Below are positions 1 to 64,000 of a stretch of 64,000 bases of DNA, piece by piece. The notes beneath the pieces were generated by a model. It saw only the letters and a program-made list of their open reading frames with translations. It was not told the origin of the DNA and ran no database searches. This DNA is from Paenirhodobacter populi (lineage in GTDB: Bacteria; Pseudomonadota; Alphaproteobacteria; Rhodobacterales; Rhodobacteraceae). The translations under genes were made by a program, and so were the position numbers. The stretch's first letter is position 1. Every line of letters starts with the position of its first letter. The DNA lies in NCBI RefSeq assembly GCF_004022215.1, contig NZ_SAUZ01000003.1, positions 1-64,000 of the forward strand, given 5' to 3'.

Positions 1-106
<106 letters not shown>

Positions 107-180
107 TTCCTTCACGCCCCCGCGGCGTTGGTTCTGACGCGGTTCTGAACACGATCAGAGACCAACCGGCCGCGCGAACG

Positions 181-258
181 GACAGGGCGCAGGGGGCCAG
201 CCCCCTCTTGGCCTTCGGCCAATTCATCCCCCGGGATATTTATGGAAAGATGAAAGGC
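181..258 (+). repeat. Interspersed intergenic repeat, copy A (short form)
   Basis: Copy A joins a GC dyad block (AGGGGGCCAGCCCCCTC) to the block CCCCCGGGATATTTATGG followed by AAAGATGAAAG. Related copies are near 13407, 15221, 51391 and 52391. This copy lies directly outside the right end of the Mu-like prophage. The rest of 107-263 shows no gene. Confidence 0.75.
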
Positions 259-263
259 AGAAG

Positions 264-307
264 TGTTGTGTAAACAATTATCCCGTTGTGTAACCAATTC
301 TGCCGAT
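264..307. repeat. Mu-type right-end transposase sites
   Basis: Two direct copies of a 21-bp site, at 265-285 and 285-305, share 18 of 21 bases (GTTGTGTAA-CAATT-T-CCG). The first begins one base inside the terminal TG. The same core, CAACCAATTCTGCC, is found at the other end of the element, which identifies these as the binding sites for its transposase. Confidence 0.8.
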
Positions 308-371
308 ATTATCGCCCGGATTTAAGTGTCGTTACCTGTCGTCATGTGTCGTGAGGCGTCCCGAGGGCTGG

Positions 372-491
372 TTATCTGGCGCTGTTGACGGCGTTCTCCA
401 GCCACTCGCCGGGGGATATGTCGGTCAGGGACGCTTCCAAGGCATCGAAATCCTTCTTGATGGCGCGGTCGTTGATTTCGATGGTGATCAT
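372..491 (-). CDS. Small phage protein, 39 aa, unknown function
   Basis: This is a short reading frame close to the right end of the prophage. Its ATG at 491 has a good ribosome binding site (GGGAGAG, about 7 bases upstream). The product begins MITIEINDRAIKKDF and is acidic, with no membrane segment or known motif. In Mu the equivalent position holds genes outside the late operons, such as com and mom, but nothing here matches them. It is called on the ribosome site and the clean frame only. Confidence 0.45.
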   Translation of the reverse strand: MITIEINDRAIKKDFDALEASLTDISPGEWLENAVNSAR

Positions 492-833
492 GGCTATTCT
501 CTCCCTTGTAGGCGTGACACGGTAATATTCTCGCGGCCGTAGCACGGTCTTCGGATCGGAGCGCCATGCAGGGTTTCCGGGAAACCGGGTGCGGGGCCCT
601 GCCGCCTGCATTGAAACAGCCCTCTGAACGCTGTATGTTTCCCGAAAGGTTCTGCCGCAAACTCTCCCGGCATTGCTGAGGGGCACATGACCCCGAAGGT
701 TGACCAGGACTATACTTACTGGTCGGGGCGCATTGCGTCCTCGCGTTGGGGAGGGGAGCCACCGGGCAGAGCACGAAAGGTCGGTCAGGTGCGACCTCGC
801 CTTTATTGCCGCTGTATAGCCGCATTTCAGGGC
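492..833. other. Prophage stretch with no recognised gene
   Basis: These 342 bases lie between the Mor-like gene and the 39-codon gene. A 64-codon minus-strand frame (494-688) ends just before the 39-codon gene but has no recognisable content or strong ribosome site. The stretch may be residue of deleted late genes. Confidence 0.5.
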
Positions 834-1202
834 CTATCTTTCGACCGGAAACGGCCTTTCCCCACCCGAGAGCCAGTGGCGCACGGTGACGTCGCTCACG
901 CGGATCCAGCGGGCGATATCGGCGGTTGGGACGCCCTTCCATGCCAGAACCTCGGCAATCCAGCGATTCGCCAGGGGGACACGCGTTTTAACAACACAAA
1001 GACGATCCCCGAGTTCGGCAATCTTCTCGATACCGATCATGCTGGTGGCTGCCCCACCGCGACAACGGTCTTGGGGAAAATACAGCTCCGCGCCACCGAA
1101 TCGCAGGAAGAACTCGACGGCCAGATCGACGCCCAGAACCTCGACATAGGGCGCGAGTGCGGCGGGAGGCTTGGGGAAGGATGTGCCGGGGCTTTGTGAC
1201 AT
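834..1202 (-). CDS. Mor/C-like phage transcription activator
   Basis: The product is a 122-residue DNA-binding protein. The N-terminal half has an FGGAELYFP segment that fits the FGG-x-x-(I/V)Y-(I/V)P signature of the Mu Mor/C family. The C-terminal half is a helix-turn-helix (about residues 85-115, VPTADIARWIRVSDVTVRHW). In Mu, Mor activates the middle promoter that makes C, which then turns on late genes. The start is ATG 1202, preceded by AAGGA; the longer frame upstream has no such signal. In Mu, mor follows gp16 (gemA), whereas here it follows protease I. A generic phage helix-turn-helix protein is the alternative. Confidence 0.6.
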   Translation of the reverse strand: MSQSPGTSFPKPPAALAPYVEVLGVDLAVEFFLRFGGAELYFPQDRCRGGAATSMIGIEKIAELGDRLCVVKTRVPLANRWIAEVLAWKGVPTADIARWIRVSDVTVRHWLSGGERPFPVER

Positions 1203-1292
1203 GGGGTTCCTTGAAGGGCTGGATGCCACGAAAGCGCGGGAAGAACGCCTTCGGGGCATCGCTCGCGAGAGGCCACCGCTCCGCTCGCCTCG

Positions 1293-1318
1293 GGATCGGC
1301 CGTGGGACAGGCCGATCC
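1293..1318. other. Perfect 9-bp hairpin after protease gene
   Basis: GGATCGGCC (1293-1301) pairs with GGCCGATCC (1310-1318) just downstream of the protease I stop. No T-run follows on either strand, so it is not a standard intrinsic terminator. It may still slow transcription or protect the mRNA 3' end. Confidence 0.4.
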
Positions 1319-1324
1319 TGATGG

Positions 1325-2293
1325 TCAGGAACCGAGCTTGTCGGCTCCGATTCCAAGTTGGGCGCAGATTGCCGTTGCCTCGGCAGAGGCGACGAGCGGC
1401 TGAGGTTCGGGAACCTCCCAGGCGCCGCGCACCGAACGCAACAGATGGGCATAGGGCGCGGGCGACTTCGCGATATAATCGTCGAAGCTCGTCGGATCCT
1501 GCATGCATAGAGCCGTGGCCCAGCCGCGCATGGCGGGAGTGATATGCCCGTCCCGCAGCGCGGCCTCGACCCGGATACCCGCTTCCGCCTCGCGCATGGT
1601 CGCGATCCGGGCGTTGCGATCGGCCAGAAGCTCGCGCACGGCATCCACTGGCACGAAGCGGGCCGGATCGGGATGCTCCGCCGCCGTGGCCGATGCGGCG
1701 GGGTCTTTTCCGATGGTTTTCATGATCGCGGCGAGAATGGTTTCCGGGTCGCTGTCGGGCGGCAGGCCAAGGATCGACGCCAGCCGGGCCAGCATGGCCG
1801 GATCGGCAGCCTTGTCCTGTGCGAGGGGTGCAGGCATGTCGGGTTCCTCATGTGCAAGGGCGGTAAGCGTCAGATTGGGGTTGTGGACAAGGCCCGCCCC
1901 TTTGACCCGGACGATCCGGCGGCTTTCGGGCAGGTAGGCGAAGGACGGGCTGAGATAGCGATATTCGCGCCGCGCGATCATCTCCCGCGCGGTATCCGTC
2001 CATTCGACGCGACCCCACAGTCCGGTGTCATCCGCGCGCAGATCCTTCCAGCCCGCAGCCGGGACCGGACCATTGCGCTTTGCGTCCGGCGTGTCGTTCT
2101 GGTGTTCATAGTCGATCGGCAGATCGACACCGCGCTTGCGGAAATCGGCGATCACGTCGTTAGGTTCGGCCAGATCGAACCGGCGCCCGTCGCGCCCGAC
2201 CATCGGCCCGGGCGGAAACAGATGCACCCATTCCGGCGCTGCGCCGCCCGGGGCAAGGGCACGGTCACAGGTGGCGAAAGCAAGTCCCGTCAT
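1325..2293 (-). CDS. Mu-like prophage protease I / scaffold
   Basis: This 322-residue protein resembles Mu gpI, the prohead protease whose C-terminal part also acts as the scaffold. Family marks are the N-terminal WVHLFPPGP, the segment LPIDYEHQND, the WTDTAREMI stretch and REYRYLSPSFAY, and a charged alanine-rich scaffold-like tail. The length fits the family (Mu gpI is about 360), and no frameshift is seen. The ATG at 2293 lies 4 bases after the stop of the corrected T frame, which suggests coupled translation. In Mu the I gene precedes T; here the order is reversed on the same strand. Confidence 0.85.
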   Translation of the reverse strand: MTGLAFATCDRALAPGGAAPEWVHLFPPGPMVGRDGRRFDLAEPNDVIADFRKRGVDLPIDYEHQNDTPDAKRNGPVPAAGWKDLRADDTGLWGRVEWTDTAREMIARREYRYLSPSFAYLPESRRIVRVKGAGLVHNPNLTLTALAHEEPDMPAPLAQDKAADPAMLARLASILGLPPDSDPETILAAIMKTIGKDPAASATAAEHPDPARFVPVDAVRELLADRNARIATMREAEAGIRVEAALRDGHITPAMRGWATALCMQDPTSFDDYIAKSPAPYAHLLRSVRGAWEVPEPQPLVASAEATAICAQLGIGADKLGS

Positions 2294-2297
2294 GGCG

Positions 2298-3198
2298 TCA
2301 CGCGCTCAGATAGGGCGTGACGATCAGATCGGCAGTCTTCGACCAGACATTCGATGCCCCGACCTCGTTTTGTGTGGCGTTCAGGATCTGGAGCGCCTGC
2401 TCTTCAAGCGTCGGGGGCACGACCAGAACCGTGGGCGTCACGCCCAGAACCCGGCCCCCGGGCCGCGCGGAAGCCCTGCATCGCCGCCCTTGCCGCCGCG
2501 TAGTTCCCGGCCGTGAGCTCCGCTTTCGAGCCGAAAGCCAGCTGCCACAGGCCGAACCCGGCGTTCACCCGGGCGCGCACGCCATACAAATACTTGTCGA
2601 GCATGAATACGCGCTCGTCCGTAGCATCCGTGATGCCCTGAAATTCATAGGGCTCGCGCTCCTGCCAGATGATCGGGCGCACCGCACGCGAGGTGTCGAG
2701 CAGGAACCACGGCTCGCCGGTGCCCGCCTGCATGTTGCTGATTGTGACGGTGGTCGTGCCGGATTTGTCGAGCACGGGATGGTCGGTGTCGAAAAACGAC
2801 TGGCCATCGTAGCAAAGCGTGTCGAAGCCGGATTTCAGCAAGCCAAAGACAAGTTCATCGGGATGCCTGCGCGCCATCTGCCCCATCTCGGCGAACATCG
2901 GCTTGAAGATGCCGATACGGTCGTCGGAAATGGCGTTGCGGGGAACCTCGACCGTGCTTTCGAAAGTCAGGTTCTTGATGGTGAAGTCATGCGCGGACAG
3001 ACTCTTGATCTGTCGCGGGCCGATCCATTCCCGCATCTGGGGAAATTCGCCGATCCAGCCATAGGTTTCGTCGCGCGAGGCGCTCGGCACCACCATCGCG
3101 ACCTTGTCGTAATTGACGGGTGCGTTGATGGTGGCATCGGAATAGACGGCCTTGAAGCCCTTGAAGATGAGGTCGAGATTCTGGCTGTTGATAAGCAT
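2298..3198 (-). pseudogene. Mu major head protein T, frameshifted
   Basis: The frame from ATG 3198 (ribosome site AGGA) matches Mu gpT, the major capsid subunit: it starts MLINSQNLDLIFKGFKAVY and includes the usual KAELTAGNYAAARAAM segment. After MQGFRAARG the reading frame is lost and would stop at 2404. The expected ending (VLGVTPTVLVVPPTLEEQAL, then WSKTADLIVTPYLSA) continues in another frame to a stop at 2298-2300. The break lies near 2451-2465 in a G/C run; removing one base restores a 299-residue protein, close to the 305 of Mu. It is either a real pseudogene or a sequencing insertion. Confidence 0.85.
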
Positions 3199-3531
3199 CG
3201 GTGGTCCTGAGAATTGCGAAGCGAGGGTGGCATTCGCAATGCACTCTGACCGACAGGCCGATGCGGTTTCAGACACAACGTTTTGCGGGGAAGGCATCGG
3301 CGGCTCGGGCCCCACGCCAAACAGGCCACCAATTGCCCACTCAGCCTACCGGAAGGGTGCCATTCAGGCAAGAGTTGCGCGCGGATCGGCACCCCCAAAG
3401 CGGACTTTGAAAATTAACCACTTTTCCGGCGAAATTAAACATGGTCCCGGCTTGTCTGGTATCGAGGGAGCCGAAAAGAAAGATGCGCGTCAGCGGCCCG
3501 CTCCGTGGCTCTGGCGGCATGTCCGAAAAAT
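3199..3531. other. Prophage stretch without gene, upstream of T
   Basis: About 330 bases separate the terminator after gemA from the start of T. No coding frame with a credible start is visible on either strand. In a complete Mu-like phage this interval would hold mor, lysis, terminase and portal genes, so it marks the main deletion junction and may carry the promoter for the T-I transcript. Confidence 0.5.
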
Positions 3532-3566
3532 GGAAGGGGCGGCACCTCACGGCACCGCCCCCTTCC
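3527..3566 (-). terminator. Intrinsic terminator after gemA
   Basis: Read on the minus strand, a GC-rich hairpin (bases 3566-3532; arms CCGCCCCCTTCC and GGAAGGGGCGG on the plus strand) is followed by ATTTTTC. It sits just downstream of the gemA stop at 3581 and should end the early transcript. Confidence 0.7.
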
Positions 3567-3580
3567 GCCGCATCAAGGCA

Positions 3581-4000
3581 TCATGCCGCAGATCGCTGCC
3601 GCTGTTTCATCGCCTTCAGGGCGGTGATCAGCTTGCGCGCCGTCTTCATGTCCACGAAGCGCAGGCTCGACAGGCGGAAGCTGTTCAGCAGCCATTTGTT
3701 CAGTTCCTGTTCCCCGGCCGCGCCGCGCGTGTATTCGCGCCACAGGCAGCGGATCAGCTCAAGCTGGGCGAATGTCGCCATGCCGGGCCGGTTGCCATAG
3801 GACGGACCTTCCGCGAGCAGCGGGCGGAAGCCGCGCCACTCGAAGAATCCCATGACGGCCTCGAAGCCGTCCTGGTCGAGATCGACCGAGCTTTCCACCC
3901 CGGCCAGATGCACGAGGCAGGAGCGGTATTCGTTGTCGGTCAGCCCGAGCTTGCCCTTGGCGAGGTGAAGGATAGCCTTCTGGCGGTTGCTGATCGTCAT
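3581..4000 (-). CDS. gemA: Mu gp16/GemA-like regulatory protein
   Basis: This 139-residue protein of the DUF1018/GemA family corresponds to Mu gp16. The N-terminus NRQKAILHLAKGKLGLTDNE and the C-terminal SSLRFVDMKTARKLITALK are typical of the family, whose members modulate host gene expression and DNA topology after induction in Mu. It overlaps the upstream gene by 4 bases (stop at 3997) and closes the early operon ahead of a terminator. The frame is intact. Confidence 0.82.
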   Translation of the reverse strand: MTISNRQKAILHLAKGKLGLTDNEYRSCLVHLAGVESSVDLDQDGFEAVMGFFEWRGFRPLLAEGPSYGNRPGMATFAQLELIRCLWREYTRGAAGEQELNKWLLNSFRLSSLRFVDMKTARKLITALKAMKQRQRSAA

Positions 4001-4398
4001 GCGGCATCCTCTTCGGTGGCGTCGCGAATGGCGACATCCAATTGATCGAGGACGAGGATTTCCTTATCCTGCATGCTCTGCATTGCGCGGGCACTCAGGC
4101 GCATCACGGAGTTGACCCAAGGCTGATCCAGATCATCAGCATAGGCCAGTTCATGAAGGACATTCCTGACATCGCTCAACATCTCGATGACATCGGGAAT
4201 CGCGGTGTCGATGGTGCTCCATGCTCCGGCGGTCATGGTGATGGTCCGGGCCGATTTCTGCGCGAGCCCCTCGGCCGTTGCTGCCATCTCGACTTTGATC
4301 TGTTCCGCCGTCTTACCGGGAATATAGATAGCCTTGCCTTCCGCGGCCATTTTCCACTTCCACTCATGATCAGACAAACGTGCGTCGGAATCGGCCAT
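3997..4398 (-). CDS. Prophage early protein, unknown function
   Basis: The product is 133 residues, hydrophilic, and begins MADSDARLSDHEWKWKMAAEG. It has no transmembrane segment or recognised motif. It overlaps gemA by 4 bases and touches the upstream gene end to start (base 4398 is shared), so it belongs to the early operon. Mu carries several small semi-essential early genes between B and gp16 in the same position. I cannot assign a role. Confidence 0.6.
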   Translation of the reverse strand: MADSDARLSDHEWKWKMAAEGKAIYIPGKTAEQIKVEMAATAEGLAQKSARTITMTAGAWSTIDTAIPDVIEMLSDVRNVLHELAYADDLDQPWVNSVMRLSARAMQSMQDKEILVLDQLDVAIRDATEEDAA

Positions 4399-4745
4399 CA
4401 GTTCATCCTCCGGTTTTCGGGGTTCTGCCCAACGAAGATCGCGCGGCCGATCAGTTCCCGGCAGCGGTCATGAAGCTCGCGCGCTGTGCGGGACGGCGAC
4501 AGGAGCTGGTCGAGCGTCTTTGCGATCTCAGCGACTTGCGCCGCCGGGTCCTGCTTCGTCTCGATCACCTGTTTCAGCGTCGCGAGGCATTTCACGCTGA
4601 AGGTCAGGAACTCGGACACGTCGTTCATGCCTTGGCCGAGTTCGAGCCTCTCCGCCTCCGACAAAGGAACGATCATGAGATCGCGACCATCGAATATAAG
4701 AGCTTTTCCATCCTCGAGCGGGAATACCACCATGATCTCGCGCAT
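4398..4745 (-). CDS. Prophage early protein, unknown function
   Basis: The product is 115 residues from ATG 4745, whose first base is the last base of the MuB stop (TGATG). The GTG one codon earlier is possible but less likely. The N-terminal half is beta-rich (REIMVVFPLEDGKALIFDG) and the C-terminal half is predicted helical. No family is recognised. The position directly after B matches the small early genes of Mu. Confidence 0.6.
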   Translation of the reverse strand: MREIMVVFPLEDGKALIFDGRDLMIVPLSEAERLELGQGMNDVSEFLTFSVKCLATLKQVIETKQDPAAQVAEIAKTLDQLLSPSRTARELHDRCRELIGRAIFVGQNPENRRMN

Positions 4746-5507
4746 CACTTGCCCCCCATCAGCTTGATCGCCTGCCGCAGATGGCCGGGCGTCACCGGGC
4801 TGTCGCCAGCAAACAGACGGCTCGGGCGGGCGGCTACGTCCTGCGCGCGCAGGTTCCCGGCATCGACGCCGAAGCCTGCCACAATGATCTGAAGCTCCGG
4901 TGCATCCGGAAAAAGGAAGCTGGCGAAGGCCGCATGCTCTGCCTGCGAAGGGCGCGGTAGGGCGATGTTGTGCGTGACACGCGTCAGCAGCGGACGGAAG
5001 CCCGCAACCCGGATATTGCCGCCCTTTCCAATGAACAGATCATTACCGACCAGCATGCAGCCGAAGGCCGGGCCGGTGCTGAGCCCGAGGCGGGCATTGG
5101 TGCCGCGATCCCAGAGCGACCGGATGGTTTCGAGCACAGCGGGCTTAAGTTCCTGCGCCTCGTCCACCATGAAAATTACACGCGGTCCATAGCTGCGGAA
5201 CGGATAGCCCGACAGCAGGTCAAAGAGCGCATCCACGCTGTCTGAGGTCGAGTTCGTCTCCATCCGAAACTGCGACAGCACCGCGCGGGTGAAAGCGCTG
5301 ATCGAGCCGCCATTCGCGGGCGAGATCGTCACGCGCACCACGGTACCGCCCGAAGCCCTCGATCTCCGCCTCAATCTTGTTCAGGGCAAAGGTCTTGCCG
5401 ATGCCCGCGGGCCCGCGCAACAGCGCCAGACCGGCACCGGCCAGAACCTGGTCCGCCACCATACGGACCATTGATCCCACGCCCGTCTCGATGTTAGGTT
5501 TCTCCAT
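4745..5507 (-). pseudogene. Mu B target-DNA activator ATPase, frameshifted
   Basis: The reading frame from ATG 5507 (AAGGG upstream) contains the Walker A motif GPAGIGKT of the Mu B/AAA family and then loses frame after IEAEIEGFG. The rest continues in another frame from about 5345 to a stop at 4745, with a Walker B segment VIFMVDEAQE and the C-terminal domain. Removing one G from the GGGCGG run near 5345-5352 rejoins them into a protein of 253 residues. MuB binds target DNA, delivers it to MuA and stimulates the transposase. As read, only a Walker A fragment and a separate headless C-terminal piece could be made. Confidence 0.85.
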
Positions 5508-5549
5508 GTGTGACACCCTTTTCTCAATGGTCACGTTACACGAGGGGGG

Positions 5550-7073
5550 TCAGCGGTAGCCGCCGCTGGCCCCTCGCCTTGTATCCCCGCAGATCGCGAG
5601 GAATTCTTCCAGATCGGCCCGCCGCCGCGCGTCCTCTACGGCTTCCAGTTCCGCAACGCCCGAAGGCTGGCTCGTTTTGTCGATGGCCCATGTCCAGAAC
5701 TCCGGGGCGGGCGCGTTGGGTGCAATCTTGTCCACCGCACCCTTCTGAAGTTCGAAGGTCGAGATGTCGGGGTCGATCTGCACTTCCAGCTTTTTGATCG
5801 CGTCTAGGCGCCCCTTTTCCAGCCGGGCCTGAAGTCGGGCACCCTCCCTGTCCCCATGATCGAATTCAGGAAGGGGTTCTGCCCAGCCAAGTGCCTTTCC
5901 GGCATGACGGACGAACACGCGATCACATCGTTTCCGCAGGGGAATGAGGATTTCCACCGGCTCTTTGATCGGCAGATCGTCGATCGCGGGCGTATGCCAT
6001 TGCCGGTTATCGTAGCGGATCGTGCCCTGCTGGATCGTCCGGCTGTCGGAGCGGCTGAAGATCAGATCGAAGGATTCTTCGCTCGGCACACGGGCAACGA
6101 AGCCGGTATCCGCGATCTTCCGTTCCAGCATGTCGAGCGGTGACACCCCGGCCAGACGACCGCCCTGTGCGCGGCTTTTGTAGATGGCGACAGCCGCAAG
6201 AATATCGGCTTCCAGTGCCTCCAGACCTTTGGCGTAGGGCTGAACAACCTGTCCTTTATTCTGGGTTTTCTTGTCCGTCCGATCCCCGCCAATCCATCCG
6301 GGCAGTCCTTTGAAGATGCCTGCCAAGATATTGAAATACCCTTCGATTTCGCCCTTGGACGTGGGCGAATAGGGTTTGGCGAGGGTAACGCCGAACTGCA
6401 TCTCCGCAAGGTTGGCAAGCCGGACCATGGCCGAAGCCAAGGCGTCGTATTCCGAACCGTTGTCCAGGTAGTAGTTCAGCGGGATGCCGCCGTGCGGGCA
6501 GAAGGCCACCTGCGACAGCGATTCAGCTACATCCGTCTGCGTGATGCCTTTACCCTTCGACAGGAAGACGGGCGTCACCCAGACGAACAGGCTGGACGTG
6601 TCCAGCCAGGCGATGAGCCGGACCCTGATCGTTTCCTTCCCCGTAGCCCGAGTGGAAACGCCCTCACAAATCAGTTCCAAGCGATCCGAGGCCAGAGCCT
6701 CCGTCACCAGCATGTCAACATAGTGGACATCGCCGATCAGGAGGCCCATCGGCGTGTCGTGAAGCTTTCGGCGGATGCGCGGCACGGCCTTGTCCTGCCA
6801 CGCCTTGTGATCCTTGTCGCGCATATGCACGAGCCGGAACCGCCCCAGATCGAGCCGAGCCGACCATTTCGCGTTGAGCTTGCAGATGGCTTTCAGCCTC
6901 GCAGCGGGAAGTTGTGATCCGGCGGAAACGCAATACTTTTCAAGGTATAGGCTGCAAAGACGGATGATCTCCCGCTCGGAGGTGCCGTCATTCGCGGCCA
7001 TGCTCTGGGCCTCACGCGTGATGCGGGCAGCAATCTCGGCCTTTGCATCATCGGCAAGGTCAATGGTCCGCAT
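5550..7073 (-). CDS. Mu A transposase, catalytic and C-terminal part
   Basis: This 507-residue frame carries the DDE integrase core: the first Asp in LLIGDVHYVDM, the second in YLDNGSEYD, and the Glu in SKGEIEGYF. A beta-barrel region follows (ITYD-type segment GTIRYDNRQWHTP), then a C-terminal tail for MuB contact. MuA is normally one protein of about 660 residues that binds the phage ends and catalyses strand transfer. The DNA-binding part lies in the overlapping frame at 7060-7641. Removing one base near 7066-7072 fuses the two into about 696 residues, so this is probably a frameshifted gene. A separate ATG at 7073 exists but lacks a clear ribosome site. Confidence 0.8.
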   Translation of the reverse strand: MRTIDLADDAKAEIAARITREAQSMAANDGTSEREIIRLCSLYLEKYCVSAGSQLPAARLKAICKLNAKWSARLDLGRFRLVHMRDKDHKAWQDKAVPRIRRKLHDTPMGLLIGDVHYVDMLVTEALASDRLELICEGVSTRATGKETIRVRLIAWLDTSSLFVWVTPVFLSKGKGITQTDVAESLSQVAFCPHGGIPLNYYLDNGSEYDALASAMVRLANLAEMQFGVTLAKPYSPTSKGEIEGYFNILAGIFKGLPGWIGGDRTDKKTQNKGQVVQPYAKGLEALEADILAAVAIYKSRAQGGRLAGVSPLDMLERKIADTGFVARVPSEESFDLIFSRSDSRTIQQGTIRYDNRQWHTPAIDDLPIKEPVEILIPLRKRCDRVFVRHAGKALGWAEPLPEFDHGDREGARLQARLEKGRLDAIKKLEVQIDPDISTFELQKGAVDKIAPNAPAPEFWTWAIDKTSQPSGVAELEAVEDARRRADLEEFLAICGDTRRGASGGYR

Positions 7074-7641
7074 CCCAAAGCCGCGTCATCAGCACACGAG
7101 CAACACCGCGATCCGTCCGGAGGGATGGCAACAGACCGGCCAGCCCCTTCCGCTCGAAAAGGGCGATCCAGTCGCGAATGGCCCCATAGGAGAACTGGCG
7201 GGGACCGCCGGGATAGTCATGGTGTCGGGCCGTAGCTTCGCGGATGAGATCGCCACGGGCGGTTGTGCCCTTCTGCGCCAGAAGGAGCGGCTGGATAATC
7301 ACCCAGCGGGCTTGCTGTTCCTCGATCTGCCAGCCCTCAATGGAGGAGTTAACGGGCGTTTCAAGCGTGTTTTCTGCGGCTTCAGCCGTGGCGGGCAGCA
7401 GCAACGCCTGCAGCTCGGGATCGCAATGTTCGACTGCGAGGCCCCAAACCGACCCGCCGTTCCCGCCACGCTGGCCGGGGATCTCGACAATCGGAAGATT
7501 GTGGCCACGCCAACGGCGGCCAGATACGGCGTTCCTAAATGCCAGTCTCGCCGCCTGCGGCGTAATCTCAAGGGACTGCGCGAATGCATCAGCAGAGATG
7601 CACACGCCTGTGGGACCATTACTGACAGAAGCAAGAGCCAT
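7060..7641 (-). CDS. Mu A transposase, N-terminal DNA-binding part
   Basis: This frame encodes 193 residues from ATG 7641. The WRGHNLPIVEIPGQRGG segment resembles the Mu-type N-terminal domain that reads the enhancer/operator. A later region (FSYGAIRDWIALFERKGLAGLL) fits the I-beta/I-gamma domains that bind the phage ends. It runs 14 bases into the catalytic frame and ends LWDADH, where a full-length homologue would continue into RTIDLADDA. It is therefore half of a frameshifted transposase gene. It is first in the leftward early operon, opposite the repressor. Confidence 0.75.
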   Translation of the reverse strand: MALASVSNGPTGVCISADAFAQSLEITPQAARLAFRNAVSGRRWRGHNLPIVEIPGQRGGNGGSVWGLAVEHCDPELQALLLPATAEAAENTLETPVNSSIEGWQIEEQQARWVIIQPLLLAQKGTTARGDLIREATARHHDYPGGPRQFSYGAIRDWIALFERKGLAGLLPSLRTDRGVARVLMTRLWDADH

Positions 7642-7696
7642 CCAAACCTAAGGCGTGTTGAACAAAACGCCTTCCTCATGTATCCTTCTTGAGGAA

Positions 7697-7716
7697 TACC
7701 GTAAAAATATACGGTA
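7697..7716. promoter_or_regulatory. Candidate repressor operator
   Basis: A perfect inverted repeat, TACCGTA (7697-7703) and TACGGTA (7710-7716) with a 6-bp spacer, lies between the divergent transposase and repressor genes. In Mu this interval holds the operators that double as the transpositional enhancer. A single copy is seen. Confidence 0.6.
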
Positions 7717-7742
7717 ATCAATACATAGATGTGGGTTTACTC

Positions 7743-8249
7743 ATGCCGCAAGAGAATGTGACTTTCGAGACGCTGGACCTATCCGATAGGCTGCGGTTCC
7801 TGATGGTGTCCTACAAGCTCTCAGTGTCGGAGATGGCTGATGCTGCCGGGGTATCGAAGAGCGCCATGGAGAAGTATTTGGCAGGGCCAAGCTCTCCGCG
7901 GGCGACCTCTATCGTAGCGCTTTGTGTAAACCTTGGAATCAACGCTGAATGGCTTCTCTTCGGGCAAGCCGACGAGGACCTCACGAGGGTGCGAGACTTT
8001 GCACTGGATGCGTTCATGAACCTGATTGAGGATTTGGTAGAGACCCAGAGTCGAGATGATCAGCGCATAAGCCTGTCTGATCCGCACCAGCGGGCTTTGG
8101 CTCTTTCGTTAGCCTCTGACCGCGCGCAGGAACTTCAAAGCGCCATCGCCAATGATAGAGTGCGCACCCGTCAGCAGCGGGCCAGCGGCATCCGCGTTGC
8201 GACTATCGGTCCGTTCCCACTCAGAACCAGCACGTCAGAGACGCCATAG
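7743..8249 (+). CDS. Phage repressor, helix-turn-helix
   Basis: The product is 168 residues from ATG 7743. An XRE-like helix-turn-helix lies at about residues 15-60 (LSVSEMADAAGVSKSAMEKYLAG), and a helical C-terminal half (FMNLIEDLVE onward) is probably for dimerisation. It is the only plus-strand gene of the prophage and sits at the left end facing away from A, exactly as the Mu c gene does. It should silence the early promoter. A TTG 54 bases upstream is in frame but lies within the operator region, so the ATG is preferred. The Mu c repressor itself uses a different fold, so this is an analogue rather than an orthologue. No ner-like gene is seen. Confidence 0.75.
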   Translation: MPQENVTFETLDLSDRLRFLMVSYKLSVSEMADAAGVSKSAMEKYLAGPSSPRATSIVALCVNLGINAEWLLFGQADEDLTRVRDFALDAFMNLIEDLVETQSRDDQRISLSDPHQRALALSLASDRAQELQSAIANDRVRTRQQRASGIRVATIGPFPLRTSTSETP

Positions 8250-8338
8250 ACGTTTCTCAATAGCTTTCGCAATTGCGTCAATACCTGTGTCAACACTGGC
8301 CCGTTTGAACAAAATCAATGGCTTATAGCACGGCAGCG

Positions 8339-8456
8339 GTGCAACCAATTCTGCCATTATGACCGCACCACAACACATTGATATCAATATAAAAACCACC
8401 GATTTGGTGGTTCCTCAATCATTTTGACCGATGTCGGCAGAATTGGTTGCGCTTCA
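8339..8456. repeat. Mu-type left-end transposase sites
   Basis: The site CAACCAATTCTGCC occurs on the plus strand at 8342-8355 and inverted at 8435-8449, the latter forming the end of the element with CA at 8455-8456. Together with the two copies at 265-305 these define both ends of the prophage. 8250-8338 holds no gene. Confidence 0.75.
8388..8412 (-). terminator. Intrinsic terminator inside the left end
   Basis: AACCACC (8394-8400) pairs with GGTGGTT (8406-8412). Read leftward, the stem runs straight into TTTTTATA. It would stop host transcription coming from the gene at 8499 from entering the prophage. Confidence 0.7.
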
Positions 8457-8457
8457 G

Positions 8458-8487
8458 AAGGCTGTTCGCCGGTTTCGGAACAGCCTT
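8458..8487 (-). terminator. Host terminator of the HCCA-isomerase gene
   Basis: A perfect 10-bp stem, AAGGCTGTTC and GAACAGCCTT with a 10-base loop, lies 12 bases after the stop of the leftward gene at 8499. The prophage is inserted at the foot of this hairpin, so the pyrimidine-rich tail that would have followed (now near 240-258) has been displaced. Confidence 0.6.
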
Positions 8488-8498
8488 CCGGCGCGGGA

Positions 8499-9101
8499 TC
8501 AGTCGGTGAGCTTTTCGCCCTTCAGGTGACGTTCAAGGAACGGCAGGCTGTCCTGCCCCCAGAACAGCTCGCCGTCGTGGCGGTAGCTGGGGATGCCGAA
8601 CACGCCGGCCTCTTTGGCGATCTCGTAGCTTTCGCGCTTCCGCGCGGCCACGGCGTCGGATTTCGCATGGTCCTCCAGCGTCGCGCCGTCGAGCCCGGCC
8701 GCATCGGCGATGGCCTTGCGGACCTCGGGCAGGCCGACATCTTCACCACGGCCCCAGAATGCCCGGTGGAGTTCCCCCGCGAGCGTGAGCCAGTCCTGCC
8801 CCAGCAGATGCGCCGCGACGATCATGTCGGCCGCGGGTGTAGGGTCGGAAAGGCGGTCCCGCCCCTCGAACGCCAGCGGAAGGCCGCGCAGCTTTGCCCA
8901 ACGTTTCAGATCGGTCAGCCAATAGGCCTTGCGCGCCGGGGGGCGGTTGCGGGAATAGATGCCGCCGTTTTCCTCGATCAGCGGGATGACAAAGGGCTCG
9001 ATCTCGGCCCCCTGCGCCTTGGCCAGCGCCACGAAGGCGTCGAACCCGACATAGGCCCAGGGCGAGCCGATTCCGAAAAAGTAGTCGATCTTCTGTGTCA
9101 T
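8499..9101 (-). CDS. 2-hydroxychromene-2-carboxylate isomerase-like, DsbA fold
   Basis: This 200-residue protein of the kappa-class GST/HCCA isomerase family starts KIDYFFGIGSPWAYVG, with Ser13 in the place of the catalytic Ser that binds glutathione. It ends with the usual GIPSYRHDGELFWGQDSLPFLE substrate-site segment. The family isomerises 2-hydroxychromene-2-carboxylate in naphthalene breakdown, but most chromosomal members have unknown thiol-dependent substrates. It is last in a leftward run with a TetR regulator 3 bases upstream, so its expression is probably tied to that regulator. Confidence 0.85.
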   Translation of the reverse strand: MTQKIDYFFGIGSPWAYVGFDAFVALAKAQGAEIEPFVIPLIEENGGIYSRNRPPARKAYWLTDLKRWAKLRGLPLAFEGRDRLSDPTPAADMIVAAHLLGQDWLTLAGELHRAFWGRGEDVGLPEVRKAIADAAGLDGATLEDHAKSDAVAARKRESYEIAKEAGVFGIPSYRHDGELFWGQDSLPFLERHLKGEKLTD

Positions 9102-9104
9102 GTT

Positions 9105-9701
9105 TCAGTCCGTGATATGGGCCGTTGAAGCGTTTCGCGCCGCCATGTCAAAGAGCGACAGCGCGCAATCCCGCGCGTCGCGCATCGGCTCGGGGTCGCC
9201 ATAGACCGCGCGCCGGGCCAGCGCGCCGTCGTAAAGCAAAGCAAGGTGGCGGCCGATCCGGTCCGGGTCCTCGAACCCCGCCCGCTCCGCCAGCGCCCTG
9301 AGGAAATCGGCCACGCTGCGCTTGTGCAGCCGCGCCAGCGTCACGATCCGTTCGGAATCGCCATGCTCCGCCACCGCGAGCGCGAAGGCGCAGCCGCGGA
9401 ATTCCGGATTGTCGGCCTTTTCGTACAGCCGGGCGAAGATGGTGGCGATCTGCCCGCGCGGATCGGGATCGCCGGCCACCACCTCCTCGAGCCCCTGCAT
9501 CACCTTCGCATGGCGCTCCTGCAGATAGGCGACGACCAGATCCTCTTTCGAGGCAAAATGGCGGTAGAGCGTGGCCTTGGCGATATCCGCCTCGACCACG
9601 ATGCGGTCGATGCCGACGGCGCGGATCCCTTCCCTGAAGAACAGGCTGCCCGCGACGTTCAGGATCTTGTCGGCAACGGCCGATCTGGCGGCAGTGGTCA
9701 T
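9105..9701 (-). CDS. TetR/AcrR family transcription regulator
   Basis: The product is 198 residues. The N-terminal helix-turn-helix (about 25-55: VGIDRIVVEADIAKATLYRHF) is typical of TetR. The C-terminal part contains FRGCAFALAVAEH, a segment shared with YxaF/LmrA-like members. Its start overlaps the stop of the ketopantoate-reductase-like gene (ATGA), and its stop is 3 bases before the isomerase gene. This suggests it regulates its own operon in response to a small electrophile or aromatic compound; the ligand is unknown. Confidence 0.88.
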   Translation of the reverse strand: MTTAARSAVADKILNVAGSLFFREGIRAVGIDRIVVEADIAKATLYRHFASKEDLVVAYLQERHAKVMQGLEEVVAGDPDPRGQIATIFARLYEKADNPEFRGCAFALAVAEHGDSERIVTLARLHKRSVADFLRALAERAGFEDPDRIGRHLALLYDGALARRAVYGDPEPMRDARDCALSLFDMAARNASTAHITD

Positions 9702-10726
9702 TCCGTGGCTCGTGTTGCGGCGCCCGCGCCGGTCGCTTCGCCGTTTGCTTCGTCAGCGCGAGCTTGCGCGATCAACGTGGAAAGTTCAATCTCGCCCGGC
9801 GCCCCGCCGCGGGCGGCAAGTTCGGCCGCCAGACGCTGCGCCGCATGGTTCCACGGCGTCGCCACCCCGTGCAGACGGCCCAGCAGGACGATCTCGCCGT
9901 TGAGGAAATCCACCTCGCTGCGCGCACCGCGCACGAAGCTCTGCCAGGTCGACTGGCCGGTCGGTTCCTCTTCGTCGCGCAGCACCTTCCACTCGGCGAT
10001 ACTGACCCGGCGCTCCTCGTTCCGGGCGGGATCGTAGCCCGCCGCGCGCAGGGCCTGTTCCGCCTCGGCCACCATCGCGCGGCCCGCCTGTTCCAGCTCC
10101 TCCGGCGCGGAGGCGAAGAGTTCCAGCACGTTCTTGACGTTGCGCAGCAGCTTCGCCGCCTTCCAGCGCTGGATATCCTCGCGTTCCTCGGCCAGCGAAT
10201 TGGCCCGCGTCAGATCGGCCACGATTTGCGCCGAAACCGCATCCCGCCCGGAAGGGAAGCGCCCCACCGTGACCAGCGCGAGCTGCGGCCCCGACAGCAC
10301 CTTGACCCGCCCCGTCTCGGTATAGATCGCGGGCACGAGGATCGACGCGCCATAGACATTGGCGAACCGCCGCGCGGCGATCCGTTCCGTCGCGAGCCCG
10401 TTTTGCAAGGTGACGATCGGCAGATCCGCGCCCAGACCGCCGCCCTCCAGCGGCAGGACCGCAAGAGCGGCGCTGGTTTCCTCGGCGTCCTGGGTCTTGA
10501 CCGTCAGCACCAGCACGTCGCCATGCCGCAGCCGCAGCCCGGCCTGATCGGTCAGCTTCAAGGGCACGATACGGGTGCCGGAGGGTCGGCGGAAGCTCAG
10601 CCCGTGCTGCTGAAGATGGCTCAGCTGCGCACCGCGCCCGACCAGCAGATAGTCGATCCCGGCCAGTTCGAATTCAGCCGCCAGACTGGCACCGACGGCC
10701 CCCGCTCCGATGATGATGTAACGCAA
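9698..10726 (-). CDS. Ketopantoate reductase-family (ApbA/PanE-like) dehydrogenase
   Basis: This 342-residue NADP-binding protein starts with the Rossmann fingerprint IIGAGAVGASLAAE (residues 4-17). It has VLTVKTQD and LQNGLATE segments and a C-terminal helical domain with KAAKLLRNVKN, where the catalytic Lys of the family lies. PanE reduces 2-dehydropantoate to pantoate for coenzyme A. This copy is longer than the usual 290-310 residues and sits with a TetR regulator and an isomerase rather than with pan genes, so another 2-oxo acid or lactone substrate is possible. Confidence 0.8.
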   Translation of the reverse strand: MRYIIIGAGAVGASLAAEFELAGIDYLLVGRGAQLSHLQQHGLSFRRPSGTRIVPLKLTDQAGLRLRHGDVLVLTVKTQDAEETSAALAVLPLEGGGLGADLPIVTLQNGLATERIAARRFANVYGASILVPAIYTETGRVKVLSGPQLALVTVGRFPSGRDAVSAQIVADLTRANSLAEEREDIQRWKAAKLLRNVKNVLELFASAPEELEQAGRAMVAEAEQALRAAGYDPARNEERRVSIAEWKVLRDEEEPTGQSTWQSFVRGARSEVDFLNGEIVLLGRLHGVATPWNHAAQRLAAELAARGGAPGEIELSTLIAQARADEANGEATGAGAATRATE

Positions 10727-10841
10727 TCAGATTCTCCCATACCCCCGGAGGGGCGGCCTGCGATGTGAGGATTTGGCGCCGGTCCCGGCCCGCCGCGGAA
10801 CCCTCGCGCGCCGGGGCCGGCGCGTCAAGGATCTGCCGGGT

Positions 10842-12029
10842 TCAGACGGCCTGACGCAGCAGGTTTTCCGGCGCGGCATCGGCATCCCGTGCCGCCCGGA
10901 ACCGTGCGAAGGCCGCCCGGCCCAGCAGCGCGATGGCCGTATCCTCCTGCGGCGCATGGACCAGAACCGACTGGATATCTCGGAAATGCCGTTCCAGCCC
11001 CAGCTCCGCCCCCAGCCCCGGATTGCCGAGCGCGCGCACCGCGATGCCCACCGCCTCCTGCAACTGCCGCCCGACGATCAGCCGCGCGCGGATCAGATGT
11101 TCCGCATCCCCGGCGTGATGGGTCAGCGCGTCGAACAGGATCGCGCGGGCCGAGGACACCAGCAGGTCGATTTCCCCGGCAAGGGTGATGAAGCGGTCCG
11201 TTTCCGCGATCGGGCGGCCCAGATTGGCGGGCACCCGTTCATGGGCGAAGCGGGCAAAGGCATCGCGCGCCGCCTCGGCCACGCCCAGATAGATCGAGGT
11301 CAGCACCAGCGTCGTCGCCGCATGGCCACGGTTGTCCTGCGCGGCCTGCCCGACCCCGGAGATATTGATGACCAGACCGGCGGAAACGGCCACATCCTCG
11401 AACACCACGTCATGCGAGGACGTGGCCCGCATGCCAAGGCTGTCCCAGTTCCTGACGATGGTGATGCCGGGCGTGTCCGCCGCGACGATGAAGGTGCCGA
11501 CGCGGCCCGGCTCTTCGTCCGTGCTGGCCCAGACAAGGTAATGCGTCAGCCCCTCGGACCCGGTGACGAAGCGTTTGCGCCCGCTGATCGACCAGCCGGT
11601 GGCCGTGCGCCGCGCGATGGTTTGCGGCAACCCACCCCGCGCCGGGGAACCCAGATCGGGCTCCACCCGCGCCGCGTTGAACAGGATCGGGCGCGTGCGT
11701 CCCTCGGCGACCAGATCGCGGTAATAATCCTCGGGCCATGTGGCGTTCGTGGCCTGCCCCAGATGGTTGAGCAGCGTCATCGCCGAGATCAGCGCGACCG
11801 AGGGATCAGCCCGGCCAAGCTCCGTGACGATCCGCAGCACCGTCAGCAGATCGCCCCCGCCGCCGCCATAGCGCCGCGCCACGGTCGCATGCAGAAGGCC
11901 GCTGTCATGGACGGCGCGGATCCCCTCCCACGGGAAGCTGCCGTTGCGGTCCGCCTCCGGCGCCGCCGCCGCGATCCGGCGCAGCGTTTCCGCCGGCACG
12001 ATACCCTGTGTATTCTCGTCGCTGGTCAC
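10842..12029 (-). CDS. SfnB-like acyl-CoA dehydrogenase-fold flavoprotein
   Basis: This 395-residue protein has the acyl-CoA dehydrogenase fold, of the branch that includes SfnB and the dibenzothiophene monooxygenase DszC. Marks are RRYGGGGGDLLTVLRIVTEL near the N-terminus, the FMN/FAD-binding FVTGSEGLTHYLVWAS, and the RATSSHDVVFEDVAV segment. Such enzymes use reduced flavin and oxygen on organosulfur compounds during sulfur limitation. GTG 12029 is taken as the start, because the frame upstream opens only with TTG. The next gene upstream is an SsuD-like monooxygenase, which supports a sulfur role. A flavin reductase gene is not seen nearby. Confidence 0.78.
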   Translation of the reverse strand: MTSDENTQGIVPAETLRRIAAAAPEADRNGSFPWEGIRAVHDSGLLHATVARRYGGGGGDLLTVLRIVTELGRADPSVALISAMTLLNHLGQATNATWPEDYYRDLVAEGRTRPILFNAARVEPDLGSPARGGLPQTIARRTATGWSISGRKRFVTGSEGLTHYLVWASTDEEPGRVGTFIVAADTPGITIVRNWDSLGMRATSSHDVVFEDVAVSAGLVINISGVGQAAQDNRGHAATTLVLTSIYLGVAEAARDAFARFAHERVPANLGRPIAETDRFITLAGEIDLLVSSARAILFDALTHHAGDAEHLIRARLIVGRQLQEAVGIAVRALGNPGLGAELGLERHFRDIQSVLVHAPQEDTAIALLGRAAFARFRAARDADAAPENLLRQAV

Positions 12030-12097
12030 GGACCCGCCCCTCTTACTTGGCAATTTTCGGGACGGAGGCAATCCCCGTCCCGGTGTTCCTGCGGCTG

Positions 12098-13198
12098 TCA
12101 GGCGACGGCCTTCTTCGCCGCTTCGCGCTCGGCCAGACCGGCCCGGACCAGCGGCAGGACATAGCGGCCGTAATCCACCGCATCGTTGTAATTGTCATAA
12201 CCCCGGATCGAGATCAGCGAGGCCCCCAGATCGACGTAATCGAGCAGCGAGGCCGCGATCGTTTCGGGCGAGCCCACCAGCGCCGTCGACGCGCCCGAGG
12301 CATTCGTCGCCGTCACCGTCGGATACCACAGCGCGCGGTCCTGCACGTCGCCGCGCTTGGCGATATCCAGCAGGCGCTGCGAACCCACATTGAGCGGCGG
12401 GGCCGCGTTCACCGGCGCGCGGGCCAGCCCCTTGGAACGGTTCTCGGTCAGCAGGTCCAGCGTCTTGTGCGCCTTCTTCCATGCCAGTTCGTCCGTCTCG
12501 GCGACGATCGGGCGGAAGGTGACCCAGATCCGCGGACGATCCTTGCGCCCCGCCTGTTCGGCCGCGGCATTGATCTTGGCGATCTGTTCGCGGGTTTCCT
12601 TCAGCGGCTCGCCCCAGAGGCCGAAGATGTCGGCAAGCTCGCCGCCCACCCGGTAGGCCGCGTCCGAAGACCCGCCGATCGACACTGGAATGGTGCCGTT
12701 CGTCGGCCGCACCTTGTTGCTGAAGTCCTTGAACTGATAGTATTTCCCGTCATGGTCGAAGGGCTCCGACGACTCCCACGCCCGGCGCAGGATGCGGATA
12801 TATTCCGCCGTGCGCTCATAGCGTTCCTCCTTGTCGAGGAAATCGCCCTCACGCGCCTGTTCCGCCGGATCGCCGCCCGCGATGAAGTGGACGACGACGC
12901 GCCCGCCGCTGAGTTGATCCAGCGTCGCCAGCGATTTCGCCGCGACCGTCGGATAGACGGTGTTCGGCCGCAGCGCGACGATGATCTTGATGTTCTTCGT
13001 ATTGGCAAGAACCGTCGCCCCGATGGTGAACGGATCGAAGGACGACGAATGATACGGGATCAGCGTATAGTCGAAGCCGTAATCGTCCAGCGTGCGCGCG
13101 TAACGCACAAGGAAGGCCGGGTCGATCTTCGGCTCGGTCAGGGGCGCCAGATCCGTCGACGGGGTCGGGAAGGTCACGCTGATGAATTCGGTCGTCAT
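12098..13198 (-). CDS. LLM-class flavin monooxygenase, SsuD-like
   Basis: This 366-residue protein of the bacterial luciferase family is closest in pattern to alkanesulfonate monooxygenase SsuD. Features are the NTVYPTVAAKSLATLDQLSGGR stretch, the GGDPAEQAREGDFLDKEERY region and the ISIGG-type loop VSIGGSSDAAYRVGGE. SsuD uses FMNH2 and O2 to release sulfite from alkanesulfonates. ATG 13198 has a GAGAGAG ribosome site. It is 68 bases upstream of the SfnB-like gene and probably co-transcribed. The true substrate is not determined by sequence. Confidence 0.8.
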   Translation of the reverse strand: MTTEFISVTFPTPSTDLAPLTEPKIDPAFLVRYARTLDDYGFDYTLIPYHSSSFDPFTIGATVLANTKNIKIIVALRPNTVYPTVAAKSLATLDQLSGGRVVVHFIAGGDPAEQAREGDFLDKEERYERTAEYIRILRRAWESSEPFDHDGKYYQFKDFSNKVRPTNGTIPVSIGGSSDAAYRVGGELADIFGLWGEPLKETREQIAKINAAAEQAGRKDRPRIWVTFRPIVAETDELAWKKAHKTLDLLTENRSKGLARAPVNAAPPLNVGSQRLLDIAKRGDVQDRALWYPTVTATNASGASTALVGSPETIAASLLDYVDLGASLISIRGYDNYNDAVDYGRYVLPLVRAGLAEREAAKKAVA

Positions 13199-13527
13199 GG
13201 GGCACTCTCTCGATGCGATGATTTCCAGCACCATAGCGGAAGGGCGCGCAGACAAGAACGACCTGTCTCCCTCTTTTCGGGGCCGAAAAGAGAAGAGCCG
13301 CATCGCTTCTGCGGGCAAAGCGCGAAAAGTCTGTTTTCCGAGGGGCGGGCGGACGATTCCCGGGGCGTCGCGGGCTCCCGGCAAGGATGCGCGGGCGGAC
13401 AAGGAGGAAGGGGCCAGCCCCCTCGCGCGTTCCCCATTCGGCGGGACGTCCTTCCACTGGAAGGCCGCCAGATGCGGGAACGGGCGAGCCGCCCCCGCCC
13501 CATCCCGGTCCGGGTCTTGAGACGCGC
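13199..13527. repeat. Intergenic region with repeat copy B
   Basis: The 329-base gap between the LLM and YghU-like genes contains repeat copy B at 13407-13470. It shows the dyad block GGGGCCAGCCCCCTC followed by CCCATTCGGCGGGACGTCC and CTTCCACTGGAAGGCCGCC. The CCCCGGGATAT block found in other copies is missing here. No gene is visible. Confidence 0.65.
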
Positions 13528-14388
13528 TTACTTGCCCGATGTCGTCCCGAAGTCGCTCGCGTCGTGCCGCTCGCGCAACTGTTCGGACGGTTCGCCCCAG
13601 GTGCGGTTGACGATCCGCCCGCGTTTGACCGCCGGGCGGGCAAAGATCTGGTCGGCCCAGCGCAGGACGTTCGTGTAATCCTGCACCGACAGGAACTCGG
13701 CGGCGCCATAGCTCCAGCCCTTCACCAGACCGCCATACCAGGGCCAGATCGCCATGTCGGCGATCGTGTAATCCGACCCGGCGACATATTCCGTCTCGGC
13801 CAGCCGCCGGTCGAGCACATCAAGTTGCCGCTTCGTCTCCATCGCGTAGCGGTTGATCGCATATTCGATCTTTTCCGGGGCGGAGGCGTAGAAATGCCCG
13901 AACCCGCCGCCGACGAAAGGCGCCGACCCCATCTGCCAGAACAGCCAGGACAGGGTCTCGGCCCGCGCGGGCTGCGCGGTGGGCAGGAAGGCGCCGAATT
14001 TCTCGGCCAGATGCAAGAGGATCGCACCGGATTCAAAGATCCGGAACGGCTCCGGCCCGCTGCGGTCGACCAGCGCCGGGATCTTGGAATTCGGATTGAC
14101 CGCGACGAAGCCCGAACCGAACTGATCGCCTTTGCCGATGTCGATCAGCCAGGCGTCGTACTCCGCGCCCGTATGACCGGCGGCCAGAAGCTCCTCGAAC
14201 AGGATCGTGACCTTCTGCCCGTTCGGCGTGCCGAGGGAATAGAGCTGGAACGGATGCCTGCCCACCGGCAGATCCTGTTCATGCGTCGGACCCGCGATCG
14301 GGCGGTTGAGCGTGGCCCATTTGCCGCCACCGGCATTCTGGTCCCAGGTCCAGACCTTCGGCGGAACGTAGGGGGTGCTGTCGGCCAT
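13528..14388 (-). CDS. yghU: YghU-type glutathione S-transferase
   Basis: This 286-residue protein matches the nu-class GST family (YghU, disulfide-bond oxidoreductase). The family-specific N-terminal extension (YVPPKVWTWD, then GGGKWATLNRP) precedes a thioredoxin-like domain, where FQLYSLGTPNGQKVTILFEE holds the glutathione-activating Thr/Asn. The helical domain carries the DYTIADMAIWPW motif. E. coli YghU binds two glutathiones and reduces 2-hydroxyethyl disulfide and organic hydroperoxides. It is separated from the next gene by over 300 bases and is probably transcribed alone. Confidence 0.9.
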   Translation of the reverse strand: MADSTPYVPPKVWTWDQNAGGGKWATLNRPIAGPTHEQDLPVGRHPFQLYSLGTPNGQKVTILFEELLAAGHTGAEYDAWLIDIGKGDQFGSGFVAVNPNSKIPALVDRSGPEPFRIFESGAILLHLAEKFGAFLPTAQPARAETLSWLFWQMGSAPFVGGGFGHFYASAPEKIEYAINRYAMETKRQLDVLDRRLAETEYVAGSDYTIADMAIWPWYGGLVKGWSYGAAEFLSVQDYTNVLRWADQIFARPAVKRGRIVNRTWGEPSEQLRERHDASDFGTTSGK

Positions 14389-14598
14389 TTCCGTGATCTC
14401 CTTGTCGGGCGGCGGGGCCGCCTGTTCTCATCCCAGAATAGCGGCGACGGACGGCGCGGCAAGGGCCCGCTGGAAACCGGGCAGGGTCCAGCCAAGGGAT
14501 CGCGGGCGACGATCCGCCAAGGCCAGCACCGGACAACGGTGCGGCCATAACGTGGAAACCGTGCGTGAGTGCTGGAAGGACTGCCCCCTCAGCCACCC

Positions 14599-14943
14599 CT
14601 AGTCGATCGGCCGGATCAGCTTGCGTTCCAGAATCCGCAGCACCGCCGCAAGATCATGGCCGCGCTTCAGCACCTGCCCGTCCATGCCGATCACCGCATA
14701 GGACCCCTGCCGGTTGCGCAGCGCCGGGCGCTTTTCGATCCGATACAGCGGATGCTCCGCCGCACGGCGAAAGACGCAGAACACCGCCACGTCGCGCAGA
14801 AAGCTCATCCCGTAGTCGCGCCATTCCCCGGCGGCCACCATCCTGCCGTAAAGCGTCAGGATCACGCCAAGCTCGTGTCGGTCGAAAGCAACCTGCTCGG
14901 CCACGGCGGACCCCGGAAAAGGAGAGGGCGACTGGATCGTCAT
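14599..14943 (-). CDS. DUF2794 family protein
   Basis: This 114-residue protein has the DUF2794 pattern: VAFDRHELGVILTLYGRMVA, then EWRDYGMSFLRDVAVFCVFRRA, the LYRIEKRPALRNRQGSYAV segment and LKRGHDLAAVLRILE. The family is almost confined to Alphaproteobacteria and its function is unknown. ATG 14943 is the better start; the ten codons upstream do not match the family. It stands alone, 210 bases from the GST gene. Confidence 0.85.
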   Translation of the reverse strand: MTIQSPSPFPGSAVAEQVAFDRHELGVILTLYGRMVAAGEWRDYGMSFLRDVAVFCVFRRAAEHPLYRIEKRPALRNRQGSYAVIGMDGQVLKRGHDLAAVLRILERKLIRPID

Positions 14944-15347
14944 GACGGAATGGTGACATTCCGCCCGCCACAAATCAAGCGCCCAGAGCGGGACCCCCTG
15001 TCAGGGCGCCCCTCTGCGGCGATGTCTTGCCAAAGCGCGGCTCCCGGGCTTTTACCGCGGTCACTCGCCGCGTCCCCGCTCCACTGCGCAACCGAAGCAG
15101 AAAACCGCCGCGCCGCTCACGCGCTGAGACAGCCGGACCCGTCCCCCCGAGACCGCAGGACGGCTCCCACACCGCAAACCGCCAATCCTGCGGGCGCTTC
15201 GCCCTCAGGACGCCCCTTGTCTTTCATTTTTCCATGAATATCCCGGGGGATGAGACGGATAAGACGGCCTTCCTGTCAAAGGACGTCCCATCGAATGCCT
15301 TTGGCCCGAGGGGGCAGGTGCCCCCCCTGCGCCCTCCCCGGCCGCGC
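14944..15347 (-). repeat. Intergenic region with repeat copy C (long form)
   Basis: This 404-base gap contains repeat copy C at 15221-15336 in the minus orientation. It is the most complete copy, with the dyad block, the GGGACGTCCTTTGACAGGAA block and the CCCCCGGGATATTCATGG block in order. 14944-15220 shows no supported gene; the short frames there have no ribosome site or family match. Confidence 0.65.
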
Positions 15348-16415
15348 TCAGGCTCCCTGACCGGCCGAACGCGCGATCATGCCGAACAGATCGCGCGGAT
15401 CGTCGGGATCGGCCAGCAGGTCCAGCGGCTCGACCATATCCGTCCCTTTCACCGCATCCAGCACGAACCGCAGGGCCGAGAAATCGGCGATCGCGAAGCC
15501 CACGGAATCGAACAGGGTGATCTGCCGGTCGGCGGTGCGGCCCGGCACCTCGCCGCGCATGACCTTCCACAGCTCGATCACCGGATGATCCTCGGGCAGT
15601 TGCTGGATCTCGCCCTCGATCCGGGTCTGCGGCGGATATTCGACGAAAATGTCGGACCGCCGCAGGATGTCGGCGTGCAGCTCCGTCTTGCCGGGGCAGT
15701 CGCCGCCGATGGCGTTGATATGCACCCCGGCGCCCACCATGTTGTCGGTCAGAACGGTGGCGTTCTGCTTGTCGGCGGTGCAGGTGGTGATGATCTGCGC
15801 CCCCTCGACCGAGGACTGGGCGGTGGCGCAGATGGTGATCTCGAACCCCAGCCCCTTCAGATTGCGCGCGGCCTTTTCCGTCGCCGCCGGGTCGATGTCA
15901 TAGAGCCGCAGCCGCGTGATCCCGCACAAAGCCCGGAAGGCCAGCGCCTGAAACTCGCATTGCGCGCCGCAGCCGATCAGCGCCATCACCTCGGCCCCCT
16001 TCGGCGCGAGGTAGCGCCCCACCAGCCCCGAGGTCGCCGCCGTCCGCAGCGCCGTCAGCACCGTCATTTCCGACAGCAGCAGCGGATAGCCAGTCGCCAT
16101 CGACGCCAGCACCCCGAAGGCCGTCACCGTCTGATAGCCGTGGCGCATGTTGCGCGGATGGCCGTTCACGTATTTGAAGCCGTAATGTTCGGCATCCGCC
16201 GTCGGCATCAGCTCGATCACCCCGTCGCGCGAATGGGCGGCGATGCGCGGCGTCTTGTCGAATTCCGGCCAGCGGCGGTAATCTTCCTCGATATAGCGGG
16301 CCAGATCGCGCAGCACGGATTCCGTTCCGCGCGCATTCAGCAGCCGCAACATGTTCGCGACCGAGACGAAGGGCACAAGGGCGCGGTCGGACGGGGCTAG
16401 GGACATGTCGGTCAT
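15348..16415 (-). CDS. ocd: Ornithine cyclodeaminase
   Basis: This 355-residue enzyme of the OCD/mu-crystallin family converts L-ornithine to L-proline and ammonia with bound NAD. Visible marks are the substrate region FKYVNGHPRNMRHGYQTVTA, the nucleotide-binding LIGCGAQCEFQALAF, and HINAIGGDCPGKTELHADIL, which includes the catalytic Asp. Its length is typical. The start shares one base with the arginase stop (TGATG), so arginine to ornithine to proline is encoded as one unit. An Lrp regulator with palindromic sites is divergent from it. Confidence 0.92.
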   Translation of the reverse strand: MTDMSLAPSDRALVPFVSVANMLRLLNARGTESVLRDLARYIEEDYRRWPEFDKTPRIAAHSRDGVIELMPTADAEHYGFKYVNGHPRNMRHGYQTVTAFGVLASMATGYPLLLSEMTVLTALRTAATSGLVGRYLAPKGAEVMALIGCGAQCEFQALAFRALCGITRLRLYDIDPAATEKAARNLKGLGFEITICATAQSSVEGAQIITTCTADKQNATVLTDNMVGAGVHINAIGGDCPGKTELHADILRRSDIFVEYPPQTRIEGEIQQLPEDHPVIELWKVMRGEVPGRTADRQITLFDSVGFAIADFSALRFVLDAVKGTDMVEPLDLLADPDDPRDLFGMIARSAGQGA

Positions 16416-17341
16416 CAGAAACTCCGGGTCATACGGTCAAGGACGCGGCGGCCGAACAGGCTCGCGGTGAAATCGCGCAGCACCTTGGCGGTGCGGCCCT
16501 TTTCATCAAGGAACGGGTTCAGCTCCACCAGATCGAGCGAGCGCACCAGCCCGGAATCGCCAAGCGTTTCCATGATCAGATGCGCCTCGCGGAAGGTGGC
16601 GCCGCCCGGCACCGTGGTGCCGACGGCGGGGGCGAAGGACGGGTCGAGGAAATCGACATCGAAGCTGACATGCAGGATGCCCTCGGCGGCGCGGACCCGG
16701 GCGAGGAAGGCCTTGAGCGGGGCCATCACGCCGGTCTCGTCGATGGCGCGCATGTCGTTGACCTCGATCCCGGTTTCCTTGATGCGCGCGGCCTCGGCCG
16801 GATCGACGGAACGGATGCCCATCATGCAGACGTTGCGCGGGTCGATCGGATGGGCGTTCGGCGGATAGGGCGCGAAATCGGCCAGCCCGCAGGCATAGGC
16901 CATCGGCGTGCCGTGGAGGTTGCCGCTGGCCGTTGTGTCGAGCGTGTGCAGGTCGGGATGCGCATCCAGCCACAGCACGAACAGCGGCCGGCCCAGTTCC
17001 GCCGCGCGGCGCGACACGCCGGGGATGGTGCCCGCGGACATCAGGTGGTCGCCGCCCATGAAGATCGGCAGGTCGCTGTCGCGCGCCGCCGCATAGGCGC
17101 GCCCGGTCAGCAGCTCGACCCAGGCGCTGGCCTCGGCCAGATCGTGGATCGCCTTGTTCGGATGCGCGATCGGCGCGCGCGGCGGGATCGAGAGATCGCC
17201 CTGATCCGTCACCTTCCAGCCGAGCTCGGTCAGCGCCTGCACGAAGCCCGCCGTCCGCAGGCTCTGCGGCCCCATGATGCAGCCGGGCTGCGAGGCGCCG
17301 ATCTGGATCGGGGCGCCGAGGATGATACTGGTTCCGGCCAT
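16415..17341 (-). CDS. rocF: Arginase
   Basis: This 308-residue binuclear manganese enzyme hydrolyses arginine to ornithine and urea. The metal-binding motifs are present: MGGDH, DAHPDLHT and SFDVDFLDPSFAPAVGT. ATG 17341 is chosen because the extra N-terminal frame upstream overlaps the palindromic regulatory region and has no homology. Directly downstream is ornithine cyclodeaminase, and a CphA/cyanophycinase pair lies 7 kb away, which fits use of arginine released from cyanophycin. Agmatinase is less likely given the arginase-type DAHPDLHT spacing and the OCD partner. Confidence 0.92.
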   Translation of the reverse strand: MAGTSIILGAPIQIGASQPGCIMGPQSLRTAGFVQALTELGWKVTDQGDLSIPPRAPIAHPNKAIHDLAEASAWVELLTGRAYAAARDSDLPIFMGGDHLMSAGTIPGVSRRAAELGRPLFVLWLDAHPDLHTLDTTASGNLHGTPMAYACGLADFAPYPPNAHPIDPRNVCMMGIRSVDPAEAARIKETGIEVNDMRAIDETGVMAPLKAFLARVRAAEGILHVSFDVDFLDPSFAPAVGTTVPGGATFREAHLIMETLGDSGLVRSLDLVELNPFLDEKGRTAKVLRDFTASLFGRRVLDRMTRSF

Positions 17342-17405
17342 GTCGCTGTCTCCGAGGGAATCCGAGGGATGCCCAACTCTGCCAGATCGGGGACCGGGGC
17401 GTCTC

Positions 17406-17449
17406 TTGCCAATTTGGCCAATTCGGGTATCCATTGCGCGAATTGGCAA
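17406..17449. promoter_or_regulatory. Palindromic site between arginase and Lrp gene
   Basis: TTGCCAATT (17406-17414) and AATTGGCAA (17441-17449) form an exact inverted repeat with a 26-bp spacer. The related half-palindrome AATTTGGCCAATT overlaps the left arm. Lying between the divergent rocF and lrp-like genes, it is a likely binding site of the adjacent Lrp-type regulator. Confidence 0.6.
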
Positions 17450-17464
17450 GGGATGTTGACCGAT

Positions 17465-17893
17465 ATGACGGATCTTTCCTCAACCGACCGGGCGATCATC
17501 GCGGCGCTCAGGGCGAATGCGCGGCTGTCGATCACCGATCTGGCCGCGACGGTGGGCATTTCGCGCACAACCGCGCGCACCCGGCTGGAATCGCTGGTGG
17601 CCGAGGGCCGCATCCGCCGCTTCACCATCGAGACGGATACCGACGCCGAGGGGGAAGTGCGCGCCATCACCCTCGTGCAGTTGCAGGGCAGGATGTCGCG
17701 TGCGGTGATCCGTGCGATCAACCGCATCCCGCAGGTGACCACGGTCCATTCCACCAATGGCGCATGGGATCTGGTGGTGGAAATCCGCGCCGACTCGCTG
17801 CCCGAATTCGACACGGCCCTGCGCGAGATCCGCGAGGTTCCGGGGGTGACCAACAGCGAAACCTGCCTGCTGCTGGCGCATGCGACGGGCTGA
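17465..17893 (+). CDS. Lrp/AsnC family regulator, next to arginase
   Basis: The product is 142 residues. It has an N-terminal AsnC helix-turn-helix (LSITDLAATVGISRTTARTRLESL) and a C-terminal RAM domain (from about residue 65, ending ETCLLLA) that binds amino acids. ATG 17465 with AAGGGA upstream is preferred over ATG 17453. Divergence from rocF-ocd and the shared palindromes suggest that it activates the arginase operon in response to arginine or ornithine, as related regulators (PutR, AruR-like) do. The effector is inferred. Confidence 0.88.
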   Translation: MTDLSSTDRAIIAALRANARLSITDLAATVGISRTTARTRLESLVAEGRIRRFTIETDTDAEGEVRAITLVQLQGRMSRAVIRAINRIPQVTTVHSTNGAWDLVVEIRADSLPEFDTALREIREVPGVTNSETCLLLAHATG

Positions 17894-17959
17894 TCCGCGC
17901 ACGGAACAGGCAACCGCGTTGTATTGGCGGATCGCGCGGGGCAAGGGATGAAATTTTTC

Positions 17960-18006
17960 TTGACTGAAAATCATTCATGAAAGTTATCTGTCAAAATCTT
18001 TCATGA
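17960..18006 (+). promoter_or_regulatory. Promoter and operator of the RpiR operon
   Basis: TTGACT (17960) and TTATCT (17984) are spaced 18 bp and form a plausible sigma-70 promoter. An exact 9-bp inverted repeat, TCATGAAAG (17975-17983) and CTTTCATGA (17998-18006), overlaps the -10 region and ends 10 bases before the start codon. A repressor bound there would block transcription, so autoregulation by the RpiR protein is likely. Confidence 0.7.
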
Positions 18007-18016
18007 GCCCGACCCG

Positions 18017-18895
18017 ATGACCCAGAGCCTGCGCCAGAGACTGACCGAAGCCGCCCGGGGCACCGGCTCCGCACAGGCGCTGGCCAGCTACATGCTCAAC
18101 GCCTTGCCGGAGCTGCCCTTCCTGTCCGCCGCCGCGCTTGGCGACAAGGTCGGTGTCAGCGAGGCGACGGTCGGCCGCTTCTGCCGTCAGCTGGGCTACG
18201 CCAACCTGCGCGACCTCAAGGCGCATCTGCGCGACGACATCGGCGACGCGCCGTGGCTCCTCAGCGACCGGCTGCACGAATTGCGCGGCAGCGACGGCGA
18301 AGAGGCGCTGGCCCGCGGGCTGGAACTGGAAATCGCCGGGCTCGTGCGGATCTACGAACAGGCGCGCAGCCCGGACTGGGCGCGCACCGCCGAACGGCTG
18401 GCGCGGGCGCGGCAGGTCTTCGTCGCCGGGTTCCAGACCGAACGCGGCATCGCCCAGTATTTCGCCGTGCAACTGCAATATCTGCGCGACGGGGTGCGGC
18501 TTGTCGATCTGGCCGCCGGCAATTTCGCCGAGGTGCTGGCCAGCGACATTCCCGCCGGGGACACCTGCCTGATCGTGTTCGAGGGCCGCCGCTATTCCCG
18601 CCTCGCCAAGGTCCTGACCGCCGAGGCCCATGCCCGCGGCATCCCCGTCACCCTGATCACCGACGGCTTCTGCGGCTGGGACACCGGCCTGACCGACGCC
18701 ACCTTCCGCGCCGCGACGCAGGTGAACCAGTTCTGGGATTCGACCGCGCAGATGGCGGTGCTGGGCAACCTGCTGATCCACAGCGTCTTCCTGTGCATCG
18801 GGCCGGAGGTGGCCGGGCGGCTGGAGCGCGTGTCGAAACTATACGCCGCGATGATCGGCCATGTGGGCGATCCCGTCGGCGGACTGAAATCTTGA
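18017..18895 (+). CDS. RpiR/MurR family regulator
   Basis: The product is 292 residues. The N-terminal RpiR helix-turn-helix (about 1-80, GDKVGVSEATVGRFCRQLGY) is followed by a SIS domain (about 120-260; VFVAGFQTERGIAQYFAVQL, then DTCLIVFEGRRYSRLAK), the usual sensor for phosphosugars. It heads an operon for amino acid uptake and a racemase rather than sugar genes. Some RpiR members near amino acid genes sense other ligands, so the inducer is open. The next gene starts 22 bases downstream. Confidence 0.88.
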   Translation: MTQSLRQRLTEAARGTGSAQALASYMLNALPELPFLSAAALGDKVGVSEATVGRFCRQLGYANLRDLKAHLRDDIGDAPWLLSDRLHELRGSDGEEALARGLELEIAGLVRIYEQARSPDWARTAERLARARQVFVAGFQTERGIAQYFAVQLQYLRDGVRLVDLAAGNFAEVLASDIPAGDTCLIVFEGRRYSRLAKVLTAEAHARGIPVTLITDGFCGWDTGLTDATFRAATQVNQFWDSTAQMAVLGNLLIHSVFLCIGPEVAGRLERVSKLYAAMIGHVGDPVGGLKS

Positions 18896-18917
18896 GAAAC
18901 CCAACAGGAGAAACCGG

Positions 18918-19688
18918 ATGTTCCGCAAACTGACCGCCCTCGCGGCGCTGATGACCGCGCTGGCCGCCCCCGCCGGGGCCGAGACCCTGCGCCTTGGCAC
19001 CGAGGGCGCCTACCCGCCCTTCAACTTCATCACCCCGGACGGCAAGGTCACCGGCTTCGACGTGGAAATCGGCCTCGCCCTGTGCGAAAAGATGGGCGTG
19101 ACCTGCGAGGTCGTCGCGCAGGACTGGGACGGCATCATCCCCGGCCTTCTGGCGAAGAAATACGACTTCATCATCGCCTCGATGTTCATCACCGAGGAAC
19201 GCAAGAAGCAGGTGGCCTTTTCCGACCCCTACTACATGGCGGCGATGACCCATGTGGTGCCGAAGGAGTCCGGAATCACCGAATTCACCCCCGAAACGAT
19301 GAAGGGCAAGGTGATCGGCGCGCAGGCGGGCACGACGCAGGCCGACTATATCACCGCGCTGTATCCCGACGCCGACATCCGCCTCTATCCGACGCAGGAC
19401 GACGCCAACCTCGACATGGCGTCGGGGCGGATCGACCTTGAGGTGGGCGACATGCTGCCGATGCTCGACTGGACCACGAACACCGAGGATGGCGCCTGCT
19501 GCGAACTGGCGGGCGAACCGATCACCGATCCGGCCTTCGTCGGCGACGGCGTCGGCATCGCGCTGCGCCCCGCCGATACCGATCTGCTGGCACGCATGAA
19601 CGCCGCGCTCAAGGAAATCCGCGACGACGGCACCTACAAGGCGATCAACGACAAATACTTCCCCATCGACGTCTATACGATGAAGTGA
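18918..19688 (+). CDS. Polar amino acid ABC transporter, binding protein
   Basis: This is a 256-residue periplasmic binding protein of the family 3 (HisJ/ArtJ/LAO) type. Its signal peptide (MFRKLTALAALMTALAAPAGA) is cleaved after residue 21. The mature protein shows LRLGTEGAYPPFNF, the lobe hinge FDVEIGLALCEKMGVTCEVV, the signature IIASMFITEERKKQVAFSDPYY and the C-terminal DDGTYKAINDKYFP. Basic amino acids are the commonest ligands of this group, which suits the arginine context. The two permeases follow at once, but no ATP-binding gene does. Confidence 0.9.
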   Translation: MFRKLTALAALMTALAAPAGAETLRLGTEGAYPPFNFITPDGKVTGFDVEIGLALCEKMGVTCEVVAQDWDGIIPGLLAKKYDFIIASMFITEERKKQVAFSDPYYMAAMTHVVPKESGITEFTPETMKGKVIGAQAGTTQADYITALYPDADIRLYPTQDDANLDMASGRIDLEVGDMLPMLDWTTNTEDGACCELAGEPITDPAFVGDGVGIALRPADTDLLARMNAALKEIRDDGTYKAINDKYFPIDVYTMK

Positions 19689-19698
19689 GGCGCGACGG

Positions 19699-20406
19699 AT
19701 GACCGATCTTTTCGCCTGGGGGGACGCGGGCTGGGGGGACGAGATCCTGTTCGGGGCTCTCACCACCATCCGCCTCGCGCTCGTCTCGCTGCCCGTCGGG
19801 CTGGCGATCGGTCTGACCGTCGCGGCGCTGTCGATGGCGCAGAGCCGCGTGGCCCGCGCCATCGCCACGGGCTACACCACGCTGATGCGCGGCCTGCCCG
19901 AGATCCTGACGCTGTTCATCGTCTACAACGGCGTCGGGATGCTGATAAACGTGGTCTCCGGCTGGATCGCGCCCGATGCGCGGCCGCCGGAACTCAGCCC
20001 CTTCATCGCCGGTGTCGCCGCGCTGGCGATGGTCTTCGGCGCCTTTTCCGCCGAGGTGATCCGCGGCGCCTTCACCGCCCTCGACAAGGGCCAGACCGAG
20101 GCCGCGCGGGCCTTTGGCATGCGGCCGGTGCAGATCCTGTTCCTCGTGCAATTGCCGCAGGTCTGGCGGCTGGCGCTGCCCGGACTTGGCAATCTGTGGA
20201 TCAACATGCTCAAGGATACGGCGCTGGTCTCGGTCATCGCGCTGGATGAACTGATGCGCGCCACCAAGGTCGCCATCGGCGTGACCAAGCAGCCCTTCAC
20301 CTTCTACCTGATCGCCTGCCTGATCTACTGGGGCCTGTCGGTCGCCTCGGAAGTCGGGCTCGCGCGGATGGAACGTCGCGCCAACCGCTACGTGGTGAAA
20401 CGCTGA
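19699..20406 (+). CDS. Polar amino acid ABC transporter, permease 1
   Basis: This 235-residue inner-membrane protein is HisQ-like. It has about five hydrophobic segments and the EAA loop EAARAFGMRPVQILFLVQLPQ, which should dock an ATPase. It starts 10 bases after the binding-protein gene and overlaps the second permease by one base (TGATG). It pairs with permease 2 to form the membrane channel. Confidence 0.9.
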   Translation: MTDLFAWGDAGWGDEILFGALTTIRLALVSLPVGLAIGLTVAALSMAQSRVARAIATGYTTLMRGLPEILTLFIVYNGVGMLINVVSGWIAPDARPPELSPFIAGVAALAMVFGAFSAEVIRGAFTALDKGQTEAARAFGMRPVQILFLVQLPQVWRLALPGLGNLWINMLKDTALVSVIALDELMRATKVAIGVTKQPFTFYLIACLIYWGLSVASEVGLARMERRANRYVVKR

Positions 20407-21104
20407 TGCATCCGATAGAAATCCTCACGGCGAACCTGCCCGCGCTGCTCGACGGGCTGTGGATGACGATCAAGCTGACGGGCCTTGGCGCGATCGCGGC
20501 AGGGCTCTGCGCGCCGTGGCTGGCGCTGGCGCGGGCGAACGGGCCGCGTTGGGCGCAATGGGGGCTGAGGGGCTATATCTCCTTCATCCGGGGCACGCCG
20601 ATCCTCGCGCAGCTGTTCCTTGTCTTCTACGGCTCGGGCCAGTTCCGCCCCTTCCTGACCGACATTGGACTGTGGTCCTTCTTCCGCGATCCGTTCAACT
20701 GCGCGCTTCTGGTCTTCGCCGTCAATTCTTGCGCCTACCAGACGGAAATCCTGCGTGGCGCCATCTCCGCCGTGCCGCGCGGTCAGATCGAGGGCGCCCA
20801 TGCCCTTGGCCTGAAACGCTGGCAGGTGCTGCGCTTCATCACCTTTCCGAACGCCTACCGCATGGCGTGGCCCGCGCTCGGCAACGAGGTGATCCTGCTG
20901 ATGAAGGCCTCGGCGCTCGCCTCCATCGTCACGGTGTTCGAGCTGATGGGCCGCACGCGGCAGATCTTTTCGCGCAGCTTCGATCTGTCGGTCTATCTCT
21001 GGGCCGCGGTCTTCTATCTGGCGCTGACCGCCGGTTTCGTCTTTCTCTGGCGTCTGGCCGAACGGCGCCTGTCCCACCATTTGCGTCAAGGAGATGCCCC
21101 ATGA
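20406..21104 (+). CDS. Polar amino acid ABC transporter, permease 2
   Basis: This 232-residue HisM-like permease has the FIRGTPILAQLFLVFYG segment common to this family and an EAA loop, EGAHALGLKRWQVLRFITFP. Its stop overlaps the racemase start by four bases (ATGA), which ties transport and the racemase into one translation unit. The ATPase subunit expected here is missing from the operon, and none of this type occurs elsewhere in the window. Confidence 0.9.
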   Translation: MHPIEILTANLPALLDGLWMTIKLTGLGAIAAGLCAPWLALARANGPRWAQWGLRGYISFIRGTPILAQLFLVFYGSGQFRPFLTDIGLWSFFRDPFNCALLVFAVNSCAYQTEILRGAISAVPRGQIEGAHALGLKRWQVLRFITFPNAYRMAWPALGNEVILLMKASALASIVTVFELMGRTRQIFSRSFDLSVYLWAAVFYLALTAGFVFLWRLAERRLSHHLRQGDAP

Positions 21105-22228
21105 CCGCCCTTTTCCCCGGCCTGAAGATCGAGTCCGCCGAATTGCGGCTGATCCGCCTGCCGCTGCTGACACCCTTCGTGATCTCGACCGGCACGATGA
21201 CCGAAAAGCACATCCTGCTGCTGACGCTCCGCGCCGAGGGGATCGAGGGCTATGCCGAAGGCGTCATGGACCCCTACCCCGACTATCTGGAGGAAACGAT
21301 TTCCGGTTCGCTGACCTTCCTGCGCGAGGTGATCCTGCCGCAGGTGATCGGCAGGCGCTTTGCCAATGCCGCGGAACTGGGCGCGATCCTCGACCCGTGG
21401 CGCGGCCACCGGATGGCCAAGGCGATGGTCGACATGGCGATGTGGGACCTCTGGGCCAAGGCGCTGAACCTGCCGCTGAGCGTGGCGCTCGGCGGGGTGC
21501 GGGAGGCGGTCGACACCGGCGTCAGCCTTGGCATCGCCGACATTCCCACCACCCTCGCCCGTGTCGAAAGCGCCGTGCAGGCGGGCTACAGGCGCATCAA
21601 GCTCAAGATCAAGCGCGGCCATGACCTCGACATGCTCGCCGCCGTGCGCGACCGCTTTCCCCACGCCAAGCTGACGGTCGACGCGAATACCGATTACCGG
21701 CTGACGGACCTGCCGCTGCTGAAGGCGATGGACGATTTCGGGCTGGATTACATCGAACAGCCGCTCGCCTTCGACGACATCCACGACCATGTGAAGGTGC
21801 AGGAAAAACTGCTGACCGCGATCTGCCTTGACGAAAGCATCCGCTCCGCCACCGATGCGCGCAAGGCGCTGGTGGCAGGCGCCTGCCGGGTCATCAACAT
21901 CAAGGTCGGCCGCGTCGGCGGGCATACGATGGCCCATGCGATCCATGACCTCTGCGCCACCTTCGACGTGCCCGTGTGGTGCGGCGGGATGCTCGAGGCC
22001 GGGATCGGCCGCGCCCACAACATCCACCTCTCGACGCTGGCGAATTTCACCAAGCCGGGCGACGTTTCCTCGGCCAGCCGCTATTTCCCGCGCGATATCG
22101 TCAACGAACCGCTTGAAGTCGAGGCCGGCCGCATGGCCGTGCCGAAGACCGGGCCGGGCATCGGCGTGACGCTGGACCGCGCCTTCCTCGACACTGTCAC
22201 CGGCCTGCGCGAGGACATCACCCCATGA
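21101..22228 (+). CDS. N-succinylamino acid racemase-type enolase superfamily enzyme
   Basis: This 375-residue protein belongs to the OSBS/NSAR (MenC) branch of the enolase superfamily. The catalytic pair K167-x-K169 (IKLKI), the metal ligands D194 (LTVDAN), E219 (DYIEQP) and D244 (ICLDES), and K268 (INIKVGR) are all present. The tail VWCGGMLEAGIGRAHNIHLS is typical of N-acyl/N-succinyl amino acid racemases. No other menaquinone gene is present. The next gene, joined by ATGA, is a COG3375-type GNAT protein; such pairs run the succinyl-CoA-driven D-to-L amino acid conversion known from Geobacillus. Racemase function is therefore favoured over o-succinylbenzoate synthase. Confidence 0.85.
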   Translation: MTALFPGLKIESAELRLIRLPLLTPFVISTGTMTEKHILLLTLRAEGIEGYAEGVMDPYPDYLEETISGSLTFLREVILPQVIGRRFANAAELGAILDPWRGHRMAKAMVDMAMWDLWAKALNLPLSVALGGVREAVDTGVSLGIADIPTTLARVESAVQAGYRRIKLKIKRGHDLDMLAAVRDRFPHAKLTVDANTDYRLTDLPLLKAMDDFGLDYIEQPLAFDDIHDHVKVQEKLLTAICLDESIRSATDARKALVAGACRVINIKVGRVGGHTMAHAIHDLCATFDVPVWCGGMLEAGIGRAHNIHLSTLANFTKPGDVSSASRYFPRDIVNEPLEVEAGRMAVPKTGPGIGVTLDRAFLDTVTGLREDITP

Positions 22229-22923
22229 CGGTCGAACTGCGCGAACTCGCCTCGCTGACCGAGCTGAAAGAGGCCGAAACCCTGCAACAACGGGTCTGGG
22301 GCGAGGGCGACAAGCCCGACAATTCCGATATCATGCTGGCGATCCAGCATGAGGGCGGGCTGGTCGCCGGGGCCTTCGCCGACGGGCGGATGCTGGGCTT
22401 TCTCTTCGCCTTCCCCTCGGCCACGCCGGGGGTGCAGCATTCGCACCGGCTGGCGGTGCTGCCCGAGGCGCGCGGCATGCGGCTTGGCGCCCGGCTGAAA
22501 TGGTTCCAGCGCGACTGGGGCCTTGCGCGCGGGGTGCGGCTGGTGCGCTGGACCTATGACCCGATCCGCGCGGTGAACGCCGGGCTGAACATCGCCGGGC
22601 TGGGCGCGGTCTCGACCACCTATCACTGCGACTATTACGGCGAGATGGAGGGGATCAACGCGGGCCTTCCCTCGGACCGGATCGTGGCGGACTGGCATCT
22701 GGAGGCCCCGGGTGTCGCCGCGCGGGCCGGTGGCGCCCGCCCCGCGCCGCCCGAGGGCGCGCGCATCGCCATTCCGCGCGATATCGACGCGCTGATCGCA
22801 TCTGATCCGCAGGCCGCGCTCGCCGCCCGGATGGCGCTGCGCGGCACCCTTCTGTCGGCTTTCGGCGAAGGGCGCGGGATCATCGGCTTCGACACCCGGA
22901 CGGCGGAATATGTGATCGGCTAG
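22225..22923 (+). CDS. GNAT acyltransferase, candidate D-amino acid N-succinyltransferase
   Basis: This 232-residue COG3375-type GNAT protein has the acyl-CoA site HSHRLAVLPEARGMRLGARL and the conserved run RWTYDPIRAVNAGLNIAGLG, then NAGLPSDRIVADW. Members beside N-succinylamino acid racemases have been shown to succinylate D-amino acids. Here the gene overlaps the racemase by four bases and is the last gene of the RpiR operon. Its stop overlaps by four bases the stop of the convergent deacylase gene at 22920. Assignment of the succinyl donor and D-amino acid acceptor is by context. Confidence 0.8.
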   Translation: MTVELRELASLTELKEAETLQQRVWGEGDKPDNSDIMLAIQHEGGLVAGAFADGRMLGFLFAFPSATPGVQHSHRLAVLPEARGMRLGARLKWFQRDWGLARGVRLVRWTYDPIRAVNAGLNIAGLGAVSTTYHCDYYGEMEGINAGLPSDRIVADWHLEAPGVAARAGGARPAPPEGARIAIPRDIDALIASDPQAALAARMALRGTLLSAFGEGRGIIGFDTRTAEYVIG

Positions 22924-24005
22924 TCCGTCAGCAGGTTGCCGCTGCGCGAGGCCAGCGGCTCCGCCCCCGCGATCTTGCCGATCACCTTGCCGGGCCAGGC
23001 GTAGGGCTGGCTGTGGCGCGCGAACAGGCGCCCGCCGGTTTCGGCCGTCACCTCGGTTTCCGCGCCGGTCGGGTCGATGATCGTCGCCACCACATCGCCC
23101 GCCCGCACCGTATCGCCCAGACGGGCGCGGTAGGCGATCAGCCCCGTCACCGGCGCGCGCACCTGCGCCATCGCGGTCAGCGGCGTCGCCTCGCAGGCGA
23201 GCGCGGGCTGCCCGCCCGGCCCGTCCACGAACCCCCGTCCTTCGAGCACCCGCAACAGCGCCGCCGCCTGATCCGCGGCCCGCGCCGGGTCCACGTCGTC
23301 GTTGCTGCCCATTTCCAGCGTCGCCGCAAGGCAGGCGGGCGGGATCGCCGCATCCGGGAACCGCGCGGCCAGCGCCCACCACGGGCCGGAACAGGCCTCG
23401 TCGAACGGATGCCCGCCCGAGACCTCGGCCAGCAGCACCGCCCGCGCGTCGATCGCCGCCGCGATATCGGCGGAAGCGGGCCAGAGCGCAGGCCCCACAT
23501 ACATATGCGGCTCGGCCTGATTGTCGGCATGCAGGTCAAGCACCAGATCGGCATCATGCGCCAGCGTCAGCAGCCGGTGCCGCAGCCAGGCAAGCGGCGT
23601 TTCGGTCCGCTCCGCCGCCAGCACCGCCGCCATCGCCGCGCGGATCGCCGCCACATTCGCCGCAGGATCCGGCCCGGGGGCCAGCCCCTCGCCCACCACC
23701 GACAGATCGGGATAGCCGCGGTTGAAATTCTCCCCCGTCGCGGCATCGAGCCGGCCAAGCAGAAAGCCGCTGTCATGCTGACGCAGCCCGATCGGATTGG
23801 CCTGCGGGACCAGCACGATCTCTCCCCGGATCGCGCCGCGCTCCGCCGCCCGGTCGAGCAGCCGCCCAAGCGCGCGCAATACCAGCATGCCGGGGAATTC
23901 ATCGGCATGGAGCCCGGCCTGAAGATAGGCCTTGCGACCGCCGGGCGTGCCGTAGCGCAGCACCGTCAGGGGAATGTCGGTGCCGGGGATCGTTTCGGTT
24001 TCCAT
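22920..24005 (-). CDS. AstE/aspartoacylase-family deacylase
   Basis: This 361-residue zinc hydrolase of the succinylglutamate desuccinylase/aspartoacylase family has the zinc motif AGLHADEFPG (HxxE) and the second His in DLHADNQAE. A C-terminal beta-barrel (from about residue 295, VRAPVTGLIAYRARLGDTVRAGD) resembles a biotinyl/lipoyl-like lid. The family removes acyl groups from N-acyl amino acids. It sits in the CphA operon and convergent to the racemase/acyltransferase pair, so it may hydrolyse N-succinyl-L-amino acids made by them, completing a D-to-L pathway. N-acetyl-diaminobutyrate deacetylase (DoeB-like) and aspartoacylase are alternatives. ATG 24005 is the start. Confidence 0.82.
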   Translation of the reverse strand: METETIPGTDIPLTVLRYGTPGGRKAYLQAGLHADEFPGMLVLRALGRLLDRAAERGAIRGEIVLVPQANPIGLRQHDSGFLLGRLDAATGENFNRGYPDLSVVGEGLAPGPDPAANVAAIRAAMAAVLAAERTETPLAWLRHRLLTLAHDADLVLDLHADNQAEPHMYVGPALWPASADIAAAIDARAVLLAEVSGGHPFDEACSGPWWALAARFPDAAIPPACLAATLEMGSNDDVDPARAADQAAALLRVLEGRGFVDGPGGQPALACEATPLTAMAQVRAPVTGLIAYRARLGDTVRAGDVVATIIDPTGAETEVTAETGGRLFARHSQPYAWPGKVIGKIAGAEPLASRSGNLLTD

Positions 24006-24009
24006 CGGA

Positions 24010-24318
24010 TCACACCTGCGGCGGAAGGACGAAGACCTCGGCCTCGTAATAGGCGGCGCAGGCGCCGTGCAGCAGCCGCCCCACATCGGCGCCACCCTCG
24101 GTCTGGGCGAATTCCACCAGCCGGTGCGCGGGGGGCATGTCGCGCAGCTCGATCCCTTGCGCATCAAGGAATTCCGTCACCCCGGCATCGGGCCGGGCGG
24201 CCAGAACCTCGATCACCGCCAGCGGCGAGGTGAACCGGCGATGCGCGCCCACAAGCGCCGCCGCCGCCCGGTCCGGATCGGCAAGAAGGGTGATAAGCGT
24301 GGTGCCGTCGAAATACAT
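24010..24318 (-). CDS. Small PIN-like protein, degenerate
   Basis: This 102-residue protein has the outline of a VapC-type PIN domain: MYFDGTTLITLLAD with the first Asp, FTSPLAVIEVLA with the Glu, and a later LHGACAAYYEAEVFVLP where a normal PIN has a GDCFAYALA segment. The second acidic cluster is lost (the Asp is replaced by Ala), and no antitoxin gene is adjacent. It lies 4 bases upstream of the deacylase and 17 downstream of the cyanophycinase, so it is part of the operon. RNase activity is doubtful, and its role is unknown. Confidence 0.6.
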   Translation of the reverse strand: MYFDGTTLITLLADPDRAAAALVGAHRRFTSPLAVIEVLAARPDAGVTEFLDAQGIELRDMPPAHRLVEFAQTEGGADVGRLLHGACAAYYEAEVFVLPPQV

Positions 24319-24335
24319 GGGATGTCCTTTCAGGT

Positions 24336-26546
24336 TCAGCCGTGAAGATCGCGGATGCTCTCGATATCAAGAAGCCCCGTGCCGTCGGAGTTGGACGTGT
24401 AGCGCAGCGCGATGCGCGGCTCATGCCCCGGATCGGGGCCGAACGTCGGGGTGACGTCGCCGCAGCAATCGCGGATCAGCTCGGCCACCAGCCCGTCCAG
24501 CACCGCCGCCGCCGCGGGCACCGGGGCATGGCGGGCGACGGCGCCGGTCTTGAGTTCGATGATATCGCCCGGCTGGGCAAAGCTCAACCGCGTGCCCGGC
24601 GCGATGAAATCGTCACCCTGCAGTTCGCTTTTCATCTGGTCGATCTCCACCAGAACCGCGCCGCGGCTGCCGATCACCGTCAGCAGGCTGTTGTCGTGGT
24701 TGGCGATCACGCCGCTGTCCTCCAGCAGGCCAAGGCCGAAGCGCACGCCCTCTTCGGCGCAGGCGACGGCAAGGCGGCCCAGACGGCGCGACGAGGCCAT
24801 GTTCTGGTCGATGATCGCCGGGCCGAAGAAGCCGAGCCCTTCCTGGATCACCAGCCCGCGCCGCCCCATGTCCGAGGCGATGCCGAAGCGCAGCGCCTCA
24901 TACGAAGATCCGCCGCCGATCATGAACCCCGACAGCGCCGAGGCCGCCCCGCTGATGCCGACGATCATCCCCCCGGCCGCATGCGCCCGCGCGATGGCCG
25001 ACAGGATCGGCGTCACCTCGCCCCGGTGCAGCAGCGCCTCGACCAGCCGGATCTGGTTGCCGCCGGTCAGGATGATGGTGCGCAGCGTGGCGATCCGCTC
25101 GATCAGCGCCTCGTCCCGGGCCAGCCGGTCCACGTTGTCGATGGTGATGCGCAGATCGACCGCCTCGACCCCCTTGTCGCGCAGCGCGCGGATGTAGTCA
25201 TGCGCCGTCTCGCGCGGTTCGGCGGAGGCGGCGGCGATCACGCCCACCGGCCCCGAACATTGCGCCGCCATCTGCGCAAGCAGCACCGAATCCCGCTGCA
25301 GGGGGGCGGAGCCCAGCATCATCAGCCGCGCCTGCTTGACAGGCTTCACCCCGTAATCGCGCGCAAGCGCCGTGCGCCGGTTCGCCGCCAGCTGCGCCGC
25401 GTTCAGCTTGCGCGTCTGCAGGGCGGCGCGGAAATCCACCGCCGTCATGCGGAAATCCCGCTGCCGGTCAAGGATCAGCGCCTCGGCCATGCCGCCTTCG
25501 CGCGACAGCTCCACACTTGTCGCGCAACCGGTCTTGGGTTCGACGGCGCGCGCCCGGTCCGCGGGATAGCGGGCCGGATCGCCCAACACCAGCCGCGCCA
25601 TCAGATCATAGAGCGTATAGGCGCCAAAGACGTTGCGCAGCGTCCGCGCGGGCGAGCAATAGGCGATGTCGCGCGCCGTCACCGGGCGCTTGCCCGGCCC
25701 CGGCTCCACCTGCGTCCCGGTCAGGTCGAACCCGTCGCCGTGGTCGAGGTAACTGATGCCGATATTCTCGATCAGCCGGCGCCGCCGGTCGTGCCGCGCG
25801 GCCTGCATGTCCAGCACGAAGACGCCGTATTCGCCGATCACCCGCGCCTGCGTGCCCTCGACGAACAGGGCGGTATTCTCATCGACGCCAAAGCCGCGTT
25901 TCGTGCCGCTGGCCATCAGACCGACCGCCAGCCGCCCGAAACGGCCGCGCTTGATGAAATGCTGATCGACCATGCCCCAGGGAAAGAAGCCAAGCCCCTC
26001 GGCCAGCAGCATCCCCGGCTTTTGCGGATCCGTCACCACGCCATAGGTCGCGGCCTCGAGCGAGGTGCCGCCCGAGATCATCACCTCGGACATGATGGCG
26101 GCGCCCGCGCTCGACCCGGCGACAAGGCCCCCCGCGGCCAGCGTCTTGCGGATCGCCTTCAGCACCGGGCTCGCCTTGCCGCCCGGCGCCAGCGCCCCGG
26201 TGATCAGCGCCTGATCGCCCCCGGTGAAATAGACCGAGCCGTAATCCCCGACCAGTTCCGCCACGGCCTTGTCCCGCGCGGCCGCCCCGGCACCGGGGCC
26301 ATGCACGGGCGACAGCACCGCGTCGAATCCGTGGGCACGGAACACCTCGACCGTTTCGGGGCCGACCGCCTCGGGTTCCGACGAGGCGGTGGCAAAGACC
26401 ACGATCCGCCCGCCCGACAGGCGGTGCATCTCGGCGTAGATGGCGGCGTTGTCGTCTTCGAGACGGCCGCCGATGACCGCGAGCTTCGGCGCGGCGCCCC
26501 TGTCCGGGGGCAGGTTCTTCTGTGTCATTTCGGTCGGGCCGGTCAC
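24336..26546 (-). CDS. cphB: Tandem (two-domain) cyanophycinase
   Basis: This 736-residue protein is built of two cyanophycinase-like S51 domains; single enzymes are about 270-400 residues. Numbering is from GTG 26546 (GTGA overlap with cphA); ATG 26528 is an alternative. Domain 1 (about 20-340) has the full triad: Ser146 in GSSAGA, His196 in VDQHF, Glu223 in VDENTA. Domain 2 (about 405-700) keeps the frame of the fold, with LTGGNQ for FTGGDQ. It has GISGAA around Ser532 and Asn582 where the His should be (DQN), so it is probably inactive. Cyanophycinase cuts the Asp-Arg polymer to beta-Asp-Arg dipeptides. The second half may bind the polymer or shape the dimer. Confidence 0.88.
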   Translation of the reverse strand: MTGPTEMTQKNLPPDRGAAPKLAVIGGRLEDDNAAIYAEMHRLSGGRIVVFATASSEPEAVGPETVEVFRAHGFDAVLSPVHGPGAGAAARDKAVAELVGDYGSVYFTGGDQALITGALAPGGKASPVLKAIRKTLAAGGLVAGSSAGAAIMSEVMISGGTSLEAATYGVVTDPQKPGMLLAEGLGFFPWGMVDQHFIKRGRFGRLAVGLMASGTKRGFGVDENTALFVEGTQARVIGEYGVFVLDMQAARHDRRRRLIENIGISYLDHGDGFDLTGTQVEPGPGKRPVTARDIAYCSPARTLRNVFGAYTLYDLMARLVLGDPARYPADRARAVEPKTGCATSVELSREGGMAEALILDRQRDFRMTAVDFRAALQTRKLNAAQLAANRRTALARDYGVKPVKQARLMMLGSAPLQRDSVLLAQMAAQCSGPVGVIAAASAEPRETAHDYIRALRDKGVEAVDLRITIDNVDRLARDEALIERIATLRTIILTGGNQIRLVEALLHRGEVTPILSAIARAHAAGGMIVGISGAASALSGFMIGGGSSYEALRFGIASDMGRRGLVIQEGLGFFGPAIIDQNMASSRRLGRLAVACAEEGVRFGLGLLEDSGVIANHDNSLLTVIGSRGAVLVEIDQMKSELQGDDFIAPGTRLSFAQPGDIIELKTGAVARHAPVPAAAAVLDGLVAELIRDCCGDVTPTFGPDPGHEPRIALRYTSNSDGTGLLDIESIRDLHG

Positions 26547-29284
26547 TCTTGCGGGGCGATCAGCACGCCGCGTTCGTCGGAAATCACCGTATAGCCCGCC
26601 GGGATGTCAAAGGCGGTCTCGGCCATGCGCCGGGCCACGGTATCTTCCTCGGGCGCGCCGAAGGCCGGGGTGAAATGGATGATCTGCTTCCACGACCGGG
26701 TGATGTTTTCGCAGAAGAACAGGATCAGGTCGTCACGCTGCGCCTGTTCCAGCGCGGCGGCAAGGGCCTTGTCCTCTTCCTCGATGATGGTGATGGCGGC
26801 GGGATCCACGCCCTGCGCGATCAGCGCGGCCTGCATCAGGCGCGGCATTTCATCCGGGGCACGGCCGCGCACGTTGTCATCGCGGTGGCAGATGTAGCTG
26901 TCGAAATGACCCGCGACCTTGGCGGCGATGGCGGTCACGTCCTCGTCCCGCCGGTCGCCCGGGCAGGTGACGCAGACGATGCGCCGCCCGCGCGGCTTCA
27001 GCCGGTCCACCAGATCGACCATCGCGGCCACGGCGGCCTCGTTGTGGCCATAGTCGAGGATCACGCGGAAGCCATGTTCGTCGAACACGTTCATCCGGCC
27101 CGGAGACTGGAAGAAGGTGTTGTCGAAGGTCCGCAGCCCCTGCCGGATCTGGTCCAGCGTCTTGCCGAGCGCAAAGGCCATCCCCGCCGCGAACATGGCG
27201 TTTTCCACGTTGTGCAGCGCCTTGCCTTCCAGCGTCGCGGGGATCAGATGCGTCCAGATCAGCGGCATCTGCGTGCCGTTTTCGTAGATCACGATCTGGT
27301 CGCCGTTCATCCCCTGTTCCAGCACGATCGCCCGCTTGCCCAGCCGGATATGTTCGCGCACCAGTTCATGGTCCGGGTTGCGGGTCACATACATGATCTG
27401 TTTCGCGGGGGAATGGGCGGCCATCTTCAGCGTATATTCGTTGTCGGCGTTCAGCACCACGGTATCGCGCGTCACCTCGGCGATCACCCGCTTGACCCGC
27501 GCCAGCCCGTCGAGCGTGTCGACCCCGCCCAGCCCGAGGTGGTCCGAGGTCACGTTTAGCACCGCCCCCACGTCGCAGAAATTGTAACCGAGCCCCGAGC
27601 GCACGATGCCGCCCCGCGCCGTTTCCAGCACCGCGATGTCCACCGAGGGATCGCGCAGCACCATCTTGGCCGAGACCGGCCCCGTCATGTCGCCCTTCAC
27701 CGTGACATTGCCGTCGATCATCACCGCATCGGTCGAGGTCTGGCCCACCACATGCCCCGCCATCTTGAGGATATGCGCCAGCATCCGCGAACAGGTGGTC
27801 TTGCCGTTGGTGCCGGTCAGCGCCGCGATCGGCACGCGCGACTGGCTGCCCGGCGGGAACAGCATGTCGATGATCGCGCCGCCCACGTCGCGCGGCTTGC
27901 CCTCGGAGGGCGCGATATGCATCCGCAGGCCGGGGCCGGCGTTGATCTCGCAGATGCCGCCGCCGGTTTCGCGGTAGCTGCGGGTGATGTCGGTGGTCAG
28001 GAAATCCACCGCGCCCACGTCAAGCCCGATCGCCCGGATCGCGCGTTCCGCCATCAGCTTGTTGTCCGGGTGGATCGTGTCGGTCACATCGACCGCCGTG
28101 CCGCCGGTCGAGATGTTGGCGGTCTTGCGCAGATAGACCTCTTCGCCCTCGGGCGGCACGGTTTCGGTCGTGTAGCCGCGTTCCTCCAGCAGCCGCAGCG
28201 CCTGTTCGTCGAGTTCGAGCCGCGTCAGCACGTTCTCATGCCCGATGCCGCGGCGCGGATCCTGATTCACGATCTCGACCAGTTCGGCGATGGTGCTGCG
28301 CCCGTCGCCCTTCACATGGCCGGGCACCCGGCGGGCGGCGGCGACCAGCGTGCCGTTCACCACCAGAAGCCGGTGATCGTCGCCGCGCAGCATGGTTTCC
28401 ACGACGACGGCCGAGCCTTCGGCATCGGCGGTGGCGAAGGCCGCGGGAACGCCCTCCTCACCGGTGATGTTCACCGTGACGCCGCGCCCGTGATTGCCGT
28501 CGAGCGGCTTGATCACCACCGGATAGCCGATCCGGTCGGCAGCCCCCAGAGCCTCGTCGACATCATAGACCAGCCGCTGTTTCGGCACCGGCAGGCCAAG
28601 ATCCGACAGGATCTGGTTGCACATGTTCTTGTCCGAGGCGAGCTCGACGGCGATATGCGAGGTCTGCGAGGTCAGCGCCGCCTCGATCCGCTGCTGATAC
28701 TTGCCCTGCCCGACCTGAATCAGGCTGGCGTCGTTCAGCCGGTAGACCGGAATGTCGCGCGACCGCGCCGCCCGCACCAGCTCCATCGCCGAAGGACCGA
28801 GCGAGCGTTTTTCCGCGTAGATCAGGAAATCCTCGACATCGTCGTCCAGCACCGGCTCCGGCTCGCCCTCCTCCGGGTCGGCGGCACGGGCGATGGCGGC
28901 GAGCATGTCGCAGGCGACCTCACCGGCTTCGAGCCCGATATCCTCGTTCTCGTAGCTGTAGAAGACCTCGACCAGATCCGGTTCGTCCGAGGGTTCGGAC
29001 CATGCGAGGTCACCGTCGATCCCCGCCGCGCGCTGCAACTGCAGCGCGAGCTTCGCCACCAGATCGCCGACCGACAGCGCCGCGCCGTCGCGCAGCGCGG
29101 CGATCCAGTCCGCCTCGTCGCGCGCGAAACCGGGCAGAACCTCCGCCAGACGGTCCGCCACCGCGGGGCCAAGGGCGCGCAGCGCCTCGGCGTAGCGCGG
29201 CTTGACGTCGAGGCCAAGCCGGATCACCGGCGCACTGGCATGGACATTGGGACCGACATAGACAGAGGTGGAATCGATATTCAT
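26543..29284 (-). CDS. cphA: Cyanophycin synthetase CphA
   Basis: This 913-residue CphA polymerises Asp and Arg into multi-L-arginyl-poly-L-aspartate with ATP. Domains in order are an N-terminal domain (1-160), an ATP-grasp domain (about 209-470; YPVVIKPLDGNHGRGVT and CEINAGPGLRMHI) that adds Asp, and a Mur-ligase-like domain (from about 485). The Mur-ligase-like domain adds Arg and carries the P-loop GTNGKTT at 491-497 and VLNVTSDHLG. Length and motifs match functional CphA1 enzymes. The start is 76 bases after the USP stop. The cyanophycinase gene overlaps its stop, so synthesis and breakdown enzymes are translated from one message. Confidence 0.95.
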   Translation of the reverse strand: MNIDSTSVYVGPNVHASAPVIRLGLDVKPRYAEALRALGPAVADRLAEVLPGFARDEADWIAALRDGAALSVGDLVAKLALQLQRAAGIDGDLAWSEPSDEPDLVEVFYSYENEDIGLEAGEVACDMLAAIARAADPEEGEPEPVLDDDVEDFLIYAEKRSLGPSAMELVRAARSRDIPVYRLNDASLIQVGQGKYQQRIEAALTSQTSHIAVELASDKNMCNQILSDLGLPVPKQRLVYDVDEALGAADRIGYPVVIKPLDGNHGRGVTVNITGEEGVPAAFATADAEGSAVVVETMLRGDDHRLLVVNGTLVAAARRVPGHVKGDGRSTIAELVEIVNQDPRRGIGHENVLTRLELDEQALRLLEERGYTTETVPPEGEEVYLRKTANISTGGTAVDVTDTIHPDNKLMAERAIRAIGLDVGAVDFLTTDITRSYRETGGGICEINAGPGLRMHIAPSEGKPRDVGGAIIDMLFPPGSQSRVPIAALTGTNGKTTCSRMLAHILKMAGHVVGQTSTDAVMIDGNVTVKGDMTGPVSAKMVLRDPSVDIAVLETARGGIVRSGLGYNFCDVGAVLNVTSDHLGLGGVDTLDGLARVKRVIAEVTRDTVVLNADNEYTLKMAAHSPAKQIMYVTRNPDHELVREHIRLGKRAIVLEQGMNGDQIVIYENGTQMPLIWTHLIPATLEGKALHNVENAMFAAGMAFALGKTLDQIRQGLRTFDNTFFQSPGRMNVFDEHGFRVILDYGHNEAAVAAMVDLVDRLKPRGRRIVCVTCPGDRRDEDVTAIAAKVAGHFDSYICHRDDNVRGRAPDEMPRLMQAALIAQGVDPAAITIIEEEDKALAAALEQAQRDDLILFFCENITRSWKQIIHFTPAFGAPEEDTVARRMAETAFDIPAGYTVISDERGVLIAPQE

Positions 29285-29360
29285 TCAGGGTTCCTCATTG
29301 GACTCCGGTCTTTGTCTGGTCGCGACAGCGGCGGAACCGGGCACCGCTGCGCCTGAGGGA

Positions 29361-30245
29361 TCAGCCGGCCGGGCGCGGAATGACGATGCGCGGCACCGGG
29401 GCGAACCGCGCGATCTTGCCCGAGTTGGAGCCGAGAAAGACCCGCAGGAACGGGCCAAGATGGCTCGACCCGATCACGATCAATTCGTTCTCGAGCCAGC
29501 CGATGCTGTCAATCGCGGCCTTCCATGTCGGCCCGTCGCCCAGCACACTTTCGGGCGCGGCGCCGTCTTTCCAGGCGTCGCGGATGCCGTCCTGCACCGC
29601 CTGCGCCTGCGCGCGAAGCTGATTCGAGACAAGGTTTTCCGCGTCATAGCCCGCGCCGGTCGGATACATCTGCTTGTCGCGCACGATGAAGCTGGCGAGC
29701 CGCAGCGGGACCTTGAACGCGGTGGCAAAGATCCGCGCCTCGGCGATGACACCGGATGCGTCGTTCGCGGCGGTGACGGTGCAGGTGATGCGGCTGATCC
29801 GCGCGCCCTCCGCCGCCGTATAGCCGCGCGGCGCCAGGATCACCGGGCGCGTCGAGCTGTGCAGGATCTCGGTTGCCGTGGTGCCTTCGGCAAAGCGGCC
29901 CAGCACCGCCGTCCGCGCCGAGCCGAGCACGACCCCGTCGACGTCGAATTCCTCCGCCGCGTCGCGCAGCCCCTTGCCCGCCAGACTGGCGGTGCGGGAC
30001 AGGAATTCCGCCTCGATCCCCTCGGGCAGCCCGGCCCGGGCCGAGGCCAGCGTTTTCGCAGCGTGTTTCTCAAGGAATTGCGCATATTCCGCGTCGACCC
30101 GGGCGGGCGAGGGATGGTCCCATCCCTCGGGATGCACGGTCACGACGATCAGCCGGCCACCGCTCGACCTTGCCAGCGTGGCGGCCAGAGCCAGCGCCTC
30201 GCGCCCGCCCTTGTCCGCCGTATACCCGACCAGAAGCTTCATCAT
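29361..30245 (-). CDS. Tandem universal stress protein
   Basis: The product is 294 residues with two UspA folds. The first (1-145) starts LLVGYTADKGGREALALA and ends GSARTAVLGRFAEGTTATEILHSS; the second (about 150-294) ends VIGSSHLGPFLRVFLGSNSGKIAR. The G-x2-G-x9-G(S/T) ATP-binding pattern is recognisable in both. Its ATG lies within the permease stop overlap (ATGATG), so it is translated with that transporter. Paired USP domains often occur next to permeases and may sense energy state; the actual role here is unknown. Confidence 0.88.
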   Translation of the reverse strand: MMKLLVGYTADKGGREALALAATLARSSGGRLIVVTVHPEGWDHPSPARVDAEYAQFLEKHAAKTLASARAGLPEGIEAEFLSRTASLAGKGLRDAAEEFDVDGVVLGSARTAVLGRFAEGTTATEILHSSTRPVILAPRGYTAAEGARISRITCTVTAANDASGVIAEARIFATAFKVPLRLASFIVRDKQMYPTGAGYDAENLVSNQLRAQAQAVQDGIRDAWKDGAAPESVLGDGPTWKAAIDSIGWLENELIVIGSSHLGPFLRVFLGSNSGKIARFAPVPRIVIPRPAG

Positions 30246-31699
30246 GCGTCACCACGTTTCTCGAGCCGCGAATGCCGCGCCGAATAGACGAAATAGAAGG
30301 TGCCCGCGATGATAGCCCAGATCGCCGTGATCTTGAAAACAATGAGCGACAGGCTGGAAATCAGATAGAGGCACATGATGATGCTGAGGATCGGCAGCAG
30401 CGGGAACAGCGGCACCTTGAAGCCGCGCGGCGCGTCGGGCCGGGTATAGCGCAGCACGATCACCCCGATCGACACCACGGTAAAGGCCACCAGCGTGCCC
30501 ATGCTGGTCAGGTCCCACAGCACGTCCGACGGCAGGAAGGCGGCGATCGCCGCGACGCAGCAGGCGACGACGAAGGTGTTCACCGTCGGCGTCATCGTAT
30601 GCGGGTTCACCTTGCTGAACACCGGCGGCAGCATCCCGTCGCGCGACATGGCGAACAGGATCCGCGTCTGGCCGTAAAGCACCACCAGCGTCACCGACAG
30701 GACCGAGATCACCGCCCCCGCCGCCAGCACGATCGCCGGCCAGCGCGAGCCGGTGATGTTTTGCAAGATCGTGGCGAGGCCCGCCTCCTGCCCCTCGAAA
30801 TCCGCCTGCGCCTGCGCGCCGAGCGCGGCAAAGGCGACAAGGATGTAGAACCCCGCCACGATCACCAGCGCCAGCCCGATCGCCAGCGGCAGGTTGCGCC
30901 GCGGGTTTTCCACCTCGTCCCCCGCCGTCGAAACCGCATCGAGCCCGATGAAGGTGAAGAAGATCGATCCCGCCGCCATCGAAACGCCGGTGAAGCCGTT
31001 CGGGGCGAAGGGCGTCATGTTGTCGCTGTTGAACGCCGTCAGCGCGATGATGATGAACATCGCCAGCACGCCGAGCTTGACGCAGACCATGATCGCATTC
31101 GCCCGCGCGGATTCGCGCGAGCCGCGCGTCAGCAGCAGGCAGCACAGGAAGACGAGGCAGGCCGCCGGCAGGTTGATCAGCCCGTCGCCGCCGAAATGCA
31201 GCGCATAGCCCTCGGCCACCAGCGGCGCGGACAGCAGCGCGCGGGGCAGTTCCAGCCCGGTCACGTTCCAGATCAGGTTGTGCAGATATTCCGACCAGCC
31301 GACACTGACCGCCGCCGCCGAAATCCCGTATTCCATGATCAGGCAGGCCGCGACCAGAAACGCCACCCCCTCGCCGAGCGTCGCATAGGCGTAGGAATAG
31401 GAGGAGCCCGAGACCGGGATCATCGAACTCATCTCGGCATAGCACAGCGCGGTCAGCCCCGCCGCGATCCCGGCGATGAGGAACGAAAACAGCACCGCGG
31501 GCCCCGCGACGGGCACCTGCTCGCTCAGCACGAAGAAAATACCGGTGCCGATCGTTGCGCCGACACCGAACATCGTCAACTGGAACAGCGTGATCGAGCG
31601 GCCGAGGCTGTGGCCGTCGTCGGGCGTGGCGGAATCGGAAACATAGGTGTCGATGGGCTTCTTGCGCAGAAGGCGCTGCCCAAGGCTGGTTTGCGTCAT
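30242..31699 (-). CDS. APC family amino acid permease
   Basis: This 485-residue integral membrane transporter has about 12 hydrophobic segments, starting after an N-terminal tail with GHSLGRSITLFQLTMFGVG. The conserved first helix GATIGTGIFF and the SFLIAGIAAGLTALCYAE stretch place it with cationic amino acid transporters (CAT/YfnA-like), which suits arginine or ornithine uptake. ATG 31699 follows AGGGACAG and is preferred over the longer frame. It is first in the USP-cphA-cyanophycinase operon and divergent from an Lrp regulator. Confidence 0.9.
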   Translation of the reverse strand: MTQTSLGQRLLRKKPIDTYVSDSATPDDGHSLGRSITLFQLTMFGVGATIGTGIFFVLSEQVPVAGPAVLFSFLIAGIAAGLTALCYAEMSSMIPVSGSSYSYAYATLGEGVAFLVAACLIMEYGISAAAVSVGWSEYLHNLIWNVTGLELPRALLSAPLVAEGYALHFGGDGLINLPAACLVFLCCLLLTRGSRESARANAIMVCVKLGVLAMFIIIALTAFNSDNMTPFAPNGFTGVSMAAGSIFFTFIGLDAVSTAGDEVENPRRNLPLAIGLALVIVAGFYILVAFAALGAQAQADFEGQEAGLATILQNITGSRWPAIVLAAGAVISVLSVTLVVLYGQTRILFAMSRDGMLPPVFSKVNPHTMTPTVNTFVVACCVAAIAAFLPSDVLWDLTSMGTLVAFTVVSIGVIVLRYTRPDAPRGFKVPLFPLLPILSIIMCLYLISSLSLIVFKITAIWAIIAGTFYFVYSARHSRLEKRGDA

Positions 31700-31980
31700 A
31701 TATCTGTCCCTGTTGAAAATTTTCCGGCCGGTGTCCGGCCCGCTTTTTTTCAAGAGCTAGCATATGACCCACGGGAAATCCTGTTGTTGTTCCCCGCCTG
31801 CGCCCCAGATGCTGCGCCGCAGAAGGCTTCCGGAAACAGATGTTATCGCGAACATCCCTGGCTGCGTGAATCACAGACGGCGCCGGGCGGGCGGGACGAG
31901 TCGGAGAAGATCTTGACGCTGTCGGCGGCGGGCCGCACGATCCACAGGCAGCCCCCGACCGTCAGCCAGACCGGAGCGTC
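31700..31980. promoter_or_regulatory. Divergent promoter region, permease and Lrp genes
   Basis: These 281 bases separate the cyanophycin operon from the plus-strand Lrp gene and must hold both promoters. A short GC hairpin (GGCCGG 31726-31731, CCGGCC 31735-31740) lies in the leader of the permease and is followed by T7 on the plus strand only. No clear palindrome for the Lrp protein was found by eye. Confidence 0.5.
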
Positions 31981-32487
31981 ATGAAAGACAACAACAAAGC
32001 ACTCTCGCTCGACAAGATCGACATCAGGATCCTGGAACGTCTTCAGGCCAACGGTCGCATGACCAATCAGGAACTGGCCGATGCCGTCGGTCTTTCCGCC
32101 AGCCCCTGCCTGAACCGGGTGCGGCGGCTGGAAAGGGCGGGCATCATCACCGGCTACAATGCGCAGATCGCCCTGTCGAAGGTCTGCCGCCATGTCGACG
32201 TCATCGCGGCGGTCACGCTGAAGGCGCATGCCCCCGAGGATTTCGAAGTGTTTGAAAAGATGGTCATGTCAATGCATTTCGTGACGGAATGCACCAAGGT
32301 CAGCGGCCCGATCGACTATCTGGTGCATTTCGTCTGCCCGGACATCTCGGCCTATCAGATGCTGTCGGACGATCTGCTGATCATGGGGCCGAAGATCGCC
32401 AACCTGTCCAGCTACATGGTTCTGAAAACCGTGAAACCCTATCAGGGACCGGCGCTCGACAGCCTGCTGGCCTCTCCCACGCGCTGA
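31981..32487 (+). CDS. Lrp/AsnC family regulator, next to cyanophycin operon
   Basis: The product is 168 residues. An N-terminal helix-turn-helix (MTNQELADAVGLSASPCLNRVRRLE) carries the S-x-SPCL(N/R)RV pattern usual in Lrp-type regulators, and a RAM ligand domain follows (VIAAVTLKAHAPEDFEVFEKMV, then SGPIDYLVHFVCPD). GGAGCG precedes the ATG. Divergence from the permease-USP-cphA operon suggests that it controls cyanophycin synthesis in response to an amino acid, possibly arginine. It differs clearly from the Lrp gene at 17465. Confidence 0.88.
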   Translation: MKDNNKALSLDKIDIRILERLQANGRMTNQELADAVGLSASPCLNRVRRLERAGIITGYNAQIALSKVCRHVDVIAAVTLKAHAPEDFEVFEKMVMSMHFVTECTKVSGPIDYLVHFVCPDISAYQMLSDDLLIMGPKIANLSSYMVLKTVKPYQGPALDSLLASPTR

Positions 32488-32773
32488 GGAATTTCGGGAA
32501 GGTTGCCCCGCGCGGTTGCCCGTCATGACGCTTGCGGCGCCGTTGCTCCGCCATCAGCAGTCCGGGGCGCTGCGGCAGATATCGCGGAGAGGGCGGACAA
32601 GACTCCCGCGGAAAATATCCTGCGTTCCGGGGCGGCTTCAGCCTATGGAAAGCTGTCCTGCTTCGGCCGTGTCATCCTGCTTCGGTTGGGTGACCTTTCT
32701 CAGGTCATCTGCTTTCTGTGGTGTATCGCTGATTTCAGTCGCACGACTCCGCCCATGAAAACGTCGCCCGTTT

Positions 32774-32930
32774 CCGTCGCATGGAGCCGTCGAGCAACGC
32801 CGTCCCGTTTCCGTCGTATCGATCCTTGCCCATCAAGCAACGCCGCCGCGATTCCGTCGTATCGATCCTTGCCCATCAAGCAACGCCGCCGCGTTTTCGG
32901 TCTTTTTCGACGCAGCAACGTCGCCCAGCT
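32774..32930. repeat. 43-bp tandem repeat array in a 594-bp gap
   Basis: Two nearly identical 43-bp units (32811-32853 and 32854-32896; core CCGTCGTATCGATCC, then CCATCAAGCAACGCCGCCGC) are flanked by a 37-bp degenerate unit at 32774-32810 and a partial unit after 32897. The motif AGCAACG recurs at 32793, 32836, 32879 and 32913. The units abut without spacers, so it is not a CRISPR. The remainder of the gap 32488-33081 shows no convincing gene. Confidence 0.75.
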
Positions 32931-33081
32931 CAGATCGCGGGGCTTCCGCTCTCGCAAGAAGTGCTGTCGATTATCGGCTGCACGCTTCTTGGCCCGGTTT
33001 CAATCGTGCGGTCTTCAAAAGACGGTCCGCGCGTATCCCCACAGACGCGCCTTCCGGAAGCGGGTTCGCCCGCCCATCCGT

Positions 33082-34215
33082 TCACTCGAAATCCGTTCCG
33101 ATCAGCGATCGCTGAATTTCCCGGCGCACGAGCTTGCGGACGTTTTGGGTGATCTTCTGACCAAGGACACCCTGCAGTTCCTCGCGGATCAGCCGGGCGA
33201 CAAGCACGCGCAGCGCGTCTTCGTCGATGCCGGGCAGTTCGGATTGATCCTCTTCGTCATCGACCTCCTGAAACGGAGCGCGCAGGTCTTCGTCGATGCC
33301 GCCGCGATGGATGGCGAAGCGGGGCATGCCGACCCGGGGTTCTTCGGCAATCGCCGCCTCGGTCACCGGTTCATCGGCCACGGCCTCATCCGCCATAGGC
33401 TCCTCGGTGACGGGTTCTTGAACGGGCTCGTCGGCAACGGATCCGGCTTCGACGGCAGGCACCGATGCGATGACGGGCTCAGCCTCGGCGATGACTTCCG
33501 GTTCCGCGGCAGGTTCCAGTTCGGCAACAACCGCCGACGCAGCGATGGGTTCGACCTCGCTGGCGGCTTCCGGTTCGGCATCAGCCTCCTGTTCGGCCGG
33601 CATGCCGACGTCTTCCGACGCGGTGGTGAGCGCGGACTCGCGGACAGGCTCCGGCTCAGCGACAGCTACCGGCTCAGCGGCGGGCACCGACACGGCAACG
33701 GGTTCCGGCTGGGGCGCGCTGGCGGGCTCCGGCGCCGCCACAGGCGCCGCAGCGGCGACCTCTTCGGCGGCTTCCGCGACCGGCGCCTTGGCGGGTTCGG
33801 CAACCTCCCGCGGCGCCTCGACCGGCGCCCGCGGCGCGGGCGCGATGGAGATCACGTTCGTCTCGGCGATTTCCGCGACAGGCGCCCGCTCCGGCAGATC
33901 GGCGCTGGCCGCGCTGACCGAAGCCTCCATCTCCGCGATGGAGTTTTCGAGGCGGCTCAGTTCGTCCACCAGAGTCGACTCGGCGGGCGGAACGGGGGCG
34001 GTCTGCGGCGCCTCGCCGATCCGCTGCGCCGGCGTCAGCAGCAGGAAGGAACCGTCGGTATCCGCCTCGGGCTGCGCCACAACCGGCGGCGCTTCCGCCG
34101 GGACCGCAACGATGGCCGGTCGCGGCTCCGGCTTGCTGTCTTGCGATACGAGGCGGCGGATCGACGCCAGGACATCCTCGATCTCGCGATCATTTTCCGC
34201 TTTCATTCCTGCCAT
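33082..34215 (-). CDS. PopZ-like polar organising protein (DUF2497)
   Basis: This 377-residue protein has a short conserved N-terminal helix (REIEDVLASIRRLVSQ), a long Pro/Glu/Ala-rich disordered middle (about 30-305) and a conserved C-terminal helical domain (LRVLVARLIREELQGVLGQ, then NVRKLVRREIQRSL). This is the layout of PopZ, which self-assembles at cell poles and holds ParB and other partners in Caulobacter. The middle is much longer than in Caulobacter PopZ (177 residues in all). ATG 34215 follows GGGGGA. The gene lies just downstream of tolC on the same strand. Confidence 0.75.
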   Translation of the reverse strand: MAGMKAENDREIEDVLASIRRLVSQDSKPEPRPAIVAVPAEAPPVVAQPEADTDGSFLLLTPAQRIGEAPQTAPVPPAESTLVDELSRLENSIAEMEASVSAASADLPERAPVAEIAETNVISIAPAPRAPVEAPREVAEPAKAPVAEAAEEVAAAAPVAAPEPASAPQPEPVAVSVPAAEPVAVAEPEPVRESALTTASEDVGMPAEQEADAEPEAASEVEPIAASAVVAELEPAAEPEVIAEAEPVIASVPAVEAGSVADEPVQEPVTEEPMADEAVADEPVTEAAIAEEPRVGMPRFAIHRGGIDEDLRAPFQEVDDEEDQSELPGIDEDALRVLVARLIREELQGVLGQKITQNVRKLVRREIQRSLIGTDFE

Positions 34216-34272
34216 CTCAGCGTCCCCCGCTTCTCAATTTCCGGTGCGGCGAATCCGAACCTCAGCTTCCCG

Positions 34273-35655
34273 TCAGGGCTTCCCGATCGCCTTCAGGACG
34301 CGATCGAGGCTCTTGCCCTGAACGCTGGTTCCCGGCGCGTTCCGCACGGCATTGTAATAGGCCGCCGGATCGTAGGTCGGAATGCCAAGCTTCAGATCTT
34401 CCACCGTCAACAGACCCATAGCCAAAAGGAGTTGATAATATCCTACCTGCAGATCGGCTTCCGCATTGATCCGCGAGGCGCGGGCATCCAGCAGCGTCTG
34501 TTCCGAATCCAGCACGTCCAGCGTCGTGCGCGAACCGAGCGAGGCTTCCTCCCGCACGCCCTGATAGGCGACCTCGGCCGCGGCGATCTGTTCCGCATAG
34601 GCCTGGATCTGCGCGCGATAGACATCGATCATCGCCCAGGCCTGCGCCGTGGTATTGGAAATCTCGACCACCGCCTGCCGCAGCGCCGCCCTCGCGCGTT
34701 CCCGATTCGCGATGGACTGGCGGTGCAGCGACGACAGCTGACCGCCGGAATAGATCGTCTGGCTGAGCGAGATCCCCGCCGAGGTGGTCTGGCGCCCGCC
34801 CTCGGAATTGCCGAACCCGGCCGAGCCGCTGATCTGCGGCAGGCGCTGCGCGGCGGCGGCCTGAACGGACAGCTCGGCGATGGTGACGTTGTGCTGCGCC
34901 TGCTTGACCGACGGATTGTTGCGTTCCGCCGTGCTGCGCGCCAGTTCCAGCGTCTTCGGCAGCTGCGGCGGCTTCGGCAGGGCCGCAAGATCGCCCGGAT
35001 AATGGCCCACCGTCGCGCGATAGGTCTCCCGCGCGATCTGGTAATTCCCCCGCGCCGCGGCGAGCGAGGCGCGGGCCGAAGCCTCCGCCGCCTCGGCCTG
35101 CGACACATCCGTGCGGGTCACCTCGCCCGCCTCGAACCTGTCGCGGGTGGCCTTGAGTTCCTCGCCATAGACGCGGACCGAATTTTCGTTGATCGACACC
35201 TGCTCGGCCGCGCTCCGGACCTGCGTATAGGCCTGAATCGCCGACAGAAGCACGTTCTGCTCGATCCCGCGCAGGGCCTCGCGCGTGGACAGCACGGTTT
35301 CCTTGGTGATGTCGAGCGACAGCCGGTTCCGGCCGAAATCGAACAGCGTCATCGAGGCGGCAAGCTGCGCCGAGGCGGTCTGCAGGTCGCGGGCCGACGA
35401 CCCCGTCGTCGTGTCGCTGCGCGAATAGTTGTAGCCCGCCGACCATTGCAGAACCGGCCGCAGCGCGGCGACGGCCTGCGCCACGTCTTCGTCCGCCGCG
35501 CGCAGGGTGGCGCGGTTCTGTTCCAGCAGGTTCGACGTGCGATAGGCCGACACCAGCGCATCCGACAGCGTTTCCGCCGGCAGCATGGTGGGCGCAAGCA
35601 TCCCCAGCCCGGCCAGCGCGGCGATCCGCAATCCGTTCAGCAAGCGCTGCGTCAT
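34273..35655 (-). CDS. tolC: TolC family outer-membrane efflux protein
   Basis: This 460-residue protein has a signal peptide (MTQRLLNGLRIAALAGLGML, cleaved after LPA near 27) and the two-repeat TolC layout. Each repeat gives beta strands for the outer-membrane barrel (SAGYNYSRS) and long helices for the periplasmic tunnel, for example DVSQAEAAEASARASLAAARG and its counterpart LDVLDSEQTLLDARASRINAE. It forms the exit duct for type I secretion and RND pumps. No inner-membrane partner lies nearby. ATG 35655 is used because 22 upstream codons precede the signal peptide. Confidence 0.92.
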   Translation of the reverse strand: MTQRLLNGLRIAALAGLGMLAPTMLPAETLSDALVSAYRTSNLLEQNRATLRAADEDVAQAVAALRPVLQWSAGYNYSRSDTTTGSSARDLQTASAQLAASMTLFDFGRNRLSLDITKETVLSTREALRGIEQNVLLSAIQAYTQVRSAAEQVSINENSVRVYGEELKATRDRFEAGEVTRTDVSQAEAAEASARASLAAARGNYQIARETYRATVGHYPGDLAALPKPPQLPKTLELARSTAERNNPSVKQAQHNVTIAELSVQAAAAQRLPQISGSAGFGNSEGGRQTTSAGISLSQTIYSGGQLSSLHRQSIANRERARAALRQAVVEISNTTAQAWAMIDVYRAQIQAYAEQIAAAEVAYQGVREEASLGSRTTLDVLDSEQTLLDARASRINAEADLQVGYYQLLLAMGLLTVEDLKLGIPTYDPAAYYNAVRNAPGTSVQGKSLDRVLKAIGKP

Positions 35656-35765
35656 ATCTGCACCCTCATTCGTATCCCGGACCGCTTCTGCGTCGGCGCG
35701 GGGGCGGGACGAATCACGCATGGAAACACGCCCGCGGGAAAATGTTACCCCGAGGCGATGGACGC

Positions 35766-36416
35766 TCAGAGTGCGAATGCAGGTTCTACGCCGAAGCCCG
35801 GCAAAACCGGCGCTGTCGCGTTGAAAACATCGCGCCAGATGATCACGCCGTCGATCTTGCGCCCAAGCCGCGCCGTGCCAAGCGCCCCGCGCATGAAGAT
35901 GGCGGCGATGCGGCCGCCGTCCTTGAGCTGCGCGCCGATCTGCTCGGGCAGGGTCTGGATCGCGCCTTCGATGATGATCGCGTCATAGGGGCCATGCCGG
36001 GGCGAGCCCTGATCCAGCGGCCCGGCGACGACCGCGACATTGTCCACGCCCTCCCGCGCCAGCGCCGATTCGGCCAGCGTGGCGGTATCGCCTTCCTCGA
36101 CGGCGACGACAGCCTCGGCCATGCGCGCGATCACCGCGCTCGAATAGCCAAGCCCGCAGCCGATATCCAGCACCAGCTCGTCGGGCTGGATATCCAGCGC
36201 ATCGAGCATTTTCGCGAAGCTGCGCGGCTCAAGGATCACCCGTCCCGGCGCGACGGGCAGGTTTTCCCCGATATAGGCGGCCTCGCGGCGGGCGGCGGGC
36301 ACGAAATCCTCCCGCGGAACATGCAGCATCGCCTCGATGATGGGAAATTTCGTCACATCGTTGGGACGAACCTGAGTGTCGACCATCGTGACACGGCGCG
36401 CGACGAAATCTTGCAT
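35766..36416 (-). CDS. pcm: Protein-L-isoaspartate O-methyltransferase
   Basis: This 216-residue AdoMet methyltransferase has a typical Rhodobacterales Pcm start (MVDTQVRPNDVTKFPIIEAM), motif I LVLDIGCGLGYSSAVIARM and VAVEEGD, and the region DAIIIEGAIQTLP. It methylates isoaspartyl residues in aged proteins so that they can be repaired. ATG 36416 is preferred over an upstream ATG on homology. It lies about 110 bases upstream of tolC, in the common alphaproteobacterial pcm-tolC arrangement. Confidence 0.9.
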   Translation of the reverse strand: MQDFVARRVTMVDTQVRPNDVTKFPIIEAMLHVPREDFVPAARREAAYIGENLPVAPGRVILEPRSFAKMLDALDIQPDELVLDIGCGLGYSSAVIARMAEAVVAVEEGDTATLAESALAREGVDNVAVVAGPLDQGSPRHGPYDAIIIEGAIQTLPEQIGAQLKDGGRIAAIFMRGALGTARLGRKIDGVIIWRDVFNATAPVLPGFGVEPAFAL

Positions 36417-36467
36417 TTCCAGAACTCTCTTTGGTGCCGAGGCCATCAAGTCTTGCCACAGAATGCG

Positions 36468-37244
36468 TTACGGAGCAACAGATCCGGCCGTATCCGGTTG
36501 CGGTGAGGCCAGCGCCCTGACCGGCCCGACCGAGGCGCCGGGCACCAGCAGGATTTCACCCCCGGGCAGGCGCAGGGATTGCCCCGCACCGGCAGCGGGG
36601 AACAGATCGGGGGCCCGCGCCTCGCCGGGCGGGGGCACGGGAATGGCGGCCTCGGCCGCCGGGCGGCTGTCTTCCGTCACCACCGCCGGAGCGGCGGGGA
36701 TCGCGGGCGCGGCGATTTCGCCGGGCCGCGCCGCCGGTTCGGTTTCCGAGGCGGGCGCGGCGCCGGCGGGTTCCTCCACCTGCACCGGGCGGTCGGGGGT
36801 GGAAAGCGCATGCTCCGCCACCTCGGCGGCGGGAGCGGGCGGGGCGCTGTCGTCCAGCGGCGCGACGACGGGACTGGCGGGCTGCGTCTGTGCCAGCGGC
36901 GAGGCCGCGCGCGGCGTGGCGGGCTCGGCCCCCATCGGATCCGTCTGCGGCACCTGCGGCAGGGCAAGCTCGGGCATGTGGGGCACCTCGACCGGCGCGG
37001 GGGTTTCGGGGGCCGCCCGCTCCGGAACGGCCACCGCCGCCGGGGCGGACTCCGGCACCGCCAATGGCCGTGGCGCGGCGCGCGGAACCTCCTGCTCGAC
37101 CGTTCCCACGGCTTTCGGGGCCGGGTCGTGCGGGCGATTCGCCCCGGGTTCCGGCGGCAATGGCGCCAGCACGGACAGCACGCCAAGCCCCAGCACCGAG
37201 ACCACCCCGCCCGCGCCAAGCCCTGCCAGCAATCCGCGCCCCAT
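36468..37244 (-). CDS. Membrane-anchored Pro/Ala-rich protein, possible truncated deacetylase
   Basis: The product is 258 residues. One N-terminal membrane segment (GRGLLAGLGAGGVVSVLGLGVLSVL, residues 2-26) is followed by a low-complexity Pro/Ala/Glu-rich region to the end. The MGRG...LAPLPP start resembles the anchor and linker that precede the divergent polysaccharide deacetylase (YibQ-like) domain in Rhodobacterales proteins. That catalytic domain is absent here: the frame stops at 36468, 52 bases before pcm. It may be a truncated remnant or a separate envelope protein. ATG 37244 follows AGAGGCAG. Confidence 0.6.
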   Translation of the reverse strand: MGRGLLAGLGAGGVVSVLGLGVLSVLAPLPPEPGANRPHDPAPKAVGTVEQEVPRAAPRPLAVPESAPAAVAVPERAAPETPAPVEVPHMPELALPQVPQTDPMGAEPATPRAASPLAQTQPASPVVAPLDDSAPPAPAAEVAEHALSTPDRPVQVEEPAGAAPASETEPAARPGEIAAPAIPAAPAVVTEDSRPAAEAAIPVPPPGEARAPDLFPAAGAGQSLRLPGGEILLVPGASVGPVRALASPQPDTAGSVAP

Positions 37245-37405
37245 GCACTGCCTCTTCAATTCTCTCGTTGCGCCCCGTTCCGGGGCCGAAACGCCCGCAA
37301 AACAGCCCTGCGGGCCTTGACCCGGCCCCCCTGCTCTGAACATCTATAGCCCGACGCCCGGCCCGGTTCATCCCCTGAATGCCGGGGCGATGAGGAAAAC
37401 CGCCC

Positions 37406-37989
37406 ATGCTTCTGCTTATCGATAACTACGACAGCTTCACTTACAATCTGGTTCATTACTTCGGTGAACTCGGCGCGGATGTGAAGGTGGTGCGCAACGA
37501 CGCGCTCGACGTGCAGCAGGCGATGGGACTCGGGGCGGAGGCGATCGTGCTGTCGCCCGGCCCCTGCGATCCGGCACAGGCGGGGATCTGCCTGCCGCTG
37601 ACGCTGGCGGCGGCCGAGGCGGGGGTGCCGCTTCTGGGCGTCTGCCTTGGCCACCAGACCATCGGCGAGGCTTTCGGCGGCAAGGTCGTCCGGGCGGGCG
37701 AAACCGTGCACGGCAAGATGGGCTCGATCGTGCATGAAGGCAAAGGCCTGTTCCGCGGCCTGCCCTCCCCCTTCCTCGCCACGCGCTACCATTCGCTGAT
37801 CGTGGACCGCGACAGCCTGCCCGACAGCCTCGAGGTCACGGCATGGCTTGACGACGGGACGATCATGGGGCTGCGACACCGCGAGCGGCTGATCGAGGGC
37901 GTGCAGTTCCACCCGGAATCCATCGCTTCGGAACACGGGCATCAGATGCTGCGCAACTTTCTGGACGAGGCGAAGGTGAGGATGCCGGC

Positions 37990-37993
<4 letters not shown>
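37406..37993 (+). CDS. trpG: Anthranilate synthase component II
   Basis: This 195-residue class I glutamine amidotransferase has the nucleophile Cys in LLGVCLGHQ, the His-x-Glu pair in GVQFHPESI, and the start [15 protein letters not shown]. It supplies ammonia to TrpE for anthranilate synthesis and may also serve PabB. It heads trpG-trpD-trpC-moaC-moeA, all joined by ATGA overlaps. TrpE is not in the window. Confidence 0.95.
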
Positions 37994-38993
<1,000 letters not shown>

Positions 38994-38997
<4 letters not shown>

Positions 38998-39779
38998 ACA
39001 TCCTCGACAAGATCAAGGCCTACAAGCTCCAAGAGATCGCGACCGCCAAGGCCGCGCGCCCGCTGGCGGAGGTCGAGGCCGCGGCCCGCGCCCAGACCCC
39101 CACGCGCGGCTTCGCGCGGGCCTTGGCGGCGAAGGCCGCGCAGGGCTATGGCCTGATCGCCGAGATCAAGAAGGCCTCGCCCTCCAAGGGCCTGATCCGC
39201 CCGGATTTCGACCCGCCCGCGCTCGCCCGCGCCTATGAACAGGGCGGCGCGGCCTGCCTGTCGGTGCTGACGGATACGCCCTCGTTCCAGGGCGCGCCGG
39301 AATTCCTGACCGCCGCCCGCGCTGCCTGCGCCCTGCCCGCCTTGCGCAAGGATTTCCTTTACGACACCTATCAGGTGGCCGAGGCCCGCGCCTGGGGCGC
39401 CGACTGCATCCTCATCATCATGGCCTCGGTCGAGGACAGCCTTGCCGCGGAACTCGAAGACGCCGCGCTCGGCTGGGGGATGGATGTGCTGGTCGAGGTG
39501 CATGACGCGCCCGAACTCGACCGTGCGCTGCGGCTGCGCTCCCCCCTGATCGGGGTCAACAACCGCAACCTCAAGACCTTCGAGGTCACGCTGAACACCA
39601 CCCGCGCGCTGGCCCCCACGATCTTGGCCGAGGGCCGCGATCTGGTCTGCGAAAGCGGCATCTTCACCCCCGCCGACCTCGCCGCGATGGCCGATGTGGG
39701 GGCGCACCGCTTCCTGATCGGCGAAAGCCTGATGCGTCAGGCGGACGTTGCCTCCGCGACCAAGGCGCTTATCGCATGA
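38994..39779 (+). CDS. trpC: Indole-3-glycerol phosphate synthase
   Basis: This is a 261-residue (beta/alpha)8-barrel enzyme. [12 protein letters not shown] carries the catalytic Lys, [14 protein letters not shown] the second Lys, and [10 protein letters not shown] and CESGIF complete the active site. It closes the indole ring in tryptophan synthesis. It is a single-function enzyme, not fused to TrpF, and overlaps moaC by four bases. Confidence 0.96.
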
Positions 39780-40252
39780 GCCTGAGCCATTTCGACGCCG
39801 AGGGGCAGGCCCATATGGTCGACGTGTCGGACAAGGCCGAAACGGATCGCACCGCCATTGCCGAAGGCGCGGTGGTCATGCGTCCCGAAACGCTGGCCCA
39901 TGTGCTGGCCGGCACGGCGAAAAAGGGCGACGTGCTGGGCATCGCCCGCATCGCCGGGATCATGGCGGCGAAGAAGACATCGGACCTGATCCCGCTGTGC
40001 CATCCGCTGCCGATCTCCAAGGTCTCGCTCGACCTGATCCCGGACGAAGCCCTGCCCGGCGTGCGGATCACCGCGACGGTGCGCACCACCGGTAGGACAG
40101 GGGTTGAGATGGAGGCGCTGACCGCCGTTTCCGTCGCCGCGCTGACCGTCTACGACATGCTCAAGGCCGTCGAGAAATCCATGCGCATCGAGGGGATCCG
40201 TGTCATGCTGAAAGACGGCGGAAAATCCGGACGCTACGAGGCCGAGGCATGA
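39776..40252 (+). CDS. moaC: Cyclic pyranopterin monophosphate synthase
   Basis: This 158-residue MoaC makes cPMP, the first stable intermediate of molybdenum cofactor. Family segments are [29 protein letters not shown], and [21 protein letters not shown] with the catalytic residues. Its place between trpC and moeA is conserved in many Alphaproteobacteria. Confidence 0.96.
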
Positions 40253-41433
40253 TTTCAACCCGCGAAGCCCTGCGCCGTGTCTGCGATCTGGTCGAACCTT
40301 GCGGGGTCGAGACCGTGCCCCTGCGCGCCGCCTGCGGCCGGGTCATGGCCGCCCCCGCCGTGGCACGCCTGACGCAGCCGCCCTTCGACGCCTCGGCGAT
40401 GGACGGCTACTGGGTCGCCCGCGCGGATTACACGCCGGGCGCCCGGTTGCCCATCGTGGGCGAGGCTGCCGCCGGGCGCGGCTTCGACGGCCTGCCGCCC
40501 GCGGGCACGACGGTGCGGATCTTCACCGGCGCCCCCTGCCCCGCCCCGGGTGGCGTGGTCATCATGCAGGAGAACATCACGCGCGAGGGCGATGCCATCA
40601 TCCTTCCCGCCGCGCTGCCCGAGGCCGACAACATCCGCCCGCGCGGACAGGATTTCGCCGAGGGCATGGAATACCGCCCCGCGCATCCGCTGACCCCGCG
40701 CGATCTGGGCCTGTTGGCCGCGATGAACGTGGCCGAGGTGCAGGTCCACCGCCGCCCCGTGGTCGCGGTGATCGCCACCGGCGACGAACTCGTCCAACCC
40801 GGGGAGACGCCTGCCCCCGACCAGATCGTCTGCTCGAACAACGTGATGCTTGCCGCCATCGCCGAACAGGCGGGGGCCGAGGTCCGCATCCTGCCCATAG
40901 CCCGCGACACCGAGGAAAGCCTGCGCTTCACCTTCGGTCTGGCGGCGGGATCGGACCTGATCGTGACCTCGGGCGGCGCCTCGGTCGGCGATCACGATCT
41001 GGTGGGCAAGGTGGCCGCCGATCTGGGGATGGAGCGCAGCTTCTGGAAGATCGCCATGCGCCCCGGCAAGCCGCTGATGGCGGGACGCATGGGCAATTCG
41101 GTGCTGCTCGGCCTGCCGGGCAACCCGGTTTCGGCGGCGGTCTGCGCGCAGCTTTTCCTCGTGCCGATGATCCGCAAGATGTGCGGCCAGCCCGCCCCGA
41201 TTCAGGAGCCGCGCCACGCCGAGCTGGCCGTGGACCTCGGCCCGACCGGCCCACGGCGGCATTACATGCGCGCCCGGCTGGAACCCGGCGATCCGCTGCC
41301 CCGGATCGTGCCCTACGACAGTCAGGATTCCGCCCGGTTGCGCATTCTGGCCGAGGCAGACGTGCTCCTGATCCGGCCCAAGGACGACGGGCCGATCCAG
41401 GCGGGCGAGATCGTCGAATACCTGCCCTTGTGA
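40249..41433 (+). CDS. moeA: Molybdopterin molybdenumtransferase
   Basis: This 394-residue MoeA inserts molybdate into adenylated molybdopterin. It shows [10 protein letters not shown] near the N-terminus, [20 protein letters not shown], the MoCF-binding [11 protein letters not shown] and [11 protein letters not shown], and a C-terminal domain IV. It ends the rightward operon; recN converges on it with adjoining stops. Confidence 0.95.
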
Positions 41434-43083
41434 TCAGCCGGCCAGCAGCTCCTGCGCCGCGGCGCGGGCGGCAACGGTAACCTCGGCGCCCGAGATCATC
41501 CGGGCGATCTCGTCCACCCGATCCCCGGGCCGCAGGGCGACGACGCGCGAGGTGGTCATCCCCTCCGCCACGGATTTCTGCACCCGGAAATGATGGCTGC
41601 CACGCGCGGCGACCTGCGGCGAATGGGTGACGACCAGCACCTGCGCCACCTCGGCCAGCTTCGCCAGACGCCGCCCGACGGCATCCGCCGTCGCCCCGCC
41701 GACGCCCCGGTCGATTTCATCGAAGATCAGCGTCAGCGCATCGCCGCCGCGCGCCAGCACCACCTTGAGCGCCAGCAGAAACCGCGACAGCTCGCCCCCC
41801 GAGGCGATCCGGTCGAGCGGCCCGGCCGGCGCGCCCGGATTGGTGGCGACGGTAAAGGCGACGGTATCCGCACCCTCGGCCCCCGGCTCGCCCGGCGTGA
41901 CCTGCGTGGTGAAGACCGCGCGTTCGAGCTTCAGCGGCGCCAGCTCCGCCGCCATCGCCTGATCGAGCCGGGCCGCCGCCTCGCTCCGCGCCGCGGTCAG
42001 CCGCGCGGCCTCGGCCTGATAGGCGGCTTCGGTGCGGGCCAGATCGGCTTCCAGCCGGGCCAGCCCCTCTTCCCCCGCGTCCAGCGCGGCCAGACGGGCG
42101 CGCAGATCCCCGGCCAGCGCGGCCAGATCGTCGGGCGCCACGCCATGCTTGCGCGCCAGCCCGCGGATCGCGAACAGGCGTTCCTCGCAATCCTCCAAGG
42201 CGCGGGGATCGAAGGACAGCGCATCGAGCGCGCTTTCCACGCCCGAGGCCGCCTCGCCGAGTTCGATCAGCGCCCGATCGAGCGCCGCAAGCGGCCCTTC
42301 GAGCCGCCCGTCCGCCCGGTCCGCCGCGCCCTGCAGCCAGCGGTCGGCGTCGCGCATCGCACCCTCGGCGCCCTCAGGACCAAGGGCCTGAAGCGCGCGG
42401 GCGACATCGGCGCGGATCCGCTCGGCCGCCTGCATCTGCCTGCGGCGGGCATCCAGATCGGCCTCCTCCCCCGGCTGCGGGTCGAGCTTGTCGAGTTCCC
42501 CGACCGCGTGGCGCAGGAAATCCTCTTCCTCCTTCACGGCGGCGAGTTGCGCGCGCGCCGAGGCGAGCGCCTTGCCCGCCCGCGCCCGCGTGGTCCAGGC
42601 CGTGCGCACCGCCGCCAGCAGATCGTCATAGCCGCCGAAAGCATCCAGCAGCGCCCGGTGCCCGCGCGCATTCAGCAGCCCGCCATCGTCATGCTGCCCG
42701 TGCAGCTCCACCAGCGTTGCGGAAACCGCCCGCAATACCTCGCCCGAGGCGCGGCGATCGTTGATCCACGCCGTCTTGCGGCCGTCGCGGGCATTGACGC
42801 GGCGCAGGATCAACTCGTCCCCGGCAGGAATCCCGGCCTCGTCCAGCACGGCGCGGGCCGGATGCCCGGCGGGCATGTCGAACACCGCCGTCACCTCGCC
42901 CTGATCGGCGCCCTTGCGCACCAGCTCGGCCCGCCCGCGCCAGCCCAGCACGAATCCCAGACAATCGAGCAGGATGGATTTCCCGGCGCCGGTTTCCCCG
43001 GTCAGCACGTTCAGACCCGGCCGGAAATCCAGATCCAGCCGGTCGATCAGCAACATGTCACGGATGTCGAGCGTGCGCAGCAT
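41434..43083 (-). CDS. recN: DNA repair protein RecN
   Basis: This 549-residue SMC-like ATPase acts in double-strand break repair. The Walker A GETGAGKS lies at about residues 30-37, coiled-coil arms fill the middle, the ABC signature region is LDRIASGGELSRFLLALK, and the Walker B is LIFDEIDRGVGG. Its start is about 25 bases downstream of bamD, the conserved alphaproteobacterial bamD-recN order. The stop adjoins that of moeA. Confidence 0.95.
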   Translation of the reverse strand: MLRTLDIRDMLLIDRLDLDFRPGLNVLTGETGAGKSILLDCLGFVLGWRGRAELVRKGADQGEVTAVFDMPAGHPARAVLDEAGIPAGDELILRRVNARDGRKTAWINDRRASGEVLRAVSATLVELHGQHDDGGLLNARGHRALLDAFGGYDDLLAAVRTAWTTRARAGKALASARAQLAAVKEEEDFLRHAVGELDKLDPQPGEEADLDARRRQMQAAERIRADVARALQALGPEGAEGAMRDADRWLQGAADRADGRLEGPLAALDRALIELGEAASGVESALDALSFDPRALEDCEERLFAIRGLARKHGVAPDDLAALAGDLRARLAALDAGEEGLARLEADLARTEAAYQAEAARLTAARSEAAARLDQAMAAELAPLKLERAVFTTQVTPGEPGAEGADTVAFTVATNPGAPAGPLDRIASGGELSRFLLALKVVLARGGDALTLIFDEIDRGVGGATADAVGRRLAKLAEVAQVLVVTHSPQVAARGSHHFRVQKSVAEGMTTSRVVALRPGDRVDEIARMISGAEVTVAARAAAQELLAG

Positions 43084-43107
43084 CGCCTACCTCGGATCCC
43101 GGGGAGT

Positions 43108-43956
43108 TTACATCCACTCGCCCCGGATGACCTGACGATAGACGCTGGCCAGCCAGTTGTCGCCCTTCGCCTCGGGGCTCAGGCCCTGCTTCTTCAGCAG
43201 GCGGAAGGCATCGTCGTAGAAGGGCGAGGACCGGAAGTTGTGGCCGAGAATCGCCCCCGCCGTCTGCGCCTCGTCGGTGATGCCAAGGGCCAGATAGGCC
43301 TCGACCAGCCGCTCCAGCGCCTCGGGCGTCTGGGTGGTGGTCTGGAACTGCTCGACGACGATGCGGAAGCGGTTGATCGCGGCGGTGTAGTGGCCCTGCT
43401 TGAGATAGTAGCGCCCGACCTCCATCTCCTTCGCCGCCAGATGGTCGAAGGCAAGGTCGAATTTCAGCATCGCGGAACGGGCATAATCGCTTTCGGGATA
43501 TTGCTCGATCACCTCGCGCAGCGCCTGCAACGCCTGATAGGTCAGGCCCTGATCGCGGCCGACCTCGTCGATCTGGTCGTAATAGCTCAGCGCCAGCAGG
43601 TATTTCGCATAGGCCGCATCCTCGTCCCCCGGATAGGTATCGAGGAATCGCTGCGCCGAGGCCCGCGCCTCTTCGTATTGTTTCGCCCGGTGCTGGGTAT
43701 AGGCTTCCATGATGAGCCCGCGTTTCGCCCATTCGGAATAGGGATAGAGCCGCTCCACCGCCGAGAAATACTTCAGCGCCTGCGTCGGCCGGCGGGGATT
43801 GCCCACCTCAAGCTCGTATTCGCCGCGCTTGTAGATCTGTTCGGCGGTGAAATTCTCCAGCGGCGGTTCCCGGCTGGCGCTGCTGCCGCAACCGGCCAGA
43901 GCCGCCACAAGCACAAGACTGCCGACCCGAAACGCCGCCGATCTGCCGAGTGCCAT
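43108..43956 (-). CDS. bamD: Outer-membrane assembly lipoprotein BamD
   Basis: This 282-residue lipoprotein has the lipobox LAALAGC-type VAALAGC (Cys23) and five TPR-like repeats, including the conserved ERLYPYSEWAKRG and DTYPGDEDAAYAKYLLALSYY. It is part of the BAM complex that folds beta-barrel proteins. ATG 43956 with AAGGGC gives the proper signal peptide; the longer frame upstream does not. Confidence 0.95.
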   Translation of the reverse strand: MALGRSAAFRVGSLVLVAALAGCGSSASREPPLENFTAEQIYKRGEYELEVGNPRRPTQALKYFSAVERLYPYSEWAKRGLIMEAYTQHRAKQYEEARASAQRFLDTYPGDEDAAYAKYLLALSYYDQIDEVGRDQGLTYQALQALREVIEQYPESDYARSAMLKFDLAFDHLAAKEMEVGRYYLKQGHYTAAINRFRIVVEQFQTTTQTPEALERLVEAYLALGITDEAQTAGAILGHNFRSSPFYDDAFRLLKKQGLSPEAKGDNWLASVYRQVIRGEWM

Positions 43957-44114
43957 GCCCTTGCCTCTTCCAGTTTCGCATGTGGACGGGACCGCCCCAT
44001 GCCGCCAAGCCCGCCTGTTCCGGCGATTGCTTCGCTCTCCTAGCACAGAAAAATCCGGGGCGCAAAACGCCTTTCGCACGGCAAGAGCGCATGCGCCGGT
44101 CGCCGCGGGCCGCC

Positions 44115-45035
44115 TTAACGAGCGGCCACGGCGACGCGGCGGGCGACGCCCGCACCCGGCAGGCTGTGGGCCTGCGCCGGGCTGCAGATTTCCCAGGTCC
44201 AGGCCGTGGGATCGGCGAACAGGGCGCGCAGCAGCTTGTTCGTCATCGCGTGACCCGAACGGTTGCCGACGTAGCGCCCGATGATCGGGCCGCCGGCCAG
44301 CGCCAGGTCCCCCATCGCGTCCAGCATCTTGTGGCGCACGGCTTCGTCCTGATGGCGCAGGCCACCGGGGCTGAGCACCTTGTCGCCATCGACGACGACG
44401 GCGTTTTCATAGGTGCCGCCAAGCGCCAGCCCGTGCGACTGCATGTAGTCCACATCCGCCTGACGGCAGAAGGTGCGGCTGTCCATCAGTTCGCGCACGA
44501 AGGTGCCGTTGGCCATGTTCAGGTGCTTTTCCTGACGGCCGATCGCGGCATCGGTGAAGTCGATGGCGAAGTCGATCTCGAAATCGTCGGCGGGTTCCAG
44601 CCGGGCGCGGGCCTCCCCCTCGCCGACCTCGATCGGCTTGAGGATGCGAATCGCGCGCAGGGGCGCGACCTGACGCTGAATGCCGACACGGCGCATGGCG
44701 CGCACGAAGGGCGCCGAGGATCCGTCGAGGATCGGCACTTCCGGCCCGTCGATCTCGATCAGCGCGTTGTTGATGCCAAGGCCCGACAGCGCCGCCATGA
44801 TATGTTCGATCGTCGAAACCGAGACGCCATCCTGATTTTCGATCAGGGTGCAAAGTTTCGACGGCGTGACCGTATCCCAACGCGCCACGATCAGCGGATC
44901 GCGGTCGGTGATGTCGGTGCGGCAGAAGACATAGCCGTGGTCCGCCGGCGCCGGGTTGACAACCATCCGCACCGGGGCGCCCGAGTGGAGGCCCACGCCG
45001 TCGAAGGTTACCTTGGATCCGAGTGTCGTTTGCAC
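44115..45035 (-). CDS. lpxC: UDP-3-O-acyl-N-acetylglucosamine deacetylase
   Basis: This 306-residue zinc deacetylase catalyses the committed step of lipid A synthesis. The zinc and catalytic residues are in STIEHIMAAL and RHKMLDAMGDLAL; LDGSSAPFV and FCRQADVDYMQSHGLALG are also typical. It lies downstream of ftsZ but behind a terminator, so it probably has its own promoter in 45036-45201. Confidence 0.95.
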   Translation of the reverse strand: MQTTLGSKVTFDGVGLHSGAPVRMVVNPAPADHGYVFCRTDITDRDPLIVARWDTVTPSKLCTLIENQDGVSVSTIEHIMAALSGLGINNALIEIDGPEVPILDGSSAPFVRAMRRVGIQRQVAPLRAIRILKPIEVGEGEARARLEPADDFEIDFAIDFTDAAIGRQEKHLNMANGTFVRELMDSRTFCRQADVDYMQSHGLALGGTYENAVVVDGDKVLSPGGLRHQDEAVRHKMLDAMGDLALAGGPIIGRYVGNRSGHAMTNKLLRALFADPTAWTWEICSPAQAHSLPGAGVARRVAVAAR

Positions 45036-45201
45036 GTTACGCTCCTGTTAACTGCTCTTCCGGGTATTCCCCCCGGCTCGCATCATCAGTTAGGCAGGAC
45101 CGCAAAACTTAACAATTCACTCTTTGCAACAGGATGAAACAATCGTGACGCGGCGTGGCAGATCACCGCCGAGAACGCCATAAACCCCTGAACTACAAAA
45201 G

Positions 45202-45227
45202 AAAAAGGCCGGGCGGAACCCGGCCTT
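45202..45227 (-). terminator. Intrinsic terminator of ftsZ
   Basis: AAGGCCGGG (45205-45213) and CCCGGCCTT (45219-45227) form a 9-bp stem with a 5-base loop. Read leftward it is followed by TTTTTC. It lies 22 bases after the ftsZ stop. Confidence 0.85.
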
Positions 45228-45249
45228 CGCGAAAACATTTGTGAACCGC

Positions 45250-46824
45250 TCAGTTCGCCTGACGGCGCAGGAAGGCCGGGATTTCGATGCGATCCTGGTC
45301 CTGTTCGGGTTCGTCCTCATAAACCGGGCGCTGCGCCGCGGGCTGGGGACGGGCGGGCTGCGGGGCCGGTTGCTCGGCGCCGTGGCCGGTCATCCGGTTG
45401 ATCAGCGAGTTGATTCCGAAGCGCGGCTTTTCATGGGCGGGCTGCGGCGCGGGGCGCGGTTGCGCCGCGGCGGCGGGGCGCTGGTGATAGCCGCCCGGCT
45501 GCTTGTTCACCGCGGCTTGCAGGCGCGCCATCGCCTCGGCCGAGGGCTGGCCCGGCTGGCGCGGACGCGGCGCGACGAAATCGCCCGGATCGTCCTCGAC
45601 ATGCAGGTCGCGGCTCGCCTGACGCGGCGGATAGGCCGGCGGCGGCATGTCGTCGACGGCCTCGTCAACGATCCGCTGCGGCGCCGGCTGCGGCGCGGGC
45701 GCGGCGTCGAACAGGGTGCGTTCGGCGGCGGTCGGATGCTGCGCGTGCTGCGCGGCGACCGGCTGCGGCGCGGGCTGGGCGGCGGGGGCCACCGGCGCCT
45801 CGACCTTCAGCGGCTCGGCCATCGAGCGGCGCGGCACCGGCACTTCGGAGGTCGCGGGCGTCGCGTCGATCCCGGTCGCCACGACCGAAACGCGCATCGC
45901 GCCGTTCATGTCCGGATCCAGCGTCGAGCCGACGATGATGTTCGCCTCGGGGTCCACTTCCTCGCGGATGCGGTTCGCGGCTTCGTCCAGCTCGAACAGG
46001 GTCAGGTCGTAGCCGCCGGTGATGTTGATCAGCACGCCCTTCGCGCCCTTGAGCGAGATCTCGTCCAGCAGCGGGTTGGCGATCGCCTTTTCGGCGGCCT
46101 GCACGGCGCGGTCGTCGCCCTCGGATTCGCCGGTGCCCATCATCGCCTTGCCCATCTCGTCCATCACCGAGCGGACATCGGCGAAGTCGAGGTTGATCAG
46201 GCCCGGGCGCACCATCAGGTCGGAGATGCCCTTGACGCCCTGATACAGGACGTTGTCGGCCAGCGCGAAAGCCTCGGTGAAGGTGGTGCGTTCATTCGCC
46301 AGACGGAACAGGTTCTGGTTCGGAATGATGATGAGGGTATCGACGACCTTCTGCAGCGCCTCGATGCCGGCCTCGGCCTGCTTCATGCGCTTGGTGCCCT
46401 CGAACTGGAAGGGCTTGGTCACGACGCCGACGGTCAGCACGCCAAGCTCCCGCGCCGCCTGCGCGATGATCGGCGCGGCGCCGGTGCCGGTGCCGCCGCC
46501 CATGCCGGCGGTGATGAAGCACATGTGGGCACCCGCGAGATGGTCGACGATTTCCTCGATCGTCTCTTCCGCCGCGGCGGCGCCCACGGCTGGACGTGCC
46601 CCGGCGCCCAGCCCTTCCGTGACCTTGACGCCCATCTGCACGCGCGCCTGCGCCCGCGATTGCTGAAGGGCCTGCGCGTCGGTATTCGCGACGACGAATT
46701 CCACGCCCTCAAGCTGCTGCTCGATCATGTTGTTGACCGCGTTGCCACCTGCACCGCCGACACCGAACACGGTGATCCGCGGCTTGAGATCCTGCTGTTC
46801 CGACGCCGAGAAGGTCAAGGTCAT
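45250..46824 (-). CDS. ftsZ: Cell division protein FtsZ
   Basis: This is a 524-residue tubulin-like GTPase that builds the division ring. The GTP site is [12 protein letters not shown], with [12 protein letters not shown] near the N-terminus and the T7 loop [11 protein letters not shown]. The globular part ends near residue 320 and is followed by a long Pro/Ala/Gln-rich linker. The conserved tail [12 protein letters not shown] binds FtsA and other partners. The 231-base gap to ftsA is large enough for a separate promoter. Confidence 0.97.
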
Positions 46825-47055
46825 GAGTTTCCGCCTGTTTTGTTCTGATCGGCCCTGTCCCGGCCGAATTTCACCGAATTACAGACGATCCTAACGGTGA
46901 ATCCGCAAAACGTCACCCAAAAAACACAGCTTCCACACAAAATCTGGCGCGAAACGAATGTGTTTCAGCGGCATTTCGCGCATCCCTCACGATCTGGTGG
47001 GCATGGGTCCGCACGCCCCTAGCCGCACCGCGTGCGACGGGGGAACGGACCGCCC

Positions 47056-48390
47056 TCACCAGTTCTCGCGGAACCAGCGTATGGCACGGCGGAAGGGACG
47101 GCCCTGCAGCCGCTCCGCCGGTATTTCAAAGTCCCAGACCTCGTCCTGCGGGCTGGCCGCCGACAGCGCCAGCCCGACGACCGAGGAAAACCCCGCCCCC
47201 GTGGCGGCCTGCGGCAGACCCTGCACCCGCAGCGGACGGCCGAGCCGCACGTTCTGCCCAAGGATCCGCGCCGCAAGGCCGTCAAGCCCCGGCGTCTGGC
47301 TCGCCCCGCCGGTCAGCACGACCTGCTGGCTGGGCAGATGGTCGAAGCCCGCCGCGTCCAGAATGGCCCGCACCTCTTCGAGGATCTCCTCGACCCGGGG
47401 GCGCATGATGCCGATGAGTTCCGCGCGGCTGATCTGCCGGCGGTCCTTTTCCCAGTCGCCGGAATTGCCGCCGAGCTCGATCATCTCGCGGTCGTCCATG
47501 CCGGTCGCGACGACGCCGCCGTGGAAGGTCTTGATCCGCTCGGCCATGTTCAGCGGGATCTGCAAGCCCACCGCGATGTCATGGGTGATGCTGTCGCCGC
47601 CCATCTGCACGGTGTCGGCAAAGATCATGTGCTTCTTCATGAAGATCGACACGCCAGTCGCCCCGCCGCCGATGTCGATGCAGGCGGCGCCAAGCTCCTG
47701 TTCATCCTCGACCAGCGAGGACAGGCCCGAGACATAGGCCGAAGACGCCACCCCGGCCAGTTCGAGGTCCGAACGCCGGATGCAATAGATCAGGTTCTGC
47801 ACCGCCGAGGTCTCGACCGTCAGCAGGTGCATGTCCACCGCCAGCCGGTTGCCGACATGGCCACGCGGATCCGACAGGCCCGAACGGTGATCCAGCGCGA
47901 AGTTCACCGGATGGGCGTGCAGCACCTCGCGCCCCATGCCGATGTCGGGCATGTCGCAGCCGGCCAGCACGCGGGCCACGTCCTGTTCCCCCACCTGCGC
48001 GTCCAGCACCTCGACCTCGCTTGCAAGGCCGTAGCTGCGCGGCCCGGCCCCGGCGAAACAGGCGATGACGTGATCGACGCGGGTATTCGCCATCTTCTGC
48101 GCCGCCTGAACGACGGTGCGGATCGCGCCCTCGGTCTTCTTCATCTCGTCGATCTCGCCGAAGCGGACGCCGCGCGATTGCGTCGTCGCCGCGCCGATCA
48201 CGCGGAACTTCGACTGCCCCGCCAGCGGCCCCACCCCCTCGGCCTCCAGCGCCGGGTCCGATCCGTCGAAACGCAGCACCAGACAGGCGATCTTCGAGGT
48301 GCCGATGTCGAGCAGCGCAACCACGCCGCGCTGCATCGCGGCCTTGCGCATCGCCCGCATCGCCCGTTGCGACTGATAGAAATCGGTCAT
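47056..48390 (-). CDS. ftsA: Cell division protein FtsA
   Basis: This 444-residue actin-like ATPase tethers FtsZ to the membrane. Marks are the phosphate-1 loop VALLDIGTSKIACLVLRF, the SHI-type region HPVNFALD, IDIGGGATGVSIFMK, the adenosine motif VLTGGASQTPGLDGLA, and a C-terminal amphipathic tail (RRAIRWFRENW). It overlaps ftsQ by four bases. Confidence 0.96.
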   Translation of the reverse strand: MTDFYQSQRAMRAMRKAAMQRGVVALLDIGTSKIACLVLRFDGSDPALEAEGVGPLAGQSKFRVIGAATTQSRGVRFGEIDEMKKTEGAIRTVVQAAQKMANTRVDHVIACFAGAGPRSYGLASEVEVLDAQVGEQDVARVLAGCDMPDIGMGREVLHAHPVNFALDHRSGLSDPRGHVGNRLAVDMHLLTVETSAVQNLIYCIRRSDLELAGVASSAYVSGLSSLVEDEQELGAACIDIGGGATGVSIFMKKHMIFADTVQMGGDSITHDIAVGLQIPLNMAERIKTFHGGVVATGMDDREMIELGGNSGDWEKDRRQISRAELIGIMRPRVEEILEEVRAILDAAGFDHLPSQQVVLTGGASQTPGLDGLAARILGQNVRLGRPLRVQGLPQAATGAGFSSVVGLALSAASPQDEVWDFEIPAERLQGRPFRRAIRWFRENW

Positions 48391-49391
48391 GGGGAAGCCT
48401 TCGCGTTGGACTTGGTGTCGGAACTCCGGGCCGAGGCCCGGGTGGTTTCGGTCTTCTTCTCCGGCACGATCTGGCCGGTGACGATCTGGAACTGTTCCAG
48501 CGAATTCGGGGTCAGCCGGATCGTCGGGCGATCCTGATTGCGCATGTCGACCACGGCGAAATCGCGGCTGAGCAGGTCATCGCTGCGATCGAGCGACAGC
48601 ACCTCTTCGACCGCGCGGGCGGGGTTCTTGCTGGGTAGCAGGATGCGGCGGTTGTCGGCCAGCGCGATGTCCCAGCGGCGTTCCCCCATGCGGATCAGGC
48701 CGCGCATCTTCGGCAGCAGGGGCTCGGCCGCGGACAGGATTTCCAGCGCCTCGGGCACGGCGGCATCGGCACCCTCGCCGGCGATCAGCGGCAGGTCCGG
48801 GCGCGCGTCCCGCCGGGTCAGCGAGGCGACGCGATGCCCGCCCGCGTCCAGCATCTCGATCCCGTTCGGGGTGCGCCACAGGATCACCGGCTGGCGTTCC
48901 GTCACCTTCACCTCCAGCGTGCCGGAGCGCACGATCACCGCCGCGTCCTGCACCGCATCCAGCCGCGCGATCGCATCGTGATAGGCCGTCAGGTCGATGG
49001 CAAAGCTCGACGCCGGCAGCTCGATCGGCAGGAGCATCCGCGCCGCCTCCTCGACCTCCGGGCCCGCGCCCTCGACCTTCAGCTCCGAGACGCGGAATTC
49101 CGGCCGGTTCTGGATCTGCAATTTGACGTCATCGACCCATTGCACGAAATCGGCGCGGCGCCCCTCGTCCCCGAACCACAGCCCAAGGCCGAGCGTCACC
49201 GCGAATATCGGCGCGCCGATCCGGGTCAGCGCCCGCACCACCGGCGTCAGCCACAGCCGTTGCAGCCGGAAGGCCAGCCGCGAGGGCGCGCGGTAACGCT
49301 GCCCGCCCCGGCGCCCGAATATCACGCGCCGCTGCCCGGCCTGCAGGACCGGCTCGCGGCGCAGGCGCGGTTCCCCGTTCAGCGGTCGCAT
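48387..49391 (-). CDS. ftsQ: Cell division protein FtsQ
   Basis: This 334-residue protein has a cytoplasmic basic tail (1-50), one transmembrane segment (about 51-73, ending FAVTLGLGLWF), a POTRA domain (FRVSELKVEGAGPEVEEAARM) and the beta domain with VKVTERQPVILWR. It links early and late divisome proteins. ATG 49391 gives the usual start; it overlaps ddl by 13 bases. Confidence 0.94.
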   Translation of the reverse strand: MRPLNGEPRLRREPVLQAGQRRVIFGRRGGQRYRAPSRLAFRLQRLWLTPVVRALTRIGAPIFAVTLGLGLWFGDEGRRADFVQWVDDVKLQIQNRPEFRVSELKVEGAGPEVEEAARMLLPIELPASSFAIDLTAYHDAIARLDAVQDAAVIVRSGTLEVKVTERQPVILWRTPNGIEMLDAGGHRVASLTRRDARPDLPLIAGEGADAAVPEALEILSAAEPLLPKMRGLIRMGERRWDIALADNRRILLPSKNPARAVEEVLSLDRSDDLLSRDFAVVDMRNQDRPTIRLTPNSLEQFQIVTGQIVPEKKTETTRASARSSDTKSNAKASP

Positions 49392-50305
49392 GAGGCATCC
49401 TCCACGAGCCGCCGGCACAGCGTCGGAAAATCGATGCCCTCCGCCGCCGCCTGTTCGGGGGCGAGCGAGGTCGGCGTCATCCCCGGCTGGGTGTTGATCT
49501 CAAGCAGCACGAGCCCGTCGATGCCGCGCGTGTCGTCCCAGCGGAAATCCGCGCGGCTCAGGCCGCGGCAGCCAAGCGCAAGATGGGCGCGCAGGGAATA
49601 GTCCCGCACGGCCTGCGCGACATCATCGGGGATCTGCGCCGGGCAGACATGCCGCGCGCCGCCCGCGGCCGCATATTTCGCGGTGTAGTCATACCAGCCA
49701 TCGGTGAGCAGTTCCGTCACGCAGAAGGCATGGTCATCCATCACCGCACAGGTCAGCTCGCGGCCCGGCACATAGGTCTCGACCATGACGCGCGCCGGCA
49801 TCTGCTCGGGCAGCGCCGGCGGGCCGTTCGCGCCAGCCGCGACGATATGGACATTGACCGATGAGCCTTCGTTGTTCGATTTCACCACATAGGGCACCGG
49901 CATGACGTGGCGCGCCATGACCTCGGCCTTGTCGGCGATCAGGCTGTCGACGACCGGCAGACCGGCGGCGCGGAAGGCCTCCTTCGCGCGGGTCTTGTCC
50001 ATCGCCAGCGCCGAGGCCAGCACACCGGAGTGGGTATAGGGAATGCGCAGCCATTCGAGCAGGCCTTGCACGCAGCCATCCTCACCCCAACGGCCATGCA
50101 GCGCGTTGAAGACCACATCGGGCTGGATTTCGGCCAGCCGTGCGGGAAGGTCCGGCCCGGCATCAACCTCGACCACCTCGAAACCCGCCACCCTGAGCGC
50201 TTTGGCGCATTCAAGCGCCGACGACAGGGATACCTCGCGTTCCGAGGACATCCCGCCTTTCAATACCGCTACAAGGTGGGCTGCCCTGCTCGACACACCC
50301 GCCAC
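49379..50305 (-). CDS. ddl: D-alanine--D-alanine ligase
   Basis: This 308-residue ATP-grasp ligase makes the D-Ala-D-Ala of peptidoglycan. Conserved parts are VLKGGMSSEREVSLSSA, the substrate loop HGRWGEDGCVQGLLE, VVKSNNEGSSVNV, SRADFRWDD and LLEINTQPGMTPTSLAPEQA. It is DdlB-like in length and in its place between murB and ftsQ. Confidence 0.95.
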   Translation of the reverse strand: MAGVSSRAAHLVAVLKGGMSSEREVSLSSALECAKALRVAGFEVVEVDAGPDLPARLAEIQPDVVFNALHGRWGEDGCVQGLLEWLRIPYTHSGVLASALAMDKTRAKEAFRAAGLPVVDSLIADKAEVMARHVMPVPYVVKSNNEGSSVNVHIVAAGANGPPALPEQMPARVMVETYVPGRELTCAVMDDHAFCVTELLTDGWYDYTAKYAAAGGARHVCPAQIPDDVAQAVRDYSLRAHLALGCRGLSRADFRWDDTRGIDGLVLLEINTQPGMTPTSLAPEQAAAEGIDFPTLCRRLVEDASCDR

Positions 50306-50335
50306 GTCCGCCTCTTCCGGGGTTATCCCCGTGAA

Positions 50336-51286
50336 TTATTCGTTGCTTTCCACTGCGCCCGGGTCCTTGAATTCGCCCACGCGCATGATTTCCCACTCTA
50401 ACGATATTCCCTGCGTCTGCAAAACCTTTTTGCGCACCTCTTCACCCAACATCTCAAGGTCCTGCGCCGTGGCGCCGCCGGTGTTGATGAGGAAGTTGGA
50501 ATGCATCTCGCTCATCTGTGCGCCGCCGCGCCGCGCGCCGCGCATGCCCGCATTGTCGATGACTTTCCACGCCTTCAGGTCATGCACGTCATCCGCCCGC
50601 CCGGTCGAGGAAAACCCCGCCGGATTGCGGAAAGTCGATCCCGCCGAGCGATCTTTGGTCGGCTGCGAGGCATCGCGCTTCGCCATCTGATCGGCCATCT
50701 TCTGCTCAAGCTCCGCCGGATCGCCCTTCGGCGCCTGAAACAGCGCCGAGATCACGACGGCCCCTTCGGGGATCTGGCTGGAGCGATAGGCCAGATGCAG
50801 GTCGGCGGCGGGGATGGTGGCGATTTCGCCCGAGCGCAGCACCACCTGCACCTCGACCAGCCGGTCGGCGGTATAAAGCCCATAGCAGCCCGCATTCATC
50901 CGCACCGCCCCGCCGATCGAGCCGGGAATGGTGCGCAGGAAGGTCAGGTCGAGCCCCGCCTCCGCCGCCTTGCGCGCGACATGGGCATCGAGCGCGGCGG
51001 CCCCCACGCGCACCCTGTCACCCTCCACCGCGATACCGTTGAACCCGCGGCCAAGGCGGATCACCACCGCATGCAGCCCGCCGTCGCGCACGATCAGGTT
51101 CGATCCCACGCCCATCGGGAAAACCGCCACATCGCGCGGCAACGCGGCAAGGAAAGCGGCCAGATCTTCGGCATCCGCGGGCTGGAACAACCAGTCCGCC
51201 GGCCCACCGACCCGCAGCCAGGTCAGCTCCGCAAGCGAACGGTTCGGGGTCAGGACCCCACGGGGCGTATAGGTGAGGTTTTCCAT
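50336..51286 (-). CDS. murB: UDP-N-acetylenolpyruvoylglucosamine reductase
   Basis: This 316-residue FAD enzyme reduces enolpyruvyl-UDP-GlcNAc to UDP-MurNAc. [15 protein letters not shown] binds [20 protein letters not shown] and the Ser-containing [17 protein letters not shown] complete the active site, and the [21 protein letters not shown] tail is typical. It is the first dcw gene here; murC, murG and ftsW do not precede it. Confidence 0.95.
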
Positions 51287-51586
51287 GGCCTCCGCTTAGC
51301 GCGGCCCGCCGCGCCGGGCAAGGCGCCGCGCGACGGATCGGCGGATTTGGGGATGGCGGTATCGCGTCATGATGGAGGTGGCCCCGAAACGGGGGCGAGG
51401 GACCGGCCCCCTCCCGCGCGCGCCCATTCGGCGGGGCATCCTTCCATTGAAAGGCCGCCATATCCGCCTCATTCCCCGGGATCTTCATGGAAACACGATG
51501 GGTGAACATCCCGGCCCCGGAAAAGGGCACGGGGCTTCGCATAGGGTTTCATCTCTCCGCGGAGGGCGGGAGGGTGCGATATCGCC
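51287..51586 (+). repeat. Intergenic region with repeat copy D (long form)
   Basis: Copy D at 51391-51502 has all three blocks in the plus orientation: the dyad GACCGGCCCCCTC, the block CCCATTCGGCGGGGCATCC with CTTCCATTGAAAGGCCGCC, and CCCCGGGATCTTCATGGAAA. No gene is visible between murB and the tRNA promoter. Murein genes such as murC would be expected here in related genomes. Confidence 0.7.
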
Positions 51587-51616
51587 TTGTGGATGCCGGC
51601 AGATGCCACTATATAA
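51587..51616 (+). promoter_or_regulatory. Promoter of tRNA-Glu
   Basis: TTGTGG (51587-51592) and TATATA (51610-51615) are separated by 17 bp. They place the transcription start about a dozen bases before the tRNA, as expected for a strong stable-RNA promoter. Confidence 0.7.
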
Positions 51617-51627
51617 CCCGCCGTCAC

Positions 51628-51702
51628 GGCGCCTTCGTCTAGGGGTTAGGACGCGCGGTTCTCAGCCGTGCAACACGGGTTCGAATCCCGTAGGCGCTGC
51701 CA
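51628..51702 (+). tRNA. tRNA-Glu (anticodon CTC)
   Basis: A complete cloverleaf folds: acceptor GGCGCCT/AGGCGCT, D arm GTCTAGGGGTTAGGAC, anticodon stem CGCGG/CCGTG with loop TTCTCAG (anticodon CTC), T arm ACGGGTTCGAATCCCGT, and encoded GCCA. CTC reads GAG, the favoured Glu codon in this high-GC genome. Confidence 0.93.
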
Positions 51703-51944
51703 ATCTTCCTGCCTTCCTGAAAATACGGTTGAATCAATGCGGTAGCCCCCCGATGCGGTCTGGAGTTTAGGGAGGAGGCGGGCGACTCGTATCTTCTGCG
51801 GTGCGCAGAAGGTCTGCCTGCCGCCGAAACCCGGGCGGATCAGAGGTTTTCCGATGCCGCTTTTCCGGCAGGGCTCCCCCTGCCGGACCAGATTGCCTTT
51901 CGGAAAGATCCGCTGAAACGCCGGGTTTGGCTGCGCGAGATCCC

Positions 51945-52283
51945 TCAGTAGCAGGGCTGGCCGACGGTGGGCACGATCCACTTGCCGTCCTCGAGGTTGC
52001 GGGTGAACCCGATGAAGCCGGTGTCGTTCCCGAACGGCCCCTTGCCCCGGACCTCGCCGCAGACGCTGCGGATGGTCGTGCCGTCGGGATAGAAGTTGTC
52101 GCGCGCGCGGATGTTGCGGAACTCGACGCTTTTGGGATCGGGGAAGTCGCTGGCGACGGTTCCCTGCAGGGCGGTCATCTCGGCGGCGGAAAGCTGCACG
52201 TTCCGGGCCTTCTCGGGGTCGATATGGGTGCAGGCGGCAAGCGTCGTCAGCGCGACAGCGGCGAGGAAGGTCATTCGGATCAT
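51945..52283 (-). CDS. Small lipoprotein, unknown function
   Basis: This 112-residue protein has a lipoprotein signal peptide (MIRMTFLAAVALTTLAAC, lipobox LAAC with Cys18). The periplasmic part is rich in charged residues and includes FPDPKSVEFRNIRARDN and VCGEVRGKGPFG, a pattern seen in small conserved lipoproteins near phage-like or envelope genes. GAGGGA precedes the ATG. An 8-bp hairpin (51793-51811) lies downstream without a T-run. No role can be assigned. Confidence 0.75.
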   Translation of the reverse strand: MIRMTFLAAVALTTLAACTHIDPEKARNVQLSAAEMTALQGTVASDFPDPKSVEFRNIRARDNFYPDGTTIRSVCGEVRGKGPFGNDTGFIGFTRNLEDGKWIVPTVGQPCY

Positions 52284-52636
52284 CGGTCATTCCCTCATCA
52301 ATCTGCCCCAAGCATCCCCGACAGGCCGTTGAAGATCAAGGGAGATCGGTCCCGCGGGCGATTCAACCGGGATCGGGGCGCGCGTGGGCGGGTCGCAGGG
52401 GGCCTGCCCCCTCGCGGCTGAAGCCGCTCACCCCCGGGATATTTATGGAAACACGAAAGGGAGGCGGCGGGACCGGTGATCTCGGACTGCGCTTCCGGTC
52501 CGCCGGGCGCATCGACCCGGGACAGGCGCATCTTTTTCCAGCGCGCCGCATGTTTTCCGCGCGGATCGCTTCGCCCGATGGAAACCGGATGGCCCCGGCC
52601 CTCGTTGTGCGAAGGCGGCGAACGGAGGGGCTTGCG
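52284..52636 (+). repeat. Intergenic region with repeat copy E (short form)
   Basis: Copy E at 52391-52462 has the dyad AGGGGGCCTGCCCCCTC followed, after a short GCGGCTGAAGCCGC hairpin, by CCCCCGGGATATTTATGG and AAACACGAAAGG. The remaining bases lead into the amylase gene and should hold its promoter. No other gene is seen. Confidence 0.7.
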
Positions 52637-54115
52637 ATGTCGAAAAGAACGCTCATTCAATTCTTTCACTGGTATCTGCCGGAGGGCGGTAAGCTCTGGG
52701 ACGATCTGGCATCCGAGGCCGGGCATCTGCGCGACATGGGCATCACCGATGTCTGGCTGCCGCCCGTCTACAAGGGGGCGTCCGGCGGCCATTCCGTCGG
52801 CTATGACAGCTATGACCTGTTCGATCTGGGCGAGTTCGACCAGAAGGGCAGCATTCCCACCAAATACGGCGACCGCGCCGCGCTGGAACATGCGACCGCG
52901 CGGCTGAAGGAGGCCGGGCTGCGGGTGATCCTCGATGTCGTCTTCAACCACAAGATGGGCGCCGACGAGATCGAGACCATCCATGTCCGCCGCGTCAACC
53001 CCGAGGACCGGACCGAGGTCGAGAGCGACACATTCGAGGCGAAGGCCTATACCCGCTTCACCTTCCCGGGGCGCAAGGGCGCCTATTCGGAATTCATCTG
53101 GGATCACCGCTGTTTCGGCGGCCTCGACCATCTGGTGGAGCCCGAGGAAAACGGCGTCTTCAAGCTGATGAACGAATATGGCGACGGCGAATGGAACGAA
53201 GAGGTCGACGAGGAAAAGGGCAACTACGACTATCTGATGGGCGCCGACATCGAGTTCCGCAACCGCGCCGTCTATGAGGAACTCAAATTCTGGGGCCGCT
53301 GGATCGCCGGTCAGATCCCCACCGACGGGTTCCGGCTGGATGCGGCCAAGCATATCCCGGCGTGGTTCTTTCGCGACTGGGTGGGGCACATGCGCGAAAG
53401 CGTCAGCCGCGAGCTGTTCGTCGTCGCCGAATACTGGCACCCGGATATGGAGGTGCTGCGCGCCTACCTCGACCTTGTGGATCAGCAGCTGATGCTGTTC
53501 GACGTGGCGCTGCACCACAATTTCCACGATGCGTCGAAGGCCGGGGCGGATTACGACCTGCGGCGGATCTTCGACGGCACGCTGGTCGCGGCGGAGCCCG
53601 CCCATGCCGTCACGCTGGTTGCCAATCACGACACGCAGCCGCTGCAATCGCTCGAATCGCCGGTCGAGCCGTGGTTCAAGCCGCTGGCCTATGCGCTGAT
53701 CCTGATGCGGGAACAGGGCGTGCCCTGCGTCTTTCACGCCGATCTCTATGGCGCGGAATATACCGATACCGGCGGGGACGGCGATCGGCACGACATTCAC
53801 CTGCCGGTGATCAGCTGCCTGCCGAAGCTGATCGAGGCGCGGCAGCGTTTCGCCAACGGGCCGCAGGACGACATCTTCGACGATGCCCATTGCCTCGCCG
53901 TCGTCCGCCACGGCACGGCGAAGGCGCCGGGCTGCGTCGTCGTGCTGACCAATGCCGGCGAAGCCGAAAAGACCATCGAGCTTGGCCCCGAAAAGGCGGG
54001 GCGGCGGTATCGCGATTTCCTCGGCCATCGCAAGGATCGGGTGGTGCTTGATGAAAACGGCCGGGGCGTGTTTCCGGTGAACGGCGGCAGCGTCAGCCTC
54101 TGGGTGCCGGCGTAG
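52637..54115 (+). CDS. amyA: Cytoplasmic alpha-amylase, GH13
   Basis: This 492-residue GH13 enzyme has no signal peptide and is closest to the cytoplasmic AmyA/subfamily 5 type. The conserved regions are DVVFNHKMGADE, GFRLDAAKH with the nucleophile Asp, EYWHPD with the acid Glu, and VANHDTQP. It cleaves internal alpha-1,4 bonds of glycogen or maltodextrins. ATG 52637 follows GGAGGGG. No glycogen gene lies beside it; the next gene is an FAD oxidoreductase 52 bases on. Confidence 0.93.
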   Translation: MSKRTLIQFFHWYLPEGGKLWDDLASEAGHLRDMGITDVWLPPVYKGASGGHSVGYDSYDLFDLGEFDQKGSIPTKYGDRAALEHATARLKEAGLRVILDVVFNHKMGADEIETIHVRRVNPEDRTEVESDTFEAKAYTRFTFPGRKGAYSEFIWDHRCFGGLDHLVEPEENGVFKLMNEYGDGEWNEEVDEEKGNYDYLMGADIEFRNRAVYEELKFWGRWIAGQIPTDGFRLDAAKHIPAWFFRDWVGHMRESVSRELFVVAEYWHPDMEVLRAYLDLVDQQLMLFDVALHHNFHDASKAGADYDLRRIFDGTLVAAEPAHAVTLVANHDTQPLQSLESPVEPWFKPLAYALILMREQGVPCVFHADLYGAEYTDTGGDGDRHDIHLPVISCLPKLIEARQRFANGPQDDIFDDAHCLAVVRHGTAKAPGCVVVLTNAGEAEKTIELGPEKAGRRYRDFLGHRKDRVVLDENGRGVFPVNGGSVSLWVPA

Positions 54116-54167
54116 CGCGGGAACTTTCGCCCGGGCCTTTTGTTGCCCATCGGACAGGGGGGACCGG

Positions 54168-55397
54168 ATGGTCAGAGACAAGGCCCACACGCGCAAGGAT
54201 GACCTGCGCACGGGCACGCCCTTCTGGGTGAAGACCCCGCATTCCACCGTGCAGGCGGACGCGCAGCTGACCCGCGACCGCCATGACGTGATCGTCGTCG
54301 GCAGCGGGATCAGCGGGGCGCTTGTCGCCGAGGCGCTGACACGGGCGGGGAAATCCGTCCTGATCCTCGACCGCCGCCCACCGGTGCGGGGCTCCACCCC
54401 CGCCTCGACCGCGATGATCCAGCACGAGATCGACGTGCCCCTGATCCGGCTGCAACGGCGGATCGGCGCGGATCCCGCCGACCGGGCCTGGCGACGGTCG
54501 GTCCGCGCGGTCGCGGATCTGATCACCCTGAGCCGCCGGCTGGGGATCGACTGCCAGATGCAGCCGAAACCCGCGCTGTATCTGTCGGGCGACGAGATGG
54601 GCCCCCGCGCGCTGCGCAACGAGGCGCGGGCCCGCCATGCCGCGGGAATCGAGGCCACGCTGCTGAAACGCGCCGATCTGCTGGAGCGCTATGGCATCGA
54701 CCGGCCCGCCGCGATCCTGTCCCCGGCCTCGGCCACGGCCAATCCGGCGCAACTGACCGCGGGGCTGCTGTCGGCGGCGCTGGCGCGCAAGGCGCGGATC
54801 GTGTCGCCGGTCGAGGTATCCGACATGGCCGAGCTTCCCTCGGGCGTCGCCCTCGCCACCCGGACGGGCGAGGTTCTGGTCGCCGGACATGCGGTTTTCT
54901 GCACGGGCTACGAATATCTGCCACAGATGAAGACCCGGACGCATCACGTGACCTCGACCTGGGCGCTGGCCTCGGAACCGCTGGCCGGATTGCCCGCGTG
55001 GATGAAAGAGACGATCGTCTGGGAAGCCGCCGATCCCTACCTCTATTTCCGCACCGATGCGGCGGGCCGCGTGATCGCGGGCGGCGAGGATGAAGAGGCG
55101 GCCCATGCCAACGAAGACCCCGCAAAGCTGGCCAGAAAGGCAAAGATCATCGCCCGCAAGCTGCACGACCTGACCGGAGTCGAAATCGGCAAACCCGCCT
55201 ATCGCTGGTCCGCGCCATTCAGCGTGACCAGCGACGGGCTGCCGATCATCGACCGGGTACCGGGTTTCGAGCGCATCTTCGCGGTCATGGGCTTCGGCGG
55301 CAACGGTATCACCTTCTCGATGATCGGGGCGCAGATCGTCGCCGCCGCGATCGCTGGAAAACCGGACCCGGACGCCGGCATCTTTCGCTTTCGCTGA
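54168..55397 (+). CDS. FAD-dependent amine/amino acid oxidoreductase (DAO family)
   Basis: This 409-residue DAO-family flavoprotein has a Rossmann FAD motif, IVVGSGISGALVAEAL, after an N-terminal extension of about 40 residues. The substrate-domain segments WALASEPLAGLP and GFGGNGITFSMIGAQIVAAAI are those of glycine/D-amino acid and gamma-glutamylputrescine oxidases. It is 52 bases after the amylase and upstream of the ABC ATPase, with 228 bases between. The substrate is unknown; a secondary or D-amino acid is likely. Confidence 0.85.
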   Translation: MVRDKAHTRKDDLRTGTPFWVKTPHSTVQADAQLTRDRHDVIVVGSGISGALVAEALTRAGKSVLILDRRPPVRGSTPASTAMIQHEIDVPLIRLQRRIGADPADRAWRRSVRAVADLITLSRRLGIDCQMQPKPALYLSGDEMGPRALRNEARARHAAGIEATLLKRADLLERYGIDRPAAILSPASATANPAQLTAGLLSAALARKARIVSPVEVSDMAELPSGVALATRTGEVLVAGHAVFCTGYEYLPQMKTRTHHVTSTWALASEPLAGLPAWMKETIVWEAADPYLYFRTDAAGRVIAGGEDEEAAHANEDPAKLARKAKIIARKLHDLTGVEIGKPAYRWSAPFSVTSDGLPIIDRVPGFERIFAVMGFGGNGITFSMIGAQIVAAAIAGKPDPDAGIFRFR

Positions 55398-55625
55398 CGC
55401 CAGGTGACGCGGCGGCCTGCTTTCCCTGCGCGCCGGGCGACGGCGGGGTCTTTGCCCCGGAACCGCCGCGAAACTGCGGCAGGATCGGGCGCCGCGCCCA
55501 CCGGATGTCTATTTGGCAGGCACCGGGCCGCGCAGGCGCCCCTCGCGCGCGCCCGGGCCTTGCCCCACCGGCCTCGGGAGACAAGCCTCGGCCCCGTAAT
55601 AATAACGACAAACGACGGAAGACAC

Positions 55626-57251
55626 ATGACCAGACCTATGGATCCCGCCGCGCCGGTGCTTTCGGTGCGGGGGCTTGATATCGTCATCCCCGGCCTGCGC
55701 GATCGTTCCCATGCGGTGCGCGACATCTCCTTCGATCTCCTGCCGGGGGAAATCCTGTGCATCATCGGGGAATCCGGCTCGGGGAAATCCGTGACCGCCA
55801 ATGCGGTGATGGGCCTTTTGCCCGATGTGATGCAGATCGCGGCCGGCGAGATCCTGTTTCGCGGCGACGACCTGCTGAAGATGCCCGAATCGCGCAAGCG
55901 CAGGATGCGCGGCAAGGACATCTCGATCATCTTTCAGGATCCGCTGTCGGCGCTCAACCCGCTGATGACCATCGGCGACCAGATCCGCGAGGTGCTGGAC
56001 ACGCATGAGGTGGGCACCCCCGAAAGCCGCGCCACCCGCGTGGTCGAGATGCTGGGCGAGGTGGGCCTGCCCGATCCCGGCCTGATTCAGCACCAGTATC
56101 CCTTCCGCCTGTCGGGCGGGCAGCGGCAGCGGGTGATGATCGCCATGGCGCTGGCGCTCGACCCCGACATCCTGATCGCGGATGAACCGACAACCGCCCT
56201 CGACGTGACGACGCAGGCGCAGATCCTCGACCTGATCCGCAGGGTGCAGAAGCGCAAGGGGATGAGCGTGATGTTCGTCACCCATGACTTCGGCGTGGTG
56301 GCGGATATCGCCGACCGGGTGATCGTGATGGAAAAGGGCCACCTGATCGAACAGGGACCGGCGGCACAGGTGCTGACCGCCCCCGAGGAGCCTTATACGA
56401 AAAAGCTGCTCGCCGCCGTGCCCGTGCTGCGCGAGACGGACCGCCCCCGCACCCCCGACAAGCCGGTGGTGATGGAGGCCCGCCACCTGATGAAGACCTA
56501 CCGGACGCGATCCGGCTTTCTCGGCCGGGTGCGCGAGGTGCAGGCCGTCAACGACATCAGCTTCACCCTGCGCAAGGGCGAGACCTTGGGGATCGTGGGC
56601 GAATCCGGCTCGGGAAAATCCTCGATGGGCAAGGTGCTGATGAAACTGATGCCCGCCGACGGGGGCGAGTTGCTGTTTCAGGGCGAAGAGGTGCTGGCCC
56701 TGTCCGATCAGGATTTCCGCCATCTGCGGCCGCAGATCCAGATGATCTTTCAGGATCCCTATGCCTCGCTCAACCCGCGCTTCACGGTGGGACAGGCGCT
56801 GACGGTCGGGCCGCTTGCCCATTCGATGTTCACGCACGAGGCCGCGCGCAAGCGGGCCTGCGAGATTCTGGAAACCGTGGGGCTGAACGCTTCGGCCTAT
56901 GATCGGTTTCCGCACGAATTTTCCGGCGGGCAGCGGCAGCGGGTGGGCATCGCCCGGGCGCTGATGTTCTCGCCGCAGGTGATCGTGGCGGACGAGGCGG
57001 TCTCGGCGCTCGACGTGTCGATTCAGGCGCAGGTTCTGGAGCTGCTCAACCGCGTACAGCAGGAACAGCGTCTGGCGATGGTGTTCATCACCCACGACCT
57101 GCGCGTGGCAAGCCAGATCTGCGACGATATCCTTGTCATGCACCGCGGCAAGATGGTGGAATACGGCCCGCCCTCGCAGATCTTCCGCAATCCGCAGCAC
57201 GCCTATACCCGCGCGCTGGTGGCGGCCATTCCCGGCGCGACCCACGCCTGA
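55626..57251 (+). CDS. Dipeptide/opine ABC transporter, fused double ATPase
   Basis: This 541-residue protein joins DppD-like and DppF-like ATPases. Domain 1 (about 10-265) has Walker A GESGSGKS, the signature LSGGQRQR and Walker [12 protein letters not shown]; domain 2 (about 285-541) repeats these as [16 protein letters not shown] and [11 protein letters not shown]. Oligopeptide-type C-terminal extensions follow each. ATG 55626 after GGAAG excludes 74 upstream codons without homology. It energises the permeases at 61814 and 62773, although five genes lie between. Confidence 0.92.
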
Positions 57252-57335
57252 GTCCTGCGCGCCTCTCCGCTGCGGCTGCGCAAATTGCACCGCAGCGGAC
57301 AATCGCCTCTGACTTCCGCCTGTCATTTCAGCATG

Positions 57336-57372
57336 GTTGCAAAACACAACCATAACAGTTGTGAAACGCAAC
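57336..57372. promoter_or_regulatory. Paired operators upstream of the MarR gene
   Basis: GTTGCAAAACACAAC (57336-57350) and GTTGTGAAACGCAAC (57358-57372) are two palindromic sites (GTTG...CAAC) spaced 22 bp start to start, about two helical turns, so both face one side of the DNA. They lie about 87 bases before the MarR start and are likely its binding sites. Confidence 0.65.
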
Positions 57373-57458
57373 TTTTTCCGCGCCCTCCCCCCGGCATTCG
57401 CATCACATGGGGTCAGGACCTGCGGGCAGCCGTTCCGCCCGCGAGACGAGGAAGACGC

Positions 57459-57959
57459 ATGAACGATGGAATCACCCGGACCGTAGACGATCCGCCGCTG
57501 GTGATCGCGGGGCACCGGATCGACGTGCTCGAAGGGGCCTTCAGCTGGTATATCCGCTCGCTCGATTCCTTCGTGTCGCGCGACCTTGACGAACGGATGG
57601 CGCATCTGCCGGTGGCGCGCGGCAAGGGCAAGGTAACGGCGCTCCTGCTGATCGACGATTATCCGGGGATCCGCCCGTCCGAGATCGCCGAGGTGCTGAT
57701 GCGCGACCGTCCCTCGACCGGGCGGATCATCGACACGCTGGTCTCGGCGGGCCTCGCGCGCAGGGACATTTCCGAAGATGACCAGCGCGCCCACGCGCTG
57801 AGCATCACCGATGCGGGCCACGCCGTCGCCGAACAGGTGCGCGCCGTCGTGCGCCAGCAGGAAGCGGAATTCTTCGACTTCATCGCGCCCGAGGATCGCG
57901 CCCAGTTCCTGAGCATCCTCAAGCGGACCTACATGAGAATGAGGCAGAAATGGCAATGA
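57459..57959 (+). CDS. MarR family transcription regulator
   Basis: This 166-residue winged-helix protein has the recognition region LLLIDDYPGIRPSEIAEVLMRDRPSTGRI and the wing LARRDISEDDQRAHALSITDAG with the MarR-typical D-x-R. It lies between the ATPase gene and the catabolic genes and overlaps the SDR start by 10 bases, so it should control this transport and oxidation operon. ATG 57459 follows GAGGAAG. Confidence 0.9.
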   Translation: MNDGITRTVDDPPLVIAGHRIDVLEGAFSWYIRSLDSFVSRDLDERMAHLPVARGKGKVTALLLIDDYPGIRPSEIAEVLMRDRPSTGRIIDTLVSAGLARRDISEDDQRAHALSITDAGHAVAEQVRAVVRQQEAEFFDFIAPEDRAQFLSILKRTYMRMRQKWQ

Positions 57960-58657
57960 CGGAAACCCCGCGCGTGGCGCTGATCTCGGGGGCGAGCCGC
58001 GGCATCGGCGCGGCCATCGCGCAACGGCTGTTCGAGGACGGCTGGGCCGTGTCGCTTGGCATGCGCCATCCGGAACTGCCCGACTGGGCCGATCCGGCGC
58101 GGGTGCACCTGTTCGCCTATGACGCGGCGGACCCGGCCGCGCCCGGGCAATGGGTGGCCGAGGTCGCCGCGCGGTTCGGCCGTCTCGACGCGGTGGTGGC
58201 GAATGCCGGGATCTCGATCCCGAAATCGGTGGTCGAGATCTCGGACAGCGAGATGGACCAACTGCTCGACATCAACGTCAAGGCGCCGCGCCGTCTGGCC
58301 GCCGCCGCGTGGGAGATGCTGGGCGTCTCGGGCCGCGGGCGGGTGATCGTGCTGGCCTCGCTGTCGGGAAAACGGGTGAAATCGGCGCGCTCGGGGTCCT
58401 ATTCGATGTCGAAATTCGCGGCCGTCGCGCTGGCGCACGGACTGCGGCACGCGGGCTTCGACAAGGGCATCCGCGCCACCGCGATCTGCCCGGGCTTCGT
58501 CGCCACCGACATGGCGCTGGCGCTGACCGACCGGCCCGCCGAGGCGATGACCTCGCCCCATGACCTCGCGCGGATCGCGGCGCTGCTGATCGACCTGCCG
58601 AACGAGGCGAGCGTGGCCGAATTCTGCATCAACTGCCAGCTTGAGGAATCCTACTGA
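57950..58657 (+). CDS. Short-chain dehydrogenase/reductase
   Basis: This 235-residue classical SDR has the cofactor motif SGASRGIGAA near the N-terminus, VVANAGIS for the NNAG motif, the catalytic Ser in LASLSGK and Y-x3-K in YSMSKFA, and CPGFVATDM. It likely oxidises or reduces a carbonyl product of the neighbouring FAD enzymes. It is translationally coupled to marR and followed after one base by the next oxidoreductase. Confidence 0.9.
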   Translation: MAMTETPRVALISGASRGIGAAIAQRLFEDGWAVSLGMRHPELPDWADPARVHLFAYDAADPAAPGQWVAEVAARFGRLDAVVANAGISIPKSVVEISDSEMDQLLDINVKAPRRLAAAAWEMLGVSGRGRVIVLASLSGKRVKSARSGSYSMSKFAAVALAHGLRHAGFDKGIRATAICPGFVATDMALALTDRPAEAMTSPHDLARIAALLIDLPNEASVAEFCINCQLEESY

Positions 58658-58658
58658 C

Positions 58659-59990
58659 ATGCCCGGTCCCTTCGTCGTTCCCTTCCACGGCGATACCGAC
58701 CTGCCCGAGCGGGTGGATGTCGTGGTCATCGGCGGCGGCGCGATCGGCGCCTCCACCGCGCTCGAACTGGTCGAGCGGGGCCATTCCGTCGCCCTGTGCG
58801 AAAAGGGCGGCATCGGCCACGAACAATCCAGCCGCAACTGGGGCTGGGTGCGCATCACCCGGCGCGACCCGCGCGAGGTGCCCCTGATGGCCGAGGCGCT
58901 GCGCATCTGGCCGGGTCAGGCGGAACGGCTGGGCCGCGACGTGGGCTACACCCGCGCGGGCATCATGTTCGCCTGCGCGACGGATGAGGATGTCGCCACC
59001 CAGGCCAAATGGATCAGGAACGTCGAAGGCTACCAGATCGACACCCGGATGCTCAGCGCACGCGAATTCGCCGAGATGAACCCCGGCAGCACGATGACGC
59101 CAAAAGGCGCGCTCTACACCTCGGTCGACGGGCGGGCCGAACCGCAGAAGGTCGCCCCGGCGGTGGCCGAGGCGGCCCGCGCCCGCGGCGCCCATGTGCT
59201 GACGGAATGCGCCGTGCGCGGCATCGACCTCAAGGCCGGCAAGGTCTGCGGCGTCTTCACCGAGCGCGGCTACATCGGCTGCGATGCGGCGGTGCTGGCG
59301 GGCGGCGCCTGGTCGGGGCTCTTCGCGCGCAACACGGGGCTGCGGCTGCCGCAGCTCAAGGTGGTCAATTCGGTCATCCGCACCAAACCGCTGGAGGGCG
59401 GGCCTGAATCGGCGCTCTGGTCCGACGGCTTCGCCATCCGCAAGCGGCAGGACGGCGGCTACACCATCGCCAACGGTGTGGAAAACATCGTCCAGATCGT
59501 GCCCGACAGCTTCCGCTACTTCTTCGACTTCCTGCCCGCGCTCCGGCACGAATGGCGCGCGCTGGTGCTGCGCGGGGGGCTGCGCTTCCTTGACGAGGCG
59601 CGGATCCCGAACCACTGGAAGATGGACGAGGCATCGCCCTTTGAATATTGCCGCGTGCTCGACCCCAAACCCTCGTTCACGCTGCAGGACCGGGCGCTCG
59701 CCAATCTGCGCCGCGCCTTTCCGGTGTTCGAGAAGGCCGAGGTGGCGCAAAGGTGGGCGGGCGCCATCGACGTGACACCCGATGCGATCCCCGTCATCTC
59801 GGGCGTGGACGCGGTGCCCGGCTTCTTCATCGCCACCGGCTTTTCCGGCCACGGTTTCGGCATCAGCCCCGCCGCGGGCCGGCTGATGGCCGATCTCGTC
59901 ACCGGACGCACCCCCGTCGTCGATCCCGCGCCGTTCCGGTTCAGCCGGTTCTCCGACGGATCGAAGATCGAGATCATCTCGGGGTTCTGA
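58659..59990 (+). CDS. FAD-dependent oxidoreductase (DAO family)
   Basis: The product is 443 residues. It has the FAD motif VVVIGGGAIGASTALELVERG, then GIGHEQSSRNWGWVR, a segment seen in many DAO enzymes beside opine and peptide transporters, and the C-terminal TPDAIPVISGVDAVPGFF with GFSGHGFGISPAAG. It probably oxidises an imported N-substituted or D-amino acid. ATG 58659 is chosen over a TTG 18 bases earlier; GAGGAA lies upstream. The binding-protein gene follows after 89 bases. Confidence 0.87.
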   Translation: MPGPFVVPFHGDTDLPERVDVVVIGGGAIGASTALELVERGHSVALCEKGGIGHEQSSRNWGWVRITRRDPREVPLMAEALRIWPGQAERLGRDVGYTRAGIMFACATDEDVATQAKWIRNVEGYQIDTRMLSAREFAEMNPGSTMTPKGALYTSVDGRAEPQKVAPAVAEAARARGAHVLTECAVRGIDLKAGKVCGVFTERGYIGCDAAVLAGGAWSGLFARNTGLRLPQLKVVNSVIRTKPLEGGPESALWSDGFAIRKRQDGGYTIANGVENIVQIVPDSFRYFFDFLPALRHEWRALVLRGGLRFLDEARIPNHWKMDEASPFEYCRVLDPKPSFTLQDRALANLRRAFPVFEKAEVAQRWAGAIDVTPDAIPVISGVDAVPGFFIATGFSGHGFGISPAAGRLMADLVTGRTPVVDPAPFRFSRFSDGSKIEIISGF

Positions 59991-60079
59991 CCTTCTGCCG
60001 TCTCCGGCCGGGCCGGGGACGGACCTCACGGGACGGCGAAAACGCCGCCCATCATCGTTCCGCCAACAGGGAGCACGAC

Positions 60080-61744
60080 ATGACCGACGACCCGAACCGC
60101 AATTCACCTTTCCGCCCCAGCCGCCGCACCGCCCTTCGCCTGATGGGCGCCGGGGCCGGCGCGCTCATGCTGCCCTCGGCGATCGGGCGCAGCGCCGCCC
60201 TTGCCGCCGGGGCCGATGCGACGGGCCAGCTCATCCTGGCCTTTTCGCAGGAGCCGACGGTCTTCAACCCGTTCATGCCGCATATCGAGGTCGACGAGGG
60301 CATCCATTTCGCCGTCTTCGACACGCTCTTCACCTTCGATCCGAAGGGCGAGCTTTACCCCGTCCTGGTGACCGAGGTGCCGACGGTCGCGAATGGCGGC
60401 ATCTCGGCCGACGGGCTGAGCTGGAAGATCAAGCTCAAGGAAGGGGTGACCTGGCACGACGGCACGCCCTTCACCGCCGAGGATGTGAAGTTCAGCCTCG
60501 AACTGCCGGTAGACCCGGATTTCCGGTCCTGGCGGACCACCGGCTACAACCTGATGAAGGACATCACCGTCGTTTCGCCGACCGAGCTGACCTGGACGAT
60601 GACCCAGCCCTTCGCGCCGATGGCGGCGGTTCTGGGCTCGACCTGGATCGTGCCGAAACATGCGTTCGACGGCGTGGCCGACCGCAACAGCGCGCCCTTC
60701 AACAATGCGCCCATCGGCACCGGCCCCTTCGTGTGGAAGGAACGGATGGCGGGCGACCACATCCGGCTCGAGGCCAACCCGGATTATCACGGCGAAGGGC
60801 CGTTCATCAAAACCCTGATCGTCAAATACATCCCCGATCTGAACGTGATGTATACGCAGTTCAAATCGGGCGATGTCGATGTGGTGGGCCTCCAGTGGAT
60901 CACCCCCGACCATTACGAGGAAGCCAAGGCCCTGCCCGGCAAGACGGTCGAGATCGCCGGCGCCGGATCGTTCGAATCCTTCGCGCTGAACATGATGCGC
61001 CCGCAGTTTCAGGAGCTTGCGGTGCGTCAGGCGCTGTATGCGGCGATCGACAAGCAATCCATCATCGACGCGCTCTACTACGGCATTCCGCAGGTGACCG
61101 AGACCTACATGCCGCAGCAGTCCTACTACTACAACCCGGACCTGCCGAAGCATGAATTCAACCTCGACACCGCGAACAAGCTGCTGGACGACGCGGGCTG
61201 GGCGAAAGGTCCCGACGGCATCCGCGCGAAGGATGGCGTGAAGCTGAGCTTCACCAATTCGACCACGGCGGGGAACCATCTGCGCGAACAGGCGCAGCAG
61301 TTCATCCAGCAGACCTTCAAGGAAATCGGCGTCGAGATGACGATCTCGAACCTGCCGCCCGCGGTCATGTGGGGCGAATTCTGGATGCAGTCGCAGTTCG
61401 ACACCTGCATCGTCGGGATGAACACCCTGCTGGGCGCGGACCCGGACAATTCCGACTACTTCATGTCGGCCAATTCCGCGGCCCGCGGCGGCGCCGGGCA
61501 GAACACGACCTGCTACCAGAACCCCGAGGTCGACGCGCTGTTCAAGCAGGGCGGCGAAACCTTCGTGCCCGAGGACCGCAAGCCGATCTACCAGAAGATC
61601 CAGGAACTGATCCGCCACGACCTGCCGCTGTTGCCGCTGTATCAATACGCGGTGGTCAAAGGCCGCAAGGAGAACGTCACCGGCCCCGTGCCGAACGTGA
61701 ACAACCGCATCGACACCTGGAACGTCAACACCTGGAAGATGTGA
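60080..61744 (+). CDS. Dipeptide/opine ABC transporter, binding protein, Tat-exported
   Basis: This 554-residue family 5 (DppA/OppA) periplasmic protein has a twin-arginine signal (SRRTALRLMGAGAGALML, residues 14-31), so it is exported folded. Mature parts include GVTWHDGTPFTAEDVKFS, PIGTGPFVWKER and PLLPLYQYAVVKG. Ligands of this family range from peptides to opines and nickel; with amine oxidases around it, a modified amino acid is favoured. GGGAG precedes the ATG. Confidence 0.92.
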   Translation: MTDDPNRNSPFRPSRRTALRLMGAGAGALMLPSAIGRSAALAAGADATGQLILAFSQEPTVFNPFMPHIEVDEGIHFAVFDTLFTFDPKGELYPVLVTEVPTVANGGISADGLSWKIKLKEGVTWHDGTPFTAEDVKFSLELPVDPDFRSWRTTGYNLMKDITVVSPTELTWTMTQPFAPMAAVLGSTWIVPKHAFDGVADRNSAPFNNAPIGTGPFVWKERMAGDHIRLEANPDYHGEGPFIKTLIVKYIPDLNVMYTQFKSGDVDVVGLQWITPDHYEEAKALPGKTVEIAGAGSFESFALNMMRPQFQELAVRQALYAAIDKQSIIDALYYGIPQVTETYMPQQSYYYNPDLPKHEFNLDTANKLLDDAGWAKGPDGIRAKDGVKLSFTNSTTAGNHLREQAQQFIQQTFKEIGVEMTISNLPPAVMWGEFWMQSQFDTCIVGMNTLLGADPDNSDYFMSANSAARGGAGQNTTCYQNPEVDALFKQGGETFVPEDRKPIYQKIQELIRHDLPLLPLYQYAVVKGRKENVTGPVPNVNNRIDTWNVNTWKM

Positions 61745-61813
61745 TCCGCCGGGGCCGGGGCGTTCCCGCGCGCCCCGGCCCTGCCACCCTGACCCTGTAA
61801 CGGGAGACCGCCG

Positions 61814-62764
61814 ATGCTGCGTTACGTCCTTGGCCGACTTTGGCAAAGCGCCATCCTGCTTCTTCTCGTGTCGTTCATCGGCTTCGTCGTGCTCAGCCTC
61901 GCGCCGGGCGGGCCGCTGTCGCAATTCGCGCTGTCGCCCGGGATGACGCAGGAACAGCTCGACCGCATCGCCGAGCAGATGGGCCTGAACCGTCCCGTCA
62001 TCATCCAGTATCTGGAATGGCTGCGCCACATGCTGGCGGGCAACTGGGGCGTGTCCTACCGCGACGGGCAGCCGGTGCTGAAGATCATCGGCAGCCACCT
62101 GTTCGCCACGCTGCTGCTGATGGTGACGTCGACCATTCTGGCCGTCTCGATCGGCTCGACCATCGGCATCGTCAGCGCGATCCGCCGCGGCTCGGTCTTC
62201 GACTACACGATGACCGTCCTTGCCATGGTGGCACTGTCGATCCCGACCTTCTGGTTCGGCCTCGTGGCGATCTATGTCTTCTCGCTGAACCTCGGCTGGT
62301 TTCCGGCGGGGAACATGTATACGGCCGGGGACGGTTCGATCCTCGACTACGCCCGCCATCTGGTGCTGCCGGCGATGGTGCTCGCGCTCGTCGATCTGGC
62401 GATCTGGAGCCGCTACATGCGCACCGCGACGCTGAACGTCATCAATCAGGATTTCGTCCGCACCGCCCGCGCCAAGGGGCTGCCCCGGCGGCGGGTGCTG
62501 TTCAAGCATATCGTCGGCAACGCGCTGATCCCGATGATCACGCTGGCGGGTCTGCAACTGCCCACGCTGCTTGGCGGCGCGCTGGTGACCGAGACGGTCT
62601 TCACCTGGCCCGGGATGGGGCGGCTGTTCCTCGATAGCCTCGGCTATTCCGATTACCCGGTGGTCATGGGGCTGCTGATGACCTCGGCCATCTTCGTCGT
62701 GATCGGCAATCTCGCCGCCGATCTGACCATCGCGCTGATCGACCCCCGCGTCCGTCTGGAATGA
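61814..62764 (+). CDS. Dipeptide/opine ABC transporter, permease 1
   Basis: This 316-residue DppB-like membrane protein has six hydrophobic segments, the N-terminal pattern YVLGRLWQSAILLLLVSFIGFV, and the EAA loop RTARAKGLPRRRVLFKHIVGNALIP. It begins 69 bases after the binding-protein gene and is directly followed by permease 2. Confidence 0.94.
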   Translation: MLRYVLGRLWQSAILLLLVSFIGFVVLSLAPGGPLSQFALSPGMTQEQLDRIAEQMGLNRPVIIQYLEWLRHMLAGNWGVSYRDGQPVLKIIGSHLFATLLLMVTSTILAVSIGSTIGIVSAIRRGSVFDYTMTVLAMVALSIPTFWFGLVAIYVFSLNLGWFPAGNMYTAGDGSILDYARHLVLPAMVLALVDLAIWSRYMRTATLNVINQDFVRTARAKGLPRRRVLFKHIVGNALIPMITLAGLQLPTLLGGALVTETVFTWPGMGRLFLDSLGYSDYPVVMGLLMTSAIFVVIGNLAADLTIALIDPRVRLE

Positions 62765-62772
62765 GGCAAGAG

Positions 62773-63651
62773 ATGTCCCTGACCGATACCGCGGCCGCGC
62801 CGCGCCAGTTCATCCGTTCCCGCGCCCTGCGCCGCTTCCTGTCGCACAAGCTCGCGCTTCTGGGCGTGTTCATGGTGGCGATGCTGACGGTTGTCTGCTT
62901 CGCAGGCCCATGGTTCCTGCCCTATGACGAGCTGTATATCGACCTGCGCGCCCGCTTTGCGCCGCCGATGACCGGCGGGCATATCTTCGGCACCGATCCT
63001 CTGGGCCGCGATCTGGCGGCGCGGCTGTTCCACGCCGGGCAGGTGTCGATGAGCATCGGCTTCGCGGTGATGGTCATCGCCACCACCATCGGCTCGGTCG
63101 TCGGCGTGGTCGCGGGCTATTACGGCGGGCGGGTCGCGGCGGTGCTGATGCGCATCGTCGATGCCTTCCTCGCCTTTCCCTCGGTCTTCCTGCTGCTCGT
63201 GCTTGCGGCCTTCATCAAGCCCGGCCCGGCGATGATCGCGCTGATCATCGCCGCGACAAGCTGGATGGAGGTCGCCCGCATCGTCGAGGCAGAGGTGAAA
63301 TCCCTGCGCGACCGCGATTTCGTGCAGGCGGCGCGGATGCTGGGCCTGTCCGGGCGCTGGATCATGTTCCGCGAACTGCTGCCCAACGCCATCGGCCCGA
63401 TCATCGTGGCTGCGACGCTGACCGTCGCCCGCGCGATCCTGCTCGAAGCCTATATCTCCTTCCTCGGCTATGGCATCCAGCCGCCCTTGCCGAGCTGGGG
63501 CAACATGCTCAACGGCGCGCAGCAATATCTGCAATCGGCGCCGTGGCTGGCCATCGTGCCGGGCGTCGCGATCACCATGGCGGTGACCGGGTTCAACTTC
63601 ATCGGGGACGGTCTGCGCGACGCCTTCGACAGCCGCACGGATCTGAAATGA
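62773..63651 (+). CDS. Dipeptide/opine ABC transporter, permease 2
   Basis: This 292-residue DppC-like permease has the N-terminal FLSHKLALLGVFMVAML segment, GTDPLGRDLAARLFHAGQVS and an EAA loop, QAARMLGLSGRWIMFRELLPN. ATG 62773 has GAGG six bases upstream; ATG 62761, which would overlap the previous stop, has a weaker site. Its stop overlaps the next start. Confidence 0.93.
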   Translation: MSLTDTAAAPRQFIRSRALRRFLSHKLALLGVFMVAMLTVVCFAGPWFLPYDELYIDLRARFAPPMTGGHIFGTDPLGRDLAARLFHAGQVSMSIGFAVMVIATTIGSVVGVVAGYYGGRVAAVLMRIVDAFLAFPSVFLLLVLAAFIKPGPAMIALIIAATSWMEVARIVEAEVKSLRDRDFVQAARMLGLSGRWIMFRELLPNAIGPIIVAATLTVARAILLEAYISFLGYGIQPPLPSWGNMLNGAQQYLQSAPWLAIVPGVAITMAVTGFNFIGDGLRDAFDSRTDLK

Positions 63652-64000
63652 TGACGGATGGAAAGTTTTCGCCTTTCGAGGCCTCGCTCTGGTATGCGAC
63701 CGCCGCCGCCCCGCCGGAAACCACGGCGCTTGCGGGGCGCGAGACGGCGGATGTCTGTGTCGTCGGCGCGGGCTATGCGGGGCTGACCACGGCGCTGGAA
63801 CTCGCGCGCAAGGGCGTGTCGGTCGTGGTGCTGGAACGCAAGGAGATCGGCTATGGCGGATCCGGGCGCAATGCCGGGCACTGCACGCCGACCTTCACCC
63901 ATTTCTCCTTGCCGGACCTGCGCAAGGTTCTGGGCGAGCCTTGGGCCGAGCGGCTGATCCACCGCCAGACGCGGGCGAATGACAAGGTGGGCGAGATGAT
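63648..64000 (+). CDS. FAD-dependent oxidoreductase, cut by window end
   Basis: This is the first 117 codons of a third DAO-family flavoprotein. An N-terminal lead (FSPFEASLWYATAAAPP) precedes the FAD motif CVVGAGYAGLTTALELARKG and GGSGRNAGHCTPTF. The lead and the GRNAG motif resemble gamma-glutamylputrescine oxidase and other FAD amine oxidases. It is coupled to the permease gene (ATG at 63648 or 63651). The C-terminal half is outside the window. Confidence 0.87.
   Translation, partial: MMTDGKFSPFEASLWYATAAAPPETTALAGRETADVCVVGAGYAGLTTALELARKGVSVVVLERKEIGYGGSGRNAGHCTPTFTHFSLPDLRKVLGEPWAERLIHRQTRANDKVGEM

Follow-up and report, generated by a model that had tools for sequence, protein, structure and literature searches.

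Arginine storage and use genes adjoin a conserved, separate set of genes for probable D-amino acid conversion in Paenirhodobacter populi

The locus studied here lies in a 64,000-nucleotide stretch of Paenirhodobacter populi DNA (contig NZ_SAUZ01000003.1, the window) and raises the question of whether the cyanophycin genes and the putative D-amino acid conversion genes found side by side on it form a single pathway. In the known pathway, a GNAT acyltransferase, an N-succinylamino-acid racemase (NSAR) and an L-desuccinylase are described as converting D- to L-amino acids irreversibly (Sakai et al. 2006, as recounted in the accessible part of PMC8762209). The original prediction assigned these steps, with D-arginine or another basic D-amino acid as substrate and cyanophycin, or proline by way of ornithine, as destination, to a GNAT, an enolase and an AstE-type protein of the locus. 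The analysis points instead to arginine storage and use genes that adjoin a separate conserved gene set, which probably converts D-amino acids. We consider it fairly probable from the gene content that two neighbouring systems, a cyanophycin cycle and an NSAR-GNAT operon, are present and have arginine as their meeting point.

Gene identities were obtained by HMM and PDB searches, except for the APC permease, the Usp-like protein and the second Lrp-type regulator, which come from the ORF list only (Table 1). The ornithine cyclodeaminase (OCD) and arginase of the original prediction were both matched above the model cut-offs, and its cyanophycin synthetase and double cyanophycinase were likewise recovered, the two halves of the latter being 30% identical to each other.

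Table 1. Predicted genes of the arginine, cyanophycin and NSAR region, with coordinates in the window.
Feature	Coordinates	Strand	Evidence
Ornithine cyclodeaminase (OCD)	15348..16415	-	NF005762 561 bits (cut-off 350); 77% to L035
Arginase	16415..17341	-	TIGR01229 287 bits (cut-off 227.6); 72% to L035
AsnC/Lrp-type regulator, divergent from arginase	17465..17893	+	PF01037 and HTH_24; 73% to L035
RpiR/SIS-type regulator, NSAR operon gene 1	18017..18895	+	PF01418 and PF01380
Family-3 solute-binding protein (SBP), Lys/Arg/Orn-like	18918..19688	+	PF00497; TIGR01096 below cut-off; 3TQL
ABC permease 1	19699..20406	+	PF00528
ABC permease 2	20406..21104	+	PF00528
NSAR-type enolase, NSAR/OSBS subfamily	21101..22228	+	TIGR01928; 1R0M
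GNAT acyltransferase, usual NSAR partner	22225..22923	+	PF00583; GNAT fold
Putative CphZ, cyanophycin dipeptide (beta-Asp-Arg) hydrolase	22920..24005	-	8EIN/8EIP; tree
Cyanophycinase, two homologous halves	24336..26546	-	TIGR02069 in two stretches; 7UQV
Cyanophycin synthetase CphA	26543..29284	-	TIGR02068 991 bits (cut-off 850); 7LGN
UspA-like protein	29361..30245	-	ORF reading alone
APC-type amino acid permease, start codon uncertain	30242..31753	-	ORF reading alone
Second AsnC/Lrp-type regulator	31981..32487	+	ORF reading alone

The AstE-type deacylase of the original prediction did not keep its name. The protein is 55-58% identical to 8EIN and 8EIP (57.7% to 8EIN), and 8EIN is, according to the title of its PDB entry, Acinetobacter baylyi CphZ, a cyanophycin dipeptide hydrolase. 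The same entry ranked first in the fold search (E=1.4e-50, TM 0.92) and was the sister of the window protein in the tree (support 100/98). The catalytic glutamate is kept, as E231 aligns with the residue mutated in the E251A entry 8EIP (A. baylyi E251). H33, E36 and H159 are invariant in the alignment and correspond to HxxE...H, which we take to be the zinc ligand motif of CphZ-type proteins. AstE/M14-annotated proteins in cph clusters are described as beta-Asp-Arg/Lys hydrolases in the accessible part of PMC10206079, and that of PMC12661447 gives the cyanophycin dipeptidase the name CphZ. On these sequence and fold comparisons, the product is predicted to be CphZ, acting at the last step of cyanophycin breakdown, and not a desuccinylase, so that the three-enzyme D-to-L set would be absent.

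AstE-like genes were also searched in the wider class, where 26 genomes other than the window's own were matched. No CphA or cyanophycinase gene was found near the AstE-like genes (~50% identity) in any of 20 loci within the fetched stretches, some of which end at contig ends. AstE-like proteins at this level of identity have no tie to cyanophycin, and cyanophycin neighbours were dropped as a CphZ marker for the class; what supports the name CphZ is therefore the protein's place as sister to 8EIN, together with the window's own neighbours.

The other two proposed steps stood up better. The enolase scored 320.4 bits with TIGR01928 (cut-off 200.65) and matched the N-acylamino acid racemase 1R0M (E=4e-125). 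Its residues K167/K169, D194, E219, D244, K268 and R271, presumably the two catalytic lysines, the three acidic metal ligands and the second-shell arginine of racemases, are invariant in 50 sequences. It is thereby predicted, in agreement with the original prediction, to be an NSAR-type enzyme that has kept the catalytic residues of its family. The TIGR01928 model carries the name o-succinylbenzoate synthase and the plasmid relatives of the enolase are annotated menC, which would place the protein in menaquinone synthesis if this automatic annotation were followed. However, its closest solved relatives are N-acylamino acid racemases, it is partnered by a GNAT, and the genome contains no MenD above cut-off (TIGR00173 best 73 bits, cut-off 244.2). 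A mere o-succinylbenzoate synthase, which the original prediction had itself named as a competing function, is thus highly improbable and was rejected on the MenD result. The GNAT assignment was upheld by its domain and fold and by its homology to NSAR-neighbouring GNATs from other phyla, those of Deinococcus radiodurans (44%), D. ficus (39%) and Priestia (26%, E=2e-32).

These two genes travel together in relatives. NSAR is followed by GNAT in 44/44 loci from two genome surveys (NSAR identity of at least 63%), and in the genome-contig set 21 of 38 loci carry an SBP-permease-permease-ATPase-NSAR-GNAT operon; of the 21 relatives with the ABC genes, 18 have an RpiR regulator upstream. The carriers are mostly Rhodobacterales and include strains DSM 1710 and SP108 of the laboratory species Rhodobacter capsulatus. 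No GNAT match accompanied the NSAR of a Pseudochrobactrum plasmid (L098) or the 38%-identical NSAR of L012, and the match in L138 was partial. NSAR-GNAT is a module in its own right, independent of cyanophycin. A chimeric origin of the window operon (Brucellaceae-like NSAR-GNAT, Rhodobacterales ABC genes) was suspected from unequal identities and dropped, since the window attaches at the same place in the unrooted trees of SBP plus permeases and of NSAR plus GNAT, although support at the neighbouring forks is modest (62/84 and 68/73). Other NSAR-GNAT loci adjoin M81 peptidases and peptide ABC transporters, not arginine genes.

Linkage of the module with cyanophycin genes, which the original prediction expected in related genomes, is not conserved. 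No cph genes lie beside NSAR in any of the 38 genome-contig loci; another 35 genomes have CphA or CphZ-like genes, and NSAR occurs in two of these (G034 and G121), linked to them in neither. Among six same-family genomes with a close NSAR, five have no CphA match and G034 has its CphA elsewhere in the genome. A same-genus genome (G046) gave no match to NSAR, CphA or CphZ at the thresholds used, and around its arginase (59%) no OCD or Lrp1 match was found within 20 kb. The two gene groups thus adjoin each other only in the window, among the loci examined, and among the titles listed in a literature search, which took in few subscription journals, none described a coupling between cyanophycin and D-arginine, those of four papers that mention both terms included. 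The three-step D-arginine pathway feeding cyanophycin does account for an adjacent NSAR and GNAT with arginine storage and use genes next door. It is nevertheless very unlikely, given this lack of linkage and a third protein that is apparently CphZ and whose gene runs in the opposite direction to the NSAR operon. NSAR does co-occur, unlinked, with CphZ-like proteins (40-45%, outside the CphZ branch) in G034 and G121 (2/4 CphZ-like family genomes, p=0.0045), so that an AstE-like protein might still act with the module.

The third step is consequently missing from the proposed pathway: NSAR and GNAT match two of the steps, the supposed deacylase does not, and none of the genes of the locus was recognised as encoding a desuccinylase. 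The L-desuccinylase of the known pathway is, we assume, an M20-type hydrolase. The AstE/CphZ-type protein of the window is not of this type, unlike the neighbouring hydrolase on a Priestia megaterium plasmid, where RpiR, M20 amidohydrolase, GNAT and NSAR genes lie together. Among 48 relatives, a good M20 match was found only by the Pseudochrobactrum NSAR that has no GNAT; a search of the 48 loci with the Priestia M20 found a single match (26%, L041), and crude gene calls showed no shared downstream family beyond close relatives that might supply a desuccinylase. The window genome itself has seven M20-type matches, of which the best (35%, C7:123772-124878) is close to an ABC ATPase (C7:125008-125751). 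Alternatively, N-succinyl-L-arginine made by GNAT and NSAR could enter the arginine succinyltransferase (AST) pathway through AstB, which uses N2-succinyl-L-arginine. Chemically this would be direct, but the genome has no match to AstB (PF04996), while E. coli and Caulobacter ring among 14 controls (2/14). The route was rejected and, unless the gene lies in a gap, is refuted for this assembly, its chance being close to nil.

As to the substrate, the SBP scored 229.5 bits with TIGR01096 (cut-off 256.35), and its best PDB match was the arginine-binding protein 3TQL (E=7.6e-49). The polar amino acid ABC transporter of the original prediction is present as an SBP and two permeases, but its cognate ATPase is absent. 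In 21/21 genome-contig loci having a matching SBP and both permeases the ATPase sits between permease 2 and NSAR, whereas in the window the stop of permease 2 overlaps the start of NSAR; the best ATPase match elsewhere in the genome is 58%. Uptake by this system therefore needs a borrowed ATPase, or the system is defunct.

In two lineages, the window and Paracoccus methylarcula (L035), an OCD-arginase-Lrp block adjoins the NSAR operon in the same order. A gene for a 3WE0-like basic L-amino-acid oxidase is found within 5 kb of the GNAT in 3/38 loci (L034, L035 and L040), L034 and L040 falling in one sub-clade. The oxidase gene occurs in 6/198 family genomes and, with the window's own genome dropped, together with NSAR in two (Fisher p=0.0075, or p=0.010 with the 39%-identical G127 counted). 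The arginine linkage comes from few loci (the window, L035, L034 and L040), and the tie of the operon to arginine catabolism is the weaker link and circumstantial. A basic amino acid nonetheless appears to be the likeliest substrate.

Two further explanations were weighed. The operon may serve D-amino acids of another kind, aromatic or aliphatic ones such as those of peptides with D-residues, its arginine neighbours being accidental. According to the accessible part of PMC8762209, aromatic D-amino acids are the substrates of the GNAT that Sakai et al. characterised, and 13/48 NSAR loci have an M81 peptidase gene, accompanied in six by a peptide-transport binding protein (at least 67% identity). 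Against this, the SBP that recurs is of the Lys/Arg/Orn-like type, and arginine-related genes recur near the operon; we regard this explanation as possible, though not probable. D-arginine scavenging with another deacylase, in which GNAT and NSAR would give N-acyl-L-arginine and a hydrolase encoded elsewhere would free L-arginine to be stored or burned, agrees with the block shared with P. methylarcula, with the oxidase neighbours and with the M20-type match near an ATPase gene on C7. It is doubtful, as the window transporter has no ATPase and cyanophycin was added in the window genome only, among those examined.

The favoured reading, two systems meeting at arginine, may be set out as follows. 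CphA would make cyanophycin, the cyanophycinase would cut the polymer to beta-Asp-Arg and CphZ would split this dipeptide, while arginase and OCD would convert arginine through ornithine to proline; these enzymes are assigned by homology, from which we infer their activities. In the operon, the GNAT most likely acylates a D-amino acid, probably with succinyl-CoA, and NSAR most likely racemises the product, deacylation being left to an enzyme encoded elsewhere, perhaps an M20 hydrolase; CphZ would stand outside this path. An unlikely extension, which we offer as conjecture, is that the operon, mostly of Rhodobacterales, salvages D-arginine (or D-ornithine or D-lysine), that an unlinked hydrolase frees the L form, and that here L-arginine can be either stored in cyanophycin or degraded by arginase and OCD. 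If true, the salvage operon would be a basic-amino-acid branch of the known D-to-L pathway, wired into nitrogen storage. A tempting error is also corrected: an AstE-like protein encoded among cyanophycin genes probably hydrolyses dipeptides and is not a desuccinylase. D-amino-acid conversion is also the more likely role of the conserved operon, the enolase of which plasmid records label menC, basic substrates being a guess.

The window can be compared with three other arrangements. Like the CphA-cyanophycinase-CphZ clusters described in the accessible part of PMC10206079, it has all three genes adjacent, but its cyanophycinase is two-halved and arginase, OCD and the D-amino-acid operon are added alongside. 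It shares with the GNAT/NSAR/L-desuccinylase pathway, as far as PMC8762209 presents it in its accessible part, an NSAR-type enolase next to a homologous GNAT; it differs in the lack of a recognised desuccinylase and in the amino acid ABC system inside the operon. Finally, it has the gene order of its relatives' SBP-permease-permease-ATPase-NSAR-GNAT operon and takes a similar place in the ABC-gene tree and in the NSAR plus GNAT tree, the relatives having the ATPase that the window version is without.

The genes of the original prediction, from the ornithine cyclodeaminase (OCD) gene through cphA, were borne out by ORFs and HMM scans, with the Usp, APC permease and second Lrp genes identified by eye from ORFs; the N-succinylamino-acid-racemase-type enolase (NSAR) and the acyltransferase (GNAT) are likewise present. 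The proposed three-step D- to L-amino acid conversion coupled to cyanophycin is wrong as stated, as its AstE-type deacylase is a predicted cyanophycin dipeptide hydrolase (CphZ) and linkage to cph genes was seen at none of 38 NSAR loci. The cyanophycinase consists of two homologous halves, with the serine motif GSSAGA in the first and GISGAA in the second, so the second half may be altered or inactive.

Features of the window and of related stretches
Feature	Location	Strand	Basis or content
OCD and arginase genes		minus	ORFs, HMM scans
RpiR-SBP-permease-permease-NSAR-GNAT operon (SBP, solute-binding protein)		plus	ORFs, HMM scans
NSAR gene	21101..22228	plus	
GNAT gene	22225..22923	plus	
Permease 2/NSAR junction	21095-21110		permease 2 stop overlaps NSAR start codon
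AstE-like gene, two-half cyanophycinase, CphA		minus	ORFs, HMM scans; pointing back towards NSAR operon
AstE-like (predicted CphZ) gene	22920..24005	minus	
Cyanophycinase gene	24336-26546	minus	
Haematobacter plasmid stretch	L099:11965-19425		CphZ-branch protein beside YfcC protein, amino acid permease, arginine deiminase operon
M20 hydrolase and polar amino acid ABC ATPase genes, window genome	C7:123772-125751 (L141, L103)		the two genes lie close together
M81 peptidase and peptide-transport binding protein near NSAR-GNAT	L044, L046, L047, L064, L069, L137		
M81 metallopeptidase near NSAR-GNAT, remaining loci	L014-L019, L021		

The AstE-like protein matched 8EIN and 8EIP in a sequence search (E about 1e-120), and the same entries were the best Foldseek matches of its confident AlphaFold2 model (pLDDT 92.7). 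Their titles name the CphZ of Acinetobacter baylyi, 8EIP being the E251A mutant in complex, and E231 of the window protein aligns with the mutated position. BLAST puts identity to A. baylyi CphZ at 57.7% and the structural comparison at 55-56%. In the tree the two proteins are sisters (support 100/98), and beside them falls a protein of a Haematobacter plasmid whose gene adjoins an arginine deiminase operon. The succinylglutamate desuccinylases proper (1YW4 and 1YW6) gave much weaker Foldseek matches to the model. Lying in the CphZ branch and inside the cph cluster, the protein is assigned as a predicted CphZ. On the Haematobacter stretch, cphA was neither annotated nor matched. A search of 385 genomes of the class found the AstE/CphZ-like family, at about 50% identity, in 26 besides the window genome; CphA or cyanophycinase was found near them in 0 of 20 fetched stretches, and members of the wider family are thus not necessarily CphZ.

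The linkage of cphA to the module is not conserved in relatives. CphA, cyanophycinase and CphZ had no match near NSAR in the 38 loci of one genome_contigs scan (downstream sequence being shorter than 4 kb in L039, L040 and L042) or in a set of 48, of which L007-L009 are 4 kb pieces. Among 198 family genomes, own included, NSAR was found in 8, CphA in 7 and CphZ-like proteins in 5 (E limits 1e-60, 1e-200 and 1e-60, respectively). NSAR and CphA occur together only in the window genome and in G034, where they lie some 650 kb apart, and with the own genome dropped their co-occurrence was not above chance (p=0.17, or 0.20 with G127). Of 35 non-window genomes with a CphA or CphZ-like match (26 of the class, 6 of the family with CphA and 3 more with CphZ-like), two carry NSAR (G034 and G121), linked in neither; 31 were covered by a dedicated search (0 matches) and the other four by the family scan. 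Co-occurrence of CphZ-like proteins with NSAR was above chance (G034 and G121; p=0.0045, own genome dropped), the one result that leans towards the original model; the CphZ-like proteins of both genomes are 40-45% identical, lie outside the CphZ branch and stand beside peptide-ABC ATPase genes. AstE-like proteins 40-45% identical to CphZ, with peptide-ABC ATPase genes within 10 kb, were observed in three same-family genomes (L065, L066, L067), two of which carry NSAR elsewhere.

The NSAR-GNAT module is independent of cyanophycin. A GNAT match lies downstream of NSAR in all 38 genome_contigs loci, which include a few duplicates (NSAR identical in L036/L037 and in L027/L097), and in 6/6 same-family genomes with a close NSAR. 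Outside these, GNAT was not matched in G127 (L012; NSAR identity 38-39%) or on a Pseudochrobactrum plasmid (L098; 62%), and only partially on a Sulfitobacter plasmid (L138). Neighbours of the Pseudochrobactrum NSAR are genes for a gamma-glutamyltransferase, a peptide ABC transporter and an M20 peptidase, and there the racemase may serve another purpose. A locus labelled Nocardioides marinus (L022) has a Leisingera-like NSAR operon and groups with L024 in the tree, probably reflecting Leisingera contamination of the public assembly.

The window enolase scores above the TIGR01928 cut-off in the HMM scan, and among solved structures its best match is 1R0M, an N-acylamino acid racemase of Deinococcus radiodurans. 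Plasmid MP1 of D. radiodurans encodes a further protein with 58% identity to the window enolase, and a GNAT gene lies three genes on. Residues K167, K169, D194, E219, D244, K268 and R271, presumably with the catalytic roles known from the family, are invariant in an alignment of 50 sequences. A role as o-succinylbenzoate synthase is unlikely, because no MenD above cut-off was found in the window genome. The GNAT model (pLDDT 93.7) has the GNAT fold, with distant solved relatives only.

The SBP and both permeases are present in 21/38 loci, and in all of these, as in G114 (L068), an ATPase gene 77-100% identical to a Sulfitobacter ATPase lies between permease 2 and NSAR. This gene is absent at the window junction; the closest ATPase elsewhere in the window genome is 58% identical, versus 77% or more among the relatives. 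An assembly error is improbable. The ABC-gene and NSAR+GNAT trees attach the window at the same place, with modest support nearby, which makes the loss of a single gene a more economical account than a hybrid operon. The first six bases of the ATPase gene and of the NSAR gene are identical in L068, and such a shared start could explain a clean deletion.

A tie to arginine is suggested by the neighbours. The Paracoccus methylarcula locus (L035) has the window block, from OCD and arginase through Lrp, RpiR, SBP and permeases to NSAR and GNAT, with genes 59-80% identical and in the same order and orientation; it differs in having the ATPase as well. Downstream lie genes for an agmatinase-family protein, an NhaC-type antiporter (below the cut-off of the ArcD model), a Na/Ala symporter and a flavin oxidase. 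Among solved structures this oxidase is closest to 3WE0, an L-amino acid oxidase/monooxygenase with a preference for basic amino acids. OCD and a close arginase adjoin NSAR in one of the 48 loci, besides the window, and an arginase-family match in L021 is weak (25%). The gene for the 3WE0-like oxidase is no more than 1 kb from GNAT in L034 and in L040, where its orientations are opposite, and 4 kb away in L035. It is present in 6 of the 198 family genomes, and NSAR occurs in two of the five that remain once the own genome is dropped (p=0.0075, or 0.010 counting G127). This link is suggestive, not strong, because the events are few and two of the loci, L034 and L040, belong to the same sub-clade.

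Elsewhere, an M81 (MlrC-type) peptidase accompanies the module in 13/48 loci, and six of these also carry a closely related peptide-transport binding protein, a setting that would fit peptides with D-residues and a possible salvage route. A putative two-step D-amino-acid module with a possible arginine tie is a reasonable lead. A candidate for supplying the missing deacylase is the M20 hydrolase at C7. The M20 amidohydrolase of a Priestia plasmid, used as query, gave seven matches in the window genome (best 35%), none of them on the window's contig. On that plasmid RpiR, M20 amidohydrolase, GNAT and NSAR genes stand together, which is the layout expected of the known GNAT/NSAR/L-desuccinylase pathway.
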